This document shows, piece after piece, positions 1 through 64,000 of a stretch of 64,000 nt of DNA. This DNA is from an uncultured Bacteroidota bacterium. GTDB taxonomy: Bacteria > Bacteroidota > Bacteroidia > Bacteroidales > WCHB1-69. Each line of letters begins with the position of its first letter. Within the stretch, counting starts at the first letter, position 1. A program made the translations under genes and the position numbers. The stretch spans positions 20,599 through 84,598 of the forward strand of contig CADADB010000012.1 in assembly GCA_902786595.1 (NCBI GenBank), in the 5' to 3' direction. The notes beneath the pieces are model-generated. The model was not told the DNA's origin. It did no database searches and saw nothing but the letters and a program-made list of their open reading frames with translations.

Positions 1-1
1 C

Positions 2-271
2 ATCTACTGCGCCACCTCCGTGGAGAACCAGAATCCTGTGCTCTCCATCAACATCAAGGGCTTCGAAGCCATGGACGTGGGCACCATGCTGGATGTCGAT
101 TACGACATTGCTTGCCGCACGGGTCTGCAGTGCGCCCCGCTGGTACACGAATGCCTCGGCACGCTCAAGATTGACGGTACGGTGCGTCTCAGCATCGGCG
201 CCTTCAACACCGAAGCCGACATCGACGCCTGCATCCAAGCCGTCAAAGAGATCGCCGCGATGAAAAACTAA
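2..271 (+). CDS. Cysteine desulfurase-like aminotransferase, class V (3' end only)
   Basis: The window opens inside this gene; the frame runs open from base 2 and ends with TAA at 269-271. The visible residues hold the C-terminal signature of PLP-dependent class V enzymes of the cysteine desulfurase family: a GLQCAP segment, whose Cys sits where the persulfide-forming Cys lies in the family, followed by a GTVRLSIGAFNT stretch and a short closing helix. Such enzymes release sulfur from cysteine for Fe-S cluster or thio-cofactor assembly. The N-terminal PLP-binding part, including the Lys, lies outside the window, so the substrate cannot be judged. Confidence 0.8.
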   Translation: MYCATSVENQNPVLSINIKGFEAMDVGTMLDVDYDIACRTGLQCAPLVHECLGTLKIDGTVRLSIGAFNTEADIDACIQAVKEIAAMKN

Positions 272-276
272 CGAAG

Positions 277-440
277 ACGTAAGACGTAAGACGTAAGACT
301 TAGGACCTTACCCCTTACCCCTTACCCCTTAACCCTTACCCCTTAACCCTTAACCCTTAACCCTTAACCCTTAACCCTTAACCCTTACCCCTTAACCCTT
401 AACCCTTAACCCTTAACCCTTAACCCTTAACCCTTAACCC
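277..440 (+). repeat. Heptanucleotide tandem array (ACGTAAG then CTTAMCC units)
   Basis: Directly after the stop codon there are three ACGTAAG units (277-297), one ACTTAGG, and then 19 consecutive 7-bp units of the form CTTAACC or CTTACCC from 307 to 439. The pattern resembles a telomere-like repeat but lies in the chromosome interior between two ordinary genes. The reverse-complement unit GGGTTAA recurs just downstream of the next gene (1402-1436). Confidence 0.95.
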
Positions 441-496
441 AAACCAGGGCTCTGCCATAACCGGCAACAGCCCTTTTTAATTATGCATTATGCATT

Positions 497-1408
497 ATGA
501 ATTCTGAATTAAACAAGAAATGGATCGGTCACCTTGCGGTGCTCACCGTCTATATCATCTTCGGGGTGAATCCGAACTGTTCGAAGGCGGTGGTGCCGGA
601 GTATATCACTCCGGAGGTCTACACGGCGTTGCGACTGGTGGTCGGGGCGGCGGGTTTTTGGCTGATTTCGCTCTTCACCCCGCGGGAAAGGGTAGGGTGG
701 CACGATATGCGGATCATCATCCTCGGGGCGGTTTCCCTCTACGGTACATTATGGGCATTTGCCGAGGCAATGCGTTATATATCACCCACTTACGTCTCTC
801 TGATTTCGGCCATGTCACCCTTGGTGGTGATGCTGATGGCCGCTGTTTTCCTGAAAGAGCCGATCACCACCCGCAAGGCCGCGGGCGTCTTCTTCGGCAT
901 TGCCGGTGCGCTGATGATGATTCTCTTTTCGCTGCACGGAGACGCCCACTACAGCAACACCGGGGCACTGCTCTGTTTCGTGAATATTTTGTTCTACGCC
1001 ACCTACCTCCTGATCACCCGCGCCATCTCCCCGAAATACTCGCCCGTGACCATGATGAAATGGATGTTCCTGTTCAGCGCCATCCTGAGTCTTCCGCTCG
1101 CCATCCCCACCGTGAAAGATTCTCCGCTTCTCATGGGCACCGCCCCAGCCATGGCCTACGTCAACATGGGCATTGTCGCCATCTTCGCCACGGTGCTGGC
1201 CTACTACCTCCTGCCTGTCGCGCTGCGCCACATTCGCCCGACCACCGTCAGCATGTACAGCAACCTGCAGCCCATCATCACCGCTGCCCTGGCCATCGCG
1301 GTCGGACAGGATGTCTTCACCTGGAATAAACCGATTGCGTTGGTGCTGGTTATTTTCGGCGTGTTCTTGGTTACTACTAGCAGGGCGAAAGACAGTGTTA
1401 AGGTTTAA
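497..1408 (+). CDS. EamA/DMT-superfamily transporter
   Basis: The 303-aa product has about ten hydrophobic helices arranged as two similar halves, as in EamA-domain drug/metabolite transporters (usual length about 290-310 aa). Helix one carries the typical start (YIIFGVNPNCSKAV), and the second half begins near residue 150 (YSNTGALLCFVNILFYATYL). It sits in the inner membrane and probably exports an amino acid or a metabolite; the substrate is unknown. The ATG lies inside a run of TTATGCA-type 7-bp units (481-508), and the TAA stop lies inside a GGTTTAA unit, so repeats touch both ends of the gene. Confidence 0.85.
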   Translation: MNSELNKKWIGHLAVLTVYIIFGVNPNCSKAVVPEYITPEVYTALRLVVGAAGFWLISLFTPRERVGWHDMRIIILGAVSLYGTLWAFAEAMRYISPTYVSLISAMSPLVVMLMAAVFLKEPITTRKAAGVFFGIAGALMMILFSLHGDAHYSNTGALLCFVNILFYATYLLITRAISPKYSPVTMMKWMFLFSAILSLPLAIPTVKDSPLLMGTAPAMAYVNMGIVAIFATVLAYYLLPVALRHIRPTTVSMYSNLQPIITAALAIAVGQDVFTWNKPIALVLVIFGVFLVTTSRAKDSVKV

Positions 1409-1471
1409 GGTTTAAGGGTTAAGGGTTAAGGGTTAAGGTCTCAAGTCCCAAGTCTCAAGTCCCAAGTTCAA
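1402..1471 (+). repeat. Heptanucleotide tandem array (GGGTTAA then AGTCYCA units)
   Basis: Ten successive 7-bp units: two GGTTTAA, three GGGTTAA, GGTCTCA, AGTCCCA, AGTCTCA, AGTCCCA, AGTTCAA. The first unit supplies the stop codon of the transporter gene. The GGGTTAA units are reverse complements of the array at 307-439, so the transporter gene is bounded by inverted repeats. Confidence 0.95.
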
Positions 1472-1566
1472 TTAAAAAAGACATTTTCCTTAAGCAGCCC
1501 CGTCAGGGGCAAGAGCTTGGTAGAGATAGTTAGTCCCAAGTCATACATCACACGTCAAATTTATTA

Positions 1567-1596
1567 TTGCAGAATTCTCAAAATATATTATCTTTG
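1567..1596 (+). promoter_or_regulatory. Bacteroidota-type promoter for the foldase operon
   Basis: TTG at 1567-1569 and TATCTTTG at 1589-1596 are 19 bp apart and match the -33 and -7 (TAnnTTTG) elements used by the primary sigma factor of Bacteroidota. Transcription would start about 50 bp before the ATG at 1652. Confidence 0.7.
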
Positions 1597-1651
1597 CCAT
1601 ATTTAAAAGAAGCATAGATATTAATTGATAGTTATTGATATTCAGTAAATT

Positions 1652-3397
1652 ATGAAAAAGATTATTTGTTTGATGCTGTCGTTGTTGCTCTTGTCGATGA
1701 CCTCTTTGCGGGCTCAGAATGACGATCCCGTCTTGATGACGGTGGGTTCGGAAAAGGTCACGAAGTCGGATTTCATCAAAGCTTATCAGAAGAACAGCAT
1801 GTTGTCGGAGGCCACGGAGGCGGATTTGCGGGAGTATTTGCGGCTATACTCGGATTACAGAATGAAGGTTCAGGAAGCCCGGGCCATGAAATTGGACACG
1901 GCCAAAGTCTTCCAAAGAGAATGGGAATCCTATAAGAACCAATATGCGCAGCAGTATTTGATCGACACGGAAGTCAGTGACCAGTTGCTGAATGAAACCA
2001 CCGACAGGGCACGCTATCATGTCCGCGCGTCCCATATCCTGATTATGATGCCCGAGGATGCCTCCCCGAAGGATACCCTTGCTGCATATCATAAGGCGTT
2101 GAAAATCAGGGATGAAATTGTCAACGGATTGGATTTTAATGAAGCTGCGGTCCGTTATTCCGACGATCCCTCCGCGCAAGACCGTGTCAACCCGCAGACT
2201 CACCGTACCCAGTATGGGAACCGCGGGGAATTGGGCTATTTTTCAGTCCTGGAGATGATTTATCCGTTTGAGAGCGCAGCGTACACCACCCCGGTGGGGC
2301 AAGTCTCCATGCCGGTGCGCACGCAGTTCGGCTACCATCTGGTGTATGTGCAGGACAAGATTCCCGCAGTGGCGAAACTGTATGTGTCCCAGATCTTTAT
2401 CAAGGACACCAATGCGTTGAACAGTAAGGTGAATCATGATGAGGAGATGAAAAAATGCGCCTACATCAAGCAGAAATTCCAAGGCGGGACCTCTTTCAAT
2501 GACATTGCGGCCGAGTGCTCCGACGATGTCGCCACCAAAAACAACGGGGGACGGATGGAACCCTTCACCCCGAACCGCCGTCCGGGCAATTATGTCCATG
2601 CCGCCCTCAGTCTCAAACAAGGCGAAATCTCCGATCCTGTCCCTTCCGCCATCGGCTGGCATATCCTCCGTCTGGATTCCGTCATCTACACCACGGTGAA
2701 TGACGAGTTCAAGTACATGATTAAGAGCAGGTTGGCGAGAGACGCCCGCTCTAAGAAGAGCAAGGAGTCTTTGGTGGAGAAGTTGAAAGTCGAGTATAAT
2801 TACGAGGAAAGCGGTAAAAAAGCGGCGATGAAATTCTTCAAGAAAAACATGCCCGACAACTACTTCCAGTCCCAAAATGTGGCCGTCGATTCCCTGAAAG
2901 GCATCGAAAAGCTCAAACCGATGTGCACTTATGCGGATCAGCGCATCACGGCTCAGGATTTCGGATTCTACCTCTCCCGTTTCCAGGGGGCCCAATTGAA
3001 AGTCCCGATGGCCACCTTCCTGGAACAGGTCTTCCCTAGCTTCGTGGGAGATGATATTTTGCAGTATGAGAGTACACAGCTGATGACCAAATATCCCGAA
3101 TATCGCGATGTAGTGAACGAAGTGTATGACGGCTTGATGATTTATGAGATCAATTCGGTGAAGGTGTGGAACGCCGCCATCAAGGACACGGTGGGCACCG
3201 AGCAGTTCTACGAACAGATCAAGACCCAATTCGCCACCGGCGACTCGCTCAACCCTTACAAACCCTTGGAAGAGGTCCGTGCCGTGGTCATCAGCCAATA
3301 TCAAGACAAACTGGAGAAAGAATGGGTGGAGGAGCTTCACAAAAAGTATCCCGTGAAACTCAATGAGGAGGTTTTCCGTTCCATATTGAAGAGATAG
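1652..3397 (+). CDS. Periplasmic peptidyl-prolyl isomerase/chaperone, parvulin (SurA-like)
   Basis: The 581-aa product begins with a signal peptide (residues 1-21, MKKIICLMLSLLLLSMTSLRA). A SurA-like N-terminal chaperone region (VGSEKVTKSDF onward) leads into two parvulin domains, one at about 122-232 (ASHIL start, FGYHLVYV end) and one at about 241-343 (VSQIFIK start, IGWHILRLDS end). The C-terminal 220 residues are helical with no recognised domain. It most likely helps outer-membrane proteins fold in the periplasm. The stop codon overlaps the GTG start of the next gene by one base, which suggests coupled translation of two partner chaperones. Confidence 0.88.
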   Translation: MKKIICLMLSLLLLSMTSLRAQNDDPVLMTVGSEKVTKSDFIKAYQKNSMLSEATEADLREYLRLYSDYRMKVQEARAMKLDTAKVFQREWESYKNQYAQQYLIDTEVSDQLLNETTDRARYHVRASHILIMMPEDASPKDTLAAYHKALKIRDEIVNGLDFNEAAVRYSDDPSAQDRVNPQTHRTQYGNRGELGYFSVLEMIYPFESAAYTTPVGQVSMPVRTQFGYHLVYVQDKIPAVAKLYVSQIFIKDTNALNSKVNHDEEMKKCAYIKQKFQGGTSFNDIAAECSDDVATKNNGGRMEPFTPNRRPGNYVHAALSLKQGEISDPVPSAIGWHILRLDSVIYTTVNDEFKYMIKSRLARDARSKKSKESLVEKLKVEYNYEESGKKAAMKFFKKNMPDNYFQSQNVAVDSLKGIEKLKPMCTYADQRITAQDFGFYLSRFQGAQLKVPMATFLEQVFPSFVGDDILQYESTQLMTKYPEYRDVVNEVYDGLMIYEINSVKVWNAAIKDTVGTEQFYEQIKTQFATGDSLNPYKPLEEVRAVVISQYQDKLEKEWVEELHKKYPVKLNEEVFRSILKR

Positions 3398-4239
3398 TGA
3401 AAAAAACACTCCTTTGGCTCTCTTTTGCGCTCCTGCTCTGCTCCTCCTGCCGCAGGAATGAGGACCCGGTGGTGGCGCAGGTGTACCAGTACAAGCTTTA
3501 TACCTCCGAGGTGCAGGCGGGTATGCCGTCCGGACTGTCGCAGGAAGACAGTCTCGCCTTGGTGCGTGACTTCATAGACAACTGGGTGAAGGAAAAGCTG
3601 ATCTTGCACGAGGCAGAACGCCACCTCTCTCCGCGGGAGAAGAACTTCGACCGCGAAATGACCGAGTACCGCAATTCCCTCCTGACGCAAAGGTATCTGG
3701 ACAAGATATGGATGAACGACACAGCCAACAATGCCATCACCGATCGGGAAATCTCGAACTTCGCCCACTCCTTGGACGACCGCTATACCGTCGAAAAGGA
3801 GATTGTGCGGGTGAATTACGTGAAACTGCCCACGAACTCGGAACTGCTGCCTCACGTGCGGGAGATCCTCTTTGACGAAAACAAACGCGTGGAACAAAAA
3901 GATGTCCTCATCGCCATGCTGGGCGACTCCATCGAGTATCTGCTGGATGACGACGAATGGCTCTACCTCGATGACCTGCAGAACGAGGTCTCTTTCCAGA
4001 TTGATGCTCAGAAAGTTGGAGGTCGCAACAGCGCCTTGCAAATCGAAAAGGAAGTAGGGGAGAACTCCGTGCTGCTGGTGATGCTCGACTACCGCGCCCA
4101 ACGCTCGGTGAATGAAACCAAAGAAGAACGCGCCGCCGCCGGCATGCTCCTGCTCAACCAACGCCGCACCCAAGTCGTCAACCAGTACATCCAAGACCTC
4201 TACGACCGCGCCCTGAAAGAAGGGAAGATAGTGCAATAA
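3397..4239 (+). CDS. SurA/PpiC N-domain-like lipoprotein chaperone
   Basis: The 280-aa product starts with GTG in a TAGTG overlap with the parvulin gene. The N-terminus is a lipoprotein signal with lipobox LLLCSSC, so the protein should be anchored to a membrane from the periplasmic side. The sequence after the Cys (DPVVAQVYQYKLYTSEV) resembles the SurA/PpiC chaperone N-domain, and the rest is helical with no parvulin catalytic core. It probably acts with the upstream foldase on outer-membrane protein biogenesis. The exact role is an inference from fold and position. Confidence 0.7.
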   Translation: MKKTLLWLSFALLLCSSCRRNEDPVVAQVYQYKLYTSEVQAGMPSGLSQEDSLALVRDFIDNWVKEKLILHEAERHLSPREKNFDREMTEYRNSLLTQRYLDKIWMNDTANNAITDREISNFAHSLDDRYTVEKEIVRVNYVKLPTNSELLPHVREILFDENKRVEQKDVLIAMLGDSIEYLLDDDEWLYLDDLQNEVSFQIDAQKVGGRNSALQIEKEVGENSVLLVMLDYRAQRSVNETKEERAAAGMLLLNQRRTQVVNQYIQDLYDRALKEGKIVQ

Positions 4240-4258
4240 CCCTTAACCCTTAAACCAA
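4238..4258 (+). repeat. Short heptad repeat between foldase gene and dut
   Basis: Two AACCCTT units and a degenerate AAACCAA fill the whole gap; the first overlaps the stop codon and the last reaches the A of the dut ATG. It is the same unit as the array at 307-439. Confidence 0.8.
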
Positions 4259-4701
4259 TGCAAGTAAAGATATACAACCACTCCCACAACGAATTACCCT
4301 CCTACGCATCTACCTCCGCCGCTGGCATGGATTTGCGTGCAGATCTCTCAGAACCTGTTGTGCTGCAACCTCTTGAGCGGAAGCTGATCCCCACGGGGCT
4401 GTTCATCGAGTTGCCGGACGATTGCGAGGCGCAGGTGCGTCCACGGAGCGGGTTGGCACTCAAACACGGCATCACCGTGCTCAACAGTCCGGGCACCATC
4501 GACGCCGACTACCGGGGCGAGATAGGGGTCATCCTGATCAATCTGTCGCAGGAACCCTTTGAAATCCAGCCCGGCGAGCGCATCGCCCAGATGGTGATCG
4601 CCCAGTTCCGACAGGTGGAGCTGGTGGAGGTCGCCTCCATGGATGAATTGTCGGGCACCGAACGGGGTGCCGGGGGGTTCGGTCACAGCGGAAAACAGTA
4701 A
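4258..4701 (+). CDS. dut: dUTP diphosphatase
   Basis: The 147-aa length is usual for the trimeric enzyme. All five family motifs are present in order: [37 protein letters not shown] with the catalytic Asp and Tyr, GERIAQMVI, and the Gly-rich C-terminal [10 protein letters not shown] that closes over the active site. It hydrolyses dUTP to dUMP and pyrophosphate, keeping uracil out of DNA and feeding thymidylate synthesis in the cytoplasm. It is followed after 11 bases by the TPR gene, probably in the same operon. Confidence 0.97.
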
Positions 4702-4712
4702 TACAGCCGATA

Positions 4713-5675
4713 ATGAGAAAGTTGTTGCTTATATGGATGATGGGGGCTCTATGGCTCTCCGGCGTCGCCCAGCCGGCGAAGAAGACCCGCAACACGGCGT
4801 CCAACACGAAGGAGGCCGTGACGGAGCGCGCGATTTCAAGACGCTTCAACCAGGGCTTGCGCTACTATTACACGGCGCAGTACGAGGACGCGTTGCAGTC
4901 TTTCTCGGGCATCCTTTCGGACGCGCCCAAGCACGCCCCTTCCTACTTCATGCTTTCGCGCGTGTATGCGGAGCGACAACAGTTTACGGAAGCGGAAAAT
5001 GCACTGAAACAGGCGGTTAAGCTGGACAAGAAAAATATCTGGTATCAAGTGGAACTTGCCCGGGCGTACATGACCGCGGACAACTACAAGGAGGCCACCC
5101 CAATGTGGGAGGCCGTCTGTCGCGAGATCCCCGACAATCCCGAATTCCTCGGCTCTTTGGCCACGTGCTACACGAAAACCGGAGCTCCTGACAAGGCCTC
5201 CGAAATCCAGTCGCGCCTGGAGGTTCTGACCGGGGTGGATGCTGCTGACAATCAACCCGATAGCGCGCCAGAGACCCCGACGGAAAACAGCGGCTACAGA
5301 AGTCAGGGGGTGGCGGCTATGAGTGCGCGGCAATACGAGCAGGCCGTCGCCTGTTTCGAGTCGGCGCTGCGTGAGGACGACACGGACTACGACCTTTGGA
5401 TGCAATTTGCGGAGGCCGTCGCAAAGTCCGGACAGTGGCTTGAGCTGACCGCCCTGGAGGAGGACCTGACCACGCTGTTCCCGCAGTCGTCTGCGTTGCT
5501 TTCGGCCTTGGCGGACGCCTTCCTGCACACCAGCCAACCCGACCACGCTGTGGAGTATTACAAACAGGCCCTTGCTTTCGCTTTCGACCCCGACCAGATT
5601 CAAGCTGTTCGCAAGGGACTGTATGATGCCTACACGCAGCTGGGAGATGCGGAAAACGCCGCCCGCTACAGATAA
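4713..5675 (+). CDS. Secreted TPR-repeat protein
   Basis: The 320-aa product has a signal peptide (MRKLLLIWMMGALWLSGVAQ) and then repeated 34-residue helical pairs of the TPR type, with a first block near residues 40-170, an acidic linker near 180, and a second block near 195-320. TPR arrays bind other proteins; the partner is not apparent. It lies in the periplasm or outer membrane by its signal peptide. The gene is the last of the housekeeping block, and base composition is visibly more GC-rich than in the locus that follows. Confidence 0.8.
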   Translation: MRKLLLIWMMGALWLSGVAQPAKKTRNTASNTKEAVTERAISRRFNQGLRYYYTAQYEDALQSFSGILSDAPKHAPSYFMLSRVYAERQQFTEAENALKQAVKLDKKNIWYQVELARAYMTADNYKEATPMWEAVCREIPDNPEFLGSLATCYTKTGAPDKASEIQSRLEVLTGVDAADNQPDSAPETPTENSGYRSQGVAAMSARQYEQAVACFESALREDDTDYDLWMQFAEAVAKSGQWLELTALEEDLTTLFPQSSALLSALADAFLHTSQPDHAVEYYKQALAFAFDPDQIQAVRKGLYDAYTQLGDAENAARYR

Positions 5676-5711
5676 CCCGTTTCCCCTTAATCCACTCTTT
5701 CATTGTGAATT

Positions 5712-5737
5712 CCTTACTAACTAAAGGGTTAGTGGGG
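5712..5737 (+). terminator. Hairpin after the TPR gene, possible terminator
   Basis: The perfect arms ACTAAC (5716-5721) and GTTAGT (5728-5733) extend outward through two G-U pairs to CC/GG, giving a ten-pair stem with a six-base loop. There is no T tract after it, so intrinsic termination is uncertain. It lies between the housekeeping block and the capsule promoter. Confidence 0.35.
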
Positions 5738-5819
5738 AGGTGCCGTTTATTAACCTCTTGTTGATAAAAAACGGGAGGAAAAATATTGCATTTTACTAAT
5801 ATCTATTAAGAAAAATGTT

Positions 5820-6017
5820 TATCTTTGCCGATAGGTTTAATTGTATAATAAGGGGAAGTCTATACATGGCCTTTTGGGTTCATAAGGTCTTAGATTTCAG
5901 CATGTTAACAAATAACATCCCCTGCGAAACCTCCGCTTTTTTGGGGAGGGAATAGTTGGTTTTGTACTTGTTAAACCATGGTTGATAGATGCATTATCGT
6001 TAAAATAGTCAGAAAAC
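5820..6017 (+). promoter_or_regulatory. Candidate promoter and leader of the polysaccharide operon
   Basis: TATCTTTG at 5820-5827 matches the Bacteroidota -7 element, but no clear -33 TTG lies at the usual 19-21 bp. The 342-base gap 5676-6017 holds no gene. The transcribed leader would be about 185 bases. It contains alternative short pairings: TCCCC (5918-5922) or CCTCC (5930-5934) can each pair with the G-rich run at 5943-5949. In Bacteroides capsule loci UpxY proteins act on such leaders to prevent early termination, so this is where one would expect the UpxY target. I see no inverted repeats of the kind that flank phase-variable capsule promoters. Confidence 0.45.
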
Positions 6018-6560
6018 GTGACACAGCAAGAGGATAGCGCACGACATTGGTATGCTTTTAAGGTCTTCTATAACAAAGTGTTAGAAATAGACCGGGACTT
6101 CCAGAAACAAGGGGTTGAAACCTTCTATCCTAAAGTCAGGGAGTATAAGCTGTTGGAAGATAAGCAAAAAGAGATTATAAAACCTGCCATATCCTCATTG
6201 ATATTCGTGCATTGCTCAGAAGAAAAGGTCTGGGACTTGCAGAAAGCCCTTTATGGAAGAGTGATGTTATATACCCACAAAACAAACGGCAACAAAATTG
6301 CCTCTCCAGTAGATGAAGAGGAGATGCGGGTGTTTATGTTGGTCACCTCGGTGGAAGATGAAAGACTGGAGTATCTTGACGTTGAAAGTGTCAAATACAA
6401 AGAGGGACAAAGGGTGAAAGTCCTGGACGGCCCCTACAAGGATTGTGTGGGATACATCAAACGCATCAAGGGTAACCGCCGTCTCTTGGTGGCGGTGGAA
6501 GGCCTGGCACTGGTGGCCACCTCCTACATCCCCTCCGTGTTCTTGGAAAAGATAAATTAA
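6018..6560 (+). CDS. UpxY-family transcription antiterminator (NusG-like)
   Basis: The 180-aa product begins with GTG. The N-terminal part (HWYAFKVFYNKVLEIDRDF) is the NusG N-domain fold, and a KOW-type C-domain lies at about 130-160 (EGQRVKVLDGPYKDCVGYI). Length and position as first gene of a polysaccharide locus match UpxY proteins of Bacteroides, which bind RNA polymerase on their own operon leader and let it read through long biosynthesis operons. It is expected to be essential for expressing the 52-kb gene string that follows. No UpxZ-type inhibitor gene is present next to it. Confidence 0.88.
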   Translation: MTQQEDSARHWYAFKVFYNKVLEIDRDFQKQGVETFYPKVREYKLLEDKQKEIIKPAISSLIFVHCSEEKVWDLQKALYGRVMLYTHKTNGNKIASPVDEEEMRVFMLVTSVEDERLEYLDVESVKYKEGQRVKVLDGPYKDCVGYIKRIKGNRRLLVAVEGLALVATSYIPSVFLEKIN

Positions 6561-6571
6561 ATCATACGTAC

Positions 6572-7396
6572 ATGAAAAATCACAAATTACTCTTATTGGC
6601 TTTTGCCTGCTTTTTGTTCGCCTCTTGCGCAACGAACAAGAAGATTAGCTATTTTCAGGATGCTATAAACGCAGACTCGGCGAGAATAGCCCTGCCGTCA
6701 CCGGATATCCGTTTTAGGACAGAAGACAAGTTGTCTATTATAGTGAATTGCAACGATCCCGATCTTACCGCGTTATTTAATTTACCTTACGTCAATCGAT
6801 ATGTGGGCGGAGAGGTTAACAATAACATGACTGGTTCAAGGGGGGTTTTGTGCTATATTGTTGATCAGAACGGAAATATCGATTTCCCTGTGCTGGGAAC
6901 AATCCACATTGCTGGAATGACGCGTAATGAGGTGGTCAATTACATAAAAAATGAGTTGATTTCCAGAAATTTGGCAAACGACCCGATAGTGACAGTGGAT
7001 TATGCCAATCTCCAGTATACGATTTTCGGTGAGGTTCGATCTCCTGGTCGATACAATATCAATTCGGATAGGACAACGTTACTAGAGGCCATTAGTAGAG
7101 CTGGTGACATGACCATTAATGGTAAACGTCAGAATGTGATGGTGCTTCGATCTGATTCTCTGGGAAATGTCTTGACATATACGGTGAATATGACCTCAAT
7201 TGACTCGGTGATCAATTCTCCAGTGTACTATCTTTGTCAAAACGACATGGTTTATGTGGAACCCACCAGAAAGCGTGCCCGCGAGTCCACTGCCAATGGA
7301 AATGTGTTTTCCTCGCCTTCTTTCTGGATTTCCACCGCATCAGCCATTGCAACCCTTATCTCTACCATTTTGCTTATCAGGAACAGAGTCCAATAA
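6572..7396 (+). CDS. Polysaccharide export lipoprotein (Wza/SLBB family)
   Basis: The 274-aa product has a lipoprotein signal with the modified Cys at residue 19 (LFASC). A polysaccharide-export domain follows (about 45-135, with the VGGEVNN and FPVLGTIHIAG strands), then an SLBB domain (about 145-205, FGEVRSPGRYNI). A hydrophobic C-terminal segment near 248-270 is typical of the Bacteroidota form, which is anchored differently from the E. coli Wza helical barrel. It should form the outer-membrane/periplasmic channel working with the Wzc-like protein encoded next. Confidence 0.92.
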   Translation: MKNHKLLLLAFACFLFASCATNKKISYFQDAINADSARIALPSPDIRFRTEDKLSIIVNCNDPDLTALFNLPYVNRYVGGEVNNNMTGSRGVLCYIVDQNGNIDFPVLGTIHIAGMTRNEVVNYIKNELISRNLANDPIVTVDYANLQYTIFGEVRSPGRYNINSDRTTLLEAISRAGDMTINGKRQNVMVLRSDSLGNVLTYTVNMTSIDSVINSPVYYLCQNDMVYVEPTRKRARESTANGNVFSSPSFWISTASAIATLISTILLIRNRVQ

Positions 7397-7441
7397 CTAT
7401 ACTTCATTTTAATCGTAAACATTCAACCCCTAGCAAATAGT

Positions 7442-9934
7442 ATGGAAAATCAAAATCAAATAGCAGAAGAAAAAACTCAGGAAGTGGTTCTGAAGGACTG
7501 GATATACATGTGTGTAAACCGCTGGTACTGGTTCCTGATTTCTATCGTGATTATGCTTGCCGGCGCAACTTTTTACATCTTGAAGACGGCTCCGGTATAT
7601 CAGCGAACGGCCAAATTATTGGTTAAGGCCGACAAAAAAGGTGGGTCCGCTATAAATGTTTCAGATTTCACAGATGTGGGAATGTTGAGCACGAATGTAA
7701 ATGTGCAGAACGAGCTGATTACAATTCAATCCATGGATAATAAAATGGAGACAGTCAGACAGTTGAATCTTGATGTGAACTATACGACTGATGGATTGTT
7801 TCGCCCGACAACGCTCTATGATGAGACGCTTCCAGTAAAGGTGAACTTTTTGGATCTTACGGATGAGCAATATGCTTCGTTGGTGATGAAACTGGAAAAA
7901 AATCAAGTTGTGTTGTCTGATTTTAAATTCAAGGGAGAAAATGTGTCTTCCCCGAAAATAACGGTGAGATTTGGTGATACGATTTCCACACCTGTCGGTA
8001 GAATTGCGGTTACCAAGACCGATTTTTATAAGGCAAAGTCTTGGCCGAAAATTAATGTGTCTCGTTCTACCATGAATTCCGCTTGTCGATCCTTGTCGAG
8101 TAAAATTTCTGTTTCACAAATGAATAAATCGGCGGATGTTCTCTCTATTAGTGTGGAAGATGTCATTAAAAAACGGGCTGATGACATTATCAATATGTTG
8201 ATTGCTGTGTATAATGGAAACTGGTTGAAGGACAAAAATCAGATTACATTGAGCACCTCTCAATTTATTGATGATCGCTTGCAAGTAATAGAAGGTGATC
8301 TTGGAGATGTGGACGATGATATTTCCGCATACAAAAGCGCCAATCTTCTGCCTGATGTGAAGGCCGTTTCCTCTATGTATTTGGGCCAAAACCGCGAAGT
8401 GACTCAAAACATTGTGGAGTTGAACAATCGGTTGACCATTACCCAATACATTCGCAATTATATCGCATCAGAAGCATCTCACGATCAATTACTTCCAGTC
8501 AATTCTGGATTGAACAACCTTGGTATTGAAGGTCAAATATCTAGGTATAACGAAATGATGATGCGTCGAAACAGCCTTGTGGCAAGTAGCAGTAGCCAAA
8601 ATCCGCTAGTACTGGAATTGGATGAGAAAATTACCGCTTTGCGTGGTGCTATAATCGCTTCGCTTGATAACCAGATAACCTCATTGAACAAACTGATGCA
8701 AAGCGCTCTTTCCACAGAAAAAAATGTTAATGCTCATTTGGCTGCAAGTCCCACCCAAGCCAAATATCTTCTTTCTGTGGAACGCCAGCAAAAAGTTAAG
8801 GAATCGTTGTACCTTTATCTGTTGCAAAAGAGAGAGGAAAATGAACTCTCACAGGCGTTTACTGCATACAATAACAGAGTTATTGAGCATCCGAATGGTG
8901 GATCAAGTCCTATCAAGCCCAAAAAGATGATGATATTCCTTATTGCTTTTGTGTTGGGTTTGATTATTCCTATAGCTATTATCTTTATGCGGGAACAGAT
9001 GAACACATCTTTACGAGGTCGTGATGACTTGAAGAATGTGAAGGTGCCGTTCATTGCTGAAATTCCGCTTACAGGAGAAGCGGCGGCTAAAAATGATACT
9101 CGTAAGAATTTAATCATCAGAGGACTTTTGGGAAAGAAGAAGGATGATAAGGAAACTAATGCCAAACTGGCCGAAATTGTTGTCAAGGCAGGATCCAGAA
9201 GTACTATTAATGAGGCGTTCCGTGTCATGCGTACGAATGTGGAGTTTATGTGCAAAGGTGATGATTGTCATGTGTTGATGTTTACTTCTTTCAATCCAGG
9301 AAGCGGTAAGTCTTTTATCACTATGAATTTCGCTATGTCATTGGCTATCAAGAATAAACGGATTCTGGTCATTGATGGTGACATGCGTCACTGCTCCATG
9401 TCCCAATATGTGAATGGCCCTCGTGTCGGTATGAGTAATTACCTGGCCGAAAAGATTGATGATGTGCGTAGCGTACTGGTGCCGATTAACAACAGACACC
9501 CGAACTTGAAAGTGCTGCCGGTGGGTACAATTCCGCCTAATCCGACCGAGTTGCTTGCCACAGATCGATTTGCTGAAATGGTCAAAGATTTGCGCAAGGA
9601 CTTCGATTACATCTTTATTGACTGTCCGCCTATCGATATCGTGGCTGATACTCAGATTATCAGTGGGATGGCGGATTATACAGTCTTCATCGTACGTGCT
9701 GGTAATTTGGAACTCAGCATGTTGCCGGAACTGGACAAACTTTACGAATCGCACAAGTACAATAATATGTGCTTGGTTCTGAATGGTACATACTCGCATG
9801 AGGGTCGTTATGGATACAGATACGGTTACCGCTATGGTTACCGCTATGGTTATCGCTATGGTTACCATTATGGCAGCTATTACCACGATGAAGATGATAA
9901 TGGTGCTTCAAACAAAATTAACGATAAAGCATAA
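7442..9934 (+). CDS. Wzc-like chain-length regulator with BY-kinase domain
   Basis: The 830-aa product carries a Wzz domain between two membrane helices (near 30-48 and 495-515), a periplasmic coiled region, and a cytoplasmic tyrosine autokinase. Walker A is FNPGSGKSF (about 616-624), Walker A' ILVIDGDMR (about 641) and Walker B YIFIDCPP (about 722). The C-terminal tail is unusual: five YGYR/YGYH-type units plus YGSYY give about 13 tyrosines, ending in an acidic DEDD patch. Cycles of phosphorylation of such tails control polymer length and export. The phosphatase for it is probably the next gene. Confidence 0.95.
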   Translation: MENQNQIAEEKTQEVVLKDWIYMCVNRWYWFLISIVIMLAGATFYILKTAPVYQRTAKLLVKADKKGGSAINVSDFTDVGMLSTNVNVQNELITIQSMDNKMETVRQLNLDVNYTTDGLFRPTTLYDETLPVKVNFLDLTDEQYASLVMKLEKNQVVLSDFKFKGENVSSPKITVRFGDTISTPVGRIAVTKTDFYKAKSWPKINVSRSTMNSACRSLSSKISVSQMNKSADVLSISVEDVIKKRADDIINMLIAVYNGNWLKDKNQITLSTSQFIDDRLQVIEGDLGDVDDDISAYKSANLLPDVKAVSSMYLGQNREVTQNIVELNNRLTITQYIRNYIASEASHDQLLPVNSGLNNLGIEGQISRYNEMMMRRNSLVASSSSQNPLVLELDEKITALRGAIIASLDNQITSLNKLMQSALSTEKNVNAHLAASPTQAKYLLSVERQQKVKESLYLYLLQKREENELSQAFTAYNNRVIEHPNGGSSPIKPKKMMIFLIAFVLGLIIPIAIIFMREQMNTSLRGRDDLKNVKVPFIAEIPLTGEAAAKNDTRKNLIIRGLLGKKKDDKETNAKLAEIVVKAGSRSTINEAFRVMRTNVEFMCKGDDCHVLMFTSFNPGSGKSFITMNFAMSLAIKNKRILVIDGDMRHCSMSQYVNGPRVGMSNYLAEKIDDVRSVLVPINNRHPNLKVLPVGTIPPNPTELLATDRFAEMVKDLRKDFDYIFIDCPPIDIVADTQIISGMADYTVFIVRAGNLELSMLPELDKLYESHKYNNMCLVLNGTYSHEGRYGYRYGYRYGYRYGYRYGYHYGSYYHDEDDNGASNKINDKA
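9809..9868 (+). repeat. 12-bp tandem repeat coding the tyrosine tail of the Wzc-like kinase
   Basis: Five consecutive 12-bp units related to TATGGTTACCGC encode YGYR (last unit YGYH). The units differ at only a few, mostly silent, positions. In-frame slippage would change the number of phosphorylatable tyrosines without disrupting the reading frame. Confidence 0.9.
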
Positions 9935-9936
9935 TT

Positions 9937-10626
9937 ATGTTGTTCGGAAAAAGACAAATTGCTGACGTTTGGGTCGGCGCTACAGATTGTCATTCCCATA
10001 TTCTTCCAGGAGTGGACGACGGGGTCTCTGATATGGAGACCTCTTTGAGTATATTAGCAGCATATGAAAAGCTGCAAATTAAAGAGGTTTGGTGTACACC
10101 ACACGTCATGGAGGACATTCCTAATACAACAGAAGGATTAAAAGCAAGGTTCGCTGAGCTTGAAGCTGCGTACCAAGGCCCCCTGCATCTGAACTTGGCT
10201 GCTGAATATATGATGGACGGCCTGTTCTTGGATCGGCTAGAGAAAGATGATCTTCTTACGCACGGCCACGAGGGCAATTCCTTGTTGGTGGAGACCTCCT
10301 ATTACACCCCTCCGATGGATCTGCATGATATTTTGGACTCTATCAAACGAAAAGGATATTATCCCATTTTGGCGCATCCGGAGCGTTATTTGTATATGAA
10401 AATAAGTGACTATGCGCCTTTGAAGAAGATGGGACTGCGGTTTCAACTTAATGTTGCCTCCCTGTCTGGCGCTTATGGCGGTGATGCTGTGAAAAAAGCC
10501 CACTATTTGTTAAAAGAGGGTGCATACAACTATATCGGGAGCGATATTCATCGTTTCCGTCAGTTGCAAATCTGGGACTCCAAAGTTCCCAAAAAATGGT
10601 TGCAAAAGGTTTTGGAAATATCTTAA
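9937..10626 (+). CDS. PHP-family tyrosine-protein phosphatase (CpsB/YwqE-like)
   Basis: The 229-aa product starts two bases after the kinase stop. The metal-binding motif TDCHSHILPGVDDG lies near residues 16-29, with further His residues in TPHVMED, LAHPERYLY and GSDIHRF, the layout of Mn-dependent PHP phosphatases of the CpsB/YwqE type. It should remove phosphate from the tyrosine tail of the Wzc-like kinase and so reset the chain-length cycle in the cytoplasm. Length is slightly under the usual 240-255 aa. Confidence 0.9.
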   Translation: MLFGKRQIADVWVGATDCHSHILPGVDDGVSDMETSLSILAAYEKLQIKEVWCTPHVMEDIPNTTEGLKARFAELEAAYQGPLHLNLAAEYMMDGLFLDRLEKDDLLTHGHEGNSLLVETSYYTPPMDLHDILDSIKRKGYYPILAHPERYLYMKISDYAPLKKMGLRFQLNVASLSGAYGGDAVKKAHYLLKEGAYNYIGSDIHRFRQLQIWDSKVPKKWLQKVLEIS

Positions 10627-10653
10627 CTATCAACTTTTTTAACAAAGTTTATT

Positions 10654-10688
10654 ATTCATAAATCATAAGTTCAAGTTATAAGTCTGAT
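10654..10688 (+). repeat. Degenerate heptads before the UDP-sugar dehydrogenase start
   Basis: The five 7-bp blocks ATTCATA, AATCATA, AGTTCAA, GTTATAA and GTCTGAT follow one another, the last one holding the A and T of the start codon at 10687. Confidence 0.6.
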
Positions 10689-11937
10689 GAACATCTCTGT
10701 TGCTGGAACCGGTTATGTGGGGTTGAGTGTCGCTACATTGTTGGCGCAACACCACCGTGTAACTGCAGTGGATGTTGTGCCCGCCCGTGTGGACATGGTG
10801 AACAACCGTAAATCACCCATTCAGGATGAATATATTGAGGATTATCTGGCCAATAAACCACTGCAGCTTCGTGCAACACTAGATTGGGAAGATGGTTATG
10901 GTGATGCCGAATTTGTGGTCATTGCCGCTCCTACCAATTATGACAGTACGAAGAATTTCTTCGATACCAGCGCCGTGGAAGATGTTATCGGAAAGGTACT
11001 CCAAGTGAACCCGGAGGCGACGATGGTTATCAAGAGTACCATTCCTGTGGGTTATACGGTCGCGGTGAGAGAGAAATTTATCCGCAACGGTCGCAAACCG
11101 AACATCATCTTCGCCCCAGAATTTCTGCGGGAGAGCAAAGCGCTTTATGACAATCTTTATCCCTCCAGGATTATCGTGGGTTATGATCAAGATAACACAT
11201 ATTTGGAGGAGCAGGCACATTGTTTCGCTGCTATTATCAAAGAGGGTGCTATCAAAGAAGATATACCTATATTATTTATGGGCAGTACAGAAGCTGAAGC
11301 GGTGAAGCTTTTTGCGAACACTTATCTTGCGTTAAGGGTGTCCTACTTCAACGAATTGGACACATACGCAGAGATGAAAGGGTTGAATACGCAGGATATT
11401 ATCAATGGGGTATGCTTGGATCCGCGTATCGGTACACATTATAACAATCCGAGCTTCGGATACGGTGGCTATTGTCTTCCCAAGGATACTAAGCAGTTGT
11501 TGGCCAATTACGCCGATGTGCCGCAGAACATGATGTCGGCCATTGTGGAGAGTAACCGTACACGTAAGGATTTCATTGCAGATCAGGTTCTGAAGAAAGC
11601 CGGATATTACGATTATTACAACCGTGGCGACTATGATGCCGCCAGCGAACGGGAGTGTGTGATAGGGGTTTACCGGCTCACGATGAAGTCCAACAGCGAC
11701 AACTTCCGGCAAAGCAGCATCCAGGGGGTTATGAAGCGGGTGAAAGCCAAAGGTGCCAAAGTCATTATCTATGAACCAACTCTCCCCGACGGCAGCACAT
11801 TCTTCGGCTCATTTGTCGTCAATGATTTGGAAGAGTTTAAGAAACAATCCCAGGCCATCATCGCTAACCGCTATGACTCCTGTCTCGATGATGTCTTTGA
11901 AAAAGTTTACACCCGCGACATTTTCAAAAGAGACTGA
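10687..11937 (+). CDS. UDP-glucose/UDP-sugar 6-dehydrogenase
   Basis: The 416-aa product has the N-terminal Rossmann motif GTGYVGL, the central helix and [19 protein letters not shown] block, and the catalytic Cys in [10 protein letters not shown] near residue 263. It oxidises a UDP-hexose twice with NAD to the uronic acid, most simply UDP-glucose to UDP-glucuronate. The sequence is of the Bacteroidota/Firmicutes Ugd type, somewhat longer than the 388-aa E. coli enzyme. A uronic acid in the polymer would also offer a carboxyl group for amide formation by the ATP-grasp enzymes farther down. Confidence 0.88.
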
Positions 11938-11990
11938 TATAAATATGGACATTAGACTTATACATAAACTTAAAAAACTCAAAAGTCACT

Positions 11991-12030
11991 AATTCTTAAT
12001 TCTTAATTCTTAATTCTTAATTCTTAATTC
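11991..12030 (+). repeat. AATTCTT heptad array before rfbA
   Basis: Five perfect AATTCTT units (11991-12025) followed by AATTC run straight into the rfbA ATG at 12031. The same unit recurs just after rfbA at 12945-12965. Confidence 0.95.
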
Positions 12031-12960
12031 ATGAAAGGTATCGTTCTCGCCGGAGGATCTGGCACTAGATTGTACCCCATCACGAAAGGGGTTAGCAAAC
12101 AGCTGCTACCCATCTATGACAAACCTATGGTCTATTACCCGATCTCGGCATTGATGTTGGCGGGAATCAGGGAAATTCTGATCATTTCCACACCCTACGA
12201 TCTGCCTGGATTCCAGCGCCTTTTGGGTGATGGTTCCGATTATGGCGTGCATTTCGAATACGCAGAACAACCTTCTCCGGATGGTTTGGCGCAAGCATTC
12301 ATCATTGGCGAGAAATTCATCGGCAATGACTGTGCATGTCTTGTGTTGGGTGACAATATTTTCTATGGAAATGGATTCACTAAATTGTTGCGTGACGCTG
12401 TATATGCTGCAGAAAATGAATCAAAGGCCACGGTCTTTGGTTATTGGGTGGTCGATCCTGAGCGTTACGGTGTGGCTGAATTTGACAAAAATGGCAACTG
12501 CTTGAGCATAGAAGAGAAGCCCAAACACCCCAAGAGCAATTATGCCGTGGTAGGACTCTATTTCTATCCTAACAAGGTGGTGAACGTGGCCAAAACCATC
12601 AAACCTTCCGCAAGAGGCGAGCTGGAAATCACCACGGTGAACCAGCACTTCTTGAAAGATGGAGAGCTGAAGGTCCAAACCCTTGGGCGCGGATTTGCCT
12701 GGTTGGACACGGGTACGCACGACAGTCTCTCCGAAGCCTCCACTTTCGTGGAAGTCATCGAAAAACGTACGGGTCTGAAAGTCGCCTGCCTTGAAGGCAT
12801 TGCCTACCGCAACGGCTGGATTACGGAAGAACGTATGCGTGAAATTGCTCAGCCGATGCTTAAAAACCAGTATGGACAATACCTTCTCCGTGTCATCGAT
12901 GAACTCAAAGAAGACATCACCTCCGACACTTTTAGGAAAGGTTCAATTCTTAATTCTTAA
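12031..12960 (+). CDS. rfbA: Glucose-1-phosphate thymidylyltransferase
   Basis: The 309-aa product has the nucleotide-binding signature [13 protein letters not shown] near residues 8-20, the LGDNIFYGN metal-binding segment and the [14 protein letters not shown] block. It makes dTDP-glucose from glucose-1-phosphate and dTTP. The usual length is about 290 aa; the extra C-terminal residues end in GSILNS, which are encoded by the AATTCTT heptads that follow the gene, so the stop codon itself lies in the repeat. The next gene continues the pathway, but rfbC and rfbD are not in the window. Confidence 0.96.
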
Positions 12961-12979
12961 TTCATAACTCATAATTAAA
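12945..12979 (+). repeat. AATTCTT heptads spanning the rfbA stop and rfbB start
   Basis: The five blocks AATTCTT, AATTCTT, AATTCAT, AACTCAT and AATTAAA fill the junction. The first two encode the last residues and stop of RfbA, and the last ends on the A of the rfbB ATG. Confidence 0.9.
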
Positions 12980-14115
12980 TGAAGCGGACCATCATCATAA
13001 CTGGCGGTGCCGGATTTATTGGCAGCCATGTTGTTCGCCTTTTCGTGAACAAATATCCAGAATATAAAATCATCAACCTCGACAAGTTGACCTACGCGGG
13101 CAACTTGGCCAATCTGAAAGATGTCGAGGACAAACCCAGCTACAAGTTCGTCAAGATGGACATCTGCGATTTCGATGGTGTTTATAAGCTGATGCAGGAT
13201 GAGCATGTCGATGGTATTATCCACTTGGCTGCGGAAAGCCATGTGGATCGCTCTATCAAAGACCCCTTCACCTTTGCGCAGACAAATGTGATGGGGACTT
13301 TGTCGTTATTGCAGGCGGCAAAACTCTATTGGGAAAGTCTTCCCGAGAAATGGGAGGGTAAGCGTTTTTATCATATCTCAACCGATGAGGTTTACGGTGC
13401 TCTCGAGCTTACGCATCCCCAAGGAATTCAACCGCCTTTCAGCACTAAGGCAAGCAGCGGCAAGCACCATCTTGCCTATGGCGACAAGTTCTTCACCGAA
13501 GACCTGAAATATCTGCCGCATAGTCCATATAGCGCCGCCAAGGCAGCCAGCGACCATTTTGTGAGAGCTTTCCATGACACCTACGGATTGCCGACGGTTG
13601 TTACTAACTGCTCTAATAACTATGGTCCCTATCAGTTTCCTGAGAAATTGATTCCATTGTTTATCAACAATATTCGTCACAAAAAACCGCTGCCGGTCTA
13701 TGGCAAAGGCGAGAACGTGCGCGACTGGCTTTATGTGGAAGACCATGCGAGAGCCATCGACCTCATTTTCCACAAGGGCAAGGTGGCTGAAACCTACAAT
13801 ATCGGTGGCTTTAACGAGTGGAAGAACATTGACCTCATTAAAGTCCTCATCAACACGGTGGATCGCTTGTTGGGCAGGGCAGAGGGCGAAGATCTCAACC
13901 TCATCACCTACGTCACCGACCGCGCCGGCCACGACATGCGCTACGCCATCGATTCTTCAAAGTTCCAAAAAGAGCTGGGCTGGGAGCCGTCCTTACAATT
14001 TGAAGAGGGCATTGAGAAGACGGTCCGTTGGTATTTGGACAACCAGGAGTGGATGGATAATGTTACTAGTGGGGATTATCAGAAATACTATGAAGAAATG
14101 TACAAGGGAAGGTAA
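12979..14115 (+). CDS. rfbB: dTDP-glucose 4,6-dehydratase
   Basis: The 378-aa product is an extended SDR with GGAGFIGSHVV near residue 9, the HLAAESHVDRS block, STDEVYG with the catalytic Asp-Glu pair, and YSAAKAASDH with the Tyr-Lys pair. It converts dTDP-glucose to dTDP-4-keto-6-deoxyglucose. Length is about 20 residues over the usual, because of a loop after STDEVYG (PQGIQPPFSTKASSGKHH region) seen in Bacteroidales homologues. With no rfbC/rfbD nearby, the product most likely goes to a 4-aminotransferase such as the one at 37112. Confidence 0.96.
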   Translation: MKRTIIITGGAGFIGSHVVRLFVNKYPEYKIINLDKLTYAGNLANLKDVEDKPSYKFVKMDICDFDGVYKLMQDEHVDGIIHLAAESHVDRSIKDPFTFAQTNVMGTLSLLQAAKLYWESLPEKWEGKRFYHISTDEVYGALELTHPQGIQPPFSTKASSGKHHLAYGDKFFTEDLKYLPHSPYSAAKAASDHFVRAFHDTYGLPTVVTNCSNNYGPYQFPEKLIPLFINNIRHKKPLPVYGKGENVRDWLYVEDHARAIDLIFHKGKVAETYNIGGFNEWKNIDLIKVLINTVDRLLGRAEGEDLNLITYVTDRAGHDMRYAIDSSKFQKELGWEPSLQFEEGIEKTVRWYLDNQEWMDNVTSGDYQKYYEEMYKGR

Positions 14116-14161
14116 GTTTCCCCTCTGTTTCGCTTGAAATTGAGACCTTTTTGATTGTTGC

Positions 14162-15406
14162 ATGAATCAAAATGTTTTTGAAAAATATATTATTCCATGG
14201 TCGGGAGCTTTGTGGTTTCTGGTCGCGATAGATTCATTCTTCCTGTGGTGGAACTTCAGCATTGTCATACGTGCTATTTCATTGTTGGGAATACTTCTTT
14301 CATCCATGAAACTATCCAACAGATTTCATGCAAATGCACGTAAAGTAGCTGTTCTATTATCACTGTTGTTGTATGTTTTTTGGTTGTTTTCTTTTTTCAG
14401 TAATAAGGTTCTAATAGTTATTAAAGCGGTCGATTTTGCAGGTTTTTTTCTTCTGCTTTTTTGGCCCAAAGATGAGTTAGAAAAGACTTACCTCCTATTA
14501 AGAAAAATAATTATCTTTTTCGCCATCGGCTCAAGTGTGATTTCTGTTTTATCTTTTGCGGGAGTTCTGCACTATTTACCTCATTTTACATTTGAAGGAC
14601 GCTCTACATTACATCAAAGTAAAGGTATAAGTTATTATGTATATGGTGCTTTTGTGACGCTTCATTCAAAAGCAGGTATTGTCTCAGCCAGAACATGTGG
14701 TCCATTGCAAGAACCTGGACATTGGGCGATTATCCTTGGCTTTTTTTATCTGATTGAATGGTTTACGTTGAAAAAAAGAAATTTTTGGATTATTTTATGT
14801 GGAGTTTTGACTTTTTCATCTGGCTTCTTGTTGATTTTTTTGTTTGTAGAATGTATGAACATGTTCTCGAGCATGGCTTTGAAAAAATCTATATATTTGA
14901 TACTTATTATTATCGGCTTTTCCCTTACATATTTGATATTACCTCAAAACATCAGACGAGATGTCAGAACTTTGTTTTTCGAACGGAATTTGGAAAAAGT
15001 ATATGAAAATTATGACGAAACAGGATCCATTCAAAAGGCTCTTGACGCAAGAGCAGGTGATTATTCGCTAAGCAAGTATCATAATTTGAAATCTTATGAT
15101 TTTTTGTTTGGATACGGATATAGAGACACAACGGATGCCTTGTCGGACTATAGGGGAACTATATTGTTTATTGGACTAATAGGTCTAATTTTGAGTATAA
15201 TACCTTCTGTATTAATAATCAGAAGGGCAAGGTGGCGATTGCTATTGTCTCTGCTGCTTAGTTTGATTTTAGTCTACCTTCATAGAGGTTGGATGTTTTA
15301 CGCCCCTTATATTTATTTTTTGTCGTTTTTAGCTATTACTCTTGGCTCTGATTCAAAAACAGGAATGCATAATCAATCAATAAGGAAGATTGCGGTTGAT
15401 AATTGA
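14162..15406 (+). CDS. Wzy-like O-antigen/capsule polymerase
   Basis: The 414-aa product is almost wholly hydrophobic with about ten helices. A long outside loop contains ARTCGPLQEPGHWAII, a motif seen in Wzy-type proteins of Bacteroides polysaccharide loci, and a second soluble stretch near 270-320. Wzy proteins join lipid-linked repeat units on the periplasmic side. The base composition is markedly AT-rich compared with rfbB before it, as is common for wzy genes, which are exchanged often between strains. A second polymerase candidate is at 50622. Confidence 0.75.
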   Translation: MNQNVFEKYIIPWSGALWFLVAIDSFFLWWNFSIVIRAISLLGILLSSMKLSNRFHANARKVAVLLSLLLYVFWLFSFFSNKVLIVIKAVDFAGFFLLLFWPKDELEKTYLLLRKIIIFFAIGSSVISVLSFAGVLHYLPHFTFEGRSTLHQSKGISYYVYGAFVTLHSKAGIVSARTCGPLQEPGHWAIILGFFYLIEWFTLKKRNFWIILCGVLTFSSGFLLIFLFVECMNMFSSMALKKSIYLILIIIGFSLTYLILPQNIRRDVRTLFFERNLEKVYENYDETGSIQKALDARAGDYSLSKYHNLKSYDFLFGYGYRDTTDALSDYRGTILFIGLIGLILSIIPSVLIIRRARWRLLLSLLLSLILVYLHRGWMFYAPYIYFLSFLAITLGSDSKTGMHNQSIRKIAVDN

Positions 15407-15453
15407 CAGAAATGTAAGTGTTTTTATAAGTAATAATATTTAATTGAATTAAC

Positions 15454-15684
15454 ATGGATATTAAGGATTTTATTGAAAAATTTGCCGAACAATTTGATGA
15501 TACACCGATAGAGAATTTGACTGCAGAGGTAAGATTCAAAGAACTGGATGAATGGAGTTCTTTGATTGCTCTTTCTGTTATCGCCATGGCGGACGAAGAA
15601 TACAATGTCACTTTGGTGGCAACGGATATTCGTAATTCTGAAACCATTGAGGATCTGTTTAATGCAGTGCAATCAAAGCTTTAG
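15454..15684 (+). CDS. Acyl carrier protein
   Basis: The 76-aa acidic product has the four-helix ACP pattern with the phosphopantetheine attachment Ser in DEWSSLIAL near residue 35. The usual DSL is replaced by SSL, which is seen in dedicated rather than house-keeping ACPs. It begins the acyl module and is followed after two bases by an SDR gene. It probably carries a short acyl chain intended for a sugar rather than for phospholipid synthesis. Confidence 0.85.
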   Translation: MDIKDFIEKFAEQFDDTPIENLTAEVRFKELDEWSSLIALSVIAMADEEYNVTLVATDIRNSETIEDLFNAVQSKL

Positions 15685-15686
15685 TA

Positions 15687-16430
15687 ATGGCATACAACCC
15701 ATTCACTCTTGAAGGAAAAACGATTCTGGTGACAGGGGCCGCCGGAGGCATCGGGCGTGCCACTAGCATTGAGTGTGCCAAACTCGGGGCAAAACTTGTG
15801 TTGACCGACATCAATGAGGCTGGTCTCCAAGAAACGCTGTCATCATTGGAAGGCGTTGGCCATGAGTTCAAAGTGGCAGACCTGACATCTCAGGATGCTC
15901 TTGACACCTTGGTTGCAGAACTGCCTTTGTTGGACGGTTTTGTGAGCAATGCCGGCGTCACCAAACCCACTCCGGTTAAATTCATCAACAATACGGATTT
16001 GGAGCGGATTATGTCCATCAACACGTTTGCACCAATATACCTCACCCAGCGCTTGTTGAAGAAAAAGAAATTCAACAGTGGCGCTTCGTTGGTGTTCACG
16101 GTTTCAATAGGCGGGGTTTATACCACTGCGCCGGGAAACGCGATGTACGGAGCATCCAAAGGGGCATTACAAGTGTTTGTGCGCAATGTGGCTTTAGAAG
16201 GAGCGCCTCGTATCCGTTGCAATAGTGTCAATCCAGGTATGGTCAATACTAATTTGGCAGGGCGCAGCTATTCTGACGAAGATAAAGCTAAGGATATGGA
16301 AACATATCCGATGAAACGCTATGGTGAACCTCGTGATGTGGCATTGGCTATCGTCTATTTGCTTTCTGACGCCTCGTCTTGGGTGACAGGCCATTCTTTG
16401 ATTATAGACGGGGGGAAAACTTTATACTAA
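15687..16430 (+). CDS. SDR oxidoreductase (FabG-like)
   Basis: The 247-aa product has the nucleotide-binding motif TGAAGGIGRA, NAG in VSNAGVT, the catalytic Ser in VSIGG, and the YGASK active-site Tyr-Lys, all classical SDR features. Its closest functional model is 3-oxoacyl-ACP reductase, which turns a 3-keto into a 3-hydroxy acyl-ACP with NADPH. It lies between an ACP gene and a second SDR, which supports an acyl-ACP substrate. Confidence 0.85.
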   Translation: MAYNPFTLEGKTILVTGAAGGIGRATSIECAKLGAKLVLTDINEAGLQETLSSLEGVGHEFKVADLTSQDALDTLVAELPLLDGFVSNAGVTKPTPVKFINNTDLERIMSINTFAPIYLTQRLLKKKKFNSGASLVFTVSIGGVYTTAPGNAMYGASKGALQVFVRNVALEGAPRIRCNSVNPGMVNTNLAGRSYSDEDKAKDMETYPMKRYGEPRDVALAIVYLLSDASSWVTGHSLIIDGGKTLY

Positions 16431-16432
16431 CT

Positions 16433-17191
16433 ATGGAAAGGTTACTTGAAAGAAAAATCTGCCTTGTTACTGGCGCCGGCCGTGGCATTGGTCGTGTGAT
16501 TGCCAACCAGCTCGCCTCCGATGGTGCGGTGGTGTATGCCGCTGACCTCGTCATGGACGATATGGAACCTTGGGCTGCGGAAAAATCCACGGAATGTGAT
16601 ACCAAAATTGTCCCTGTGGTGATGGATGTGACCGATACAGCTGCTGTGAAGGCAGGATTGATGTCCATCCATAAGACAGAAGGCAGGATTGACGTGGTGG
16701 TGAACAACGCTGCCATCATCCAGAACCAGAAATTGGGCATGGTGACTAAACCGATGTTGGAGAAGATGTTCGCCGTGAACGTGTTCGCCGTTATCGACAT
16801 GATGCAGATTGTATCGCGCTTGATGGCTCGCACGGGTGGCGGCAGTATTGTTAATATTGCCTCCATTACAGGCGTGGTCGGTTCTCCTGGACAGGTAGCA
16901 TACAGTTCTACCAAAGGCGCCGTCATTTCCGCTACAAAATCAGCTGCAAAGGAATTGTCGCCTATGCAGATCAGAGTGAACGCGGTGGCCCCGGGCATCA
17001 TCAAGACGGAACGTTTCGAGGAATTGTACGAAGCTTCCGGAGATAAAATCGACCAACGGATCAGCCGTATTGCTTTAGGGCGTCTCGGTACTCCGCAGGA
17101 TGTTGCTAATGCGGTGGCTTTTCTTGCCTCGGATAGAGCTTCCTACATTAGCGGGCACATATTGGGAGTGGATGGCTGCGCCTCTATCTAA
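16433..17191 (+). CDS. SDR oxidoreductase, second copy (FabG-like)
   Basis: I place the start at ATG 16433, two bases after the preceding stop; the open frame extends 18 codons farther upstream into the previous gene but that stretch has no SDR character. The 252-aa product has TGAGRGIGRV, NNAAI, VNIASITG with the catalytic Ser, and YSSTK. It is a different sequence from the SDR before it, so the pair may act on two positions of the same acyl chain or in opposite directions. The function is inferred from the module. Confidence 0.85.
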   Translation: MERLLERKICLVTGAGRGIGRVIANQLASDGAVVYAADLVMDDMEPWAAEKSTECDTKIVPVVMDVTDTAAVKAGLMSIHKTEGRIDVVVNNAAIIQNQKLGMVTKPMLEKMFAVNVFAVIDMMQIVSRLMARTGGGSIVNIASITGVVGSPGQVAYSSTKGAVISATKSAAKELSPMQIRVNAVAPGIIKTERFEELYEASGDKIDQRISRIALGRLGTPQDVANAVAFLASDRASYISGHILGVDGCASI

Positions 17192-17223
17192 TGTGGAATG
17201 CAGAATGCAGAATATAATATAAG

Positions 17224-18603
17224 GTGTTTTTAGATATAGACAAGAAGGAACGTGATAAGATTGCTGTTGTTGATGACAGCGGTGAACAGCTGACATACGG
17301 TGATCTTTGCGATTTTTCGGAAGAGTTTGCAGAACTTTTGCCGAAAAGGTCGTTGATATTCTTGATGGCAGAGAACAGCAATGGTTCACTTTTGGGTTAC
17401 ATCGCGTCTCTTGCTAATGGCATTGTTCCGTTGATTCTAAGTGCTAAGACAGAGGAGATCCTGTATATGACTCTTCGCGACCTGTACCAGCCAGAATACC
17501 TTTGGGCCCCAGACGGAATGGTCGAGAATCTGGGATATGAGAAGGTGTTTTCCTCCCATGGCTATTCTTTGTTGAAGACAGAGTACGCGCCCGTTGCCAT
17601 GCATCCTGATCTTGCTCTCCTGTTACCCACTTCAGGATCTACAGGAAGCCCTAAACTAGTGCGGCACAGTCTGCACAATATTGAAGCCAATGCCGACAAT
17701 GTGCGGAGGATGTTCGAGATGGACGGCACGGAAAAAGCGATGGCCATTCTGCCGATGCACTACACTATGGGGCTCTCGGTCATAGCGAGCCATCTGTTGG
17801 CAGGAGCCACTTTGTTGCTGTCTGGCCGCTCTTTGTTAGATAGAGGTTTTTGGGCTATGCTGAAAGAGGCGACGAGTTTCACAGGAGTCCCATACAGTTA
17901 CGAGCTGCTAATGAAGATGCGTTTCACGAGGATGGATTTGCCCAATCTCCGCATCATCACGCAGGGCGGCGGCAAGTTGACGGAGGAGATGTTCCGCGCT
18001 TTGGCGCAATATGCCCACGACAAGGACAAAAAGTTCATCGCCACCTTCGGACAGTCGGAGTGCACGGCGCGAATGGCCTATCTGCCTGCCGAATTGGCCA
18101 TGGAGAAAACGTGTAGCATTGGCATGGCGGAACCCGGAGGGCAGTTGTCCATTGTGGACGAGAACGGTGTTGAGTCTTTTGAGGGAGAAGCGACAGGCGA
18201 GATGGTCTATCGTGGCGAAAACGTCACGTTGGGTTATGCCAATAGCAAGGAGGACTTGCTGAAAGGGGACGAGAATCACGGCGTGATGCACACGGGCGAC
18301 CTTGCACGGCGCGACGCTGACGGATGTTATTTCATCGTCGGGCGTTTGAAACGGTTTTTGAAAATTTTCGGACTGCGCATCGGTTTGGATGAGGTGGAGA
18401 ACCTCATCAAGTCGGAATACGGCATTGACTGCTACTGCAAGGGCAACGATGAGAAACTCATTGTCTTGATCACAAAACCTGAACTCGTTGATAGTCTTCC
18501 TGGATTCATAGAAGAGAAAACACATCTTTTCCATAAGAACATAGAGATACAGCTCGTTGACACCATTTTGCGCAACGAGGCGGGGAAGGTGGTTAATCAA
18601 TAA
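17224..18603 (+). CDS. Acyl-adenylating enzyme (acyl-CoA/acyl-ACP synthetase)
   Basis: The 459-aa product starts with GTG. It has the ANL-family P-loop LLPTSGSTGSPKLVRHS near residues 134-150, the FGQSECT block, and the HTGDLARRDADG and GRLKRFLKIFGLRI hinge. It activates a carboxylic acid as the adenylate and passes it to CoA or to one of the ACPs encoded on either side. The length is slightly short for the family (about 500 aa), and the C-terminal subdomain is compact. It probably loads the starter acid of the acyl module. Confidence 0.85.
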   Translation: MFLDIDKKERDKIAVVDDSGEQLTYGDLCDFSEEFAELLPKRSLIFLMAENSNGSLLGYIASLANGIVPLILSAKTEEILYMTLRDLYQPEYLWAPDGMVENLGYEKVFSSHGYSLLKTEYAPVAMHPDLALLLPTSGSTGSPKLVRHSLHNIEANADNVRRMFEMDGTEKAMAILPMHYTMGLSVIASHLLAGATLLLSGRSLLDRGFWAMLKEATSFTGVPYSYELLMKMRFTRMDLPNLRIITQGGGKLTEEMFRALAQYAHDKDKKFIATFGQSECTARMAYLPAELAMEKTCSIGMAEPGGQLSIVDENGVESFEGEATGEMVYRGENVTLGYANSKEDLLKGDENHGVMHTGDLARRDADGCYFIVGRLKRFLKIFGLRIGLDEVENLIKSEYGIDCYCKGNDEKLIVLITKPELVDSLPGFIEEKTHLFHKNIEIQLVDTILRNEAGKVVNQ

Positions 18604-18656
18604 CTTAGACTTAAACTTAAACTTAAACTAAGACTTAAACTAAGACTTAGAATTAG
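18603..18656 (+). repeat. Hexanucleotide tandem array (ACTTAR-type)
   Basis: Nine 6-bp units (ACTTAG, ACTTAA x3, ACTAAG, ACTTAA, ACTAAG, ACTTAG, AATTAG) start right at the stop codon of the ligase gene and fill most of the gap to the ACP gene. The period here is six, unlike the seven of other gaps. Confidence 0.85.
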
Positions 18657-18701
18657 ACAGAACTTAAGATAATTTTGATATAAAAACAAGAATAGGCAAC
18701 A

Positions 18702-18941
18702 ATGACAAATTTAGAAAAGTTGAACGCGATTTTTTGCGAAGTTTTCGGAGTCGAGGTTTCGGCTTTGGGAACAGAGTTTGACAACAAAAGCGTGGAAGGG
18801 TGGGATAGTGTGCGCCAGTTGAGCCTCACGACCGCTGTGGAGGACACGTTTGACATCATGCTTGATCCTGAAGACATCCTCGAGTTCACCTCATACGATA
18901 ACGCCAAAACCATCCTTGGCAAATACGAAATAGAATTGTAA
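18702..18941 (+). CDS. Acyl carrier protein, second copy
   Basis: The 79-aa product has the ACP attachment motif EGWDSVRQLSL with Ser near residue 36 and the acidic helix II. Its stop codon overlaps the ATG of the KAS III gene by one base (TAATG). Two distinct ACPs in one module suggest separate loading and condensation steps. Confidence 0.9.
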   Translation: MTNLEKLNAIFCEVFGVEVSALGTEFDNKSVEGWDSVRQLSLTTAVEDTFDIMLDPEDILEFTSYDNAKTILGKYEIEL

Positions 18942-19996
18942 TGGCACTTTGGGAAATCAAGAATGTGGCGGTGCGCGGTGTTACGGGCACTGTTCCGAAC
19001 CATGCGGTGAAGACCGCCGACTTCGATATCTTCACCCAAGAAGAAGCTGATATTTTCGACAACACCGTCGGCATCAAGAATCGTTACATCGGTTCTGATG
19101 ACATTTGCACTTCCGACTTGTGTTTCGATGCAGCCGAACGTTTGCTGGCCGCGTTGGGGTGGGAGAAGGAGAGCATTGATGTGCTGGTGTTCGGGTCGGT
19201 GACGGGTGACTACAAAACGCCCCCGACAGCGGGTATCCTGCAACATCGTTTGGGCTTGCCGACGAGCACTTTCGTGTTGGATATTCCGATGGGTTGTTGT
19301 GGCAGTATGTATGCCATCAACGTAGCGGGCAACCTGCTCAGTGCGGGTACGGTGAAACGTGCTTTGCTGTTGGTGGGAGATACAGCATTGCGCATGGGCT
19401 CGCTGAAGGACAAGAGCCGTGTGCCTCTGTTTGGTGACAGCGGCACAGCGATGGCGTTGGAGTACGATCCGACGGCAGAGGATATCGTCATAGAGTTCAA
19501 CACTCTCGGCTCGGGTTATGAGGCATTGATCACGCCTCATGGCGGGTTCCGTCATCCCATTACGGCGGAATCGTTTCTCGAAGAGGATTTCGGCAATGGT
19601 ATCATCCGTGCCCCGAAAGACACTCTTATCAGCGGCATGGATGTGTTTTCGTTCGCCATTTCAAGACCGCCTATCAGCATCAAGAAAATGATGGAGAAAT
19701 ACGAATTGACGACAGAGAATGTGGACTATTTTCTTATCCATCAGGCCAACAAGCTGATTGTTGATCGTATCGTGAAGAAACTGAAGCTCCCGTTGGAGAA
19801 GACTCCTTACGATTTGCAGGAGTTTGGCAACCTGGGAGGAGCTTCCGTGCCGATGCTGATGACATACAACCTCCGTGAGGAGTTGCAATCCCGTCCTTTG
19901 ACGTTGTTGTGCTCGTCGTTCGGCCTTGGGTTGACGTGGGGCACCATGATATTGAGGACGCAGAAGATGTTGGTGGAGGAAGTGGGGAAAATTTGA
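18941..19996 (+). CDS. 3-oxoacyl-ACP synthase III-like condensing enzyme or acyltransferase
   Basis: The 351-aa product shows the full KAS III triad: Cys in PMGCCGSMY near residue 118, His in FLIHQANK, and Asn in FGNLGGASVP. FabH condenses acyl-CoA with malonyl-ACP, and some relatives instead transfer acyl groups to sugars or other acceptors. With two ACPs, two reductases and an adenylating enzyme in the same module, it may build a short hydroxyacyl chain and possibly transfer it to an amino sugar. Which of these it does cannot be told from sequence alone. Confidence 0.88.
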   Translation: MALWEIKNVAVRGVTGTVPNHAVKTADFDIFTQEEADIFDNTVGIKNRYIGSDDICTSDLCFDAAERLLAALGWEKESIDVLVFGSVTGDYKTPPTAGILQHRLGLPTSTFVLDIPMGCCGSMYAINVAGNLLSAGTVKRALLLVGDTALRMGSLKDKSRVPLFGDSGTAMALEYDPTAEDIVIEFNTLGSGYEALITPHGGFRHPITAESFLEEDFGNGIIRAPKDTLISGMDVFSFAISRPPISIKKMMEKYELTTENVDYFLIHQANKLIVDRIVKKLKLPLEKTPYDLQEFGNLGGASVPMLMTYNLREELQSRPLTLLCSSFGLGLTWGTMILRTQKMLVEEVGKI

Positions 19997-20057
19997 GATT
20001 AGTAAATGTGACAGATTGTGTTTGAATTGCTTATAATAAAATAAATAAATAAATAAT

Positions 20058-21146
20058 ATGAAATTTACAATTATCGGTTGTGGCAACTCTGGTCTTATCC
20101 ATGCAGCCAAATTATACGAAAAAGGACATGAAGTTGCATTGTTGAAGACGTCCAACACTAATGGCCGCTTTTTTGACATCATGCAAGAAGAAAACGGTTT
20201 TAAGGTGAAAGATGATACGGTTCAAGGTAATGGACATTCGTTTTTTGTTAAGCCCGTGTTGATAACTAGAAATGTGAAAGAAGCTGTGCAGTTTGCTGAT
20301 GTTATCATGGTGACAACAACGACTCTTCAGCATGGGTTTGTCGCGGAACTTATTGCATCTTTTGTTCGTGATGGGCAGATAATAGTCCTTGTTCCCGGCT
20401 ATATGGGCAGTCTGATCTTCAAAAAGTATATTAATAAGGATGTTACTTATTGTGAATGGGAAACTACAGCGTACAATGGGCGAATCGTTAATAACGAGTA
20501 TGTCAGGATTTCGTTCTATAATCCGAGAAACGCCATATCGGTGCTTCCTGTAGCTAGAACACAAGAGGTTCTTGACACACTTTCACAGTGTTTCGACAAC
20601 ACCAAATACACCCGTAAACATATCCTTGAATCGGCATTCCACAATCCTAATATGATTGTTCATCCGATCGGTATCTTGTTTTCCGCTTCGCGTATCGAAT
20701 ACAGCAACGGAGAGTTTTGGATGTATCGTGAGGCATTCACGCCTTCCGTAGTCAATGTTATTAAAGCTTTTGATGTAGAGAAAAACAAGGTTTTGCAGGC
20801 CTTTGATTGTGAACCTCTGGATTATTTCGAAGCTGCCAAATGGCGCAATGAAGAGGATTTGAATATTGATGCCATGGCTGTGTTCCGCTCGTTTGCCGAT
20901 TCTAGTAACAAGGGCCCTTCATTCATCAACCACCGCTATCTGCTTGAGGATGTTCCGATGGGGTTGGGGCTTTATATCTCTGTGGCCAAATTAGTGGGTG
21001 TTGACACCTCCATACAGGAGGGTATAGCCTCTCTCGCTTCGGCTTTGTTGAACAAGGACTTGAAGTCGAATGCAAGAACGATCCAATATCTGTTGGGGAA
21101 GAAGGATGTGACAGTTGAGGATATCAAAAAAGCTATTATCGAATAG
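20058..21146 (+). CDS. NAD(P)-dependent opine dehydrogenase family protein
   Basis: The 362-aa product has the Rossmann motif IIGCGNSGLIHA at residues 4-15 and a C-terminal octopine-dehydrogenase domain with HNPNMIVHP and RYLLEDVPMGLGLY, the block that holds the substrate-binding residues. Opine dehydrogenases reductively join an amino acid amine to a 2-keto acid. Here the enzyme could make an N-carboxyalkyl amino acid or act on an amino sugar with a keto acid. It lies between the acyl module and the flippase. A second family member is at 53509-54631. Confidence 0.8.
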   Translation: MKFTIIGCGNSGLIHAAKLYEKGHEVALLKTSNTNGRFFDIMQEENGFKVKDDTVQGNGHSFFVKPVLITRNVKEAVQFADVIMVTTTTLQHGFVAELIASFVRDGQIIVLVPGYMGSLIFKKYINKDVTYCEWETTAYNGRIVNNEYVRISFYNPRNAISVLPVARTQEVLDTLSQCFDNTKYTRKHILESAFHNPNMIVHPIGILFSASRIEYSNGEFWMYREAFTPSVVNVIKAFDVEKNKVLQAFDCEPLDYFEAAKWRNEEDLNIDAMAVFRSFADSSNKGPSFINHRYLLEDVPMGLGLYISVAKLVGVDTSIQEGIASLASALLNKDLKSNARTIQYLLGKKDVTVEDIKKAIIE

Positions 21147-21154
21147 CTAATTCT

Positions 21155-22627
21155 ATGGCAGAGAAAAATCTAAAGAAAAAAGCCGCCTCCGGGATGGTGT
21201 GGACAGCGTTGCAGAAGTACTCAACGATGTTCATTTCTTTTGTTTCGGGTATTATTCTTGCTCGATTGCTGACGCCACATGACTATGGATGCATTGGTAT
21301 GCTTGCTATCTTCATGGTGCTGGCAGAAGCCTTCATTGATGGTGGTTTTGGTTCCGCTTTGATCCAGAAAAAGCAACCTACTCAAGAGGACTATTCCACT
21401 ATTTTCTTTTGGAATCTTGGTATGGCGGTTTTGATGTATTCCATATTGTTTTTCTGTGCTCCTGCTATTGCGAGATTTTATGACATTCCGCTGTTATGCG
21501 ATGTGCTTCGTGTACAGGGTGTGATCCTTTTTATATATGCTTTTAACATCGTACAACGCAATCAACTGAAGAAAAAACTGAATTTTAAAGTATTATCAAT
21601 TGTCACAATAACTACTTCGCTGATTGCATTAAGTGTTACCATTTTCATGGCTTATAAAGGTTTTGGCGTTTGGGCCTTGGTGGCGCAAAACATTATTACA
21701 GCTGCAATTCCAGCCATGGTGTTCTGGTTTTATATCAAATGGCGGCCCATCTGGACTTTTTCATGGAAATCGTTTAAAGAGTTGTTTAGTTTTGGGTTTT
21801 ATATGTTTTTGACACATTTATTAAACAATTTTGGTACGCAAATACAAGGGCTATTGATAGGAAGGGTATATAACCCTTCCACAATGGGCTATTATTCAAA
21901 AGCATTAGGAACCGAAAGATTGGCGACAAGTAGTATTTCGTCTATTATTACCCAAGTCACATATCCATTATATGCAGCGGTTCAAGATGATAAGAATGCT
22001 ATGATAAATATCATAAAACGCCTGACCGTGACGATTGCTTATATCACTTTTCCTTTCGTTTTTATTTTGATTCTTACGGCAAAACCAATATTTGTGTTGT
22101 TGTATTCTGATAGATGGTTACAAAGCGTACCATATTTTCAAGTGCTTTGCTTAGCCGGTTTGGTGAACTGTTTGATTAATGTGAATATACAGACAATATC
22201 TGCAATAGGGAAAAGTAAGGTCATGTTTGTGTGGACGCTTATTAAAAGAACTATTGGAATAGCTCTGGTTGTAGTCGGATTGATGCTGTTTGGAATGAAA
22301 GGATTATTATGTGGAGTGGTGTTGAATACATGGTTTTCGTTTTTTGTCAATATTGGTTTAGTGTCAAAACACATTGGATATAAATGGACACGACAATTAA
22401 TGGATATTATGCCTGTTGGGGTGGCTTCTGTTATAGCTGCCGTAATCAGTTATGTTTCAGGCTATTTTCTTCATCTTGGATTGTATCCAGACGGAATAGT
22501 TAAGGCCTTGATTTTTCTTCTTATTTATTTCGGTTGGTCAATTCTATTTAAACCGGAAGCGTTTACTTATACTTTAACAAATATCCCAAGCCGATTTCAG
22601 TTTTGGAAAAGAAAAAAACATGAGTGA
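21155..22627 (+). CDS. Polysaccharide repeat-unit flippase (Wzx family)
   Basis: The 490-aa product has about 14 membrane helices and the N-terminal pattern SGMVWTALQKYSTMFISFVS with SALIQKKQPTQEDYSTIFFW, typical of the WzxC/RfbX-type lipopolysaccharide biosynthesis proteins in the MOP superfamily. It should flip undecaprenyl-linked repeat units to the periplasmic face for Wzy. Its end overlaps the CapA-like gene by eight bases. No other flippase or ABC exporter is in the locus, so the pathway is Wzx/Wzy-dependent. Confidence 0.9.
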   Translation: MAEKNLKKKAASGMVWTALQKYSTMFISFVSGIILARLLTPHDYGCIGMLAIFMVLAEAFIDGGFGSALIQKKQPTQEDYSTIFFWNLGMAVLMYSILFFCAPAIARFYDIPLLCDVLRVQGVILFIYAFNIVQRNQLKKKLNFKVLSIVTITTSLIALSVTIFMAYKGFGVWALVAQNIITAAIPAMVFWFYIKWRPIWTFSWKSFKELFSFGFYMFLTHLLNNFGTQIQGLLIGRVYNPSTMGYYSKALGTERLATSSISSIITQVTYPLYAAVQDDKNAMINIIKRLTVTIAYITFPFVFILILTAKPIFVLLYSDRWLQSVPYFQVLCLAGLVNCLINVNIQTISAIGKSKVMFVWTLIKRTIGIALVVVGLMLFGMKGLLCGVVLNTWFSFFVNIGLVSKHIGYKWTRQLMDIMPVGVASVIAAVISYVSGYFLHLGLYPDGIVKALIFLLIYFGWSILFKPEAFTYTLTNIPSRFQFWKRKKHE

Positions 22628-23771
22628 CATTATTAAACTTTTTTTTGCTGGTGACTTTTGCTCTAAGCCATCCACTTCTTTTATCACCCCAAGTGATGAG
22701 TTGAAAAGTGTTATAACATCGTGCGATTGCAGTATTGTTAATTTTGAGGTTCCTTTAAAACCAGATATAGAGCTCCCTCCAAGAAAGGATGAAAGGTTTT
22801 TTCAAAATGACGACACACCTGAATTTCTGCGCCATCTTGGTTTCGATTTGTTTTCAATAGCAAACAACCACGCCTTTGACTGGGGTGATGAAGGCTTCAA
22901 GAAAACAAAAGCCGCCTTAGGAGATGCTTCATTCGGCGCGGGAACATATGATGAAGCGTATCAGGTGAAAGTGGTTGAAATCAAAGGGAAGAAAATCGGT
23001 TTTCTGGCCTTGTCGTTTGCGGCTTATACATGGCCCTTGCTGGATACGGATGAACGGAAAGGGTTGGGTTGCGCCTATATCAATGACCTTAAAGTTAACC
23101 ACGTGATTGTGGAGGCGAAGAAAGAATTGGATTATTTGTTCGTGTTACCCCATGACGGAATCGAATATGTGGATGCACCAATGCCGGAAACCATTGCAAG
23201 ATACAGGGATTTTATTGACTATGGTGCTGATGGCGTTTTTGGATCACATCCGCATTGTCCACAAGGCTGGGAAGATTATAAAGGAAAACCGATTTTTTAT
23301 AGTTTAGGGAATTTCTTTTTCAATAGTAAGAAAGACACCTTGTATCGCGCTTGGAATCGTCCTCACTGGTATGAGGGAAGGTGTGTCGTGGTTACTATAG
23401 AGAATGGACAAATTACATACGAAGTGGTCAACACTCGCAATATAGACAACATTGCAATTGAAATAGACCATAGCGAGGAGTCAATGCGTCATAATGAATA
23501 TGTTTGTGGATTGTTGACCAATAGGCAGGCATACCATGATTATATATACCCAATCATTCAAAAACAGGTTGACGGTTATTTTGGCAAGATGGAGATGTTG
23601 TTCCAACCCCAAACGGTTAAGCAAACTCTAAAGAGTTTAAAAAACTGTTTAGTTGGGAGAAATAAAAACAAAGTGGCCGTGGCAAATAGCAAAGACTTGT
23701 TGTATTTGTTCAGGAATGATTTGAGAAGAGCTCAAATACTGAGATTTTTAATGGGGAAAACAAAGAAATAA
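22620..23771 (+). CDS. CapA-family metallophosphoesterase-like protein
   Basis: The 383-aa product belongs to the PGA_cap fold: FAGDFC near the N-terminus, VNFEVPL, SIANNHAFDWGDEGF, LPHDGIEYVDAP and FGSHPHCPQGWE hold the metal-binding Asp, Asn and His residues, and the end is a YSLGNFFF strand. CapA is part of poly-gamma-glutamate capsule synthesis in Bacillus, but many relatives occur in polysaccharide loci with unknown activity. No signal peptide is visible. Its place before a row of ATP-grasp ligase genes makes an amide-polymer link worth considering. Confidence 0.85.
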   Translation: MSDIIKLFFAGDFCSKPSTSFITPSDELKSVITSCDCSIVNFEVPLKPDIELPPRKDERFFQNDDTPEFLRHLGFDLFSIANNHAFDWGDEGFKKTKAALGDASFGAGTYDEAYQVKVVEIKGKKIGFLALSFAAYTWPLLDTDERKGLGCAYINDLKVNHVIVEAKKELDYLFVLPHDGIEYVDAPMPETIARYRDFIDYGADGVFGSHPHCPQGWEDYKGKPIFYSLGNFFFNSKKDTLYRAWNRPHWYEGRCVVVTIENGQITYEVVNTRNIDNIAIEIDHSEESMRHNEYVCGLLTNRQAYHDYIYPIIQKQVDGYFGKMEMLFQPQTVKQTLKSLKNCLVGRNKNKVAVANSKDLLYLFRNDLRRAQILRFLMGKTKK

Positions 23772-23785
23772 ACACAAATATCGTC

Positions 23786-24925
23786 ATGGGACTTAAAACA
23801 AAAATTCAAAACAGTCTTTTCATCGAGAAGTATCTGAAGCAAGTCAATGAGAGTTATCGGAAACTACCTAATAAAGTTGAATTGACAAAAGAACAGGAGC
23901 GAGCTATACAAGACTATTGGCAAAGTTTGATAGGATTTGAGATCCCGACAGACTGGCACCGGTATTTTTATGCTCGGACGGGGCTGTTTTCAGTAAAATA
24001 TATTCCAACCAGTCTGTACCGTTTGGAATTAACAGGGCGTTTAAATCAACTGCCATGGTGCGTCCCTTTTTCGGATAAGAATCTGAATGACATTTTGCTG
24101 CCGGATATGAAGCAGCCGCACACACATTTGAAAAACAGAAATGGGTATTTTTTTGTTGAAAACAAAGCAGTAAGTTTGGAGGATGCTGTAAATTTATGTG
24201 CCAACATTGGGGATGTGATCATCAAACCCACGCTGTCTTCACATGGGGATGGTGTGAAAAAACTGCATGTCGAGAATGAGATTGTTGATGAGAAGGGCAC
24301 AACCCTTAAGGATTTGCTTGTGAAATATGGGAAAAACTATTTGATACAGGATTTGGTGAAACAACATCCCATCATGAATGCTCTGAATCCGGATTCTATA
24401 AATACCATCAGGATTGTGACCTACCGTAAGGGAATGGAGGTGTTTGTGCTGTATGCCGCCATCCGGATAGGAAGGGAAGGACAGGCCATTGATAACGAGT
24501 CGGCGGGAGGCATTAGCACCAAAATCAATATGGACGGCACGTTATGCAAGTTTGCATACGGCGCCCCAGGACAGGATAAAATTGAGCTGACGGATTCGGG
24601 GGTCAAATTGGAAGGGTATCAGGTGCCTTCATTTGAAAAGGCGATAGCCCTGGTGAAAGAACAACATCTGAATTTGCCGTTCCAGGATTTGTTGGGATGG
24701 GATATCTGTATTGACGAGGCGGGAGATCCGGTCATGTTGGAATGGAACACCACTCCGGAACTTAGCCAGTCGGCCGTGGGACCGGCGTTCGGGGATTATA
24801 CCGAAATGGTGATTAAGGATGCCATGAGCAAGCCTAACTCACGCGTAGGGGATCCTTCATATCGCATGTTGGTGCCAGTTAATATTAAAACCGTAGTGAA
24901 ATACTGTCGGCAAAAACTTTTTTGA
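23786..24925 (+). CDS. Sugar-transfer-associated ATP-grasp enzyme, subtype A (copy 1 of 4)
   Basis: The 379-aa product has an N-terminal helical region with WHRYFYARTGLFSVKYIP, then an ATP-grasp core: VIIKPTLSSHGDGVKKL, the signature DSINTIRIVTY, IDNESAGGIS, and GWDICIDEAGDPVMLEWNTT with the metal-binding Glu and Asn. ATP-grasp enzymes activate a carboxylate as acyl phosphate and join it to an amine or similar group. This subfamily occurs in exopolysaccharide loci but its reaction is, to my knowledge, not established. Two further family genes follow directly. Confidence 0.85.
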   Translation: MGLKTKIQNSLFIEKYLKQVNESYRKLPNKVELTKEQERAIQDYWQSLIGFEIPTDWHRYFYARTGLFSVKYIPTSLYRLELTGRLNQLPWCVPFSDKNLNDILLPDMKQPHTHLKNRNGYFFVENKAVSLEDAVNLCANIGDVIIKPTLSSHGDGVKKLHVENEIVDEKGTTLKDLLVKYGKNYLIQDLVKQHPIMNALNPDSINTIRIVTYRKGMEVFVLYAAIRIGREGQAIDNESAGGISTKINMDGTLCKFAYGAPGQDKIELTDSGVKLEGYQVPSFEKAIALVKEQHLNLPFQDLLGWDICIDEAGDPVMLEWNTTPELSQSAVGPAFGDYTEMVIKDAMSKPNSRVGDPSYRMLVPVNIKTVVKYCRQKLF

Positions 24926-24950
24926 TGTTTAAGCGATACTTTTTGTTACA

Positions 24951-26039
24951 ATGTTTAAGAAAATTAAAAAAATAATCGATCTTTATACAAAATATTGTGT
25001 CGGTCAAATACAGGAGCGGTATATCAAAAAATCGCTTAATGCATTAAGTGAAAGGAAAACACTTACCAAAGTCCAGAAACGGGAAATTCAAGAATTTTAC
25101 AAGGGACTCATTGGAAAAAAGATTTCATTAACCAGTCACCAATATTTTTATTCCCGTTCCGGTGTTTACTCGAAAGAATATGTGCCGACGTATCTGTATC
25201 ACACCGATATTATCGGTAAGGCGAATATGATGCCATATAGAAATGCCTTGGCTGATAAAAACATGTGTGACATTATTCTACCTGATGTCAAGCATCCTAA
25301 AACCATTCTGAAAAACATGAATGGTTATTTCTATTTTGAAGGAGAACCAGTTTCTAAGGAAGATGCGGTTCGCCGTTGCCAGAATATGCACAATATGCTA
25401 ATCAAACCATCGCTTGACAAACATGGAACCGGCGTTAAAAGTCTGGAAGTGACAAATGGCGTCACAAATCATGATGGGGCCACAGTTGAACAGGTTTTTG
25501 ACAAGTATAAGAAAAACTTCCAAATTCAAGAGCGTCTGAAGCAACATGAAAGAATGAGCGCCTTGAACCCGACATCGGTTAACACCATCAGAATCTTAAG
25601 TTACCGTTCTGGTATGGAAGTGTTAATTGTGTACGCAGTGGTGCGTATCGGAAGAAAAGGCCAGGTGATTGACAACCAAAGTGCAGGCGGTATGAGTGCC
25701 AATATTGGCAAGGATGGCAGGCTGGAAAAGTATGCATACGGCGGATCTGTTGAAGACAAAATTACAGAAACGGATTCCGGAGTGGTATTGGAAGGTTATG
25801 AGATTCCTTCGTATGACAAAGTGATAGAAACGGTGAAAAGATTGCATTTTAAAATGCCGTTTTTTGATTTGGTGGGATGGGATATGGCCGTTGACGATGT
25901 TGGCGACCCTGTCGTTTTGGAATGGAATGCTAATACAGGATTAAGTCAGTCTGCTTTTGGCCCCGGATTTGGAGAATACACGGAAAGGATTATTAAGGAG
26001 CTATGGCCAAGATCAAATAATTTCAACAGTAACTGGTAA
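24951..26039 (+). CDS. Sugar-transfer-associated ATP-grasp enzyme, subtype A (copy 2 of 4)
   Basis: The 362-aa product is collinear with the preceding gene: HQYFYSRSGVYSKEYVPTYL, LIKPSLDKHGTGVKSL, TSVNTIRILSY, IDNQSAGGMS and GWDMAVDDVGDPVVLEWNAN. It differs from copy 1 at many positions, so the duplication is old and both copies look intact. The N-terminal basic helix (MFKKIKKIIDLYTKYC) recurs in most members and may bind the membrane surface. It presumably joins a carboxylic acid to a different acceptor or position than copy 1. Confidence 0.85.
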   Translation: MFKKIKKIIDLYTKYCVGQIQERYIKKSLNALSERKTLTKVQKREIQEFYKGLIGKKISLTSHQYFYSRSGVYSKEYVPTYLYHTDIIGKANMMPYRNALADKNMCDIILPDVKHPKTILKNMNGYFYFEGEPVSKEDAVRRCQNMHNMLIKPSLDKHGTGVKSLEVTNGVTNHDGATVEQVFDKYKKNFQIQERLKQHERMSALNPTSVNTIRILSYRSGMEVLIVYAVVRIGRKGQVIDNQSAGGMSANIGKDGRLEKYAYGGSVEDKITETDSGVVLEGYEIPSYDKVIETVKRLHFKMPFFDLVGWDMAVDDVGDPVVLEWNANTGLSQSAFGPGFGEYTERIIKELWPRSNNFNSNW

Positions 26040-26122
26040 ATGGAAGTAAAGCAAGGTGTTGAGAATCTTGTTTGATGCTGTTTTTATGCCTGATGAAATT
26101 AAAAACAGAGTGTGTTGACATT

Positions 26123-27193
26123 ATGAAAATAAAAGAAATATTTTTTTCCAGCAGATTGTTTGAGTTCAGCATGGAGGTTATACTGTGGTTTCGACAAAGG
26201 TATGAATCCCTTAAAGAGGCTAAACAACATTTTAAGACGGATAAGCCTGATGTTGGATCATTCGCTGATTTCAAAAGCGCCAACTGGAAACATAGGGTCA
26301 CCTATTCGGAATACATGTATAGTTACGAGTACTGGAAGCTGAATGAAGAACAAAGGGATGAGTTTGTTTCCTCATCGGAAATGCGTTGCATCTATAGGAA
26401 ATTAAGTGATAGAAACGTGAGAGGGCTCTTTTTTGACAAAGTCAGATTCCTGAAAGAATACCATACGTTTATTCATAGGCAATGGTCTTTGGCTAAGGAT
26501 TTGAGCAAGGAACAGTTTAAGTTGATGATCCAGCAACATGATTGCATTGCAAAGCCTGTTGACGGCACGCAGGGGAAAGGTGTCTTTAAGATTTGCGCAG
26601 ATGCAGTAGATGATTTGGATGCTTTGTATTCCAAATGCGTGAAAGAAGACTTGTTGATAGAAGAGTGTGTCCAAGCTTGTGACGAGATAGCGGCGTTCCA
26701 TCCGAGTTCCTTGAATACAATTCGGGTTGTCACGTTTTCAAGCCAAGATAAATGTGTTGTTTTTGGTGCTTTGTTCCGCATGGGAGCGCATGGGAATGTA
26801 GTGGACAACACTCATGCAGGTGGTGTTTATGCCCCAGTCAATGTGGAGACGGGAACCATAGAGATAGATGCAATTGATGCTGAAAATCATCATTATTCAA
26901 ATCATCCAGACACAGGTAAACCAATCAAAGGATTTACCATTCCATATTGGGAGCAAATTCTCGAGACTTGTAAAGCCGCATCTTTGGCTGTCCCCAATGT
27001 TCGTTTTGCAGGCTGGGATATATGTGTGACAAATGATGGTCGGGTTGAACTGATTGAAGGAAATCATGCCCCTGATTTTGACGGAGGGATGCAAGCACCA
27101 TTAAAGATAGGTGTAAAGAAAAAAGTGCAAGAAACGGTATTGGATGTTATGGGGGTGGATCCGCTTAAATATATCTCAATTTGGAAATATTAA
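26123..27193 (+). CDS. Sugar-transfer-associated ATP-grasp enzyme, subtype B (copy 1 of 3)
   Basis: I prefer ATG 26123 (356 aa); the frame is open to TTG 26072, which would add 17 hydrophobic residues. The core carries AKPVDGTQGKGVFKI, SSLNTIRVVTF, VDNTHAGGVY and GWDICVTNDGRVELIEGNHA. Subtype B differs from subtype A in its N-terminal region (long helices with WKHRVTYSEYM and FLKEYHTFIHRQW) and lacks the LSQSAFGPG ending. It lies between two subtype A genes. Confidence 0.8.
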   Translation: MKIKEIFFSSRLFEFSMEVILWFRQRYESLKEAKQHFKTDKPDVGSFADFKSANWKHRVTYSEYMYSYEYWKLNEEQRDEFVSSSEMRCIYRKLSDRNVRGLFFDKVRFLKEYHTFIHRQWSLAKDLSKEQFKLMIQQHDCIAKPVDGTQGKGVFKICADAVDDLDALYSKCVKEDLLIEECVQACDEIAAFHPSSLNTIRVVTFSSQDKCVVFGALFRMGAHGNVVDNTHAGGVYAPVNVETGTIEIDAIDAENHHYSNHPDTGKPIKGFTIPYWEQILETCKAASLAVPNVRFAGWDICVTNDGRVELIEGNHAPDFDGGMQAPLKIGVKKKVQETVLDVMGVDPLKYISIWKY

Positions 27194-27234
27194 GGGTGAA
27201 AAAACAAAAAAAAGAATTAATAGCCTTTGAGCCA

Positions 27235-27257
27235 GACAAAACAGGAAATGTTTTGTC
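27235..27257 (+). other. Perfect intergenic hairpin
   Basis: GACAAAACA (27235-27243) and TGTTTTGTC (27249-27257) are perfect inverted repeats around the loop GGAAA. No T tract follows, so it is not a standard terminator. It lies in the only sizeable gap (114 bases) inside the ATP-grasp row and might stabilise or punctuate the mRNA. Confidence 0.6.
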
Positions 27258-27307
27258 AGATTTCAACAAGCCAGTGATGGAACAATTATAGAAACAAATC
27301 TGTTGTT

Positions 27308-28441
27308 ATGGGTATGAGTGTGAAAAAACTTAGTAATAGTTTAAAAGGATTGTTATACAATCTTTGTAAGAACGGATATGCGCTTGTTAATAGAATGGTG
27401 GATAGTTTAAGAAAGAAAATTATCTGCTTGCATCTTGATGTTTTCATAAAAAAACAATATTTGAAACTGTCGGATAAAAAGAAGCTCACAAAGGAACAAA
27501 AAAGAGAAATTCAAAGCTTTTATAAAGATATTATTGGAAAAAAGATAAGATTGTATTCACACGAGTATTTTTATTCGCGTACAGGATTTTATTCAAAAAA
27601 GTATGTCCCTAAAAGTTTACATGAGGTGGAAATGATACCGAAGGCAAACAAGATGTCTTATCGTGACGCGTACGCTGACAAAAACATGTTGGACACCCTA
27701 CTGCCTAATGTGAAACACCCCCACACCATTCTAAAAAGAATGAACGGTTATTTTTACTATGAAAACAAACCTGTTTCAAAACAAGATGCTGTTATCTTAT
27801 GCCAAAATATGGACCACGCTATCATAAAACCTGTCCTGAATCACAGTGGAGAAGGAATCAATGGATTGGAAGTGAAAGATGGGATAACGAATATTAACGG
27901 ATGGACTGTTGAACAACTTTTCGATCATTACGGCAAAGATTTTCAGATTCAAGAGAGACTTAAGCAACATGAAAAAATGAACCAGTTGAACGAGTCGTCG
28001 GTAAACACGATAAGGATAGTCACTTATCGTTCTGATATGGATATTTTGGTGATTTATTCGGTGGTTCGCATTGGGAGAAAGGGGGCCGTGATAGACAATC
28101 AATGCGCTGGAGGTATCAGTGCGGTCATCGGCGAGGATGGCAAAATAGGAGGAACTGCTTTTGGCGGATTTACGGAAGACGGAATTCTTAAAACAGATTC
28201 CGGAACTGTATTGGATGGATTTGAAATCCCGTCGTATCAGGAGGCCATAGAGACCGTGAAACAGCTTCATTACCAACTGCCATTCTTCAACATGATCGGC
28301 TGGGATGTGGCTATTGATGAAGCAGGAGATCCTGTGATTATAGAATGGAATGCCTGCCCGGGATTGAGCCAGTCTGCATTCGGCCCTGGCTATGGGAAAT
28401 ATACGGAGAAAATTTTGCGGGAGATATGGCACAATAATTAA
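27308..28441 (+). CDS. Sugar-transfer-associated ATP-grasp enzyme, subtype A (copy 3 of 4)
   Basis: The 377-aa product matches subtype A: HEYFYSRTGFYSKKYVPKSL, IIKPVLNHSGEGINGL, SSVNTIRIVTY, IDNQCAGGIS, GWDVAIDEAGDPVIIEWNAC and PGLSQSAFGPGYGKYTEKIL. The N-terminus is about 18 residues longer than in copy 2. It is most like copies 2 and 4 by eye. A subtype B gene follows after 36 bases, repeating the A-B order seen just upstream. Confidence 0.85.
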   Translation: MGMSVKKLSNSLKGLLYNLCKNGYALVNRMVDSLRKKIICLHLDVFIKKQYLKLSDKKKLTKEQKREIQSFYKDIIGKKIRLYSHEYFYSRTGFYSKKYVPKSLHEVEMIPKANKMSYRDAYADKNMLDTLLPNVKHPHTILKRMNGYFYYENKPVSKQDAVILCQNMDHAIIKPVLNHSGEGINGLEVKDGITNINGWTVEQLFDHYGKDFQIQERLKQHEKMNQLNESSVNTIRIVTYRSDMDILVIYSVVRIGRKGAVIDNQCAGGISAVIGEDGKIGGTAFGGFTEDGILKTDSGTVLDGFEIPSYQEAIETVKQLHYQLPFFNMIGWDVAIDEAGDPVIIEWNACPGLSQSAFGPGYGKYTEKILREIWHNN

Positions 28442-28477
28442 GTTTAGCAAAAATATTTGGACAATCATAAATGAATT

Positions 28478-29566
28478 ATGAGCAGTAAAGGGAAGATACA
28501 TTCTTTCATGTTAGGCATAGTCTATTCGCCATGGGTCAATCAACTGATATCACGTGCGGGAGGCCAGAGACTATATGCCGAATTCCTTGTCCGACAAACA
28601 AAAAAACGTCTTTTGGCAGAGGCAGAAAAGGAATTTGAGGGAGGGGCATCGTCAGGAAGTTTTGACGATTATAAACAGGCTTTGGAAAAGCATTGGGTCT
28701 CGTATTTGGAGTATGCCGAAATGTATAAGTTCTATAATAAATCGGAAGAAGAACGGTCCGAGTATGTCTCTTTATTGAAAATGATTTATTTCTATAGGAG
28801 ATATAATAATGGATCGGTATTGCCTGTCTTCCGGGATAAACAAAGATTCCTCAAGAAATATAGTAAGTATATCTATAGAAAGTGGCTGTTTGCCCCTGAG
28901 GCGACGTTTGAACAATTTACAGAATTGATAACCCGTTATGATTGTATTGTCAAGCCATGTGATGAAGCAAGAGGGAAAGGTGTTTTCAAGATATATAAAG
29001 AAGACGATTATCAAGATAAAAGGGCTCTGTATGAATCATGTGTGAAAAACCGAATGGTAGTGGAACAGTGTATCGAGTCTTGCGATGAACTTAAAGTATT
29101 TCATCCGAAGAGTCTGAACACCCTACGTGTTGTCACTGTTGGGAGTAAGGAAAAAGCATGTGTGTTTTCAGGAGTGTTTAGAGTGGGGGTTGGTGACAGC
29201 GTGGTGGACAATACTCATGCAGGTGGTATCTCTGCTCAAATAAATCCCCATGACGGCACCATTGAGACGGATGGCGCGGATTCCAAGGGTAACAGGTATG
29301 TTTGTCATCCAGACAGCGGGATCCAATTCCAAGGGTACACCATACCCCAATGGAATGCGATTGTGGAAAACTGTTGTGAATTGGCAAAAGAGACGGATAA
29401 TCCTATAACAGGTTGGGATGTGGTGATCAATAACCAAAGAGAAGTGGAATTTATTGAGGCAAATTTTGGTCCGGATTTGGACGTGATGCAGGTTCGCTAT
29501 GGGCATGGCGTGAAAAAACAATTATTTGCTTTGATAAAGGAGTTTTGTGGCATAGAAATGAATTGA
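28478..29566 (+). CDS. Sugar-transfer-associated ATP-grasp enzyme, subtype B (copy 2 of 3)
   Basis: The 362-aa product has the subtype B layout: KHWVSYLEYAEMYKFY, FLKKYSKYIYRKW, VKPCDEARGKGVFKIY, KSLNTLRVVTV, VDNTHAGGIS, and GWDVVINNQREVEFIEANF. It is clearly paralogous to 26123-27193. Together with the subtype A gene before it, it forms a second A-B pair, which hints that the two subtypes act together or in sequence. Confidence 0.85.
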   Translation: MSSKGKIHSFMLGIVYSPWVNQLISRAGGQRLYAEFLVRQTKKRLLAEAEKEFEGGASSGSFDDYKQALEKHWVSYLEYAEMYKFYNKSEEERSEYVSLLKMIYFYRRYNNGSVLPVFRDKQRFLKKYSKYIYRKWLFAPEATFEQFTELITRYDCIVKPCDEARGKGVFKIYKEDDYQDKRALYESCVKNRMVVEQCIESCDELKVFHPKSLNTLRVVTVGSKEKACVFSGVFRVGVGDSVVDNTHAGGISAQINPHDGTIETDGADSKGNRYVCHPDSGIQFQGYTIPQWNAIVENCCELAKETDNPITGWDVVINNQREVEFIEANFGPDLDVMQVRYGHGVKKQLFALIKEFCGIEMN

Positions 29567-29609
29567 TTTTAATAAATAGATCCCATAATTAGTGAAATAT
29601 TGACGGATT

Positions 29610-30071
29610 ATGAGTAAAAACAGAGGCTTTTTTAGTGAAATGAGACGACGGCTTTGGTTTGTGACTGTCAGATTTACGAATTGGAAGCTGAAGAAAATAT
29701 TCGGAATGGACATAGGCGAAAATGTTAGAATCGCTCGAAGTGCTCATTTGGATAAGAATATTAATCCAAAAGGAATACATATTGGTGATGGATGTCAAGT
29801 GTTGTTCGATTCTGTTATTTTGGCGCATGATGATTGTAGAAAATACAAGGCCGACACTGTGATTGGCAAGAATTGCATCATAGGTGTTCGTTCTGTCATT
29901 ATGCCTGGTGTTCATGTCGGGGATTCTTCTGTGGTGGCAGCGGGCAGTGTTGTGGTGAAAGATGTTCCAGCCAATAGCATGGTGGCCGGGAATCCGGCAA
30001 AATTGATCAAAGAGGGTGTTGTGGTGGAAAATGGTCGAATCTTGGATGGCGGGCATAAAGTTTTGAAATGA
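29610..30071 (+). CDS. Left-handed beta-helix acetyltransferase (LacA/NodL-like)
   Basis: The 153-aa product has hexapeptide repeats from about residue 45 to 130 (VIGKNCIIGVRSVIMPGVHVGDSS VVAAGS region) and the closing VAGNPAKLI motif of sugar O-acetyltransferases. It should acetylate a hydroxyl or amino group of a sugar from acetyl-CoA. It sits 13 bases before the initiating sugar transferase gene, so its target may be the first sugar or a nucleotide-linked precursor. Confidence 0.85.
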   Translation: MSKNRGFFSEMRRRLWFVTVRFTNWKLKKIFGMDIGENVRIARSAHLDKNINPKGIHIGDGCQVLFDSVILAHDDCRKYKADTVIGKNCIIGVRSVIMPGVHVGDSSVVAAGSVVVKDVPANSMVAGNPAKLIKEGVVVENGRILDGGHKVLK

Positions 30072-30084
30072 GTGTTTTTTAATC

Positions 30085-30747
30085 ATGTATAGGAATCTCT
30101 TGAAACGTCTTTTCGATTTTTGCATATCACTCGTTGCCATGATATGCATCTCGCCGCTGCTGTTTGTGCTGATGCTCTGGTTGCATTTCGCCAACAAGGG
30201 GGCAGGTGTGTTTTTTACCCAAGACCGTGCAGGCAAGGATGCCAAGTTATTCAAGTGCATCAAATTCAAAACCATGACCGATGAGCGGTATCCAGACGGC
30301 CGTTTGTTGCCGGACGACAAACGGCTGACAAAAGTGGGCCGTTTCATCCGAGCGCTTTCCCTGGATGAGTTGCCGCAACTTTTTAATGTCTTGAAAGGAG
30401 ACATGGCTTTGATCGGTCCGAGACCGCTCACCCCCGTGTATTTGGAACTTTATAACGAGGAGCAAGCCCGCCGAATGGAAGTGCGCCCTGGTATTACGGG
30501 GTGGGCACAAGTGAACGGACGGAACCACTGCAAACTCAGTAAGAAATTTGAACTGGATGTATGGTATGTAGACCACCTAACCTTAGGACTTGATATCAAA
30601 ATCCTTTGGATGACAGTGATTAACGTGATCAAGCGGGAAGATGTGGGCACAGGAAATGCCGATATGCAGGAAGTGGATGACTTGGGCTTTTTGCCAAAAG
30701 TGCGAGAGTATTACGCGAAAAAAAGACAACAACAAGATGCTGAGTGA
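30085..30747 (+). CDS. Monotopic phosphoglycosyl transferase (initiating sugar transferase)
   Basis: The 220-aa product has one N-terminal re-entrant hydrophobic helix (residues about 10-34), then the bacterial sugar-transferase domain with CIKFKTM, the catalytic Asp-Glu in SLDELPQLFNVLKGDMALIG, PRPLTPVYL and RPGITGWAQVNGR. This small PglC/WcfS-type form moves a phosphosugar from a UDP-sugar to undecaprenyl phosphate, starting the repeat unit. A second, structurally unrelated initiating enzyme is at 56622. The gene overlaps the next by 11 bases. Confidence 0.92.
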   Translation: MYRNLLKRLFDFCISLVAMICISPLLFVLMLWLHFANKGAGVFFTQDRAGKDAKLFKCIKFKTMTDERYPDGRLLPDDKRLTKVGRFIRALSLDELPQLFNVLKGDMALIGPRPLTPVYLELYNEEQARRMEVRPGITGWAQVNGRNHCKLSKKFELDVWYVDHLTLGLDIKILWMTVINVIKREDVGTGNADMQEVDDLGFLPKVREYYAKKRQQQDAE

Positions 30748-31828
30748 AATAGGAAGTAATTTTTGGATCAACCCTAACGAGGAGCTGAAAGACTTGCCGC
30801 TGGGGACACCAGAACAGTTCGGCTGCAAAGGAAATGACTTTGTATGGCTGTCAACGGGCCGTTCGGCCATCAGCTTTGCCATTAAGACCATTGAAGAAAG
30901 GAATCCGCAGTTGAAGAAATCGGCGGTACTTCCTCCATTTACTTGTCATACGGTGATTGAGCCGTTCTTGAATGCGGATTATGAGGTGTATCATTATCCT
31001 ATCAATGAAAAGCTGGAGACATCCGCCGACCTTATTCTCCAATGTGTGAAAGATCATGATGCTGCGGTCGTGTTGTTCCACAGATATTTTGGCTTCAACA
31101 CGGTGAAGGGATCCGATAGTTTGTGCCGGGAACTTCGTGAGCAAAACAAATTCAGTATTGAAGATTGTACGCAATGTCTATATGATGGAAAAAACAAGTC
31201 GGATGCTGATTTTTTTGTGGGCAGCATCCGTAAATGGCAGGGTACCCCTGATGGAGGTTTTGCAGTGTGTCGCGAGGGTGAGTTCCAAGATAAACCGAAG
31301 CAGCCTGATACCCCTTTGGAACAGGCAAAAATAAAAGCTTCGTATGCCAAATACAAGTATCTGTTTGATCATGAAGGGGAGAAGCCGGCGTTCCTTCAAC
31401 TATACCGTGAGGCTGAGGATATTTTGATAGCTCAAGATGGTTTTCGTAGCATAAGCCCAACCTCTCAGAAGATGCAAAGCAATTTGGATGTCTGTTTTCT
31501 CCAGAATCGCAGAAGGGAGAATTTTCAGATTCTGCTTTTGGGACTGGCCGATTTTCAGGATGTCCGTCCTATGTTTGACAGATTAAATGCAGACATTGTT
31601 CCGCTTTATTTCCCGATATTGACAAAAGACAGGGCGGCTTTACAGGCACATCTGGTGCAGCATGCTATCTATGCTCCTGTCGTATGGCCCAAAGCGGAGT
31701 GTTTGGGCGAAGTCTGCAAAGAAGCTGAATATTTGTACCAACACCTTCTTTGCATCCCGATAGACCAGCGTTATGATAAGGATGACATGAACCGTGTTCT
31801 GGAAACCATAAACCAGTTCTGTAAATGA
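30737..31828 (+). CDS. DegT-like PLP-fold protein, divergent (copy 1)
   Basis: I set the start at ATG 30737, overlapping the transferase stop; the open frame goes farther upstream but that part is out-of-frame reading of the transferase gene. The 363-aa product has WLSTGRSAI, PPFTCHTVIEP, IEDCTQ and a Lys at 166 in GSIRKWQGTPDGGF, matching the place of the PLP Lys in DegT/DnrJ aminotransferases, but overall similarity to that family is weak. Its paralogue at 39426 is also next to ATP-grasp genes. A sugar or amino-acid transamination role is likely but unproved. Confidence 0.65.
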   Translation: MLSEIGSNFWINPNEELKDLPLGTPEQFGCKGNDFVWLSTGRSAISFAIKTIEERNPQLKKSAVLPPFTCHTVIEPFLNADYEVYHYPINEKLETSADLILQCVKDHDAAVVLFHRYFGFNTVKGSDSLCRELREQNKFSIEDCTQCLYDGKNKSDADFFVGSIRKWQGTPDGGFAVCREGEFQDKPKQPDTPLEQAKIKASYAKYKYLFDHEGEKPAFLQLYREAEDILIAQDGFRSISPTSQKMQSNLDVCFLQNRRRENFQILLLGLADFQDVRPMFDRLNADIVPLYFPILTKDRAALQAHLVQHAIYAPVVWPKAECLGEVCKEAEYLYQHLLCIPIDQRYDKDDMNRVLETINQFCK

Positions 31829-32946
31829 TGAACAAGAAAATAGCTATTTTAGGAGCCAATTACCAGTATCTTTCCTTCTATAGACAGACGAAAGCCTTGG
31901 GATATGAGATTTATTCTTTTGGAAGGGAAAGCGACGACCATATCGCTGCTGAAAAATATGCAGACCATTTCTATGATATCTCTTTTAGGGAACCGGAAAG
32001 GATTCTTGAGATATGCAAGCATGAAGGTGTGCAAGGAGTTACCTCTTTTATTATAGAATCGGCTTTGCCGTATGTCTATTATATTTCAAGAGGACTGGGG
32101 GTCCCGTGTAATTCGCCGGAATGTGAAGCCTTAACGGAAAATAAGTTCACCATGCGCGAGCAGATGAAAAAGGAAGGCGTGACATGTCCGGATTACAAAG
32201 CCATCAAATCCGTTGAAGAGGCGGATGGCATCCCCTTTCCGGTGATTGTCAAACCGTCGGACAGTGGCGGTAGCCGGGGTATTACACTAGTGACGGAAAA
32301 GAAAGATTTGCCCGCCGCTGTAGATAGAGCTTTTGACTGGTCTCCTACGCGAACGGCTCTTGTAGAACAGTTTATCGAAGGAAGGGAATTCAGCATTGAA
32401 GCCATCACCTATAAACGGAAGCATTATATTCTCCAGATTACGGACAAGGACACCACGGGAGCGCCTTATTTTGTGGAAATGGGGCATCACCAGCCTGCCA
32501 ATCTGAACCAGAAACAGTGGGAGGACATTTCGAATCTGACTCTGAAACTGCTCAATTCCCTTAAGGTGGAGTATGGTGCGTCGCATACCGAAATCAAAAT
32601 GAATAATGAAGGTGTGCCTTACGTCATAGAGATGGGTGCCCGTATGGGTGGAGGATACATCAACTCCGATATGGTAAGGCTTTCTACGGGGTATGATTTC
32701 GTGAAAGGAGTTTTGGAAATTGCAACGGGTACTTTCACTGAACCGGTTTTCACCTGCAGGAAATATGCAGGGGTGTACTTCCTTTGCGAAGAGACTAAAA
32801 ACAGAGTTCTGCCTTACATTGAGAACAAAGACAAATATCCTTTTGTCTATGATGCTGATATATGGGGGAAGATTCAAAAGGTGCAGTGCAACAGTGACAG
32901 GGGAGGGTATTTTATTTATCAATCAGATCATAAAATTGAGTTGTAA
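31825..32946 (+). CDS. ATP-grasp ligase, carbamoyl-phosphate-synthase-like (copy 1)
   Basis: The 373-aa product overlaps the previous gene by four bases. It has an N-terminal ILGANYQYLSFYRQTKALG pre-ATP-grasp domain, FPVIVKPSDSGGSRGITLV, FIEGREFSIEAI, and the metal-binding EMGARMGGGYI. These are the features of ligases that couple a carboxylate with an amine. The DegT-like gene before and the GNAT gene after suggest a three-gene unit producing and attaching an amino compound. Confidence 0.88.
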   Translation: MMNKKIAILGANYQYLSFYRQTKALGYEIYSFGRESDDHIAAEKYADHFYDISFREPERILEICKHEGVQGVTSFIIESALPYVYYISRGLGVPCNSPECEALTENKFTMREQMKKEGVTCPDYKAIKSVEEADGIPFPVIVKPSDSGGSRGITLVTEKKDLPAAVDRAFDWSPTRTALVEQFIEGREFSIEAITYKRKHYILQITDKDTTGAPYFVEMGHHQPANLNQKQWEDISNLTLKLLNSLKVEYGASHTEIKMNNEGVPYVIEMGARMGGGYINSDMVRLSTGYDFVKGVLEIATGTFTEPVFTCRKYAGVYFLCEETKNRVLPYIENKDKYPFVYDADIWGKIQKVQCNSDRGGYFIYQSDHKIEL

Positions 32947-32947
32947 T

Positions 32948-33562
32948 ATGGAAAAAACGGTTTATTTCAGGGCGTTTGAAGAAGAAGATGCAAATCTTAT
33001 CTATCAATGGATGAACGATGACGAGCTTAAAAAACTGAGTACGGGATTAAACCGCCGAATTTGCAGGGAAGAAGCTGCGGAGTGGGTGAAGGCGCGGATG
33101 CGTCATAATCCATACCAGGTGTTTTGGGCAATATGTGCAAAGGATACGGATAAAATGATAGGTTATGCCTGCCTGAGTGATATACATTATATCAATAGCT
33201 CTGCGAATTTCAGTGGTGTGCTCATAGGCGACAAGAATTATCAGGATGGCATGGCATGGATTGAGACATATATATTCATTTATGAATATGCTTTTGAGCG
33301 GTTGAAACTGAATCGATTATATGGATCGGCAATTGATGAGCACAAGACAACGATGGCCATGAGAAAAGCGATGTTCAACACAACAGAGGGCGTGATGCGA
33401 CAGGCAGCTTTCAAAAATGGAAGATATTACGATGTGTCAATGAGTTCCATCTTAAGAGATGAATATTTTGAACATAAAAATGCCGGGGAGTATGAGATCA
33501 TGTCCGTTTTGAAACGACTGACGCGTATCTCAAGAGAGCAGAAGAATAAGCAAAGTCAATAA
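32948..33562 (+). CDS. GNAT-family N-acetyltransferase (RimL-like)
   Basis: I set the start at ATG 32948, two bases after the previous stop; the open frame upstream is read out of phase from the ATP-grasp gene. The 204-aa product has the RimJ/RimL-type pattern: RAFEEEDANLIYQWMND at the start, MIGYACLSDIHYIN, the acetyl-CoA-binding YQDGMAWIETY region, and LNRLYGSAIDEH. It likely N-acylates an amino sugar or amino acid intermediate. Confidence 0.8.
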   Translation: MEKTVYFRAFEEEDANLIYQWMNDDELKKLSTGLNRRICREEAAEWVKARMRHNPYQVFWAICAKDTDKMIGYACLSDIHYINSSANFSGVLIGDKNYQDGMAWIETYIFIYEYAFERLKLNRLYGSAIDEHKTTMAMRKAMFNTTEGVMRQAAFKNGRYYDVSMSSILRDEYFEHKNAGEYEIMSVLKRLTRISREQKNKQSQ

Positions 33563-33571
33563 CATTCTGGT

Positions 33572-34735
33572 TTGATCAAACGTCTGTTACTCTCGATATT
33601 ATTGCTGGCGGTCACATTTGTTGCGGTAAGATGCCAGTCGTCAAAGCAATTTGATACTGTTCATGATGAAATCGAACACATCAGGCAGCAATATGGCAAT
33701 TTAGGATTGACTGTGGTGGTGGTGAAGGAGGGTAAAATAGTGTATGCTGATGATTTCGGATACAATCCCGACAAAGAGAACCCTACACACGGAAATCCGA
33801 TTCGAAAAGATGATCTGTTCTATATAGCTTCTATCTCAAAGACCTTCGTGGGGACTGCTATCATGCAGTTAGTGGAACAAGGAAAGCTGTCGTTGGATGA
33901 TGACGTGAATGGTTACCTTGATTTTAGTCTTAGGAATCCACAATTCCCAGATGTTCCCATTACGATTCGAATGCTTTTGTGTCATCGTTCAAGTCTGAGA
34001 AAGGGTGCTCCCTATGATGATTTTGACAAGGTTAATCCAGAAAAGTCAAGCGATGTGAGAGCCCTTTTTAATGACTATCCTCCTGGAGGGAAAGCTGATT
34101 ACAGTAATTTGGGCTTTGCGATTCTTGGGGCTGTCGTTGAAAAGGCGTCAGGGTTGAGGTATGATGTTTATGTGCAGAAAAACATATTAGCCCCGTTGCG
34201 TCTTTACGGCGGGTATGATGTTTCGAAATTGGACAGCACAAAATTCGTCAATTCGTGTCGGTATAATGCAAAGAAGGATTCCTTTGTGGTACAGAGGAAG
34301 GCATTTGCTCGAAAAGCGGAGAAGATGAACCAGTATATACTTGGATATAGCACTACGGCTCTACGACCTGCGTCGGGGATGATCCTATCATCAACTGATC
34401 TGGCAAATTATATGATGATGCACATGGCGGATGGGAAAGGCAGGCATGGAAAGCGTGTGCTGAAAAAAAACAGTGAGAGACAAATGAGGGAAGGGCAAAA
34501 CAAAACCGTGTATGGGTTGTCGTTTGTGCATTTTCTTAATGTAATACCAGACGAAGATTTGATAGGGATGAATGGTGCCGGTTATGGCACACACAGTGCT
34601 ATGTTTTTTAACCCAGACAGGAAATTCGGGTTTGTTGTGATTTGTAACGGGTGCAAATCCAAAACATACGCGGATAGTGGACTGAATGACGATGTGGTCA
34701 GATTTTTGTATGATTATTTTATTGAAAAACAGTAA
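33572..34735 (+). CDS. Serine hydrolase of the beta-lactamase/DD-peptidase fold
   Basis: The 387-aa product begins with TTG and a signal sequence (MIKRLLLSILLLAVTFVAVRC, possibly a lipobox). It carries the SxxK motif SISK near residue 88 and YSN in KADYSNLGF near 176, as in class C beta-lactamase-like esterases and D,D-peptidases; the third motif is HSAMFF or nearby and less clear. It acts outside the cytoplasm. In this locus it might hydrolyse or transfer acyl or amide groups on the exported polymer. Confidence 0.8.
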   Translation: MIKRLLLSILLLAVTFVAVRCQSSKQFDTVHDEIEHIRQQYGNLGLTVVVVKEGKIVYADDFGYNPDKENPTHGNPIRKDDLFYIASISKTFVGTAIMQLVEQGKLSLDDDVNGYLDFSLRNPQFPDVPITIRMLLCHRSSLRKGAPYDDFDKVNPEKSSDVRALFNDYPPGGKADYSNLGFAILGAVVEKASGLRYDVYVQKNILAPLRLYGGYDVSKLDSTKFVNSCRYNAKKDSFVVQRKAFARKAEKMNQYILGYSTTALRPASGMILSSTDLANYMMMHMADGKGRHGKRVLKKNSERQMREGQNKTVYGLSFVHFLNVIPDEDLIGMNGAGYGTHSAMFFNPDRKFGFVVICNGCKSKTYADSGLNDDVVRFLYDYFIEKQ

Positions 34736-34776
34736 ATAACAGAAACTGTTTTCGTGATAGAAATATAATAAAAACT

Positions 34777-35760
34777 ATGCCGGATTTATATTTTAATCCC
34801 AATTATGCCAAAGTTTATAAGGATATAGACGGTGATAGTGAAACATATTTTTTCGAATCACCTTATGGCCGAATTACATATACTTATATTTTAAGAAAGA
34901 TAAAATGGCCGATTGACGGGCGGATTTATTATGATATTGTGACTCCATATGGTTATGGGGGACCATTATGTGAGAATGTGACCGATATTGAGAAGTTAAT
35001 GGATGCATACTTGACTGCTTTCTCGAGCTATTGCAGGGAACATAATATTATTTGTGAGTTCCACAGGTTTCATTTGTTCGACAATGTCGATTTCCGCGAG
35101 CATTATTATGGCGAGACCATTGAGCTTCTTGCCAATGTGGTTGTTAATACAATCGGTGATTTTGAAACCGACATTTGGAACCGTTATGACCGGAAGGTGC
35201 GAAAAAATGTCAGGAAAGCGGAATCGAGTGGTTTGGAAATCATTATGGAGAACAGCACGGCGCATTTGGACGACTTTATTCATATTTATGACAAAACGAT
35301 GGATCGCAATAATGCAGAATCGTATTATTATTTTGGAAAGGATTATTTTGAACGTATTGCGAAACTGCTTCCTGACAACTTCATGTATTTTCATGTATGC
35401 AAGGATGGAGTTATCATTTCAACAGAATTAGTGTTGTGCTCTGAGAAATATGCATATTCGTTTTTAGGAGGCACGCTTGAGGAGTATTACGAATACAGAC
35501 CTAATGATTTCTTGAAAAACGAAGTTTTGAAATGGTGTAACCGTACCGGGCGTGAAAAGTTTATCCTGGGTGGCGGTTACCATAAGGATGACGGTATTTA
35601 TAAATACAAACGAAGTTTTACTCCCGATCCGGATGTTTCTTTCTATATTGGGAAATATATCTTTAACGAAGACATTTATAAAAAAGCTGTTATGGCCAGA
35701 AAAAAAGAGGATCCTGCTTTTACTGGAGAATCAGGTTATTTCCCTTTATATCGAGCATAA
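34777..35760 (+). CDS. FemAB/GNAT-like acyl or aminoacyl transferase
   Basis: The 327-aa product resembles the double-GNAT FemAB-like fold: PYGYGGPLCEN, WNRYDRKVRKNVRKAESSGL, MDRNNAESYYYFGKDYF and the C-terminal LGGGYHKDDGIYKYKRSF. FemAB proteins add amino acids from aminoacyl-tRNA to peptidoglycan, and relatives in polysaccharide loci are thought to acylate glycans. Which donor it uses is unknown. It adds to the number of amide-forming enzymes in the locus. Confidence 0.75.
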   Translation: MPDLYFNPNYAKVYKDIDGDSETYFFESPYGRITYTYILRKIKWPIDGRIYYDIVTPYGYGGPLCENVTDIEKLMDAYLTAFSSYCREHNIICEFHRFHLFDNVDFREHYYGETIELLANVVVNTIGDFETDIWNRYDRKVRKNVRKAESSGLEIIMENSTAHLDDFIHIYDKTMDRNNAESYYYFGKDYFERIAKLLPDNFMYFHVCKDGVIISTELVLCSEKYAYSFLGGTLEEYYEYRPNDFLKNEVLKWCNRTGREKFILGGGYHKDDGIYKYKRSFTPDPDVSFYIGKYIFNEDIYKKAVMARKKEDPAFTGESGYFPLYRA

Positions 35761-35799
35761 GTAATAATACTTTTTCTAATTTGTAAAATTAAAATACCA

Positions 35800-37050
35800 A
35801 TGACAAAAAACCGCATCTACCTTTGCCTCGCCCACATGAGCGATGCAGGTGTTGAGCAAAAATATATCAAAGAAGCCTTTGACACTAATTGGGTGGTGCC
35901 GCTTGGACCGAATGTGAACGGGTTTGAGGCCGATTTGGAACAATTTGTCGGGAAGAATAAGCGTGTCGTAGCCCTTTGCTCCGGCACGGCTGCGGTGCAC
36001 CTTGCCCTCATTGCCTGTGGCGTGGGTCCCGGTGATGAGGTCATCGTGCAGTCGTTCACTTTTTGCGCCTCCTCGCACCCTATTACCTACCTCGGTGCGA
36101 CACCGGTGTTTGTGGATTCAGCGAAAGACTCCTGGAACATGGATCCCGATCTGATGGAGGAAGCCATCAAGGACAGAATTGCCAAGACTGGCAAGAAACC
36201 GAAGGCCATTGTACCCGTAGCGCTTTACGGCATGCCATACGACATTGATCGCATTATGGAAATTGCATCGAAATATGACATTCCCGTCATTGAGGATGCC
36301 GCAGAAGGTTTCGGCAGCCGTTGGAAAGGCCAGGTGCTTGGCACCTTTGGCGAGTATGGTGTCCTGAGCTTCAACGGCAACAAGATGATTACCACATCAG
36401 GCGGCGGCGCATTGGTTTGCCCCGATGAGCAGGCATGGCAGAGAGTCATGTGGTTGGCGACTCAAGCACGCGAGGCGTATTCTTATTACCAACATGAGGT
36501 CATCGGCTACAACTATCGTTTGAGCAATATTTGTGCTGGTATAGGTCGAGGGCAGATGACCGTTTTGAATGACCATATTCGCCACCATAAGTATGTGCAA
36601 AAATTCTATGAGAAAGCTTTCGCTGATGTGCCTGGAATTATGGTCCACAGCCATCCAGATGAACGCTATGATTCGAACTTTTGGCTCTGCACCATTCTGT
36701 TGGACGAGCGGCTGAAGGTAAAAGGGCAGGAGAGTGCCTACGGTGTCGCTGTACAAGGAGCAGTGGGCGGCGCAGCTGGAGTAGTACACGGTGGCGGGAC
36801 TCTGCATACCGATTGCGAACCCAATGCTAATGTGGAAGCCATGCGCGTGTGGCTTGACCTAAAGGGGATTGAAGCCCGTCCTTTGTGGAAACCGATGCAC
36901 AAACAGCCCGTCTATAAGAATGCCCCTGCATACGTGAATGGCGTTTCCGAATCGTTGTTCAAGGTCGGCATGTGTCTCCCCAGCGGTCCAATGGTCACGG
37001 ATGAGGATTTGGCATACATTGTTGCGAGTATCAAAGAAGCTATCTTATAA
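35800..37050 (+). CDS. DegT/DnrJ aminotransferase (PglE/WcfR-like)
   Basis: The 416-aa product has ALCSGTAAVHLALIACGVGPG for cofactor phosphate binding, EDAAEGFGSRW with the pyridine-binding Asp, and the PLP Lys in LSFNGNKMITTSGGG near residue 195. Family members with this Lys context usually make UDP-4-amino-4,6-dideoxy-N-acetyl sugars (bacillosamine or AATGal precursors). The UDP-GlcNAc 4,6-dehydratase needed for that is not in the window, so it may be supplied elsewhere. The enzyme would deliver an amino sugar, a natural acceptor for the acyl and ATP-grasp modules. Confidence 0.85.
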   Translation: MTKNRIYLCLAHMSDAGVEQKYIKEAFDTNWVVPLGPNVNGFEADLEQFVGKNKRVVALCSGTAAVHLALIACGVGPGDEVIVQSFTFCASSHPITYLGATPVFVDSAKDSWNMDPDLMEEAIKDRIAKTGKKPKAIVPVALYGMPYDIDRIMEIASKYDIPVIEDAAEGFGSRWKGQVLGTFGEYGVLSFNGNKMITTSGGGALVCPDEQAWQRVMWLATQAREAYSYYQHEVIGYNYRLSNICAGIGRGQMTVLNDHIRHHKYVQKFYEKAFADVPGIMVHSHPDERYDSNFWLCTILLDERLKVKGQESAYGVAVQGAVGGAAGVVHGGGTLHTDCEPNANVEAMRVWLDLKGIEARPLWKPMHKQPVYKNAPAYVNGVSESLFKVGMCLPSGPMVTDEDLAYIVASIKEAIL

Positions 37051-37070
37051 CCCATTGTTTCATCATAACG

Positions 37071-37112
37071 GCCAATAGCTAATAGCTAAAAGCCAACAAC
37101 CAACCGCCAATA
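37071..37112 (+). repeat. Degenerate heptads before the VioA-like gene
   Basis: The six consecutive blocks GCCAATA, GCTAATA, GCTAAAA, GCCAACA, ACCAACC and GCCAATA end exactly on the A of the ATG at 37112. Confidence 0.85.
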
Positions 37113-38221
37113 TGGACAAAAACACGATTACCGTTACGTCGCCTCTGCTGCCTGACAGAGCGGAGTTTGAGCAGATGCTCAAGGAAATTTGGGACAGCAA
37201 GTGGATTACTAACAACGGACAGTTCCACAAGCAGTTGGAGAAAGCTTTGTGCGAGTATCTTAAGGTACCGTTTGTAAGTCTCTTTACTAACGGTACTTTG
37301 CCGTTGCTTACCGCTTTGCAGGCGTTGCGCATCACGGGTGAGGTTATCACCACCCCATACAGCTTTGTTGCAACCACTCACAGCATTTGGTGGAACGGTT
37401 GTAAACCTGTGTTTGTGGATATCGAGGAAAGCACCTGTGGCATGGATCCCGACCGGATTGAATCGGCCATCACGCCTCATACTACAGCCATCATGCCGGT
37501 GCATTGCTATGGCAAACCGTGTGACATGGATCGTATCCAAGCCATTGCCGATAAATACGGCTTAAAGGTGATTTACGATGCTGCTCATGCATTCGGGGTG
37601 GAGGTAAAAGGTAAGTCTGTCCTTGAGCAAGGGGACATGGCAACATTGAGTTTTCATGCGACTAAAGTCTATAACACCCTGGAGGGTGGTGCGTTAGTGA
37701 TGCATGATGCTGAAACAAAAAAACGTATTGACTATCTTAAGAATTTCGGATTTGCGGGCGAGACAGAGGTGGTGGCCCCCGGTATTAACAGCAAGATGGA
37801 TGAGGTGCGTTCCGCTTACGGTCTGTTGAATCTCCGACAGGTAGATGATGCGATAGAAAAACGTCATCAAGTGGCGATTCGATATCGTGCTGTGTTGCGC
37901 AATGTGAAAGGCGTACGTTTCTTTGATGACATGCCCTATGTACGGCACAACTACAGCTATTTTCCCATCTTTGTTAATGCAGAAGAGTACGGCATGACTC
38001 GCGATGAACTCTACTTCAAGATGAAAGAAAGAGGAGTGTTTGGCAGACGTTACTTCTACCCGCTGATCAGCACATTCAGCACCTATTGCGGTTTGCCGAG
38101 CGCGGCACCAGAGAATCTGCCAGTGGCCACCAGAATCGCCAATGAGGTGATTTGCCTCCCGATGCACCACTTGTTGGACGACGAGGATATGGATAGAATA
38201 TTTGATTTGGTGGTGAGATAA
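37112..38221 (+). CDS. DegT aminotransferase, probably dTDP-4-keto-6-deoxyglucose 4-aminotransferase (VioA-like)
   Basis: The 369-aa product has FTNGTLPLLTALQAL, YDAAHAFGVE with the cofactor Asp, and the PLP Lys in LSFHATKVYNTLEGGA near 184. That Lys context is typical of VioA/FdtB-type enzymes acting on dTDP-4-keto-6-deoxy sugars. With RfbA and RfbB in the same operon, dTDP-4-amino-4,6-dideoxyglucose (Qui4N) is the simplest product. The start codon is fixed by the heptad repeat that ends on it. Confidence 0.85.
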   Translation: MDKNTITVTSPLLPDRAEFEQMLKEIWDSKWITNNGQFHKQLEKALCEYLKVPFVSLFTNGTLPLLTALQALRITGEVITTPYSFVATTHSIWWNGCKPVFVDIEESTCGMDPDRIESAITPHTTAIMPVHCYGKPCDMDRIQAIADKYGLKVIYDAAHAFGVEVKGKSVLEQGDMATLSFHATKVYNTLEGGALVMHDAETKKRIDYLKNFGFAGETEVVAPGINSKMDEVRSAYGLLNLRQVDDAIEKRHQVAIRYRAVLRNVKGVRFFDDMPYVRHNYSYFPIFVNAEEYGMTRDELYFKMKERGVFGRRYFYPLISTFSTYCGLPSAAPENLPVATRIANEVICLPMHHLLDDEDMDRIFDLVVR

Positions 38222-38223
38222 AC

Positions 38224-39429
38224 ATGCAAAAGAAACTAATGCTTCTTGGCGGAATCCGTTATCTGCTGCCAGTCATCAAGGCGGCGCACGAGCAGGGATT
38301 TTATGTGATTACTGCTGACTATTTGCCAGACAATATTGCTCACAAACACAGTGATGAGTATGTCAATGTTAGTATCATTGATAAGGAAGCCGTATTGAAA
38401 GTTGCTCAAGAAAAAAAGATTGACGGAATCATGTCGTTCGGGGTGGATCCGGGTGTAGTCAGTGCGGCATATGTCGCAGAACGTATGGGACTGCCGTTTC
38501 AGTGCTCTTACGAATCTGCTTGTGTCCTTCAAGATAAATCCCAATTCCGCCAATTCCTTACGGATCACGGGTTCAATTGTCCTAAGGCAAAAGGTTATGA
38601 AAATATCGATGAAGCAATAAATGACAAGGATATCTTCACATGGCCTGTTATAGTGAAACCTGTGGATTCTGCTGGAAGCAAAGGGGTTACGAAGGTTGAA
38701 AGGGAAGAAGATTTACGCAGTTCCATTGAAAATGCATTAGAGGTTTCTTTTTCCAAAAGATTTATCATAGAGGATTTTTTGGATATAGTGGGCTATCAAT
38801 CCAGCGCAGATGTCTTCGCCGTGGATGGAAAATTGGTCTATCCGGCTTTTTCAGATCAATTGTTTGACGTGTCAGCTGCTAATCCTTACACTCCTGCTAT
38901 CGAAATATGGCCGTCTTCCATGCCTTGGGATTCTCAAAAAGAGTTGTCGAATGAATTGCAGCGGCTTTTTACTCTGCTGGAAATCAAAACCGGTATCTTT
39001 AATGTTGAAAGCAGACTGTGCTCGAATGGAAAGGCATATCTGATGGAAGTGTCTCCCCGTGGCGGTGGCAACCGCATCGCGGAACTTCAGACCATGGCTA
39101 CCGGACAGGATTTGGTTACGGCTGAGGTTAAACAGGTGATGGGAATGCACGTTGAGAATGTCATAACGCCCCAGTATGACGGGGTGTGGTGCAATTATAT
39201 TCTTCATTCGTCAAAGAAAGGGATTCTGAAATCCATTGACATTGAGCCGGATTTTATGAAAAAGTATGTGAAAGATGAGGGCTATAGTGCAAAGCCAGGG
39301 GACAAAATTGTTCTTTTTACAGGAGCAAATACTTCTCTTGGCACTCTTTTCCTCAGAACGGAAACCCGAAAGGAAATGGATGCCATTTTGCAAGATATCA
39401 ACAAATATATGAGCATTGTCTTGGAATGA
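38224..39429 (+). CDS. ATP-grasp ligase, carbamoyl-phosphate-synthase-like (copy 2)
   Basis: The 401-aa product has the N-terminal LGGIRYLLPVIKAAHEQG domain, WPVIVKPVDSAGSKGVTKV, IIEDFLDIVGYQSSAD and the metal-binding MEVSPRGGGNRI. The layout equals that of D-alanine ligase-like and PurK-like ligases that make C-N bonds. It overlaps the following DegT-like gene by four bases (ATGA), and a third ATP-grasp follows that, so the three are surely co-translated. Confidence 0.88.
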   Translation: MQKKLMLLGGIRYLLPVIKAAHEQGFYVITADYLPDNIAHKHSDEYVNVSIIDKEAVLKVAQEKKIDGIMSFGVDPGVVSAAYVAERMGLPFQCSYESACVLQDKSQFRQFLTDHGFNCPKAKGYENIDEAINDKDIFTWPVIVKPVDSAGSKGVTKVEREEDLRSSIENALEVSFSKRFIIEDFLDIVGYQSSADVFAVDGKLVYPAFSDQLFDVSAANPYTPAIEIWPSSMPWDSQKELSNELQRLFTLLEIKTGIFNVESRLCSNGKAYLMEVSPRGGGNRIAELQTMATGQDLVTAEVKQVMGMHVENVITPQYDGVWCNYILHSSKKGILKSIDIEPDFMKKYVKDEGYSAKPGDKIVLFTGANTSLGTLFLRTETRKEMDAILQDINKYMSIVLE

Positions 39430-40391
39430 TAACGAGTGGAATAGGTGGCTATTTTGAGTTGGAGCTTCCCGACCGAGGTCATTTCTTTCATGATGACGGG
39501 GTGTTGCTTAATAGTGGCCGAAATGCACTGGAATATGTGCTTTGGTCGTTGGCAGATGTGAAGGGATTGTATTTGCCCTATTACACATGTGATGTGGTCG
39601 TAGAGCCAATTGAAAAATTGGGTGTTCCTTATACATTCTACCAGATAGATTCAAAACTCGAAATAGAAGATTTGCCCTCTTTGAAAAGCGGAGAATATCT
39701 TGTATACACTAACTACTTTGGCTTAAAAGACGAATACATAACGGCATTGGCGGATCAGTACGGCCAACAATTGATTGTGGATAATGCGCAAGCCTGGTTT
39801 GCGGAACCGATAAAAGGTGTCAGCACCATTTACAGTCCGAGAAAATACGTTGGGGTGCCGGATGGGGGAGTCGCCTATAGTCTGAAAAATATTGAAGAGA
39901 TCACATTTGAACGGGATTTGTCGTTTGATCATTGCGCCCATCTGTTAAAACGTATAGATTTGGGCCCTTCAGAAGGTTATGCCGATTTTAAATCGAACAG
40001 CATACGGCTGATAGGGCAACCTATCAGACGTATGTCGGAACTGACACGGAGAATGCTTTCTTCCATTGATTTTGAAATCGTGAAAAGCAGGCGGCGGGAA
40101 AATTTCGACTATTTGCATGAACATTTGCACAAAACGAATCATTTTGATGTCCCTTCAATGGATTCTTTTTCATGTCCTATGGTGTATCCATATCTGACTG
40201 AAGACGAGACGCTGAAACGGAAATTGATTGATAATAAGGTTTTTGTGGCCACCTATTGGCCGAATGTGAAAGAATGGGCGAAGGAGGGAATGTTGGAACA
40301 TGATTTGGCCGAGATGCTGATCCCTATACCTATTGACCAGCGGTATGGTATCAAAGAGATGGGGCTGATCAAGGATTTTGTTTTGAAATAG
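39426..40391 (+). CDS. DegT-like PLP-fold protein, divergent (copy 2)
   Basis: The 321-aa product is a shorter paralogue of 30737-31828: LNSGRNALEYVL, PYYTCDVVVEP, VDNAQAW, the Lys at 140 in YSPRKYVGVPDGGVA, and the ending IPIDQRYGIKEM all line up. It is about 80 residues shorter than ordinary DegT enzymes, so an aminotransferase role must be treated with care. Both copies lie against ATP-grasp genes, which argues for a shared, linked reaction. Confidence 0.65.
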   Translation: MITSGIGGYFELELPDRGHFFHDDGVLLNSGRNALEYVLWSLADVKGLYLPYYTCDVVVEPIEKLGVPYTFYQIDSKLEIEDLPSLKSGEYLVYTNYFGLKDEYITALADQYGQQLIVDNAQAWFAEPIKGVSTIYSPRKYVGVPDGGVAYSLKNIEEITFERDLSFDHCAHLLKRIDLGPSEGYADFKSNSIRLIGQPIRRMSELTRRMLSSIDFEIVKSRRRENFDYLHEHLHKTNHFDVPSMDSFSCPMVYPYLTEDETLKRKLIDNKVFVATYWPNVKEWAKEGMLEHDLAEMLIPIPIDQRYGIKEMGLIKDFVLK

Positions 40392-40400
40392 ATTACTTGT

Positions 40401-41660
40401 ATGAATATCAAAGGAAAAAAACTCTTAATATTAGGTGCCAATGCTATTAGTTGTGAAATTGTCAATGCGGCAAAGGCGTTGGGTGTATATACAATAGTGA
40501 CAGATTACAATCCGGTAGAAAAAGCACCTGCCAAGTTGATAGCTGATGAGTATTGGAATGACAGCATTATGGATTATGACGTGTTGTTGCCCAAAATCAG
40601 AGAGCATCATGTTGATGGTCTTTTGACCGGCTTTATAGACTTAGTGTTGTTGCCGTACCAGCATCTGTGCGAACTGGCAGGGTTGCCCTGCTACGCCACG
40701 AAGGAGGTTTTTGAAACCACAATGGACAAGGCCAAATTCAAAAAGCTTTGTCGCGACAATGGTGTCCCAGTTATTCCAGAATATGATTTGGCTACATTTG
40801 ACCCAAATATTATCAATGAAAAGAATAAAGTGATTGTCAAGCCAGTTGATAATAGTGGCTCACGAGGAGTGGTGGTTTGTGACAAACCAGAGGGATTTGG
40901 CAAATGTCTTGATTACGCCTTGTCGTTTTCAAAGAAGAAACAAGTGGTAATTGAGAAGTATATGGAGTTAGACAGCATATCAATTTCCTATACTATTCAA
41001 GACGGGATTGTTTCTTTGTCCACAACCGATGACCGATATGTCCATAAGTCTATGAATGGCGGTTCTGTGACGCAGTGCGGCATTTATCCCTCTAAATACA
41101 CGAATGCTTATATAGAGAAACTCGATGCGAAAGTCCGGAAAATGTATGAGAAGGCAGGATTGAAAAACGGGGTTCTTGCCGTACAGTTTTTTACAGACGG
41201 GAATGATTTTTATGTGATGGAGATGGGTCATCGTCTGTCGGGTGGCCAGCATTATACTTATACAATGGCAGAGAATGGCATTAGTGCTTTAGACCAGATG
41301 ATCCATTTTGCCATTACAGGCAGGATGGCTGATTTTTCTATTGCCGGAAAGGACAATCCCCGCTTCAAACATATCTATTGTCACTTGTTTATACTTGGTA
41401 AAGAGGCAATGATTGCACGTTTTGAAGGATTGGATTATATCTCGCAGTTGCCTGAGATAATGCACGTTACACAGATGAAGAAAGTTGGAGATATGATAGG
41501 GGCTGATGGCACCTCAGCCCAAAAAGTGGCAGGGTTGCATATGAAGGTCGAGAGTATTGCCCATCTTAAAAAAGTTATGGGAGATGTTGAAAAGCATTTC
41601 CATTTTTATGATGAGGCAGGTAATGATTTGACGATTAATTTTAACAGAGATATTTTATGA
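40401..41660 (+). CDS. ATP-grasp ligase, carbamoyl-phosphate-synthase-like (copy 3)
   Basis: The 419-aa product has LILGANAISCEIVNAAKALG, KVIVKPVDNSGSRGVVV, VIEKYMELDSISISY, and the metal-binding MEMGHRLSGGQHYTY. It is longer than the other two, with a C-terminal domain from about 330 (HLFILGKEAMIARFEGLDYI) like that of biotin-carboxylase-type ligases. Its stop overlaps the ATG of the next gene (ATGA), tying the ligase to the carboxylic-acid module that follows. Confidence 0.88.
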   Translation: MNIKGKKLLILGANAISCEIVNAAKALGVYTIVTDYNPVEKAPAKLIADEYWNDSIMDYDVLLPKIREHHVDGLLTGFIDLVLLPYQHLCELAGLPCYATKEVFETTMDKAKFKKLCRDNGVPVIPEYDLATFDPNIINEKNKVIVKPVDNSGSRGVVVCDKPEGFGKCLDYALSFSKKKQVVIEKYMELDSISISYTIQDGIVSLSTTDDRYVHKSMNGGSVTQCGIYPSKYTNAYIEKLDAKVRKMYEKAGLKNGVLAVQFFTDGNDFYVMEMGHRLSGGQHYTYTMAENGISALDQMIHFAITGRMADFSIAGKDNPRFKHIYCHLFILGKEAMIARFEGLDYISQLPEIMHVTQMKKVGDMIGADGTSAQKVAGLHMKVESIAHLKKVMGDVEKHFHFYDEAGNDLTINFNRDIL

Positions 41661-42553
41661 AATATTACACGATGAATGAAACCCGCGAGTTTCTTGAGAG
41701 CATCGGAATGCCGGGGGGCGATCTGTACGATTTGCCCACATCCGCAAAACGTTTCCAAGACGGAGGCCAGTATCGGTTTGAGGTGCCTGGAATCCAAGGC
41801 CCAGGACCAATGAAGGCATTGTTGGATGCTTTAGACGAGTACGGCATCCAAATACACCGTGTCACCCAGACAAAGGGTATCATGTTTCTTACGGATGACG
41901 AAATCATCAAGATGGTGGAATATGCCAAGAAATGGAACGTTCAGCTCGTGTTGGCTTGCGGTCCACGTGCTACTACCGACACTTCTGCTTCAGTGAAAAC
42001 AGAGGAAGGCCAGCGCATGGGTTACCGTTTGCGCGGTGAGGAGCAGATTGCACGTGGCATAGAGGAAATCCGTCGCGGTGCCCGCTTGGGAGTGCGTGGA
42101 TTCTTGATTTATGACGAGGGATTGCTTTGGGCGTTAAATGAAGCCCGCAAAAGCGGATATATCCCTGCAGACTGCCACTTCAAGGTAAGTGCCCACTCGG
42201 GACACGGCAATCCCTGCTCGGCGCATGTGCTGGAAACTTTAGGGGCAGACAGCATTAATCCGGTTCGTGACATTCAGATTCAAATGTTGGCAGCCATGCG
42301 CTCAGCTATCAATGTGCCGATTGATTTGCATACAGAGAATCCCAAATCCAGTGGTGGTTTCATCCGCCACTATGAGGTCCCGGACTTTATCCGTGTAGCC
42401 GCTCCGGTTTATCTTAAAACCGGTGGTTCTGTGGCTGCTAACCACAGTTACGATACCACAGAGAAAGAAGCTCGTCAGCGCGCCAAACAGGTAAGCTTGG
42501 TCAAGAGAGTGATTGACACCTATTATCCGGAAGCCATCGTTTCACCGAAGTGA
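41657..42553 (+). CDS. TIM-barrel protein of unknown function
   Basis: I do not recognise a firm family for this 298-aa product. The alternating strands and helices (VQLVLACGPRA, LGVRGFLIYDEGLLWAL, FKVSAHSGHGNPCSAHVLET, LGADSINPVRDIQIQML, VPIDLHTENP, FIRVAAPVYLKTGG) indicate a TIM barrel, with some likeness to U32-type or aldolase-type barrels. Conserved-looking Cys, His and Glu residues line the strand ends. It opens a run of six genes for carbon-acid metabolism and probably makes or cleaves a C-C bond or handles a precursor. Confidence 0.5.
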   Translation: MKYYTMNETREFLESIGMPGGDLYDLPTSAKRFQDGGQYRFEVPGIQGPGPMKALLDALDEYGIQIHRVTQTKGIMFLTDDEIIKMVEYAKKWNVQLVLACGPRATTDTSASVKTEEGQRMGYRLRGEEQIARGIEEIRRGARLGVRGFLIYDEGLLWALNEARKSGYIPADCHFKVSAHSGHGNPCSAHVLETLGADSINPVRDIQIQMLAAMRSAINVPIDLHTENPKSSGGFIRHYEVPDFIRVAAPVYLKTGGSVAANHSYDTTEKEARQRAKQVSLVKRVIDTYYPEAIVSPK

Positions 42554-42610
42554 GTTCAAAGTTCAATTTGAACCTGTTAAACATATTGAACTACTGAAAT
42601 ACGAAATAAA

Positions 42611-43747
42611 ATGAAGCATCATCAGTATAATCCAAACTATCAGTTCGTGATTCCTCCTGTTGAGTTCAACAAATATACGGATCGGAGTCTTTTACAATAT
42701 TGCCTGGGTGCTACCATGTACATGCCGGGCACGAAGGATTTCGCGCAAGCTATTATCGAAAAGAAATATCCAGGGCTCACTTCCATGGTGATGTGCTTTG
42801 AGGATGCTTGCAAGGAAGAGGATGTGCCGGTTGCGGAGCAGAACTGCCTAAAGGTGTTGGAGTCATTACGGCAAAAGGTGGAAGGTGGCGAGTTGGCGTA
42901 CGAAAATATCCCGCTAATCTTTTTCCGAGTCCGCAGTGTGGACCAATTCAAGCATTTTGCCAAAATGCTGCCTATTGAATCCGTGCCGTTTATTACAGGT
43001 TTTAATTTCCCCAAATTCAACAGCATTAATGCAGCGGCTTACATGGACCATTTGGTGGATCTTAATGAGCGGGCTGGAGAAGTGTTGTATGGAATGCCCA
43101 TCATTGAGGATGCCCGTGTAGCTTACAAGGAGAGCCGATTGGAAGAGTTGATTGCCATAAAAAGGGTGCTTGACCACAACAAGGAACTTGTGCTGAATGT
43201 CCGCGTGGGCGGGACTGATTTCTCTTCGTGTTTCGGTGTCCGTCGAGGCATCAATTATACGATTTACGACATCATGACCGTGTCGAACTGCTTGATGGAC
43301 ATACTGAATGTCTTCACTCGCAACAACGATTATACGGTGAGCGGCCCCGTATGGGAGTATTTCCGTGCGAACAAACGGATGAAAGGATTGGCGGAGCTGC
43401 CCAAGGTTGATCTTCAGCAGACCTTGATGAAACGCAAGGCCATTGTGAACGATGCTGTTGACGGATTAATGCGCGAGTTGGTTTTAGACCAAGCCAATGG
43501 CTTTATGGGCAAGACCTGCATACACCCATCTCATTTAAATTATATCAACGGCATGTTGGCCGTGACCAAGGACGAGTATGATGACGCTTATCAGATTATA
43601 CACACCTCAGGAGGAGTCATCAAGGGCACTAAGGGCATGAATGAGATTGGACCGCACAAAAATTGGGCGGAGCGCATCATGATGCGCTCCAAGGCGTACG
43701 GAGTGATTAAGAATGATGCCGAATACATCAACCTGTTTGGAGCATAA
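42611..43747 (+). CDS. HpcH/HpaI-citrate-lyase-like C-C bond lyase
   Basis: The 378-aa product has the citrate-lyase beta fold: MYMPGTKDF near residue 37, MVMCFEDACKEEDVPVAE with the acidic metal-binding pair, IPLIFFRVRS with the substrate Arg, and GKTCIHPSHLNYING near the end. Enzymes of this family split or form 3-hydroxy acids such as citryl or malyl thioesters. It resembles the C-C bond lyases that accompany ATP-grasp genes in tellurite-type stress operons. Its stop overlaps the next start by one base. Confidence 0.8.
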   Translation: MKHHQYNPNYQFVIPPVEFNKYTDRSLLQYCLGATMYMPGTKDFAQAIIEKKYPGLTSMVMCFEDACKEEDVPVAEQNCLKVLESLRQKVEGGELAYENIPLIFFRVRSVDQFKHFAKMLPIESVPFITGFNFPKFNSINAAAYMDHLVDLNERAGEVLYGMPIIEDARVAYKESRLEELIAIKRVLDHNKELVLNVRVGGTDFSSCFGVRRGINYTIYDIMTVSNCLMDILNVFTRNNDYTVSGPVWEYFRANKRMKGLAELPKVDLQQTLMKRKAIVNDAVDGLMRELVLDQANGFMGKTCIHPSHLNYINGMLAVTKDEYDDAYQIIHTSGGVIKGTKGMNEIGPHKNWAERIMMRSKAYGVIKNDAEYINLFGA

Positions 43748-44253
43748 TGATAGAGCTGACAACACCACTAAAAGAAGACATCATTCGTCAACTGAAAGTT
43801 GGCGACGTGGTAACCATTACTGGGAACATCTATACTGGACGAGATGCGGTGCTTCCCAAAATTGTCAATGCTGCAGAAAACGGCTCTTTGAAGAACTTGG
43901 GCATAGACCTACAAGGTGCGGTTATCTTTCACACGGCAGTCAGCCCTGCCGGTGTGGGGCCCACCTCAAGCAACAAAGTGGAGATTGAATGCACCTTTGA
44001 GCCGTTGTCAAAGGCAGGTGTGAAAATGCACCTTGGCAAGGGAGCAATCTCCAAAGAAACGGTGAAGGCGTTGGCGGAGCAGAATGCTGTTTTCGCAATA
44101 ATCCCGCCAGTGACTGCCTTGTTGGGTAGCCAGACCGTGGAAAAGGAAATCGTAGCATTCCCCGAATTGGGGATGGAGGCGTTCAATAGGTTAAAGGTAG
44201 TCAAATACCAAGCCATCATCGCCGCAGCGAAAGGAGAATCCATCTATGAATAA
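43747..44253 (+). CDS. Fe-S hydro-lyase beta subunit (fumarase/tartrate dehydratase type)
   Basis: The 168-aa product matches the C-terminal domain of class I fumarases and the tartrate dehydratase beta subunit: GDVVTITGNIYTGRDAV at the start, VIFHTAVSPAG, KGAISKETV, and ELGMEAFNRLKV. With the alpha subunit encoded next it would add or remove water on a dicarboxylic acid. The gene order beta then alpha is the reverse of the more common order. Confidence 0.88.
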   Translation: MIELTTPLKEDIIRQLKVGDVVTITGNIYTGRDAVLPKIVNAAENGSLKNLGIDLQGAVIFHTAVSPAGVGPTSSNKVEIECTFEPLSKAGVKMHLGKGAISKETVKALAEQNAVFAIIPPVTALLGSQTVEKEIVAFPELGMEAFNRLKVVKYQAIIAAAKGESIYE

Positions 44254-45091
44254 TATCATTGACAAAGTATCTGAATGTCTTGTCCGTGCCGGCTCCACCT
44301 TCCGTGAAGACCAGAAAACTGCATACCGCAACGCGATTGCTAATGAGCCCAATAATCAAAGTTGTTGGGTGATGCAACAGGAGTTAGACAATGCACTTGT
44401 GGCAGAAGAAAACAGAAGTCCCTTGTGTGACGACACGGGCATCCCGCATCTTTTCCTTGAGGTGGGACCGAACTGCAACGTCACAGGGGAACTGCTGGAA
44501 CAAATAAAGGAAGGCATTGCACAGGGCTTGCGCCAGCTTCCGGGCCGCCCTATGGCCATCAAAGGAGATGACAACGCCCGAATAGACCAAAGCGGCGGCT
44601 TGGACGAGGACAGTGGTGCGTTGGCCCCTTCCCCGATATTGATAAAACCGGTCAAGGAAGACGTGCTGCGCCTCACTGTGCTGATGTTGGGCGGTGGCCC
44701 CGCCATCCGTGGCGTCACGCAGCGTGTGTTTCATAAGCATAACGTTGACGTGGTAATTGATGAGATTGTCAGCCGCGCCAAAGAGGGTGTTTCCAAGCTC
44801 GGATGCAGTCCATGTGTGCTGGCCGTCGGCATCGGCCGTTCACAATTCGAAGCCACCAGTTTGATGATGGAGGCCATGGTGTATGGCGACTTCGGTAAAC
44901 AATCCGTTTTCGAGAAAATAATCACCGAAAAAGTGAACGAATCCAATATCGGTCCCCTCGGGCTGGGTGGCAAGCACAGTGTGTTGGCGACTTTCGCCAA
45001 GGTGGGTCCCCAACGGGCGAGCGGAGTACGTATCGTGGCGTTGCGACCCTGTTGCTGTTTCGAGCCGAGACGCGCTTCTGTAGAATTGTAA
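44246..45091 (+). CDS. Fe-S hydro-lyase alpha subunit (fumarase/tartrate dehydratase type)
   Basis: The 281-aa product overlaps the beta gene by eight bases. Three Cys positions fit the ligands of a 4Fe-4S cluster: PLCDDTGIP near 62, LGCSPCVLAVGIG near 188, and CCCFEPRRAS close to the C-terminus. The oxygen-sensitive cluster suggests an anaerobic host. A housekeeping fumarase is unlikely to be placed inside a polysaccharide operon, so I infer that it supplies a special hydroxy-acid. Confidence 0.88.
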   Translation: MNNIIDKVSECLVRAGSTFREDQKTAYRNAIANEPNNQSCWVMQQELDNALVAEENRSPLCDDTGIPHLFLEVGPNCNVTGELLEQIKEGIAQGLRQLPGRPMAIKGDDNARIDQSGGLDEDSGALAPSPILIKPVKEDVLRLTVLMLGGGPAIRGVTQRVFHKHNVDVVIDEIVSRAKEGVSKLGCSPCVLAVGIGRSQFEATSLMMEAMVYGDFGKQSVFEKIITEKVNESNIGPLGLGGKHSVLATFAKVGPQRASGVRIVALRPCCCFEPRRASVEL

Positions 45092-45094
45092 ATT

Positions 45095-46066
45095 ATGCCG
45101 AAGATATTACATACCGCCAGATATACAGGGCTGCCCTTGGAAATACTTCAAAGAGCTTGTCCGGAGGGCTTTGTCGTCAAGACTTTGGATGAAGCTTCCT
45201 ATGAACAACTCGTCAAAGAGTGCGTTGACGCGGACTATTTTTTGGTCAGTGGTCGATTGCCGATTGATCAGACGGTGCTGAACAAATCCCAGCATCTGAA
45301 AATGATTCAGCGAACTGGCGTGGGCGCCGAGATGTTGGACACGGAAGAGATCAAGAAACGAGGCATCCCCGTCTATGTAAATGCAGGAGTGAATGCCAGA
45401 AGTGTTGCGGAACATACGCTAACGCTGATGCTTGCTACTTTGAAGCGCCTGCCCCAAATTAATATGCAGGTGCATCACAATACGTGGAAAAAGCAGCAGA
45501 CAGGTGTGACTACCCACGAATTGTATGGCAAGACGGTAGGTTTAGTCGGTATGGGGCATATCGGTCGTTTGGTTGCCTCTATCCTTCAGCCGTTCGGAGC
45601 AAAAGTGATATATACGGATGTGGTAAAACAATCTGATGAGATTGAAAAGAGTCTATCGTTGACATTTTGCGAATCATTCCAAAAATTGCTTCCTCAAGTG
45701 GATGTCCTTAGTTTCCATTGTCCTCTGACAAAGGCGAATATTGACATGTTGAATCAAAGGACTCTCGCTTTGATGAAAAAAGGATCGATAGTCGTTAACA
45801 CGGCACGTGGCAAACTCATCAATCCGGATGATTTGTACGAAGCGGTGAAGTCTGGGCATATCCTGGCTGCTGCATTGGACACGCATTATGAGGAACCGAT
45901 AAAAGAAGGATACAAGTTGGCAGAGTTGGAAAATGTGATTTTGACCCCGCATATCGGTGGGCTCTCATTCGAAGCGTTCGAATCTATGATGAATGGTGCG
46001 ATGGGGAATATCGCGGCTTTTGAACAAGGACGATTATCGGAGCTTGAAGGGAAAAGATTGTTATGA
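45095..46066 (+). CDS. D-isomer-specific 2-hydroxyacid dehydrogenase
   Basis: The 323-aa product has the NAD-binding motif VGLVGMGHIGRLVA near residue 149, the substrate-binding NTARGKLINP, and the catalytic His in ILTPHIGG. It reduces a 2-keto acid to the D-2-hydroxy acid or does the reverse. Within this six-gene run it likely acts on the product of the lyase or hydro-lyase. It overlaps the MmgE/PrpD gene by four bases. Confidence 0.9.
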   Translation: MPKILHTARYTGLPLEILQRACPEGFVVKTLDEASYEQLVKECVDADYFLVSGRLPIDQTVLNKSQHLKMIQRTGVGAEMLDTEEIKKRGIPVYVNAGVNARSVAEHTLTLMLATLKRLPQINMQVHHNTWKKQQTGVTTHELYGKTVGLVGMGHIGRLVASILQPFGAKVIYTDVVKQSDEIEKSLSLTFCESFQKLLPQVDVLSFHCPLTKANIDMLNQRTLALMKKGSIVVNTARGKLINPDDLYEAVKSGHILAAALDTHYEEPIKEGYKLAELENVILTPHIGGLSFEAFESMMNGAMGNIAAFEQGRLSELEGKRLL

Positions 46067-47370
46067 AGAAGCAGAATCTGACAGACAGCTTTATAGAAGG
46101 CCTTTTTGCCAAATCGAAAACGATTCCTGACAGGGTGGTTCGACAGGCGAAGAAATGCCTGCTGGATTATTTGGGCGTTGTGGTTGGAGGTGCCAAGTAT
46201 TTGCAGCGGCAACATCCTGGTTTTTTCAACTCATTGGTGAAAGACAGAGGTGAGTGTTCCGTGCTGGGTACCGCATATAAAACCACTTCTATTAATGCTG
46301 CTTTGCTGAACGGATTCAGTGCGCACGTGCTGGAATTGGATGACGGTCATCGCAAAGGAATGATACATCTTGGAGCATCCGTCATTTCCGCTGTTCTTGC
46401 TGTCTCCGAGGATGAAAAGTTGACCTCTGATGAGGTTTTGCGTGGGGTGATAATGGGTTACGAGGCCGCTGTGCGTTGTGCATGCGCCTTGCAGCCAGGA
46501 CACAAGGTACGAGGTTATCATGTCTCGGGGACCTGCGGCACTATCGGTTCTGCAGTGGGCGTTGCATTCGCATGTGGTTACACGAAGGAACAACTGAAAT
46601 CCACCTTGGCGTGTGCGGTTACCAGTGCTGCCGGAGTGTTGGAAATACAGGAGCAAGCTTCCGAACTGAAACCTTACAATTTGGGCCGTGCAGCAATGGA
46701 CGGGATTGCGGCAAGCCAGTTGGGGCGTTTGGCTTTGCCGGGTCCGGATGATATCTTAGGTGGCAAGCGCGGTTTGCTCGCAGTGTTGACGGATACCCCG
46801 ACCCCGTCATATCTAGTTGATTTCAATGAAGATTATAGCATCGAAGGCATCTATCAGAAGATGTATGCCGCCTGCCGTCATTGTCATCCTGCCATTGAAG
46901 CTGCTATTGCCATCAAAAATGATATCAACCTGAAGCCCGAACAGGTAGATAGGGTAGAGGTTCACACCTACAAATTGGCGGTCGGAGGGCATGACCATAA
47001 GGATGTGAAGGGCATCAGTTCAGCCAAGCTGAGCACACCATACAGTGTGGCTTTGGCCATAGTGAAAAGGAATGCTGGATTTGAGGACTTCAACGAGGCC
47101 AATCTCCAAGATTCCGATGTTATCGGATTAACGCATAAAGTCAGTGTGGTTGAGGATGAAAACCTTACAGCCCAATCGCCGGCAGTTCGCGGGGCGCGGG
47201 TGGTTATCCGACTGAAAAACGGTGAAGAATATGAGAAAGAGATTCTCTATCCCAAGGGGGAACCGGAGAATCCGATCAGTAATGAGGAAATCCGACAGAA
47301 AATTCTTCGGTTGATGGGAAACTATAGCAAAAATCTTTCAGACAGTTTGTTCAAGGACCTGTGGGCTTAA
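46063..47370 (+). CDS. MmgE/PrpD-family dehydratase or decarboxylase
   Basis: The 435-aa product has the family features ELDDGHRKGMIHLGASV near the substrate site, GYEAAVRCACAL, GYHVSGTCGTIGSAVGVA, and AACRHCHPAIEAAI. Relatives include 2-methylcitrate dehydratase, cis-aconitate decarboxylase (itaconate-forming) and imidate isomerases. The exact substrate is unknown, but a tri- or dicarboxylic acid fits the neighbouring lyase and hydro-lyase. Its end overlaps the GTG of the next ATP-grasp gene by ten bases. Confidence 0.85.
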   Translation: MKKQNLTDSFIEGLFAKSKTIPDRVVRQAKKCLLDYLGVVVGGAKYLQRQHPGFFNSLVKDRGECSVLGTAYKTTSINAALLNGFSAHVLELDDGHRKGMIHLGASVISAVLAVSEDEKLTSDEVLRGVIMGYEAAVRCACALQPGHKVRGYHVSGTCGTIGSAVGVAFACGYTKEQLKSTLACAVTSAAGVLEIQEQASELKPYNLGRAAMDGIAASQLGRLALPGPDDILGGKRGLLAVLTDTPTPSYLVDFNEDYSIEGIYQKMYAACRHCHPAIEAAIAIKNDINLKPEQVDRVEVHTYKLAVGGHDHKDVKGISSAKLSTPYSVALAIVKRNAGFEDFNEANLQDSDVIGLTHKVSVVEDENLTAQSPAVRGARVVIRLKNGEEYEKEILYPKGEPENPISNEEIRQKILRLMGNYSKNLSDSLFKDLWA

Positions 47371-48458
47371 TAAATAAGATATATAACCAATTGCCCATGG
47401 GCATGAAGGTTTTCATCTTCAAAAAGATGAAAATGGACAAGCCATGTGGCTATGGTGAAGTCTATCGGGTCACTTTGAATAAAGCATACGACACATTTCT
47501 GACACAGGAGGAAAGGGAAGATAACGCGTTACTTAAGTCCTTGACGGATGATGTCGTAGGATGTTGGATTAAATACAAAGCGTTGCCGTATGAGTATTTC
47601 CTTTTCAATTTCCGCCATCGGAGTGAAAAGGAAAGATGGGAGTTCGAGACAGATTTAGACAGATTGTTGACATTGTGTCGTGTTTCAGATAATAAACTTT
47701 TCAAAGAAGAGATCAACAACAAGTATAATTTTTATCGCTTGGCTAAACCCTATTTCAAACGCGAGGCCATCGTCGTTGATTCTTCAGAACGGATGAACGA
47801 TTTTGTTGCATTTGTCAAAAGACAAGGCGAGGTGTTTGTCAAACCTTTGGAAGGATCGAAGGGTAGGGGCGCGCATGTTTTTTTGTATGAAAATGACGAG
47901 GGGGCTGCTGCCTATTGTAGCGAGTTGTTGGCTGAAGGGCCTTCTTGGATGGTGGAAGAGCGTATCCGGCAAAGTGCAGCCATGGGACAATGGAACGAGA
48001 CATCGGTGAACACAATCCGAATCCCTTCATTCTTGCGTGACGGCAAGTTTACTGTAATATGGACCCGTATGCGTATGGGGAAGAGGGGCGCGATTGTTGA
48101 CAATGCTGCCGCGGGTGGCATTGTGGTGAATGTGGATCCCAAGACGGGTGTGGTATCTAGTGATGGCATTGACGAGTCTTACAACCATTTCGAAAAGCAT
48201 CCGGATTGCGGCCTGCCCTTTAAGGGCTGGCAGGTCCCTCGCTGGAACGAATTGTTAAAGACTGTAGAGGAACTTCACCGTACTGTGTTTTACAAACATG
48301 TATATGTGGCATGGGATTTCGCACTTACCGATGACGGTTGGCTGGTGATTGAAGGAAACTGGGGGCAGTTGTTAGGTCAGCAGACCGCCAGCCAAGTGGG
48401 GGTGAGGAGAAAATTCCACGAATTGGTGGGGGATGAAGATTATATGGTCAATCAATAA
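47361..48458 (+). CDS. Sugar-transfer-associated ATP-grasp enzyme, subtype B (copy 3 of 3)
   Basis: The 365-aa product starts at GTG 47361 inside the MmgE/PrpD gene; an internal ATG at 47397 is possible. It has VKPLEGSKGRGAHVF, TSVNTIRIPSF, VDNAAAGGIV and VAWDFALTDDGWLVIEGNW. It is the most divergent of the seven: the GWD motif is AWD and the acidic residue after the core is replaced by LVIEGNWGQ. The direct overlap with a carboxylic-acid enzyme suggests that it uses that module's product. Confidence 0.82.
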   Translation: MGLINKIYNQLPMGMKVFIFKKMKMDKPCGYGEVYRVTLNKAYDTFLTQEEREDNALLKSLTDDVVGCWIKYKALPYEYFLFNFRHRSEKERWEFETDLDRLLTLCRVSDNKLFKEEINNKYNFYRLAKPYFKREAIVVDSSERMNDFVAFVKRQGEVFVKPLEGSKGRGAHVFLYENDEGAAAYCSELLAEGPSWMVEERIRQSAAMGQWNETSVNTIRIPSFLRDGKFTVIWTRMRMGKRGAIVDNAAAGGIVVNVDPKTGVVSSDGIDESYNHFEKHPDCGLPFKGWQVPRWNELLKTVEELHRTVFYKHVYVAWDFALTDDGWLVIEGNWGQLLGQQTASQVGVRRKFHELVGDEDYMVNQ

Positions 48459-48488
48459 GTAGTTGAAATTAATAAACTTCAGTTAGGA

Positions 48489-49577
48489 ATGGGCCTTCTC
48501 GGAAAATTGAGGAAATCTTTTAGAAAGCGTCAATTAGCGAAAGCTTTGACTAAGAAAATTACCCGAAACTTTAAAGATTTGAAAGTAAGAAGGAAACTGA
48601 CTCGTGCACAAAAAAAAGAGGTAAACGATTTTTATAAAGGATTGATAGGACGTAAAGTTCCACTTTATTGCCATGAGTATTTTTATTCACGTACGGGTGT
48701 GTTCTCAAAAGACTATATCCCCAAGGATTTTTATACTATGGAGATTCTTCAGAAAGCAAATGTTTACCAATTCAGAGATGCTTATGATGATAAGAATATC
48801 TACGATATACTTTTTGCGGGTGAGAACGTCGTTCATACTATTCTGAAAAACATGAATGGCTATTACTATTATGAAGGAGAACCTGTTTCGGAGGAAAACG
48901 CAGTCCGACTTTGTCAAAACATGGAAAATGTTATCCTAAAACCAGCTATGGGGAAACACGGGGATGGGGTTAAATTGCTAACGGTTAAGGATGGTAAAAC
49001 CAATGTGAATAACATGACTGTTAGGGAATTGTTCAAACAGTATAAACACAATTTCCTGATTCAGGAGCGAGTTAAACAGCACAAGAAATTAGCTGATCTA
49101 AATCCTACTTCTGTCAACACGTTGCGTATTCTGACTTATCATTCAGGGATGGAAGTGCTGATTATTTATTCAGTGATTAGAATAGGACGTAATGGTCAGG
49201 TTATAGACAACCAATGCGCTGGAGGAATAAGTACTACCATCTCAAAAGACGGTAAGCTTGGCAAAGCTGCATTTGGCGGCTATAGTGAAGACAATGTACT
49301 GGTTTCAGACACAGGTGTCACACTTGAGGGATACCAGCTGCCTTCGTATGACAAAGCGATTGCATACGTGAAGAGACTACATACTAAATTGCCATATTTC
49401 AATATTATTGGTTGGGATATTTCGATTGAAGAAAATGGTGAACCCATTTTAATTGAGTTCAACACACATCCAGGATTGAGCCAGTCGGCGTTTTGTTCTG
49501 GTATGGGTGAAAATACGGAGAGAATTATACGAGAACTTTGGCCGAAGCGAAACACGATGTTTGAGGGGTATGAATAG
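48489..49577 (+). CDS. Sugar-transfer-associated ATP-grasp enzyme, subtype A (copy 4 of 4)
   Basis: The 362-aa product matches subtype A closely: HEYFYSRTGVFSKDYIP, ILKPAMGKHGDGVKLL, TSVNTLRILTY, IDNQCAGGIS, GWDISIEENGEPILIEFNTH and PGLSQSAF. The N-terminus is strongly basic (KLRKSFRKRQLAKALTKK), fitting a membrane-surface location. With the subtype B gene before it, this is a third B/A neighbour pair, 18 kb away from the main row. A terminator-like hairpin follows. Confidence 0.85.
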   Translation: MGLLGKLRKSFRKRQLAKALTKKITRNFKDLKVRRKLTRAQKKEVNDFYKGLIGRKVPLYCHEYFYSRTGVFSKDYIPKDFYTMEILQKANVYQFRDAYDDKNIYDILFAGENVVHTILKNMNGYYYYEGEPVSEENAVRLCQNMENVILKPAMGKHGDGVKLLTVKDGKTNVNNMTVRELFKQYKHNFLIQERVKQHKKLADLNPTSVNTLRILTYHSGMEVLIIYSVIRIGRNGQVIDNQCAGGISTTISKDGKLGKAAFGGYSEDNVLVSDTGVTLEGYQLPSYDKAIAYVKRLHTKLPYFNIIGWDISIEENGEPILIEFNTHPGLSQSAFCSGMGENTERIIRELWPKRNTMFEGYE

Positions 49578-49592
49578 TCTTATTATAATTAA

Positions 49593-49634
49593 GAGCATGT
49601 TTGGTCGCCAATCAATATGCTCATTGTTTTTTAT
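49593..49634 (+). terminator. Intrinsic terminator-like hairpin inside the locus
   Basis: GAGCATGTT (49593-49601) pairs with AATATGCTC (49614-49622) through nine pairs with one G-U, and the strand continues ATTGTTTTTTAT. This is the best intrinsic-terminator shape in the window. It could divide the locus unless the UpxY-modified polymerase reads through it. Confidence 0.55.
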
Positions 49635-49666
49635 AAGGACACGATTGATGCGATAGCATTTAAGAT

Positions 49667-50632
49667 ATGAAGAATGAAATGAAATACAAGGTTTGTACCC
49701 GTTGCGTTACTTTTAACCATGAACCTTATATATTGGATGCGTTGGGAGGGTTTGTCATGCAGCAAACCACTTTTCCAGTGGTTTACGTTTTAGTAGACGA
49801 CGCTTCCACGGACAAAACTGCAGAATTGATAAAAGTTTTCGTCAATGAACATTTTGATTTGCAAGACAAGTCTGTGGCCTACGAGAAGGAAACAGAATAC
49901 GCCCATGTGATTTTTGCCCGTCATAAGACGAATATGAATTGTTATTTTGCGGTCTTGCTGCTGAGAGAGAACCATTACAGCCAAAGGAAGCCCAAAAGAC
50001 CGTATTATGCGGAATGGTCCGCTAATGCCAAATATCATGCCGTATGTGAAGGGGATGACTATTGGATTGACCCTCATAAGCTGCAACATCAGGTTGATTT
50101 TCTTGATAGTCATCCTGAACATAGCATGTGTTTCCATGCGGTTGAAAATGTCAATCCGGCGGGAGGCAAACAACTGAATTCCCGATATGAGAAAGACGTA
50201 GAAGAGTGCCCCATTGAAGACTTTTTCAAAGTCGGCGGGAGGTATGCCCCGACTTGTTCGCTTTTGTATAAGGGGAATGTGCTTGAACCGAGGCCGTCTT
50301 TCTACCAGAAAACCAAAGTGGGCGATTCCCCACTGATATTAACTATGTTTTTAAGAGGAAAGGTCGGTTTTCTTAAAGCTGTCATGGGACGCTATAGGGT
50401 GGATGTCCCTGGCTCTTGGTCACAACGGCAAAAACAACTCTCGTTCTCCCAAATTATCGGCAAGTTCAAAGCAGGAAGAGCATATTGGGATGAGGTGGAC
50501 AAATACACAGAGGGAAAGTATGTGAAGTTGATACGACAAAGGAAACGCCATACGTGGCTTACACTAGGGAAGTTGTGTTACTATTTTATTGTGAACAAAT
50601 TTGTTGGTTTGAAAGGAAATCATGTTAAGTGA
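49667..50632 (+). CDS. Glycosyltransferase family 2
   Basis: The 321-aa product has the GT-A start VCTRCVTFNHEPYILDAL, the nucleotide-binding VLVDDASTDKTAEL, and the DXD-like CEGDDYWIDPHKLQHQVDFL block near residue 128. It transfers a sugar from a nucleotide donor to the lipid-linked repeat unit in the cytoplasm. It is one of only two ordinary glycosyltransferases in the locus. It overlaps the EpsG-like gene by 11 bases. Confidence 0.92.
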   Translation: MKNEMKYKVCTRCVTFNHEPYILDALGGFVMQQTTFPVVYVLVDDASTDKTAELIKVFVNEHFDLQDKSVAYEKETEYAHVIFARHKTNMNCYFAVLLLRENHYSQRKPKRPYYAEWSANAKYHAVCEGDDYWIDPHKLQHQVDFLDSHPEHSMCFHAVENVNPAGGKQLNSRYEKDVEECPIEDFFKVGGRYAPTCSLLYKGNVLEPRPSFYQKTKVGDSPLILTMFLRGKVGFLKAVMGRYRVDVPGSWSQRQKQLSFSQIIGKFKAGRAYWDEVDKYTEGKYVKLIRQRKRHTWLTLGKLCYYFIVNKFVGLKGNHVK

Positions 50633-51674
50633 TCTTATAGTTCGTTTCCTGCCTGTTCTGATCTTTTTGACACTGTTTTTTTTCACGTGGAACAAAAAGA
50701 GACTCTCCTCTTTTTATTTGTTATTTGGGCTGGTAATATGTTTTATGATGATTTTTGCCATTACATCATTGCCTGTAGATTATTCCATAGACAAACCTCG
50801 CTATGTCTCAATGTTTCATAATAGGTATAGATGGGGGGTTCAAGATGGGTACAAGGATATGGGCTGGATGTTTTATGTGACATTTTGTGCAATAATATTC
50901 AAAAACAAGGTTTTCTGGTTTTTTTTGACAACAGCAGCTGTCTATTGTTTTTCGTATTTTGTTTTTGCTAACCGCTATTTTGAAAAGAAAAACATATATT
51001 TTCTCATTATGACAATGGGCTGTCTCGGGTTTGTGAACTATGCAACAAATACCATTCACGCAGGATTTGCCATCGCAATTTTGATATTGGGTCTTGCTTC
51101 AAAGAAAAAGGTATTGATGATTGCTCTGCTCATCGGTTCAATTGCTCTGCACATGAGTATGATTATCCCTGTTGCAGGTTTTGTGGCAGCGATGATCGTT
51201 AGTGAAAAAAAATGGTTTTATGCATTTTGGACGTTATGTTTTGTCTTGGCCGTTGTTAATGTGGATATGAGTCCTTTTATGGATTTGATTAGCCCTATAG
51301 ATAACCGGGTGGAGTACTATTCGGAAACCATGAACCGCCAATTCAGCAGCTACAAAATTGGTTTCCGTTGGGATTTCCTGATCTATTCGGTAATGCCTTT
51401 GTTTATTTCCACCCATCTCGTTCGTAAACATCACATTGAGGATGCGTTTTTGTCTAAAATAACCAATATGTATGTGTTCGCAAATGCTGTGTGGTTGTTG
51501 GCAATACGCATTGCTTTCACAGACAGAATTGCATACCTGAGCTGGTTCCTAATTCCCTTTATCACTCTTTATCCGGTTATCAAATATCAAGAGAAATTCA
51601 ATAATCCGAATTTGCTGGTGCTTGGTATCACGGGACTGTTTTTGGGACTTAATTTTGTTTTGATGGTAGTATAA
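50622..51674 (+). CDS. EpsG/Wzy-like membrane polymerase
   Basis: The 350-aa product has about ten hydrophobic helices and the EpsG-family features DYSIDKPRYVSMF and WGVQDGYKDMGWMFY in the first outside loop, and a second loop with DNRVEYYSETMNRQFSSYK. EpsG proteins take the place of Wzy in many Gram-positive and Bacteroidota loci. Together with the gene at 14162 this makes two polymerase candidates in one operon; one may act on another linkage. Confidence 0.75.
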   Translation: MLSDLIVRFLPVLIFLTLFFFTWNKKRLSSFYLLFGLVICFMMIFAITSLPVDYSIDKPRYVSMFHNRYRWGVQDGYKDMGWMFYVTFCAIIFKNKVFWFFLTTAAVYCFSYFVFANRYFEKKNIYFLIMTMGCLGFVNYATNTIHAGFAIAILILGLASKKKVLMIALLIGSIALHMSMIIPVAGFVAAMIVSEKKWFYAFWTLCFVLAVVNVDMSPFMDLISPIDNRVEYYSETMNRQFSSYKIGFRWDFLIYSVMPLFISTHLVRKHHIEDAFLSKITNMYVFANAVWLLAIRIAFTDRIAYLSWFLIPFITLYPVIKYQEKFNNPNLLVLGITGLFLGLNFVLMVV

Positions 51675-51695
51675 TACTAATGAAAATCTTATAAT

Positions 51696-53507
51696 ATGCA
51701 AGCAATAATTCTCGCCGCAGGAATGGGAAAACGCTTGGGAGAATATACCCGGGATAACACCAAGTGTATGCTTGAAGTTAATGGGGAAAAACTCGTTGAC
51801 AGAGCATTGGAATGTCTTGCCGCAGCCCACATGTCTCGAGTAGTTCTGGTGGTCGGTTATAAGGCACAGAACGTCATTGATCATCTGGGACATGAGTACA
51901 AAGGCATGCCTCTCCTTTACGTGACAAATCCCATATATGACAAGACCAATAACATTTACTCCTTATATCTTGCAAAAGACTTTTTGCAACAGGAAGATAC
52001 TATTTTGTTAGAATCAGATCTGATTTATGATGCGTCGCTGATTACGAAATTGTTGGAAAATCCGTTCCCGAATTTGGCCCTTGTGGCGAAATATGAAACT
52101 TGGATGGATGGAACCATGGTTCGCATCAATGACGACAACGAGATACTGAATTTCATCCCCAAGGCGGCGTTCCGCTATTCTGACAGGGACTTGTACTATA
52201 AGACGGTAAACATTTACAAATTATCCAAAGATTTTTCGTCAACAAAATACATACCCTTTCTTGAAGCTTACAGCAAAGCCGTGGGAAACAATGAGTATTA
52301 TGAGAATGTGCTGCGAATCATCTCCTTCCTCAATACTCATGAACTGAAAGCACTGCCCTTGGAACCTGGTGAAAAATGGTATGAAATTGACGACAAACAG
52401 GACCTGGATATTGCTGAAGCTCTGTTTGCCGATGATGGTCGCATCCTTCAGAAATATTTCGGACGTTTCGGTGGTTATTGGCGTTTCCCACAAATGCTGG
52501 ATTACTGCTATTTGGTCAATCCGTTTTTTCCGTCAGGAAAACTGATGGACGAAATGGAGTCCAATTTCCGTACGTTGCTGACGGAGTATCCGTCCGGTAT
52601 GGCGGTCAACACATTGCTCGCCAGCAAATGTTGGGGCGTGAAGGAGTCCTATATTGTGCCTGGCAACGGCGCCGCCGAGCTTATCAAGGCGTTGATAGAG
52701 TCCACCGAAGGCAGACTTGGCGTGATTCGCCCCACCTTTGAGGAGTATCCCAACCGGCTGCCTGACGAACGGGTGGAAACCTTTATCCCTTCTGATGAAG
52801 ATTTCCGGTATGGGACCGAAGATGTAGTCGAATATTTCGCTCAACATTGCGTTGAATCCCTGCTGCTCATCAATCCAGACAATCCTACGGGAAATTACAT
52901 CCCGGTTGCGGATGTTCTCCGCTTGGCGGGATGGTGCGAACAGAATGGAGTGCGACTGATTTTGGACGAGAGTTTTGTGGATTTCAGTGAAACCTGGCGT
53001 ACTGGATCCATGCTGCATGATAATGTTCTGGAAACCTATCCACATATGGCCGTCATGAAGAGCATATCCAAAAGTTATGGAGTCCCCGGATTGAGATTGG
53101 GAGTCCTCGCTTCCGCTGACACGGCTTTGATTGACAGAATCAAGAAAAAAGTCAGCATTTGGAACATCAACTCTTTCGCAGAGTTTTTCATGCAAATTTT
53201 CTCAAAGTATGAAAATGAGTATGTTTCCGCTTGCGAGAAGTTCTTGAAAGAAAGAGTGCGGTTTGTGGAAGAACTGAAAACGGTGCCGTGGCTTCATGTG
53301 ATGCCGACGCAGGCCAACTTTGTGTTTTGCAAGATTCAACCGCCTTTTACCGCCTCGACTGTGGTAATGCGGATGTTGAAAGAACATAATATCCTTATGA
53401 GCAATTGCCGGGCTAAGAAAGGTTTGAAAGGCGATTGCTATATGAGGATTGCCGTGCGAGGCAAAGCTGATAATGTAAAGTTGGTAAAAGCATTAAAAAC
53501 ACTCTGA
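51696..53507 (+). CDS. Fusion of cytidylyltransferase (LicC/PntC-like) and class I/II aminotransferase-fold domain
   Basis: The 603-aa product has an N-terminal nucleotidyltransferase at about 1-245 (LAAGMGKRLGEYTRDNTKCM, the LicC-like NNIYSLYLA near 85, LLESDLIYD), and a C-terminal PLP domain at about 255-603 with NPDNPTGN, LILDESF and the PLP Lys459 in SISKSYGVPGLRLG. The PLP part is HisC/CobD-like and could be a transaminase or a decarboxylase of a phospho-amino acid. The whole could make a CDP-activated small amine for the LicD encoded two genes later. Confidence 0.85.
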   Translation: MQAIILAAGMGKRLGEYTRDNTKCMLEVNGEKLVDRALECLAAAHMSRVVLVVGYKAQNVIDHLGHEYKGMPLLYVTNPIYDKTNNIYSLYLAKDFLQQEDTILLESDLIYDASLITKLLENPFPNLALVAKYETWMDGTMVRINDDNEILNFIPKAAFRYSDRDLYYKTVNIYKLSKDFSSTKYIPFLEAYSKAVGNNEYYENVLRIISFLNTHELKALPLEPGEKWYEIDDKQDLDIAEALFADDGRILQKYFGRFGGYWRFPQMLDYCYLVNPFFPSGKLMDEMESNFRTLLTEYPSGMAVNTLLASKCWGVKESYIVPGNGAAELIKALIESTEGRLGVIRPTFEEYPNRLPDERVETFIPSDEDFRYGTEDVVEYFAQHCVESLLLINPDNPTGNYIPVADVLRLAGWCEQNGVRLILDESFVDFSETWRTGSMLHDNVLETYPHMAVMKSISKSYGVPGLRLGVLASADTALIDRIKKKVSIWNINSFAEFFMQIFSKYENEYVSACEKFLKERVRFVEELKTVPWLHVMPTQANFVFCKIQPPFTASTVVMRMLKEHNILMSNCRAKKGLKGDCYMRIAVRGKADNVKLVKALKTL

Positions 53508-53508
53508 T

Positions 53509-54631
53509 ATGAAAGTTTGCATTGGGTGGCGGGCACATTGGCACCACCTTGTTGTGCTATATCAAGCACACATGCCCTGAACACATCGTCTCTTTGTTCA
53601 CACGACATCCCGAAAGGTTTCGTGACAGCATCATATGCAATGATGTGGAAGGTGGTTTTTCATATTCTATCAGACCAGATTGCGTCAGTGGTGATCCAGA
53701 AAAGGCGGCCGGGAATGCGGATATCGTATATGTGGCCTTGCCACATTTCGCGGTAAAGGATGCTTTTAAGGATTTCGCTCCATACGTCTCTGACAACGCA
53801 TTTGTCGGGGTGTTGCCAGGTGGGGGCGGTTGTGAGTTTTTCTTTAATGACTTCTTTGACGAAAAGAAAACCCTTTTCGGATTTCAAAGGGTTCCTTTTA
53901 TCGCTAGAGTCCGCCGATATGGCGAGGAAACTGATCTCAAAAGCTGGAAACCCTTTAGTGTGGTGGGAACACTTCATCGAAACAGACTTGACGAGGCATG
54001 CGAGAGGATTGAGTCCTGTGGGCTGAAAACAAAAAAAGCGTCGAATTACCTGGAAATAGCGCTCACCCCGACTAACCCCATATTGCATACCTCACGAATG
54101 TATGAGATTTTTGGAGGCAAACGCATAGATGATGCGTTTGACGAAAAACAGAAATTTTATGTGGGTTGGTCAGACAAAGCTTCAAAGACATTGTTCGCTA
54201 TGGATGAGGAATTGCACTGTCTCTTGGATGCCATCCAAGAGATTGATACTTCCGCCATAAAAAAGCTCTCGGAACATTATGAGTCCCCAACCATTTCCGC
54301 AATGACGGAAAAAATCAACAATATTCCTTCCTTTCAGTCTATTTTTTCGCCGATGAAGGAGAAAGACGGGAAATATTATGCGGATACAGAATCCCGGATG
54401 TTTACAGAAGATTTTCCGTGGGGCTTGCTTGTCTTCCGCTCTTATTTCGATTTTTTCAATATTTCTGCGCCTATGATGGACAAAGTGTTGACGTGGTTTG
54501 CAAACTATAACGGCTTGGAATGGTATGTTGACGGAAGATTGACAGGAAAGGATTTGTATAAAACGGGGGTGATTTATAATTATGGTGTCAAATCGAAAGA
54601 GGAATTGATAAAACTATATATGAGAAAATAG
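53509..54631 (+). pseudogene. Opine dehydrogenase family gene with an apparent N-terminal frameshift
   Basis: The long open frame (53522-54631, 369 aa from TTG) has GGGHIGTTL at its very start and a C-terminal octopine-dehydrogenase domain with TPTNPILHTSRMYE and RMFTEDFPWGL. An ATG at 53509, two bases after the previous stop, reads MKVCIG and then leaves this frame. Removing one base in GTTTGC (53515-53520) would give MKVALGGGHIG, a complete Rossmann start. So this is a sequencing error, a slippage-controlled gene, a TTG-started short form, or a recent pseudogene. The function would be to reduce an imine between an amine and a keto acid. Confidence 0.65.
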
Positions 54632-54661
54632 CGGATAATAATTATCACATGGGCAATCAAA

Positions 54662-55453
54662 ATGATAGACGCGAGAATTAATGACGAGTTACGTCAGAAA
54701 TATAATCCGGATGGCTCGGATTTGAGGAACCATCAGCTGGAATTGTTGAGGATTCTGGATTTTTTTGATGCGTTTTGCAAGCAAAACGGCATCCGTTACT
54801 GGCTGTCGTCAGGAACCTGTTTGGGAGCTGTCCGGCATGGTGGCTTCATCCCATGGGATGATGATATTGATGTGGAAATGTTGAGGGATGACTATTTGAG
54901 ATTTGTGGAGTTGTTCAAGGAAAATGAGGACTTTGTGCTGCAGACGTATGACAACGACCTTTTCTATACAGAGCCGTTTCCGAAACTGAGATACAAGAGA
55001 AGTACAATATCAGAAGGCGAGTTTGACGAGAAATACACGCATCACGGCATATTCATTGATATTTTCATTATGGAACCCGTTCCGTTGGTGCCTGCGGTGA
55101 TTTGCCATTTTTTTTATGGCACCATGCGCCATTTCAGCTTTAAAATCAAGAAAAGTAACAAGTTGTTGGTGCTTGCGTATAAGATATGGAAATGTTTTAA
55201 TGGATGGCTTGTGAAATTCAACCGGTTGTTGTTTGGCTTTATCAATAAAGACACTCTCCGGCACACTTATGGTGTCGGATTGGTGAAGAAGGTGAGGAAG
55301 AGGGACGAGATTTTCCCTATGGAAAGTCAAGAATTCGAAGGTAAAGTGTTTCCTGTCCCGGGTAACTACGATATGTACTTGAAAAGAATTTACGGAGATT
55401 ACATGCGAATACCGGAAACTACGCATACCCATCATATCATTGATAACAAATGA
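54662..55453 (+). CDS. LicD-family phosphotransferase
   Basis: The 263-aa product has the LicD core: RYWLSSGTCLGAVRHGG and FIPWDDDID at residues 46-70 with the metal-binding Asp residues, FPKLRYKRST, and GIFIDIFIME. LicD moves a phospho-group, classically phosphocholine, from a CDP donor onto a sugar. No choline kinase or choline transporter is present, so the donor is more likely the product of the cytidylyltransferase fusion two genes upstream. Confidence 0.9.
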   Translation: MIDARINDELRQKYNPDGSDLRNHQLELLRILDFFDAFCKQNGIRYWLSSGTCLGAVRHGGFIPWDDDIDVEMLRDDYLRFVELFKENEDFVLQTYDNDLFYTEPFPKLRYKRSTISEGEFDEKYTHHGIFIDIFIMEPVPLVPAVICHFFYGTMRHFSFKIKKSNKLLVLAYKIWKCFNGWLVKFNRLLFGFINKDTLRHTYGVGLVKKVRKRDEIFPMESQEFEGKVFPVPGNYDMYLKRIYGDYMRIPETTHTHHIIDNK

Positions 55454-55456
55454 TTT

Positions 55457-56605
55457 ATGGACAAGAAAAAATTCTTTATAGTAACTACCATTCCTGATGC
55501 GCTGAAGTTTTTGAATGGACAGTACGAGTTGATAGGGGAGACATTTGACATTACCGCTATCTCTTCTCAACGCGAGAATTTGGAGGCGGCTGGAATCCGT
55601 TACGGAGTCAAGGTGCATTGTGTTCCTATGTCGCGTGAGATATCCATCTTTCAGGATTTCCTTGCCCTACTCCGGTTTGTCTTTTTTTTCCGCAGGGAGC
55701 GACCGAGTGTCGTGCATGGTAACACCCCGAAAGGCGGCTTACTCTCTATGCTCGCGGCATGGCTTACGCGGGTGCCGGTGCGCATTTATGTGTGTCACGG
55801 ACTACGATACCAAGGATGCTCGGGTTTCAAAAGGAAACTTTTGATGTTTATGGAAAAAATTTCGTGCCGTTGTGCCACCCAAGTCATCAGTGTCAGTAAA
55901 GGTGTACGGCAGATGCTGAAGGAGGACCATATCACAGATAAAGAACCCGTAATGATTTGGAATGGGAGCATCTCAGGGGTTGACGCATCGAAATTTGATC
56001 CGGGCCGCTTGTTCGACAAAGATAAGATAAGGCAGAGTTATGGCTTCGATAAGGATAACTTTGTGCTTACGTTTGTCGGACGTATCGTGAAAGACAAAGG
56101 CATTGACGAACTGGTGGAAGCTTTCACGGCTCTTTCGGAGAAATTCCCAACTATGAGATTACTCTTGATAGGGATGATAGAGGATGACGGGAATCCTATA
56201 TCTCCGGTCACGAAGAAAACCATCCAAGACAATCCTGCCATCATTGCGCCCGGGGAGCAATTTAATATTCCGGAAATATTGTCTGTCACGAATCTGTTTA
56301 TGCTACCCTCTTATCGGGAAGGATTACCGATATCTCTTATGGAGGCAGGTGCTATGGGGGTCCCCGCTGTGGCATCGGATGTCATTGGTTGTAACGAGGT
56401 AGTAGTGGACGGAGAAACGGGCGTCTTGATTCCCCCGCACTCATCATCGGATATAGAGAATGCTGTTGAGAAACTTTATATGGACAAGGAACTCTATTTC
56501 TCGATGACAAGGAAATGTCGTGAACAGGTCTTGAGCAGATTTGACTCGAAGAAATTGCTCAGAGAGTATGTGGATTATTATGATTCATTGGTGAAAATGG
56601 TTTGA
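55457..56605 (+). CDS. Glycosyltransferase family 4
   Basis: The 382-aa product has a GT-B fold: the N-terminal domain contains VVHGNTPKGGLLSMLAAW and VCHGLRYQG, and the C-terminal donor domain has FVGRIVKDKGIDELVEAF and the EX7E motif in YREGLPISLMEAGAMG near residue 295. It is a retaining enzyme of the WcaL/PglA-type and may add the second sugar to the lipid-linked unit. It lies four bases after LicD and before the WecA-like gene. Confidence 0.93.
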   Translation: MDKKKFFIVTTIPDALKFLNGQYELIGETFDITAISSQRENLEAAGIRYGVKVHCVPMSREISIFQDFLALLRFVFFFRRERPSVVHGNTPKGGLLSMLAAWLTRVPVRIYVCHGLRYQGCSGFKRKLLMFMEKISCRCATQVISVSKGVRQMLKEDHITDKEPVMIWNGSISGVDASKFDPGRLFDKDKIRQSYGFDKDNFVLTFVGRIVKDKGIDELVEAFTALSEKFPTMRLLLIGMIEDDGNPISPVTKKTIQDNPAIIAPGEQFNIPEILSVTNLFMLPSYREGLPISLMEAGAMGVPAVASDVIGCNEVVVDGETGVLIPPHSSSDIENAVEKLYMDKELYFSMTRKCREQVLSRFDSKKLLREYVDYYDSLVKMV

Positions 56606-56621
56606 AATCAAATAGACAGTT

Positions 56622-58106
56622 ATGAACCAAGTCTTACAAGTTGTAGTACCGGCGCTATTCGCTTTTTTTGTTGTCAACTGGTCGTATTTCAAGATTCTTA
56701 GAATTGCAAAATCAAAAATGATTGTGGATGCACCAGACTCACGTAAACTGCAACGGGTGCCAGTTCCCATCTTGGGCGGCATAGCCGTCTTTTTCGGGCT
56801 GGTGGCCTCCATACTTGTAGCATCGGTACTCCAACCCTGGCTTCACACAACTTCCATGAACGGCCTTATGCCTGTGCTTTGTGCCTCCATTTTGATGCTA
56901 TACATCGGTGCCATGGATGATATGATTGGCATTTCAGCTCTCAGTCGATTCATCATAGAAATGTTGACTATACTTGGGGTTGTCTTTTCCACAGGATATT
57001 GTGTTGATACGTTTAACGGAATGTGGGGCGTGGGGCAGTTCTCCTGGTGGATAGCGGTGCCTATTACGGCTGTTGGAGGTGTTGGCATCATTAATGCCAT
57101 CAACATGATTGACGGGGTGAACGGGCTGAGTAGCGGGTTGTGTATTACCTATTGCATTTTGTTCGGTTTGTCTTTTGTCGTCATCGGTGACCTCCCTGAC
57201 ACAGTGTTGGCTTTTGCGGTGTCCGCCGCCTTGGTGCCTTTCTTTTTCCACAATGTCTTCGGTAACCGAAGTCGTATGTTTATCGGTGATGCCGGTACTA
57301 TGTTGATGGGGTTGATCCTCACCTGGTTCGTCCTTGTTTTGGTCGGCAGTGATGTGACTGCTTGGGAAAAGACACTGGGTCATGAGGTTAATCTGATTGT
57401 TTTGGCTGTCGCCATCCTCAGTGTGCCGATCTTTGATACGCTTCGAGTTATGATATTGAGGATTGTCCATGGCGTAAGCCCCTTTAAGCCGGACAAGACA
57501 CACCTCCATCACATTTTCGTCAGTATGGGGATCAGCCATCCCATCACGACCGCCGTTGAAATTTTGCTCAATCTGCTTATAGTGGGGATTTGGGCATTGC
57601 TTGTCCATTGGGATGTTTCCGTTAACGGCCAGTTTTATTGGATAATGGCAGCTTCATTACTGCTGGTTTGGGGGATGTATTTCTGGTTGCATTGGCATGA
57701 GAAGCATCATACAGAGCGAATGCACCGTCTTGCTCGTTTGGGCACTATGACGCATATCAGCGATACGCGTTGGTGGAAACGGTTAGAACGTTGGCTTGAC
57801 AGCCCAGTGGCAAAAAGTGAAATGGAGAGCGAAGTGATGCCGAAGCCAGTAAGGAGAGGGGTGGAATTGTTTTATCACTTTGATTCAATGGATCACAACG
57901 ACCTGAAAGAGCAGGATCGCAAACGGGTCTATGACTATATGAGGGGTAAATCCGAGGTCTATATTGATGATATCAAGAAGCGGAGTGGAGCCAATATTCT
58001 TCGTGTTGACGCCATCATTACGGAGGGTATAATAGATGGTTTTATCACCATTGTCAAGGAAGGTGTATGGGGCGCACCTATGATTGTCACATTAACGGAG
58101 GAATAA
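56622..58106 (+). CDS. WecA/MraY-type phosphoglycosyl transferase with C-terminal extension
   Basis: The 494-aa product has about eleven helices, IVDAPDSRKLQRVPVPILGG, the catalytic-site INMIDGVNGLSSG near 160-172, FIGDAGTMLMG near 222, and HLHHIF near 298. It transfers GlcNAc-1-phosphate or a related sugar phosphate from UDP to undecaprenyl phosphate. The family usually ends near 360-380 residues; here about 130 soluble residues follow (LGTMTHISDTRWWKR onward), ending in a compact YDYMRGKSEVYIDDIKKRSG segment that looks like a winged helix. It is the last gene of the locus. Confidence 0.9.
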   Translation: MNQVLQVVVPALFAFFVVNWSYFKILRIAKSKMIVDAPDSRKLQRVPVPILGGIAVFFGLVASILVASVLQPWLHTTSMNGLMPVLCASILMLYIGAMDDMIGISALSRFIIEMLTILGVVFSTGYCVDTFNGMWGVGQFSWWIAVPITAVGGVGIINAINMIDGVNGLSSGLCITYCILFGLSFVVIGDLPDTVLAFAVSAALVPFFFHNVFGNRSRMFIGDAGTMLMGLILTWFVLVLVGSDVTAWEKTLGHEVNLIVLAVAILSVPIFDTLRVMILRIVHGVSPFKPDKTHLHHIFVSMGISHPITTAVEILLNLLIVGIWALLVHWDVSVNGQFYWIMAASLLLVWGMYFWLHWHEKHHTERMHRLARLGTMTHISDTRWWKRLERWLDSPVAKSEMESEVMPKPVRRGVELFYHFDSMDHNDLKEQDRKRVYDYMRGKSEVYIDDIKKRSGANILRVDAIITEGIIDGFITIVKEGVWGAPMIVTLTEE

Positions 58107-58469
58107 CCCTGAGTCAACGATGCGTTTCCACTTTTATTCTGAACTCAATGTTAATAATTTGTTGGCACCTTTTTGCACCTGAAATTATCGCATCAATAGT
58201 GGTCCCTGTTCATAACTTGTTAACAACTTTTTATTGAAAAACGAGCATTCGTATGAGAGTGTTTTTTATTTTTGCCGTTTGAAATTTGACGAGAGACTGA
58301 GGAATTAGGACTGAGGAATGAAGAATCTTAATGTCCAATAGATAATATCCAAAGCATATCTCTAACGTGTAACCCCAAAGTCTAAAGTCCACAGTCCTCA
58401 GTCTAAAGAAGGAATGTTTTAACCAAACATATTTTTAACTAACCTTATTATTCACCAAAAAAAAACATT
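58107..58469 (+). promoter_or_regulatory. Regulatory gap with candidate promoter and heptads
   Basis: No gene is seen in these 363 bases. TATTTTTG at 58267-58274 matches the -7 element; a -33 TTG at normal spacing is not clear. From 58291 onward the sequence falls into 7-bp blocks (GACTGAG, GAATTAG, GACTGAG, GAATGAA, GAATCTT) and from 58379 into AAGTCTA, AAGTCCA, CAGTCCT, CAGTCTA. The two blocks are partly inverted (GACTGAGGA against TCCTCAGTC) and could form a long hairpin in the leader. The ATG of the next gene follows at 58470. Confidence 0.5.
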
Positions 58470-61400
58470 ATGAAAAAATTCCTATTGTTTTTGATGTTTG
58501 CGCTGTTCTGCATCCCATGGGCGGCGAACGCGCAGGAAACGTTGACCGTGCATGACGGTACAAACACGAGCAGTTACATACCTCATTGGGGATTATGGGC
58601 TGACAACAGCTTGCAATCCGAAATGGTGTATCCTGCGACTGAACTTTCGGATATGACCGGTGGTTCTATTACCAATCTCCACTATTACTCCAATGGTACG
58701 AGCAACATCACTTCTTGGAATGGCACTTGCCAGATTTTTATGATGGAAATTGAATCGACTTCACTTTCCGAATTTGCTGGACCCACAGATGCTACCGTCG
58801 TTTATGATGGCCCTATCGCACTTGTTGACGGTGAGATGACCATTGAGCTCTCAACTCCTTACAACTATGGCGGCGGCAACCTGCTGGTGGGTTTCTATTA
58901 CACCACAGGTGGCAGTTATGCCAGTGTTAATTGGTTAGGTGAAGATGTGTCCGGTGCTTCGATTTATGGTCGTAGCGGTCAGAGTTATTCCGTGACTGCA
59001 GGCAATTTCCTCCCCAAGACCACCTTCACCTACACCCCTGGTGAAACTGATTGCGACATGCCCACTTCCATCAATGTGAATAATATCTCCGCTAACGGTG
59101 CCACTGTGACTTGGGAAGGCGACGGTAGTGCCTGGAACCTCCGTTACAAAGCTTCCACCGACGCCGACTTCACCATGGTGAATGGCTTGACCTCACAAAC
59201 TTACACTTTCACTGGCCTCAACAGCAACACCACCTACAGTGTGGGTGTGCAGACCGTTTGCACGGGTTCGCCAAGCTTCTTCAAATCCACCAGCTTCACC
59301 ACGGATAATCCTTGCTTGGCCCCTACCAATTTGGTGACTTCAGACATTACCGATGCTTCGGCAACATTAAGCTGGACCGCTGGCTACCCCACGCAAAGTT
59401 CTTGGATTGTTAATTATAAGAAGAGTGCTGATGCATGGACCGATGCCCAAACAGAGACTGTGACTAGCCCAACCGTTACGCTTGCTAACTTGGAAGAGAA
59501 CACCACCTACAACGTAAGGATTTACGCCTGTGCCGATGGAGCCTATCTTTCGGGCAACTTCACCACGAAGTATGCTTGCGCCGCTCCTACCAATTTTGTG
59601 GCAAGCAACATTACTGGCTCTTCTGCCACCATCAGCTGGACGGCTGGTTACCAAGAAACCGAATGGACAGTGAAGTACAAGAAATCTTCCGAAAGTAGTT
59701 GGGACAATGCGACCTCAGTCTCCGTAAACGGAACCCCGACCACCTCACTGACTGGCCTTGACGTACTAACCATTTACAATGTCAGAGTTTACAACTGCAC
59801 TGGCGAAAGCGACCCCTATCTGTCGGGCAATTTCACCACTGCTGCTTCCTTCCCCTACAGCCAAGACTTTTCGGGATCAGGTATCCCCACTGGATGGGCT
59901 CAATACTCTGGCCTGCTGGCTGATGTTATGGCTGGCACAGCCCTTACAACCGCTTCTTATGGTTGGTCCAATGGAACCAGCAACAGCGTTTTGGACGGCA
60001 ATCACCTCTACTCCAACATCTATGGCGCTTCATGCATGAAGTGGATCGTCACCCCTGCCATTCCTGTGGAAAGCGGTGCCCGTCTCACTTTCGACGTGGC
60101 CTACACCGCCTACAGCGGTACAGCTGCAAATCCCCAAACAACAGGTACTGACGACAAGTTCGTCGTTCTGGCTTCGACCGACAATATGGCCACTTGGACC
60201 ATCCTGCGTCAGTGGGACAACGCCGGTTCGGAGTATGTGCTCAATGAGCTCACTCCTACCGCCTTGCACCAAATCTTTGATTTGGCTGACTATGCCGGAC
60301 AAAATGTCATCGTCGCTTTCTATGGTGAATCAACCGAATCTAATGCCGACAACGACATCCATGTTGACAACGTGGTGTTCGAACTCACTCCTTCCTGCGA
60401 GAAGCCTACGGGATTAAGTGTTGAAAACAATGGTTTAGACGCCACCTTCACATGGAGCAGCGATGCTACTTCCTTCGATGTGGCCTATTCAATGGACAAC
60501 ACCGCCAATCCTGATAATGTCATCGTTGCAACTGTCAACACCACCTCCTATGAGTTTACCAACCTCGCCCTCGGCGATCACTACGTCTGGGTGCGCACCA
60601 ACTGCAGTGCTACCGAACAAAGCGAATGGGCCGGTCCAAATAATATCCATATCGGACACTGCGTGCCCGCTCCTACTTCTGTGGACAACCAAGGCATCTC
60701 CAATGTGACCTTTGGCGTGGGTGACAATATTGTCAACAACACCACCACAATGGGAACTTCTGTAGCTACCTGTCTTGACTACACCAGCATGACTGGTGCC
60801 TTGCAAGCCGGTGTTGAATCCACTGTTGCCATAACCTATAAGACGAGCTACACCTATGGCACCATCATCTGGGTTGACTTCGACAACAGCTTGAGCTTCG
60901 AAGAGAGCGAAATCGTTTATATGGGTACTAGCACATCCGCCAACCCCACCACGCTTAATGCCACCTTCGTCATCCCTGCCACGGTAACCCCTGGCAACTA
61001 TGTGATGCGTATCGGCGGCGCCGACAGCTACTTCGATGGTTATATCGGTGGTACTTCAACTACCGCTCCCGATCCGTGCTACACTGGCACCTATGCCTGC
61101 TTCCAAGACTACACCTTGAGCGTGCTCGAGGCTCCTTCCTGCATGCCTATCTCTGGCCTCACATCAAGCAATGTCACGGCCCACACCGTCGACCTGACTT
61201 GGACTGCTGGCGGCGACGAGACTGCATGGGTCGTGGCTTACAAAGCAGCAGATGAAGAAGAATTCACCGAGGTGCCTGCTACCACCAACTCCTTCACCTT
61301 GAGCGGACTCAGTTCTGAAACCACTTACACCGTGAAGGTAGCTGCCAACTGCGGTGTCTCACAGAGCCTTTATTCTCAAGAGATCACTTTCACCACCACC

Positions 61401-64000
61401 GTGGCTTGCCCCGCTCCTACCGCACTGAATGTTACCAACCTGGCCCCGACCAGCGCCACACTCAATTGGACAGGCGATGCTACCACCTACAATGTACGTT
61501 ACAAAGTGTCAAATACTGGTGATGCAGACCCAATCTTCTCTGACGACTTTGAAAACGGCTTAGATCTTACCAGTTGGACAATCGTCGATGCTGATGGCGA
61601 TGGACACAATTGGTACGAGCATATCAACACTGGTTCGTCAAATCTTACCACTCATTCAGGTGACGGTGTTGTAGCCTCTGAGAGTTACTATAACGATGAA
61701 GGTCAAGCATTGACTCCTGATAACTGGCTGATTACACCTCAAGTGCAATTGGGAGGCTCCGTATCGTTCTGGGCAATGGGACAAGATGCAGATTATGCAG
61801 AAGAACACTTTGCAGTCTTTGTTTCCACCACTGGAACCACTCCTGCCGACTTCACACAAGTTTCGCAAGAATTTGTTGCTACTGGAGAATATGTCAACTA
61901 CATCGCTGACTTGAGCAGCTACAGCGGCATGGGTTATGTAGCCATCCGTCACTTTAATGTGACTGACATGTTCATACTTAACATTGACGACTTCGCTGTT
62001 TATGGTCCTAGTGCAGCAGGAGAAGAAGAATGGATCACTATTAATAATGTAAGCGGCAACAGCACCGACCTCACAGGTCTGAATCCTGAAACGGATTACA
62101 TCTGGCAAGTTCAAGCTGTTTGCGGCGGCGAAGACGGCGAGAGCGCATGGACTTCCTCCAGCTTCACCACACTTTCTGCCTGTGCTGTTCCTAGCGAGCT
62201 GACCGCTGAAGCTACGGATACTGAAGCTGCTCTTAATTGGACAGGTTATCAGGATAGCTACAACGTACAGTACAGAACCGCTGGCTTTGATGGATACTAT
62301 ATCAACGAGACCTGGGACGGTGAAATTGGCGATTGGAGTGCTTCTAATTTACATAGCAGTAGCGGCATTTTCTCTGGACAGGGCGTAGATGGAGGCAAGT
62401 GCTTTGGTTTTTATTATACTACTGATCCTCCTCAATACCTCATCTCTCCCTACTTGAGAGAAGGCGTTGGCGGCAAGACTTTGACATTCTCTTATAAAGC
62501 ATATAGTGCTTCTTATGCAGAATCCTTTATGGTTGGTTTCGCTATTGGCGAAGAAATGACATGGGAAGAAGAAGTCACAACGGAAAACACTGATTGGCAC
62601 GAATATCAAGTCGTCGTTCCTGAAGGTGCCGAATACTTTGTTATATCATGCACTTCTTATGATGCGTTCTGTCTGTTTGTCGATAACATCGTCATCTATG
62701 CCGAAGACGCAATCGTCGAAGCCGGCCCATGGATGAACACTACTGCCACTGGCACAACGGCAAATCTCACAGATCTTACTCCCGAAACCGAGTACGAATG
62801 GCAGGTGCAGGGAGTTGATTGTGCCGGCGCCGGCACTACCACCGAATGGAGCGAGGCCGCCACGTTCACCACGGATGTTCATTGCGGCATTGTGTTTGAC
62901 GAGAACAACGAGTGGAAGGAAAACTTCGAGAATATGACGACATCCACGAAGCTGTTCACGGGTGTCACTCCGCAGTGCTGGACCGTTGCTCACGAGTACA
63001 CCAGCCCCAGCATCAACCACATTGGCTTAGAGGCAGACACGCTGCCGCAACTGTACCGTTCCTTCAACACCACCGAAAACGGCCACTACAGCTTGCGTAT
63101 GAAATACCGCTCCTTGCTTGCGATGCCCGAGCTCGACGAGTCCATTGACCTCAGCCGCGTGCGTATGAGTTTGAATGTGCGCCAGCCGCAGACTTACTAC
63201 AAGCTGCAAATCGGTGTGATGAGCGATCTGGAAGACGAGAGCACGTTTGTGCCGGTGGCAACGGTGAACAACGGCTCCACGAGCATGTCGCAATTCGTGT
63301 GCGACTTCTCCGGCTACACGGGCGAAGGCCGTTATATCGCCTTCAAGAACGTGGGCGGTTCCACGTCTGACCCGTACTGCTCCAACTATCTGGATGACAT
63401 TGTTCTGACCTACCTTGACGAAGCGTCCTGCGCTATTGATGCAATACCCTACAAAGAAGACTTCGAGGGCTTCACCACCAGTGGCGGCGCTTCCGGCGTG
63501 GAACCAGACTGTTGGGAAGTGATCAGCGAAGACGTTGCGCTCGATGCCACTACGAAACCTCAGGTGTATGCCGGTTTCAACACTACCGAGGGCGGCCACT
63601 ACTCACTGCGTATGAAGAACCGCTGCGTGTATGCGATGCCGGAGTTTGCGGAAGATGTGGATGTCAAGGAGCTGACCCTGTCGTTCAGCTTGCGCCAGGC
63701 CAAGTCCTTCTACCGTCTGGAAGTGGGCGTGGTAGATGCCGCGGGTAATTTCGTGGCAGTGGAAGAGATCAACAATCCCGGCACGAGCATAGAGCGGGAT
63801 GTCACGGTTGACTTCTCCACACTCGAAGGCGAAGGCACTGGCAAGCGTATCGCTTTCCACAACATCCTTCGCAACAGTGCGAAATACGACTACAGCTACA
63901 ACTACATCGATGACATCAATCTTTACTACACCAGTGAAGGACCCGAGGGAAGCAAGACTATGGAATTCGCCGGTTCCGACGAGATGAACGCAGACCATTA
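58470..64000 (+). CDS. Giant secreted fibronectin III/GEVED repeat protein (3' end outside window)
   Basis: The frame starting at ATG 58470 stays open to the window edge, giving at least 1843 residues. A signal peptide (MKKFLLFLMFALFCIPWAANA) is followed by many fibronectin type III units, each opening with a CxAPT or CxxPT-like turn (ACAAPTNF, SCEKPTGL, ACPAPTAL) and containing SWTAG/NWTG and LTGLxPETxYxWQVQAVC strands. Between them lie jelly-roll modules (FSDDFENGLDLTSWT, NLPYSQDF-type starts ending in VDNVVFE or IDDFAVY) and one GEVED domain near 795-860 (IIWVDFDNSLSFEESEIVY). It is a cell-surface adhesin or peptidase-associated stalk; any catalytic or sorting domain would lie beyond the window. 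Confidence 0.85.
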   Translation, partial: MKKFLLFLMFALFCIPWAANAQETLTVHDGTNTSSYIPHWGLWADNSLQSEMVYPATELSDMTGGSITNLHYYSNGTSNITSWNGTCQIFMMEIESTSLSEFAGPTDATVVYDGPIALVDGEMTIELSTPYNYGGGNLLVGFYYTTGGSYASVNWLGEDVSGASIYGRSGQSYSVTAGNFLPKTTFTYTPGETDCDMPTSINVNNISANGATVTWEGDGSAWNLRYKASTDADFTMVNGLTSQTYTFTGLNSNTTYSVGVQTVCTGSPSFFKSTSFTTDNPCLAPTNLVTSDITDASATLSWTAGYPTQSSWIVNYKKSADAWTDAQTETVTSPTVTLANLEENTTYNVRIYACADGAYLSGNFTTKYACAAPTNFVASNITGSSATISWTAGYQETEWTVKYKKSSESSWDNATSVSVNGTPTTSLTGLDVLTIYNVRVYNCTGESDPYLSGNFTTAASFPYSQDFSGSGIPTGWAQYSGLLADVMAGTALTTASYGWSNGTSNSVLDGNHLYSNIYGASCMKWIVTPAIPVESGARLTFDVAYTAYSGTAANPQTTGTDDKFVVLASTDNMATWTILRQWDNAGSEYVLNELTPTALHQIFDLADYAGQNVIVAFYGESTESNADNDIHVDNVVFELTPSCEKPTGLSVENNGLDATFTWSSDATSFDVAYSMDNTANPDNVIVATVNTTSYEFTNLALGDHYVWVRTNCSATEQSEWAGPNNIHIGHCVPAPTSVDNQGISNVTFGVGDNIVNNTTTMGTSVATCLDYTSMTGALQAGVESTVAITYKTSYTYGTIIWVDFDNSLSFEESEIVYMGTSTSANPTTLNATFVIPATVTPGNYVMRIGGADSYFDGYIGGTSTTAPDPCYTGTYACFQDYTLSVLEAPSCMPISGLTSSNVTAHTVDLTWTAGGDETAWVVAYKAADEEEFTEVPATTNSFTLSGLSSETTYTVKVAANCGVSQSLYSQEITFTTTVACPAPTALNVTNLAPTSATLNWTGDATTYNVRYKVSNTGDADPIFSDDFENGLDLTSWTIVDADGDGHNWYEHINTGSSNLTTHSGDGVVASESYYNDEGQALTPDNWLITPQVQLGGSVSFWAMGQDADYAEEHFAVFVSTTGTTPADFTQVSQEFVATGEYVNYIADLSSYSGMGYVAIRHFNVTDMFILNIDDFAVYGPSAAGEEEWITINNVSGNSTDLTGLNPETDYIWQVQAVCGGEDGESAWTSSSFTTLSACAVPSELTAEATDTEAALNWTGYQDSYNVQYRTAGFDGYYINETWDGEIGDWSASNLHSSSGIFSGQGVDGGKCFGFYYTTDPPQYLISPYLREGVGGKTLTFSYKAYSASYAESFMVGFAIGEEMTWEEEVTTENTDWHEYQVVVPEGAEYFVISCTSYDAFCLFVDNIVIYAEDAIVEAGPWMNTTATGTTANLTDLTPETEYEWQVQGVDCAGAGTTTEWSEAATFTTDVHCGIVFDENNEWKENFENMTTSTKLFTGVTPQCWTVAHEYTSPSINHIGLEADTLPQLYRSFNTTENGHYSLRMKYRSLLAMPELDESIDLSRVRMSLNVRQPQTYYKLQIGVMSDLEDESTFVPVATVNNGSTSMSQFVCDFSGYTGEGRYIAFKNVGGSTSDPYCSNYLDDIVLTYLDEASCAIDAIPYKEDFEGFTTSGGASGVEPDCWEVISEDVALDATTKPQVYAGFNTTEGGHYSLRMKNRCVYAMPEFAEDVDVKELTLSFSLRQAKSFYRLEVGVVDAAGNFVAVEEINNPGTSIERDVTVDFSTLEGEGTGKRIAFHNILRNSAKYDYSYNYIDDINLYYTSEGPEGSKTMEFAGSDEMNADH

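Follow-up and report, generated by a model that had tools for sequence, protein, structure and literature searches.

Seven ATPgrasp_ST genes in a Wzx-type capsule locus of an uncultured Bacteroidales bacterium: putative amide ligases with a gene-order link to opine-type dehydrogenases

The ATPgrasp_ST (ST) family, PF14397, reportedly takes its name from a 2009 computational study by Iyer, Abhiman, Burroughs and Aravind. Searches of open-licence papers by family name or accession gave no reported reaction for PF14397, and broader literature queries gave nothing on ST ligases in the titles or abstract openings among the matches listed. In Campylobacter jejuni, the TupA-like C-terminal domain of Cj1438 is described as amidating glucuronic acid (PMC11800379, PMC12096443), and Cj1435-Cj1437 and Cj1441 are additionally required (PMC12096443). 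This amidoligase domain (Cj1438C; HS19.11C is about 60% identical) is a capsule-locus ATP-grasp with a proposed role in sugar-acid amidation during chain assembly. The O-antigen of Providencia rustigianii O14, a member of another phylum, is described as carrying a uronic acid amide of N-epsilon-(1-carboxyethyl)lysine, with the amide on galacturonic acid (PMC10609480), i.e. an amide-linked opine-type amino acid, which is the product class proposed here. In operons with several ATP-grasp peptide ligases, the linkage of the ligases has been taken to suggest successive ligations (PMC4431377).

The window, i.e. the whole stretch of 64,000 nucleotides that was analysed, contains seven intact PF14397 genes, which span 25.8 kb in a Wzx-type capsule locus (Table 1). 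These genes share the family and the link to glycan genes with ATPgrasp_ST as earlier named, but there are seven of them in one locus and they are of three types. Cj1438C is a single domain, whereas the window has seven PF14397 genes, none of whose products matched PF14305 (TupA-like; 0/7 at E 1e-3), together with a nearby opine-type dehydrogenase and an acid cassette. Unlike the operons of peptide ligases, the set lies in a Wzx capsule locus that encodes ten ATP-grasps altogether. A UDP-glucose dehydrogenase and PLP enzymes, for which the window locus has comparable genes, are presumably among the products of C. jejuni Cj1435-Cj1437 and Cj1441.

Table 1. Positions in the window of the ST genes and of other features of the capsule locus
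Feature	Position	Strand	Evidence
Opine-type dehydrogenase (Octopine_DH / N-(1-carboxyethyl)norvaline-dehydrogenase-like)	20058..21146	+	PF02317 109.7 bits; PDB 1bg6 E=1.3e-29
Wzx-type flippase	21155..22627	+	PF13440 314 bits
PGA_cap protein adjoining ST genes	22620..23771	+	PF09587 148 bits
A1, ATPgrasp_ST subtype A	23786..24925	+	PF14397 145.6 bits; sister L037_8756, UFBoot 100
A2, ATPgrasp_ST subtype A	24951..26039	+	PF14397 124.5 bits; no well-supported sister (support 50)
B1, ATPgrasp_ST subtype B	26123..27193	+	PF14397 176.6 bits; sister L023_5313 (G009), 76% identity, UFBoot 100; AlphaFold pLDDT 88.9
A3, ATPgrasp_ST subtype A	27308..28441	+	PF14397 133.7 bits; sister L023_9872, 75% identity, UFBoot 100
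B2, ATPgrasp_ST subtype B	28478..29566	+	PF14397 169.7 bits; clade with L023_8737 and L022_8797, UFBoot 100
Hexapeptide acyltransferase	29610..30071	+	PF14602/PF00132
Possible DegT-like PLP enzyme (start uncertain, overlap with WcaJ)	30641..31828	+	PF01041 E=0.0016, below cut-off
Non-ST ATP-grasp X1 (ATP-grasp_4)	31825..32946	+	PF13535 81 bits
FemAB-like acyl/aminoacyl transferase	34777..35760	+	PF02388, PF13480
DegT aminotransferase 1	35800..37050	+	PF01041
DegT aminotransferase 2	37112..38221	+	PF01041
Non-ST ATP-grasp X2	38224..39429	+	PF13535 44 bits
Non-ST ATP-grasp X3	40401..41660	+	PF13535 27.5 bits (cut-off 27)
Putative carboxylic-acid supply cassette: conserved gene 41657, C-C lyase 42611, fumarase C/N parts 43747/44246, D-2-hydroxyacid dehydrogenase 45095, MmgE/PrpD 46063	41657..47370	+	PF15617, PF05683, PF05681, PF02826, PF03972
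D (third 'B', B3), ATPgrasp_ST third type	47361..48458	+	PF14397 148.5 bits; sister L037_2534
A4, ATPgrasp_ST subtype A	48489..49577	+	PF14397 151.8 bits; sister L037_9956, then L044_9968; AlphaFold pLDDT 91.0
Fused CTP:phosphocholine-cytidylyltransferase-like and threonine-phosphate-decarboxylase-like protein	51696..53507	+	PDB 1jyk E=4e-11, 6oux E=1e-42
Second Octopine_DH-type dehydrogenase	53522..54631	+	PF02317 89 bits
LicD phosphotransferase	54662..55453	+	PF04991

All seven ST ORFs encode 356-379 aa without internal stops (the earliest possible start codon of B1 is a TTG at 26072), and their products score 124.5-176.6 bits against the PF14397 gathering cut-off of 31.4 bits, in agreement with an earlier sequence-only reading that placed seven sugar-transfer-associated ATP-grasp genes at these positions. 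The genome contains eight genes over this cut-off, i.e. the seven in the window and C10:14147. The NT(I/L)R and DN-x2-AGG motifs recognized in that reading are present in all seven proteins, and the LSQSAF motif ascribed to subtype A needs correction for A1, which reads LSQSAV. At each of the 16 conserved positions checked, the seven proteins have the same residue; the ATP-grasp-type residues K152, R214, R232, D311, E324, and N326 (A2 numbering), which are predicted to be catalytic, are shared by all seven. The two proteins modelled with AlphaFold, A4 and B1, have an ATP-grasp fold, with ATP-grasp enzymes as top PDB matches at modest Foldseek TM-scores (0.32-0.45 on query). The best matches include amide-forming BacD, Ddl, YwfE, and ArgX for A4, and DdlB, RimK, PsnB, RizA, ArgX, and glutathione synthetase for B1. 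PDB sequence searches with two of the seven proteins found no solved relative of A2 and only TTLL6 (E 0.24-0.86) for B1. Fold, conserved residues, and gene context make the previously suggested amide-bond chemistry the best inference.

A non-amide ATP-grasp reaction on glycans, such as phosphoryl transfer or ester formation, would fit other structural matches, namely biotin carboxylase at rank 6 for A4 and, for B1, CAIR synthase at rank 2 along with carbamoyl-phosphate synthetase. It would also fit the surroundings of ST genes of another type, C, where these stand alone: genes for a GHMP kinase, a nucleotidyltransferase, and an SIS isomerase lie beside them without an evident acid or amine supply. 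The top structural matches are, however, mainly amide-forming ligases, and NCBIfam scans of two proteins, A1 and B1, gave sub-threshold matches to glutamate ligases and glutathione synthetase; we regard a non-amide reaction as very unlikely.

The division into two alternating subtypes, A and B, stands for six of the seven genes: A1-A4 form one clade (44-60% identity; A2 and A3, 60%) and B1 and B2 another (42%), but the gene at 47361 represents a third type. Its product shares only 24-25% identity with B1/B2 and 21-22% with the A proteins. In an IQ-TREE phylogeny of 128 proteins (seven duplicate loci, proteins <300 aa, and identical copies excluded), it groups with L037_2534, whose gene likewise adjoins an MmgE gene, and with Clostridia proteins in a wide B-side clade of 21 (support 88), and in a FastTree phylogeny of 189 proteins (proteins <290 aa, leaving 213/219, and identical copies excluded), it falls on the C side (support 0.84). 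Low identity and the two trees thus rule out its assignment to subtype B proper, and the gene order is therefore A-A-B-A-B and later D-A. Six of the seven genes have a sister in the locus of another species with UFBoot 100, which indicates that most paralogue splits are older than these species and that the paralogues likely have different substrates. A recent origin of the array in tandem duplication, driven by dosage or drift and without distinct functions, would be compatible with the head-to-tail order of the first five genes and the similarity of A2 to A3, but these sisters disfavour it and the conserved residues are intact in all copies; we consider it highly improbable.

In the 89 unique loci that were compared (12 of 101 ST-bearing loci were dropped for sharing an ST protein with a kept locus), A occurs in 51 and B in 8; A and B occur together in 6, and A and C in 23. 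Loci L021-L061 (all 41) were retrieved with a subtype-A query, which makes the presence of A there a given, a bias that does not affect the genus searches. A adjoins B in 10 neighbour pairs (6 A-B and 4 B-A), and relatives of B2 and A3 adjoin each other in the window, L023, and L022. Co-occurrence of A and B, which the sequence-only reading took as a check, is therefore partial. That reading further supposed that A and B work as pairs. Obligate A+B pairing is ruled out by genus genomes in which the only over-cut-off ST type is A (five genomes, two of them >=98% complete), B (two), or C (nine). A more general version, in which A with B or A with C forms one heteromeric or two-step ligase, can draw on the A/B neighbours and on the position of C on the 5' side of A in all 22 C/A neighbour pairs (within 1.5 kb), with no reverse order, but it is distinctly unlikely given the same genomes and the nine occurrences of A-A neighbours. 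The typical neighbours of A are C at 5' and a TupA-like ATP-grasp (PF14305) at 3' rather than B. Of the 22 genus genomes that have A, 17 carry the TupA-like gene 3' of it, with at most 600 bp separating the domain matches, and these include all five with A as sole ST gene; in the genome studied here, the only over-cut-off TupA-like gene is on a different contig, C20.

The dehydrogenase gene at 20058 encodes a CENDH-type domain with full-length similarity to 1bg6 (residues 3-360), and its putative activity is the reductive condensation of a 2-oxoacid with an amino acid. Of 40 genus genomes, 34 have an opine-forming-type dehydrogenase gene <=1 kb from Wzx, and 27 have one <=6 kb from an ST or TupA-like gene. 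Counted by gene (n=43, the 18 Octopine_DH matches excluding the sub-cut-off fragment G003:C31), 34 have a PF13440 Wzx at <=1 kb and 28 an ST/TupA-like gene at <=6 kb (random expectation for the latter about 0.5), compared with 0/95 and 4/95, respectively, for the control family PF02397; distances were taken from match to match rather than from gene ends, and one control family does not give a full control for glycan-locus clustering. The two dehydrogenase types, Octopine_DH and saccharopine-DH, are nearly exclusive (both in 3/40 and neither in 2/40 genomes; Fisher p = 4e-6, shared ancestry ignored). The order conserved in the genus is an opine-type dehydrogenase, Wzx, and then an ST and/or TupA-like ligase, with the two dehydrogenase families interchanging. 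Beyond the genus, a dehydrogenase is present in 33 and absent in 5 of 38 unique subtype-A loci having a Wzx relative. Thirteen of the 40 genus genomes have no dehydrogenase <=6 kb from ST/TupA, and eight of these have one beside Wzx elsewhere. Where type C stands alone, heptose-type genes adjoin it in 12 of 13 loci, and the stretch around it holds no dehydrogenase of this kind (0/13), which also speaks against a general link. The tie of the dehydrogenase is tighter to Wzx than to the ligases, and since 31 of the 44 Wzx genes concerned also lie <=6 kb from ST/TupA, the dehydrogenase-ligase link may run through Wzx. The opine product is tied to the ligase by gene order alone. This link of ST ligases with an opine-type dehydrogenase, Wzx, and TupA is new, and because it names candidate substrates, it makes PF14397 testable with a defined enzyme set.

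Our preferred reading, which we hold to be somewhat probable, is that the seven ST genes encode carboxylate-amine ligases, each with substrates of its own, by which opine-like compounds and further acids or amines become attached to the repeat unit. The proteins would act in the cytoplasm as ATP-dependent amide ligases on the lipid-linked repeat unit of a Wzx/Wzy-type capsule or on its precursors, each joining a different acid/amine couple, presumably with one ligase per bond. Opines (N-carboxyalkyl amino acids) made by the dehydrogenase encoded beside Wzx would be at least one class of building blocks; the acid cassette and the DegT aminotransferases may supply others, and amino-alcohol phosphates are perhaps another source. 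The surface glycan would then bear charged amino-acid derivatives, which would be relevant to immune recognition and to phage and host interactions of gut/rumen Bacteroidales.

The cassette, whole or in part, is found in seven other ST loci; in L021 and L022, it immediately follows an ST-A gene. In the window, it shares the locus with two DegT proteins, the sub-threshold 30641, and a further candidate, 39426, recognized by eye. These associations would also suit N-acylation of amino sugars, in which a cassette acid is joined to a DegT-made amine, instead of uronate amidation or amino-acid chain extension. The opine-dehydrogenase and TupA links, however, suggest amino-acid-type donors as well, and among the 14 unique loci that combine C, A, and TupA, a DegT relative was seen in 2 and a C-C lyase in none; N-acylation in place of these reactions is a tentative and unlikely alternative. 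The locus has three further ATP-grasps of non-ST families. In a more elaborate form of the ligase reading, up to ten ATP-grasps, the FemAB-like protein, and a GNAT enzyme would act as a peptidoglycan-stem-like line, building a template-free pseudopeptide with opine residues on, or linking, the capsule repeat unit, with one residue per ATPgrasp_ST paralogue; this appears rather unlikely.

Among the remaining genes, PGA_cap has a relative in 37 of the 51 unique subtype-A loci. The resemblance of 39426 to DegT-type PLP enzymes was seen by eye; in PDB and Pfam searches, neither this gene (best GFP, E=0.2, and DUF2135, E=0.089) nor the conserved 41657 had a significant relative, and an Rfam scan of the window gave no match.

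With its seven genes, the window array exceeds every other of the 43 ST contig-loci counted in the genus, fragments at contig ends included. Of these, 23 contain one ST gene and 14 contain two, in line with the earlier view that none to two are usual, but four contain three and one contains six, besides the seven of the window. The reported counts rest on genus and family searches; two wider searches scored part of the candidates in some genomes (6/11 and 8/11 in the window's own genome), so that their counts are minimum values. Elsewhere in the phylum, in other classes, 4-5 ST genes also stand in tandem (G598, G661, and G754), indicating that arrays as such are not unique to the window locus.

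All seven ATPgrasp_ST (ST; Pfam PF14397) genes that the sequence-only reading placed in one locus were found as intact ORFs scoring far above the family cut-off, and they represent seven of the eight PF14397 genes in this genome (2.84 Mb, 40 contigs). At least one ST gene is present in 36 of the 40 genomes of the genus, and the 43 contig-loci contain one (23 loci), two (14), three (4), six (one locus, in genome G009) or seven (the window) copies. At family level, over-cut-off ST genes occur in 55 of 104 genomes. Genomes from other classes of the phylum also contain four to five ST genes in a row (loci L085, L086, and L087). These counts indicate that the number in the window is genuine and extreme, although ST arrays themselves turn up repeatedly.

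Features of the locus (window positions)
Position	Feature	ST type
10687	UDP-glucose/GDP-mannose dehydrogenase family protein	
15687-19996	small acyl-chain cassette: two SDR reductases, AMP-binding ligase, KASIII-like synthase	
23786	ST gene A1	A
24951	ST gene A2	A
26123	ST gene B1	B
27308	ST gene A3	A
28478	ST gene B2	B
33572-34735	beta-lactamase-family (serine hydrolase) gene	
41657-47370	cassette: conserved unknown (41657), C-C lyase, two-part fumarase-like hydratase, D-2-hydroxyacid dehydrogenase, MmgE/PrpD	
47361	ST gene, first named B3	D
48489	ST gene A4	A
51696-55453	fused cytidylyltransferase/threonine-phosphate-decarboxylase-like protein (51696), second opine-type dehydrogenase, LicD	
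58107-64000	short ORFs only, past the last capsule gene	

The proposed division into two alternating subtypes was retained in part. A1-A4 fall inside one clade of 62 proteins (UFBoot 88; next wider clade, 69 proteins, UFBoot 100), and B1 and B2 form a separate clade (UFBoot 99-100). The 47361 protein is remote from both, sharing 24-25% identity with B1/B2 and 21-22% with A, and its placement differs from tree to tree; by sequence, it and its neighbour in locus L037 are a type of their own, D. The actual order is A-A-B-A-B and later D-A, the last pair having been read as B-A. Type C is not found in the window but is represented by the eighth copy of the genome (L009_9943).

The suggestion that A and B work as pairs is disfavoured, at least for obligate partners, by sixteen genus genomes in which a single ST gene scores over the cut-off (C in nine, A in five, and B in two), with the reservations that one of the lone B genes (G016) is located at the end of a contig and that completeness is just 51-59% for two of the lone-A genomes. 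Among 89 unique loci, all 22 C/A neighbour pairs (spacing up to 1.5 kb) have C on the 5' side of A, whereas the 10 A/B neighbour pairs show both orders. A TupA-like ATP-grasp gene (PF14305) follows A on the 3' side in 17 of the 22 A-bearing genus genomes, including all five lone-A genomes. Thus, A is a member of a ligase chain whose remaining members are variable. Lone-C loci (L009, 6490-11082, and others) have conserved surroundings, i.e. a SIS-isomerase relative (12/13) and an acetyltransferase-like gene (13/13); L009 also has a GHMP kinase and a nucleotidyltransferase, and the combination suggests a heptose glycan.

The closest relatives of A1, A4, and 47361 (83, 81, and 70% identical, respectively) are all in L037, near a dehydrogenase-Wzx-PGA_cap (PF09587) set and MmgE. 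Those of B1 and A3 are in G009 (76 and 75%), and those of B2 are in L022 and G009 (65 and 62%). The window locus has the look of a mosaic drawn from two or more source loci. In L021, L022, L026, G009, and the window, A3-clade genes are accompanied by the conserved unknown 41657 and the C-C lyase; both are also present in L042, which lacks an A3-clade gene. A separate history for each paralogue fits different substrates, but linked inheritance alone could also produce this pattern. The 41657-47370 cassette is repeated, entirely or partially, in ST loci L002/L023, L021, L022, L026, L037, L042, and L044, and its conserved unknown is 92-95% identical wherever found.

An opine-forming-type dehydrogenase gene lies immediately 5' of the Wzx flippase (PF13440) and ST genes. 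Its product resembles N-(1-D-carboxylethyl)-L-norvaline dehydrogenase (1bg6, E=1.3e-29), whereas others resemble saccharopine dehydrogenase/aminoadipic semialdehyde synthase (E=1e-26 to 1e-12). In the genus, 18 and 25 genes belong to these types, respectively; of the 40 genomes, only 3 have both types and 2 have none (Fisher p=4e-6, not corrected for ancestry). Of these 43 genes, 34, spread over 34 of the 40 genomes, lie within 1 kb of Wzx, and 28 are no more than 6 kb from an ST or TupA-like gene (approximately 0.5 expected at random); the corresponding values for the initiating transferase family PF02397, used as a control, were 0/95 and 4/95. Within and beyond the genus, the dehydrogenase is present in 33 of 38 unique subtype-A loci having a Wzx relative and was not seen in the examined stretches of L024, L026, L036, L045, and L074. 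Two enzyme families with like chemistry in the same slot argue for a common product class, N-carboxyalkyl amino acids. Such an acid amide-linked to a uronic acid is known from Providencia rustigianii O14 (PMC10609480). However, 31 of 44 of these genus Wzx genes are themselves near ST/TupA-like genes, which weakens a direct dehydrogenase-ligase link; the dehydrogenase may contribute to the glycan that is flipped but not make the substrate of the ligases.

Besides the family assignments and gene order, direct observations include the ATP-grasp-type conserved residues, kept in all seven ST proteins, and two modelled folds. The AlphaFold models of A4 (pLDDT 91.0) and B1 (pLDDT 88.9) match chiefly amide-forming ligases (BacD, Ddl, YwfE, and ArgX for A4; RimK, PsnB, RizA, and glutathione synthetase for B1), other best matches being biotin carboxylase for A4 and CAIR synthase and carbamoyl-phosphate synthetase for B1. 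The seven proteins are ATPgrasp_ST and none is a TupA member, but they probably act like TupA members. In the C. jejuni capsule, GlcA is amidated with serinol or ethanolamine phosphate by the TupA-like domain Cj1438C (PMC11800379, PMC12096443), and a related domain is described in HS:19 (PMC13276843). We infer the ST reaction, its substrates, and one bond per enzyme. A sugar acid could be supplied by the 10687 product, and an amino-alcohol phosphate might be made and transferred by the 51696 fused protein with LicD; the 51696-55453 gene set suggests phospho-amino-alcohol decoration. That PGA_cap removes phosphate, by analogy with the C. jejuni phosphatase Cj1435, is only a guess. Literature searches by family name and accession, covering mainly open-licence papers, found no characterised ST enzyme. 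Within the reach of these searches, two features are new: an ST set this large with mixed types, and the conserved neighbourhood of opine-type dehydrogenase, Wzx, and ligase.

In 58107-64000, none of the four ORFs scanned had a Pfam match (up to E 0.5), and no Rfam match was obtained. The beta-lactamase-family gene lies within the capsule locus, and relatives of the acyl-chain cassette are present in G009, L038, and partly L047.
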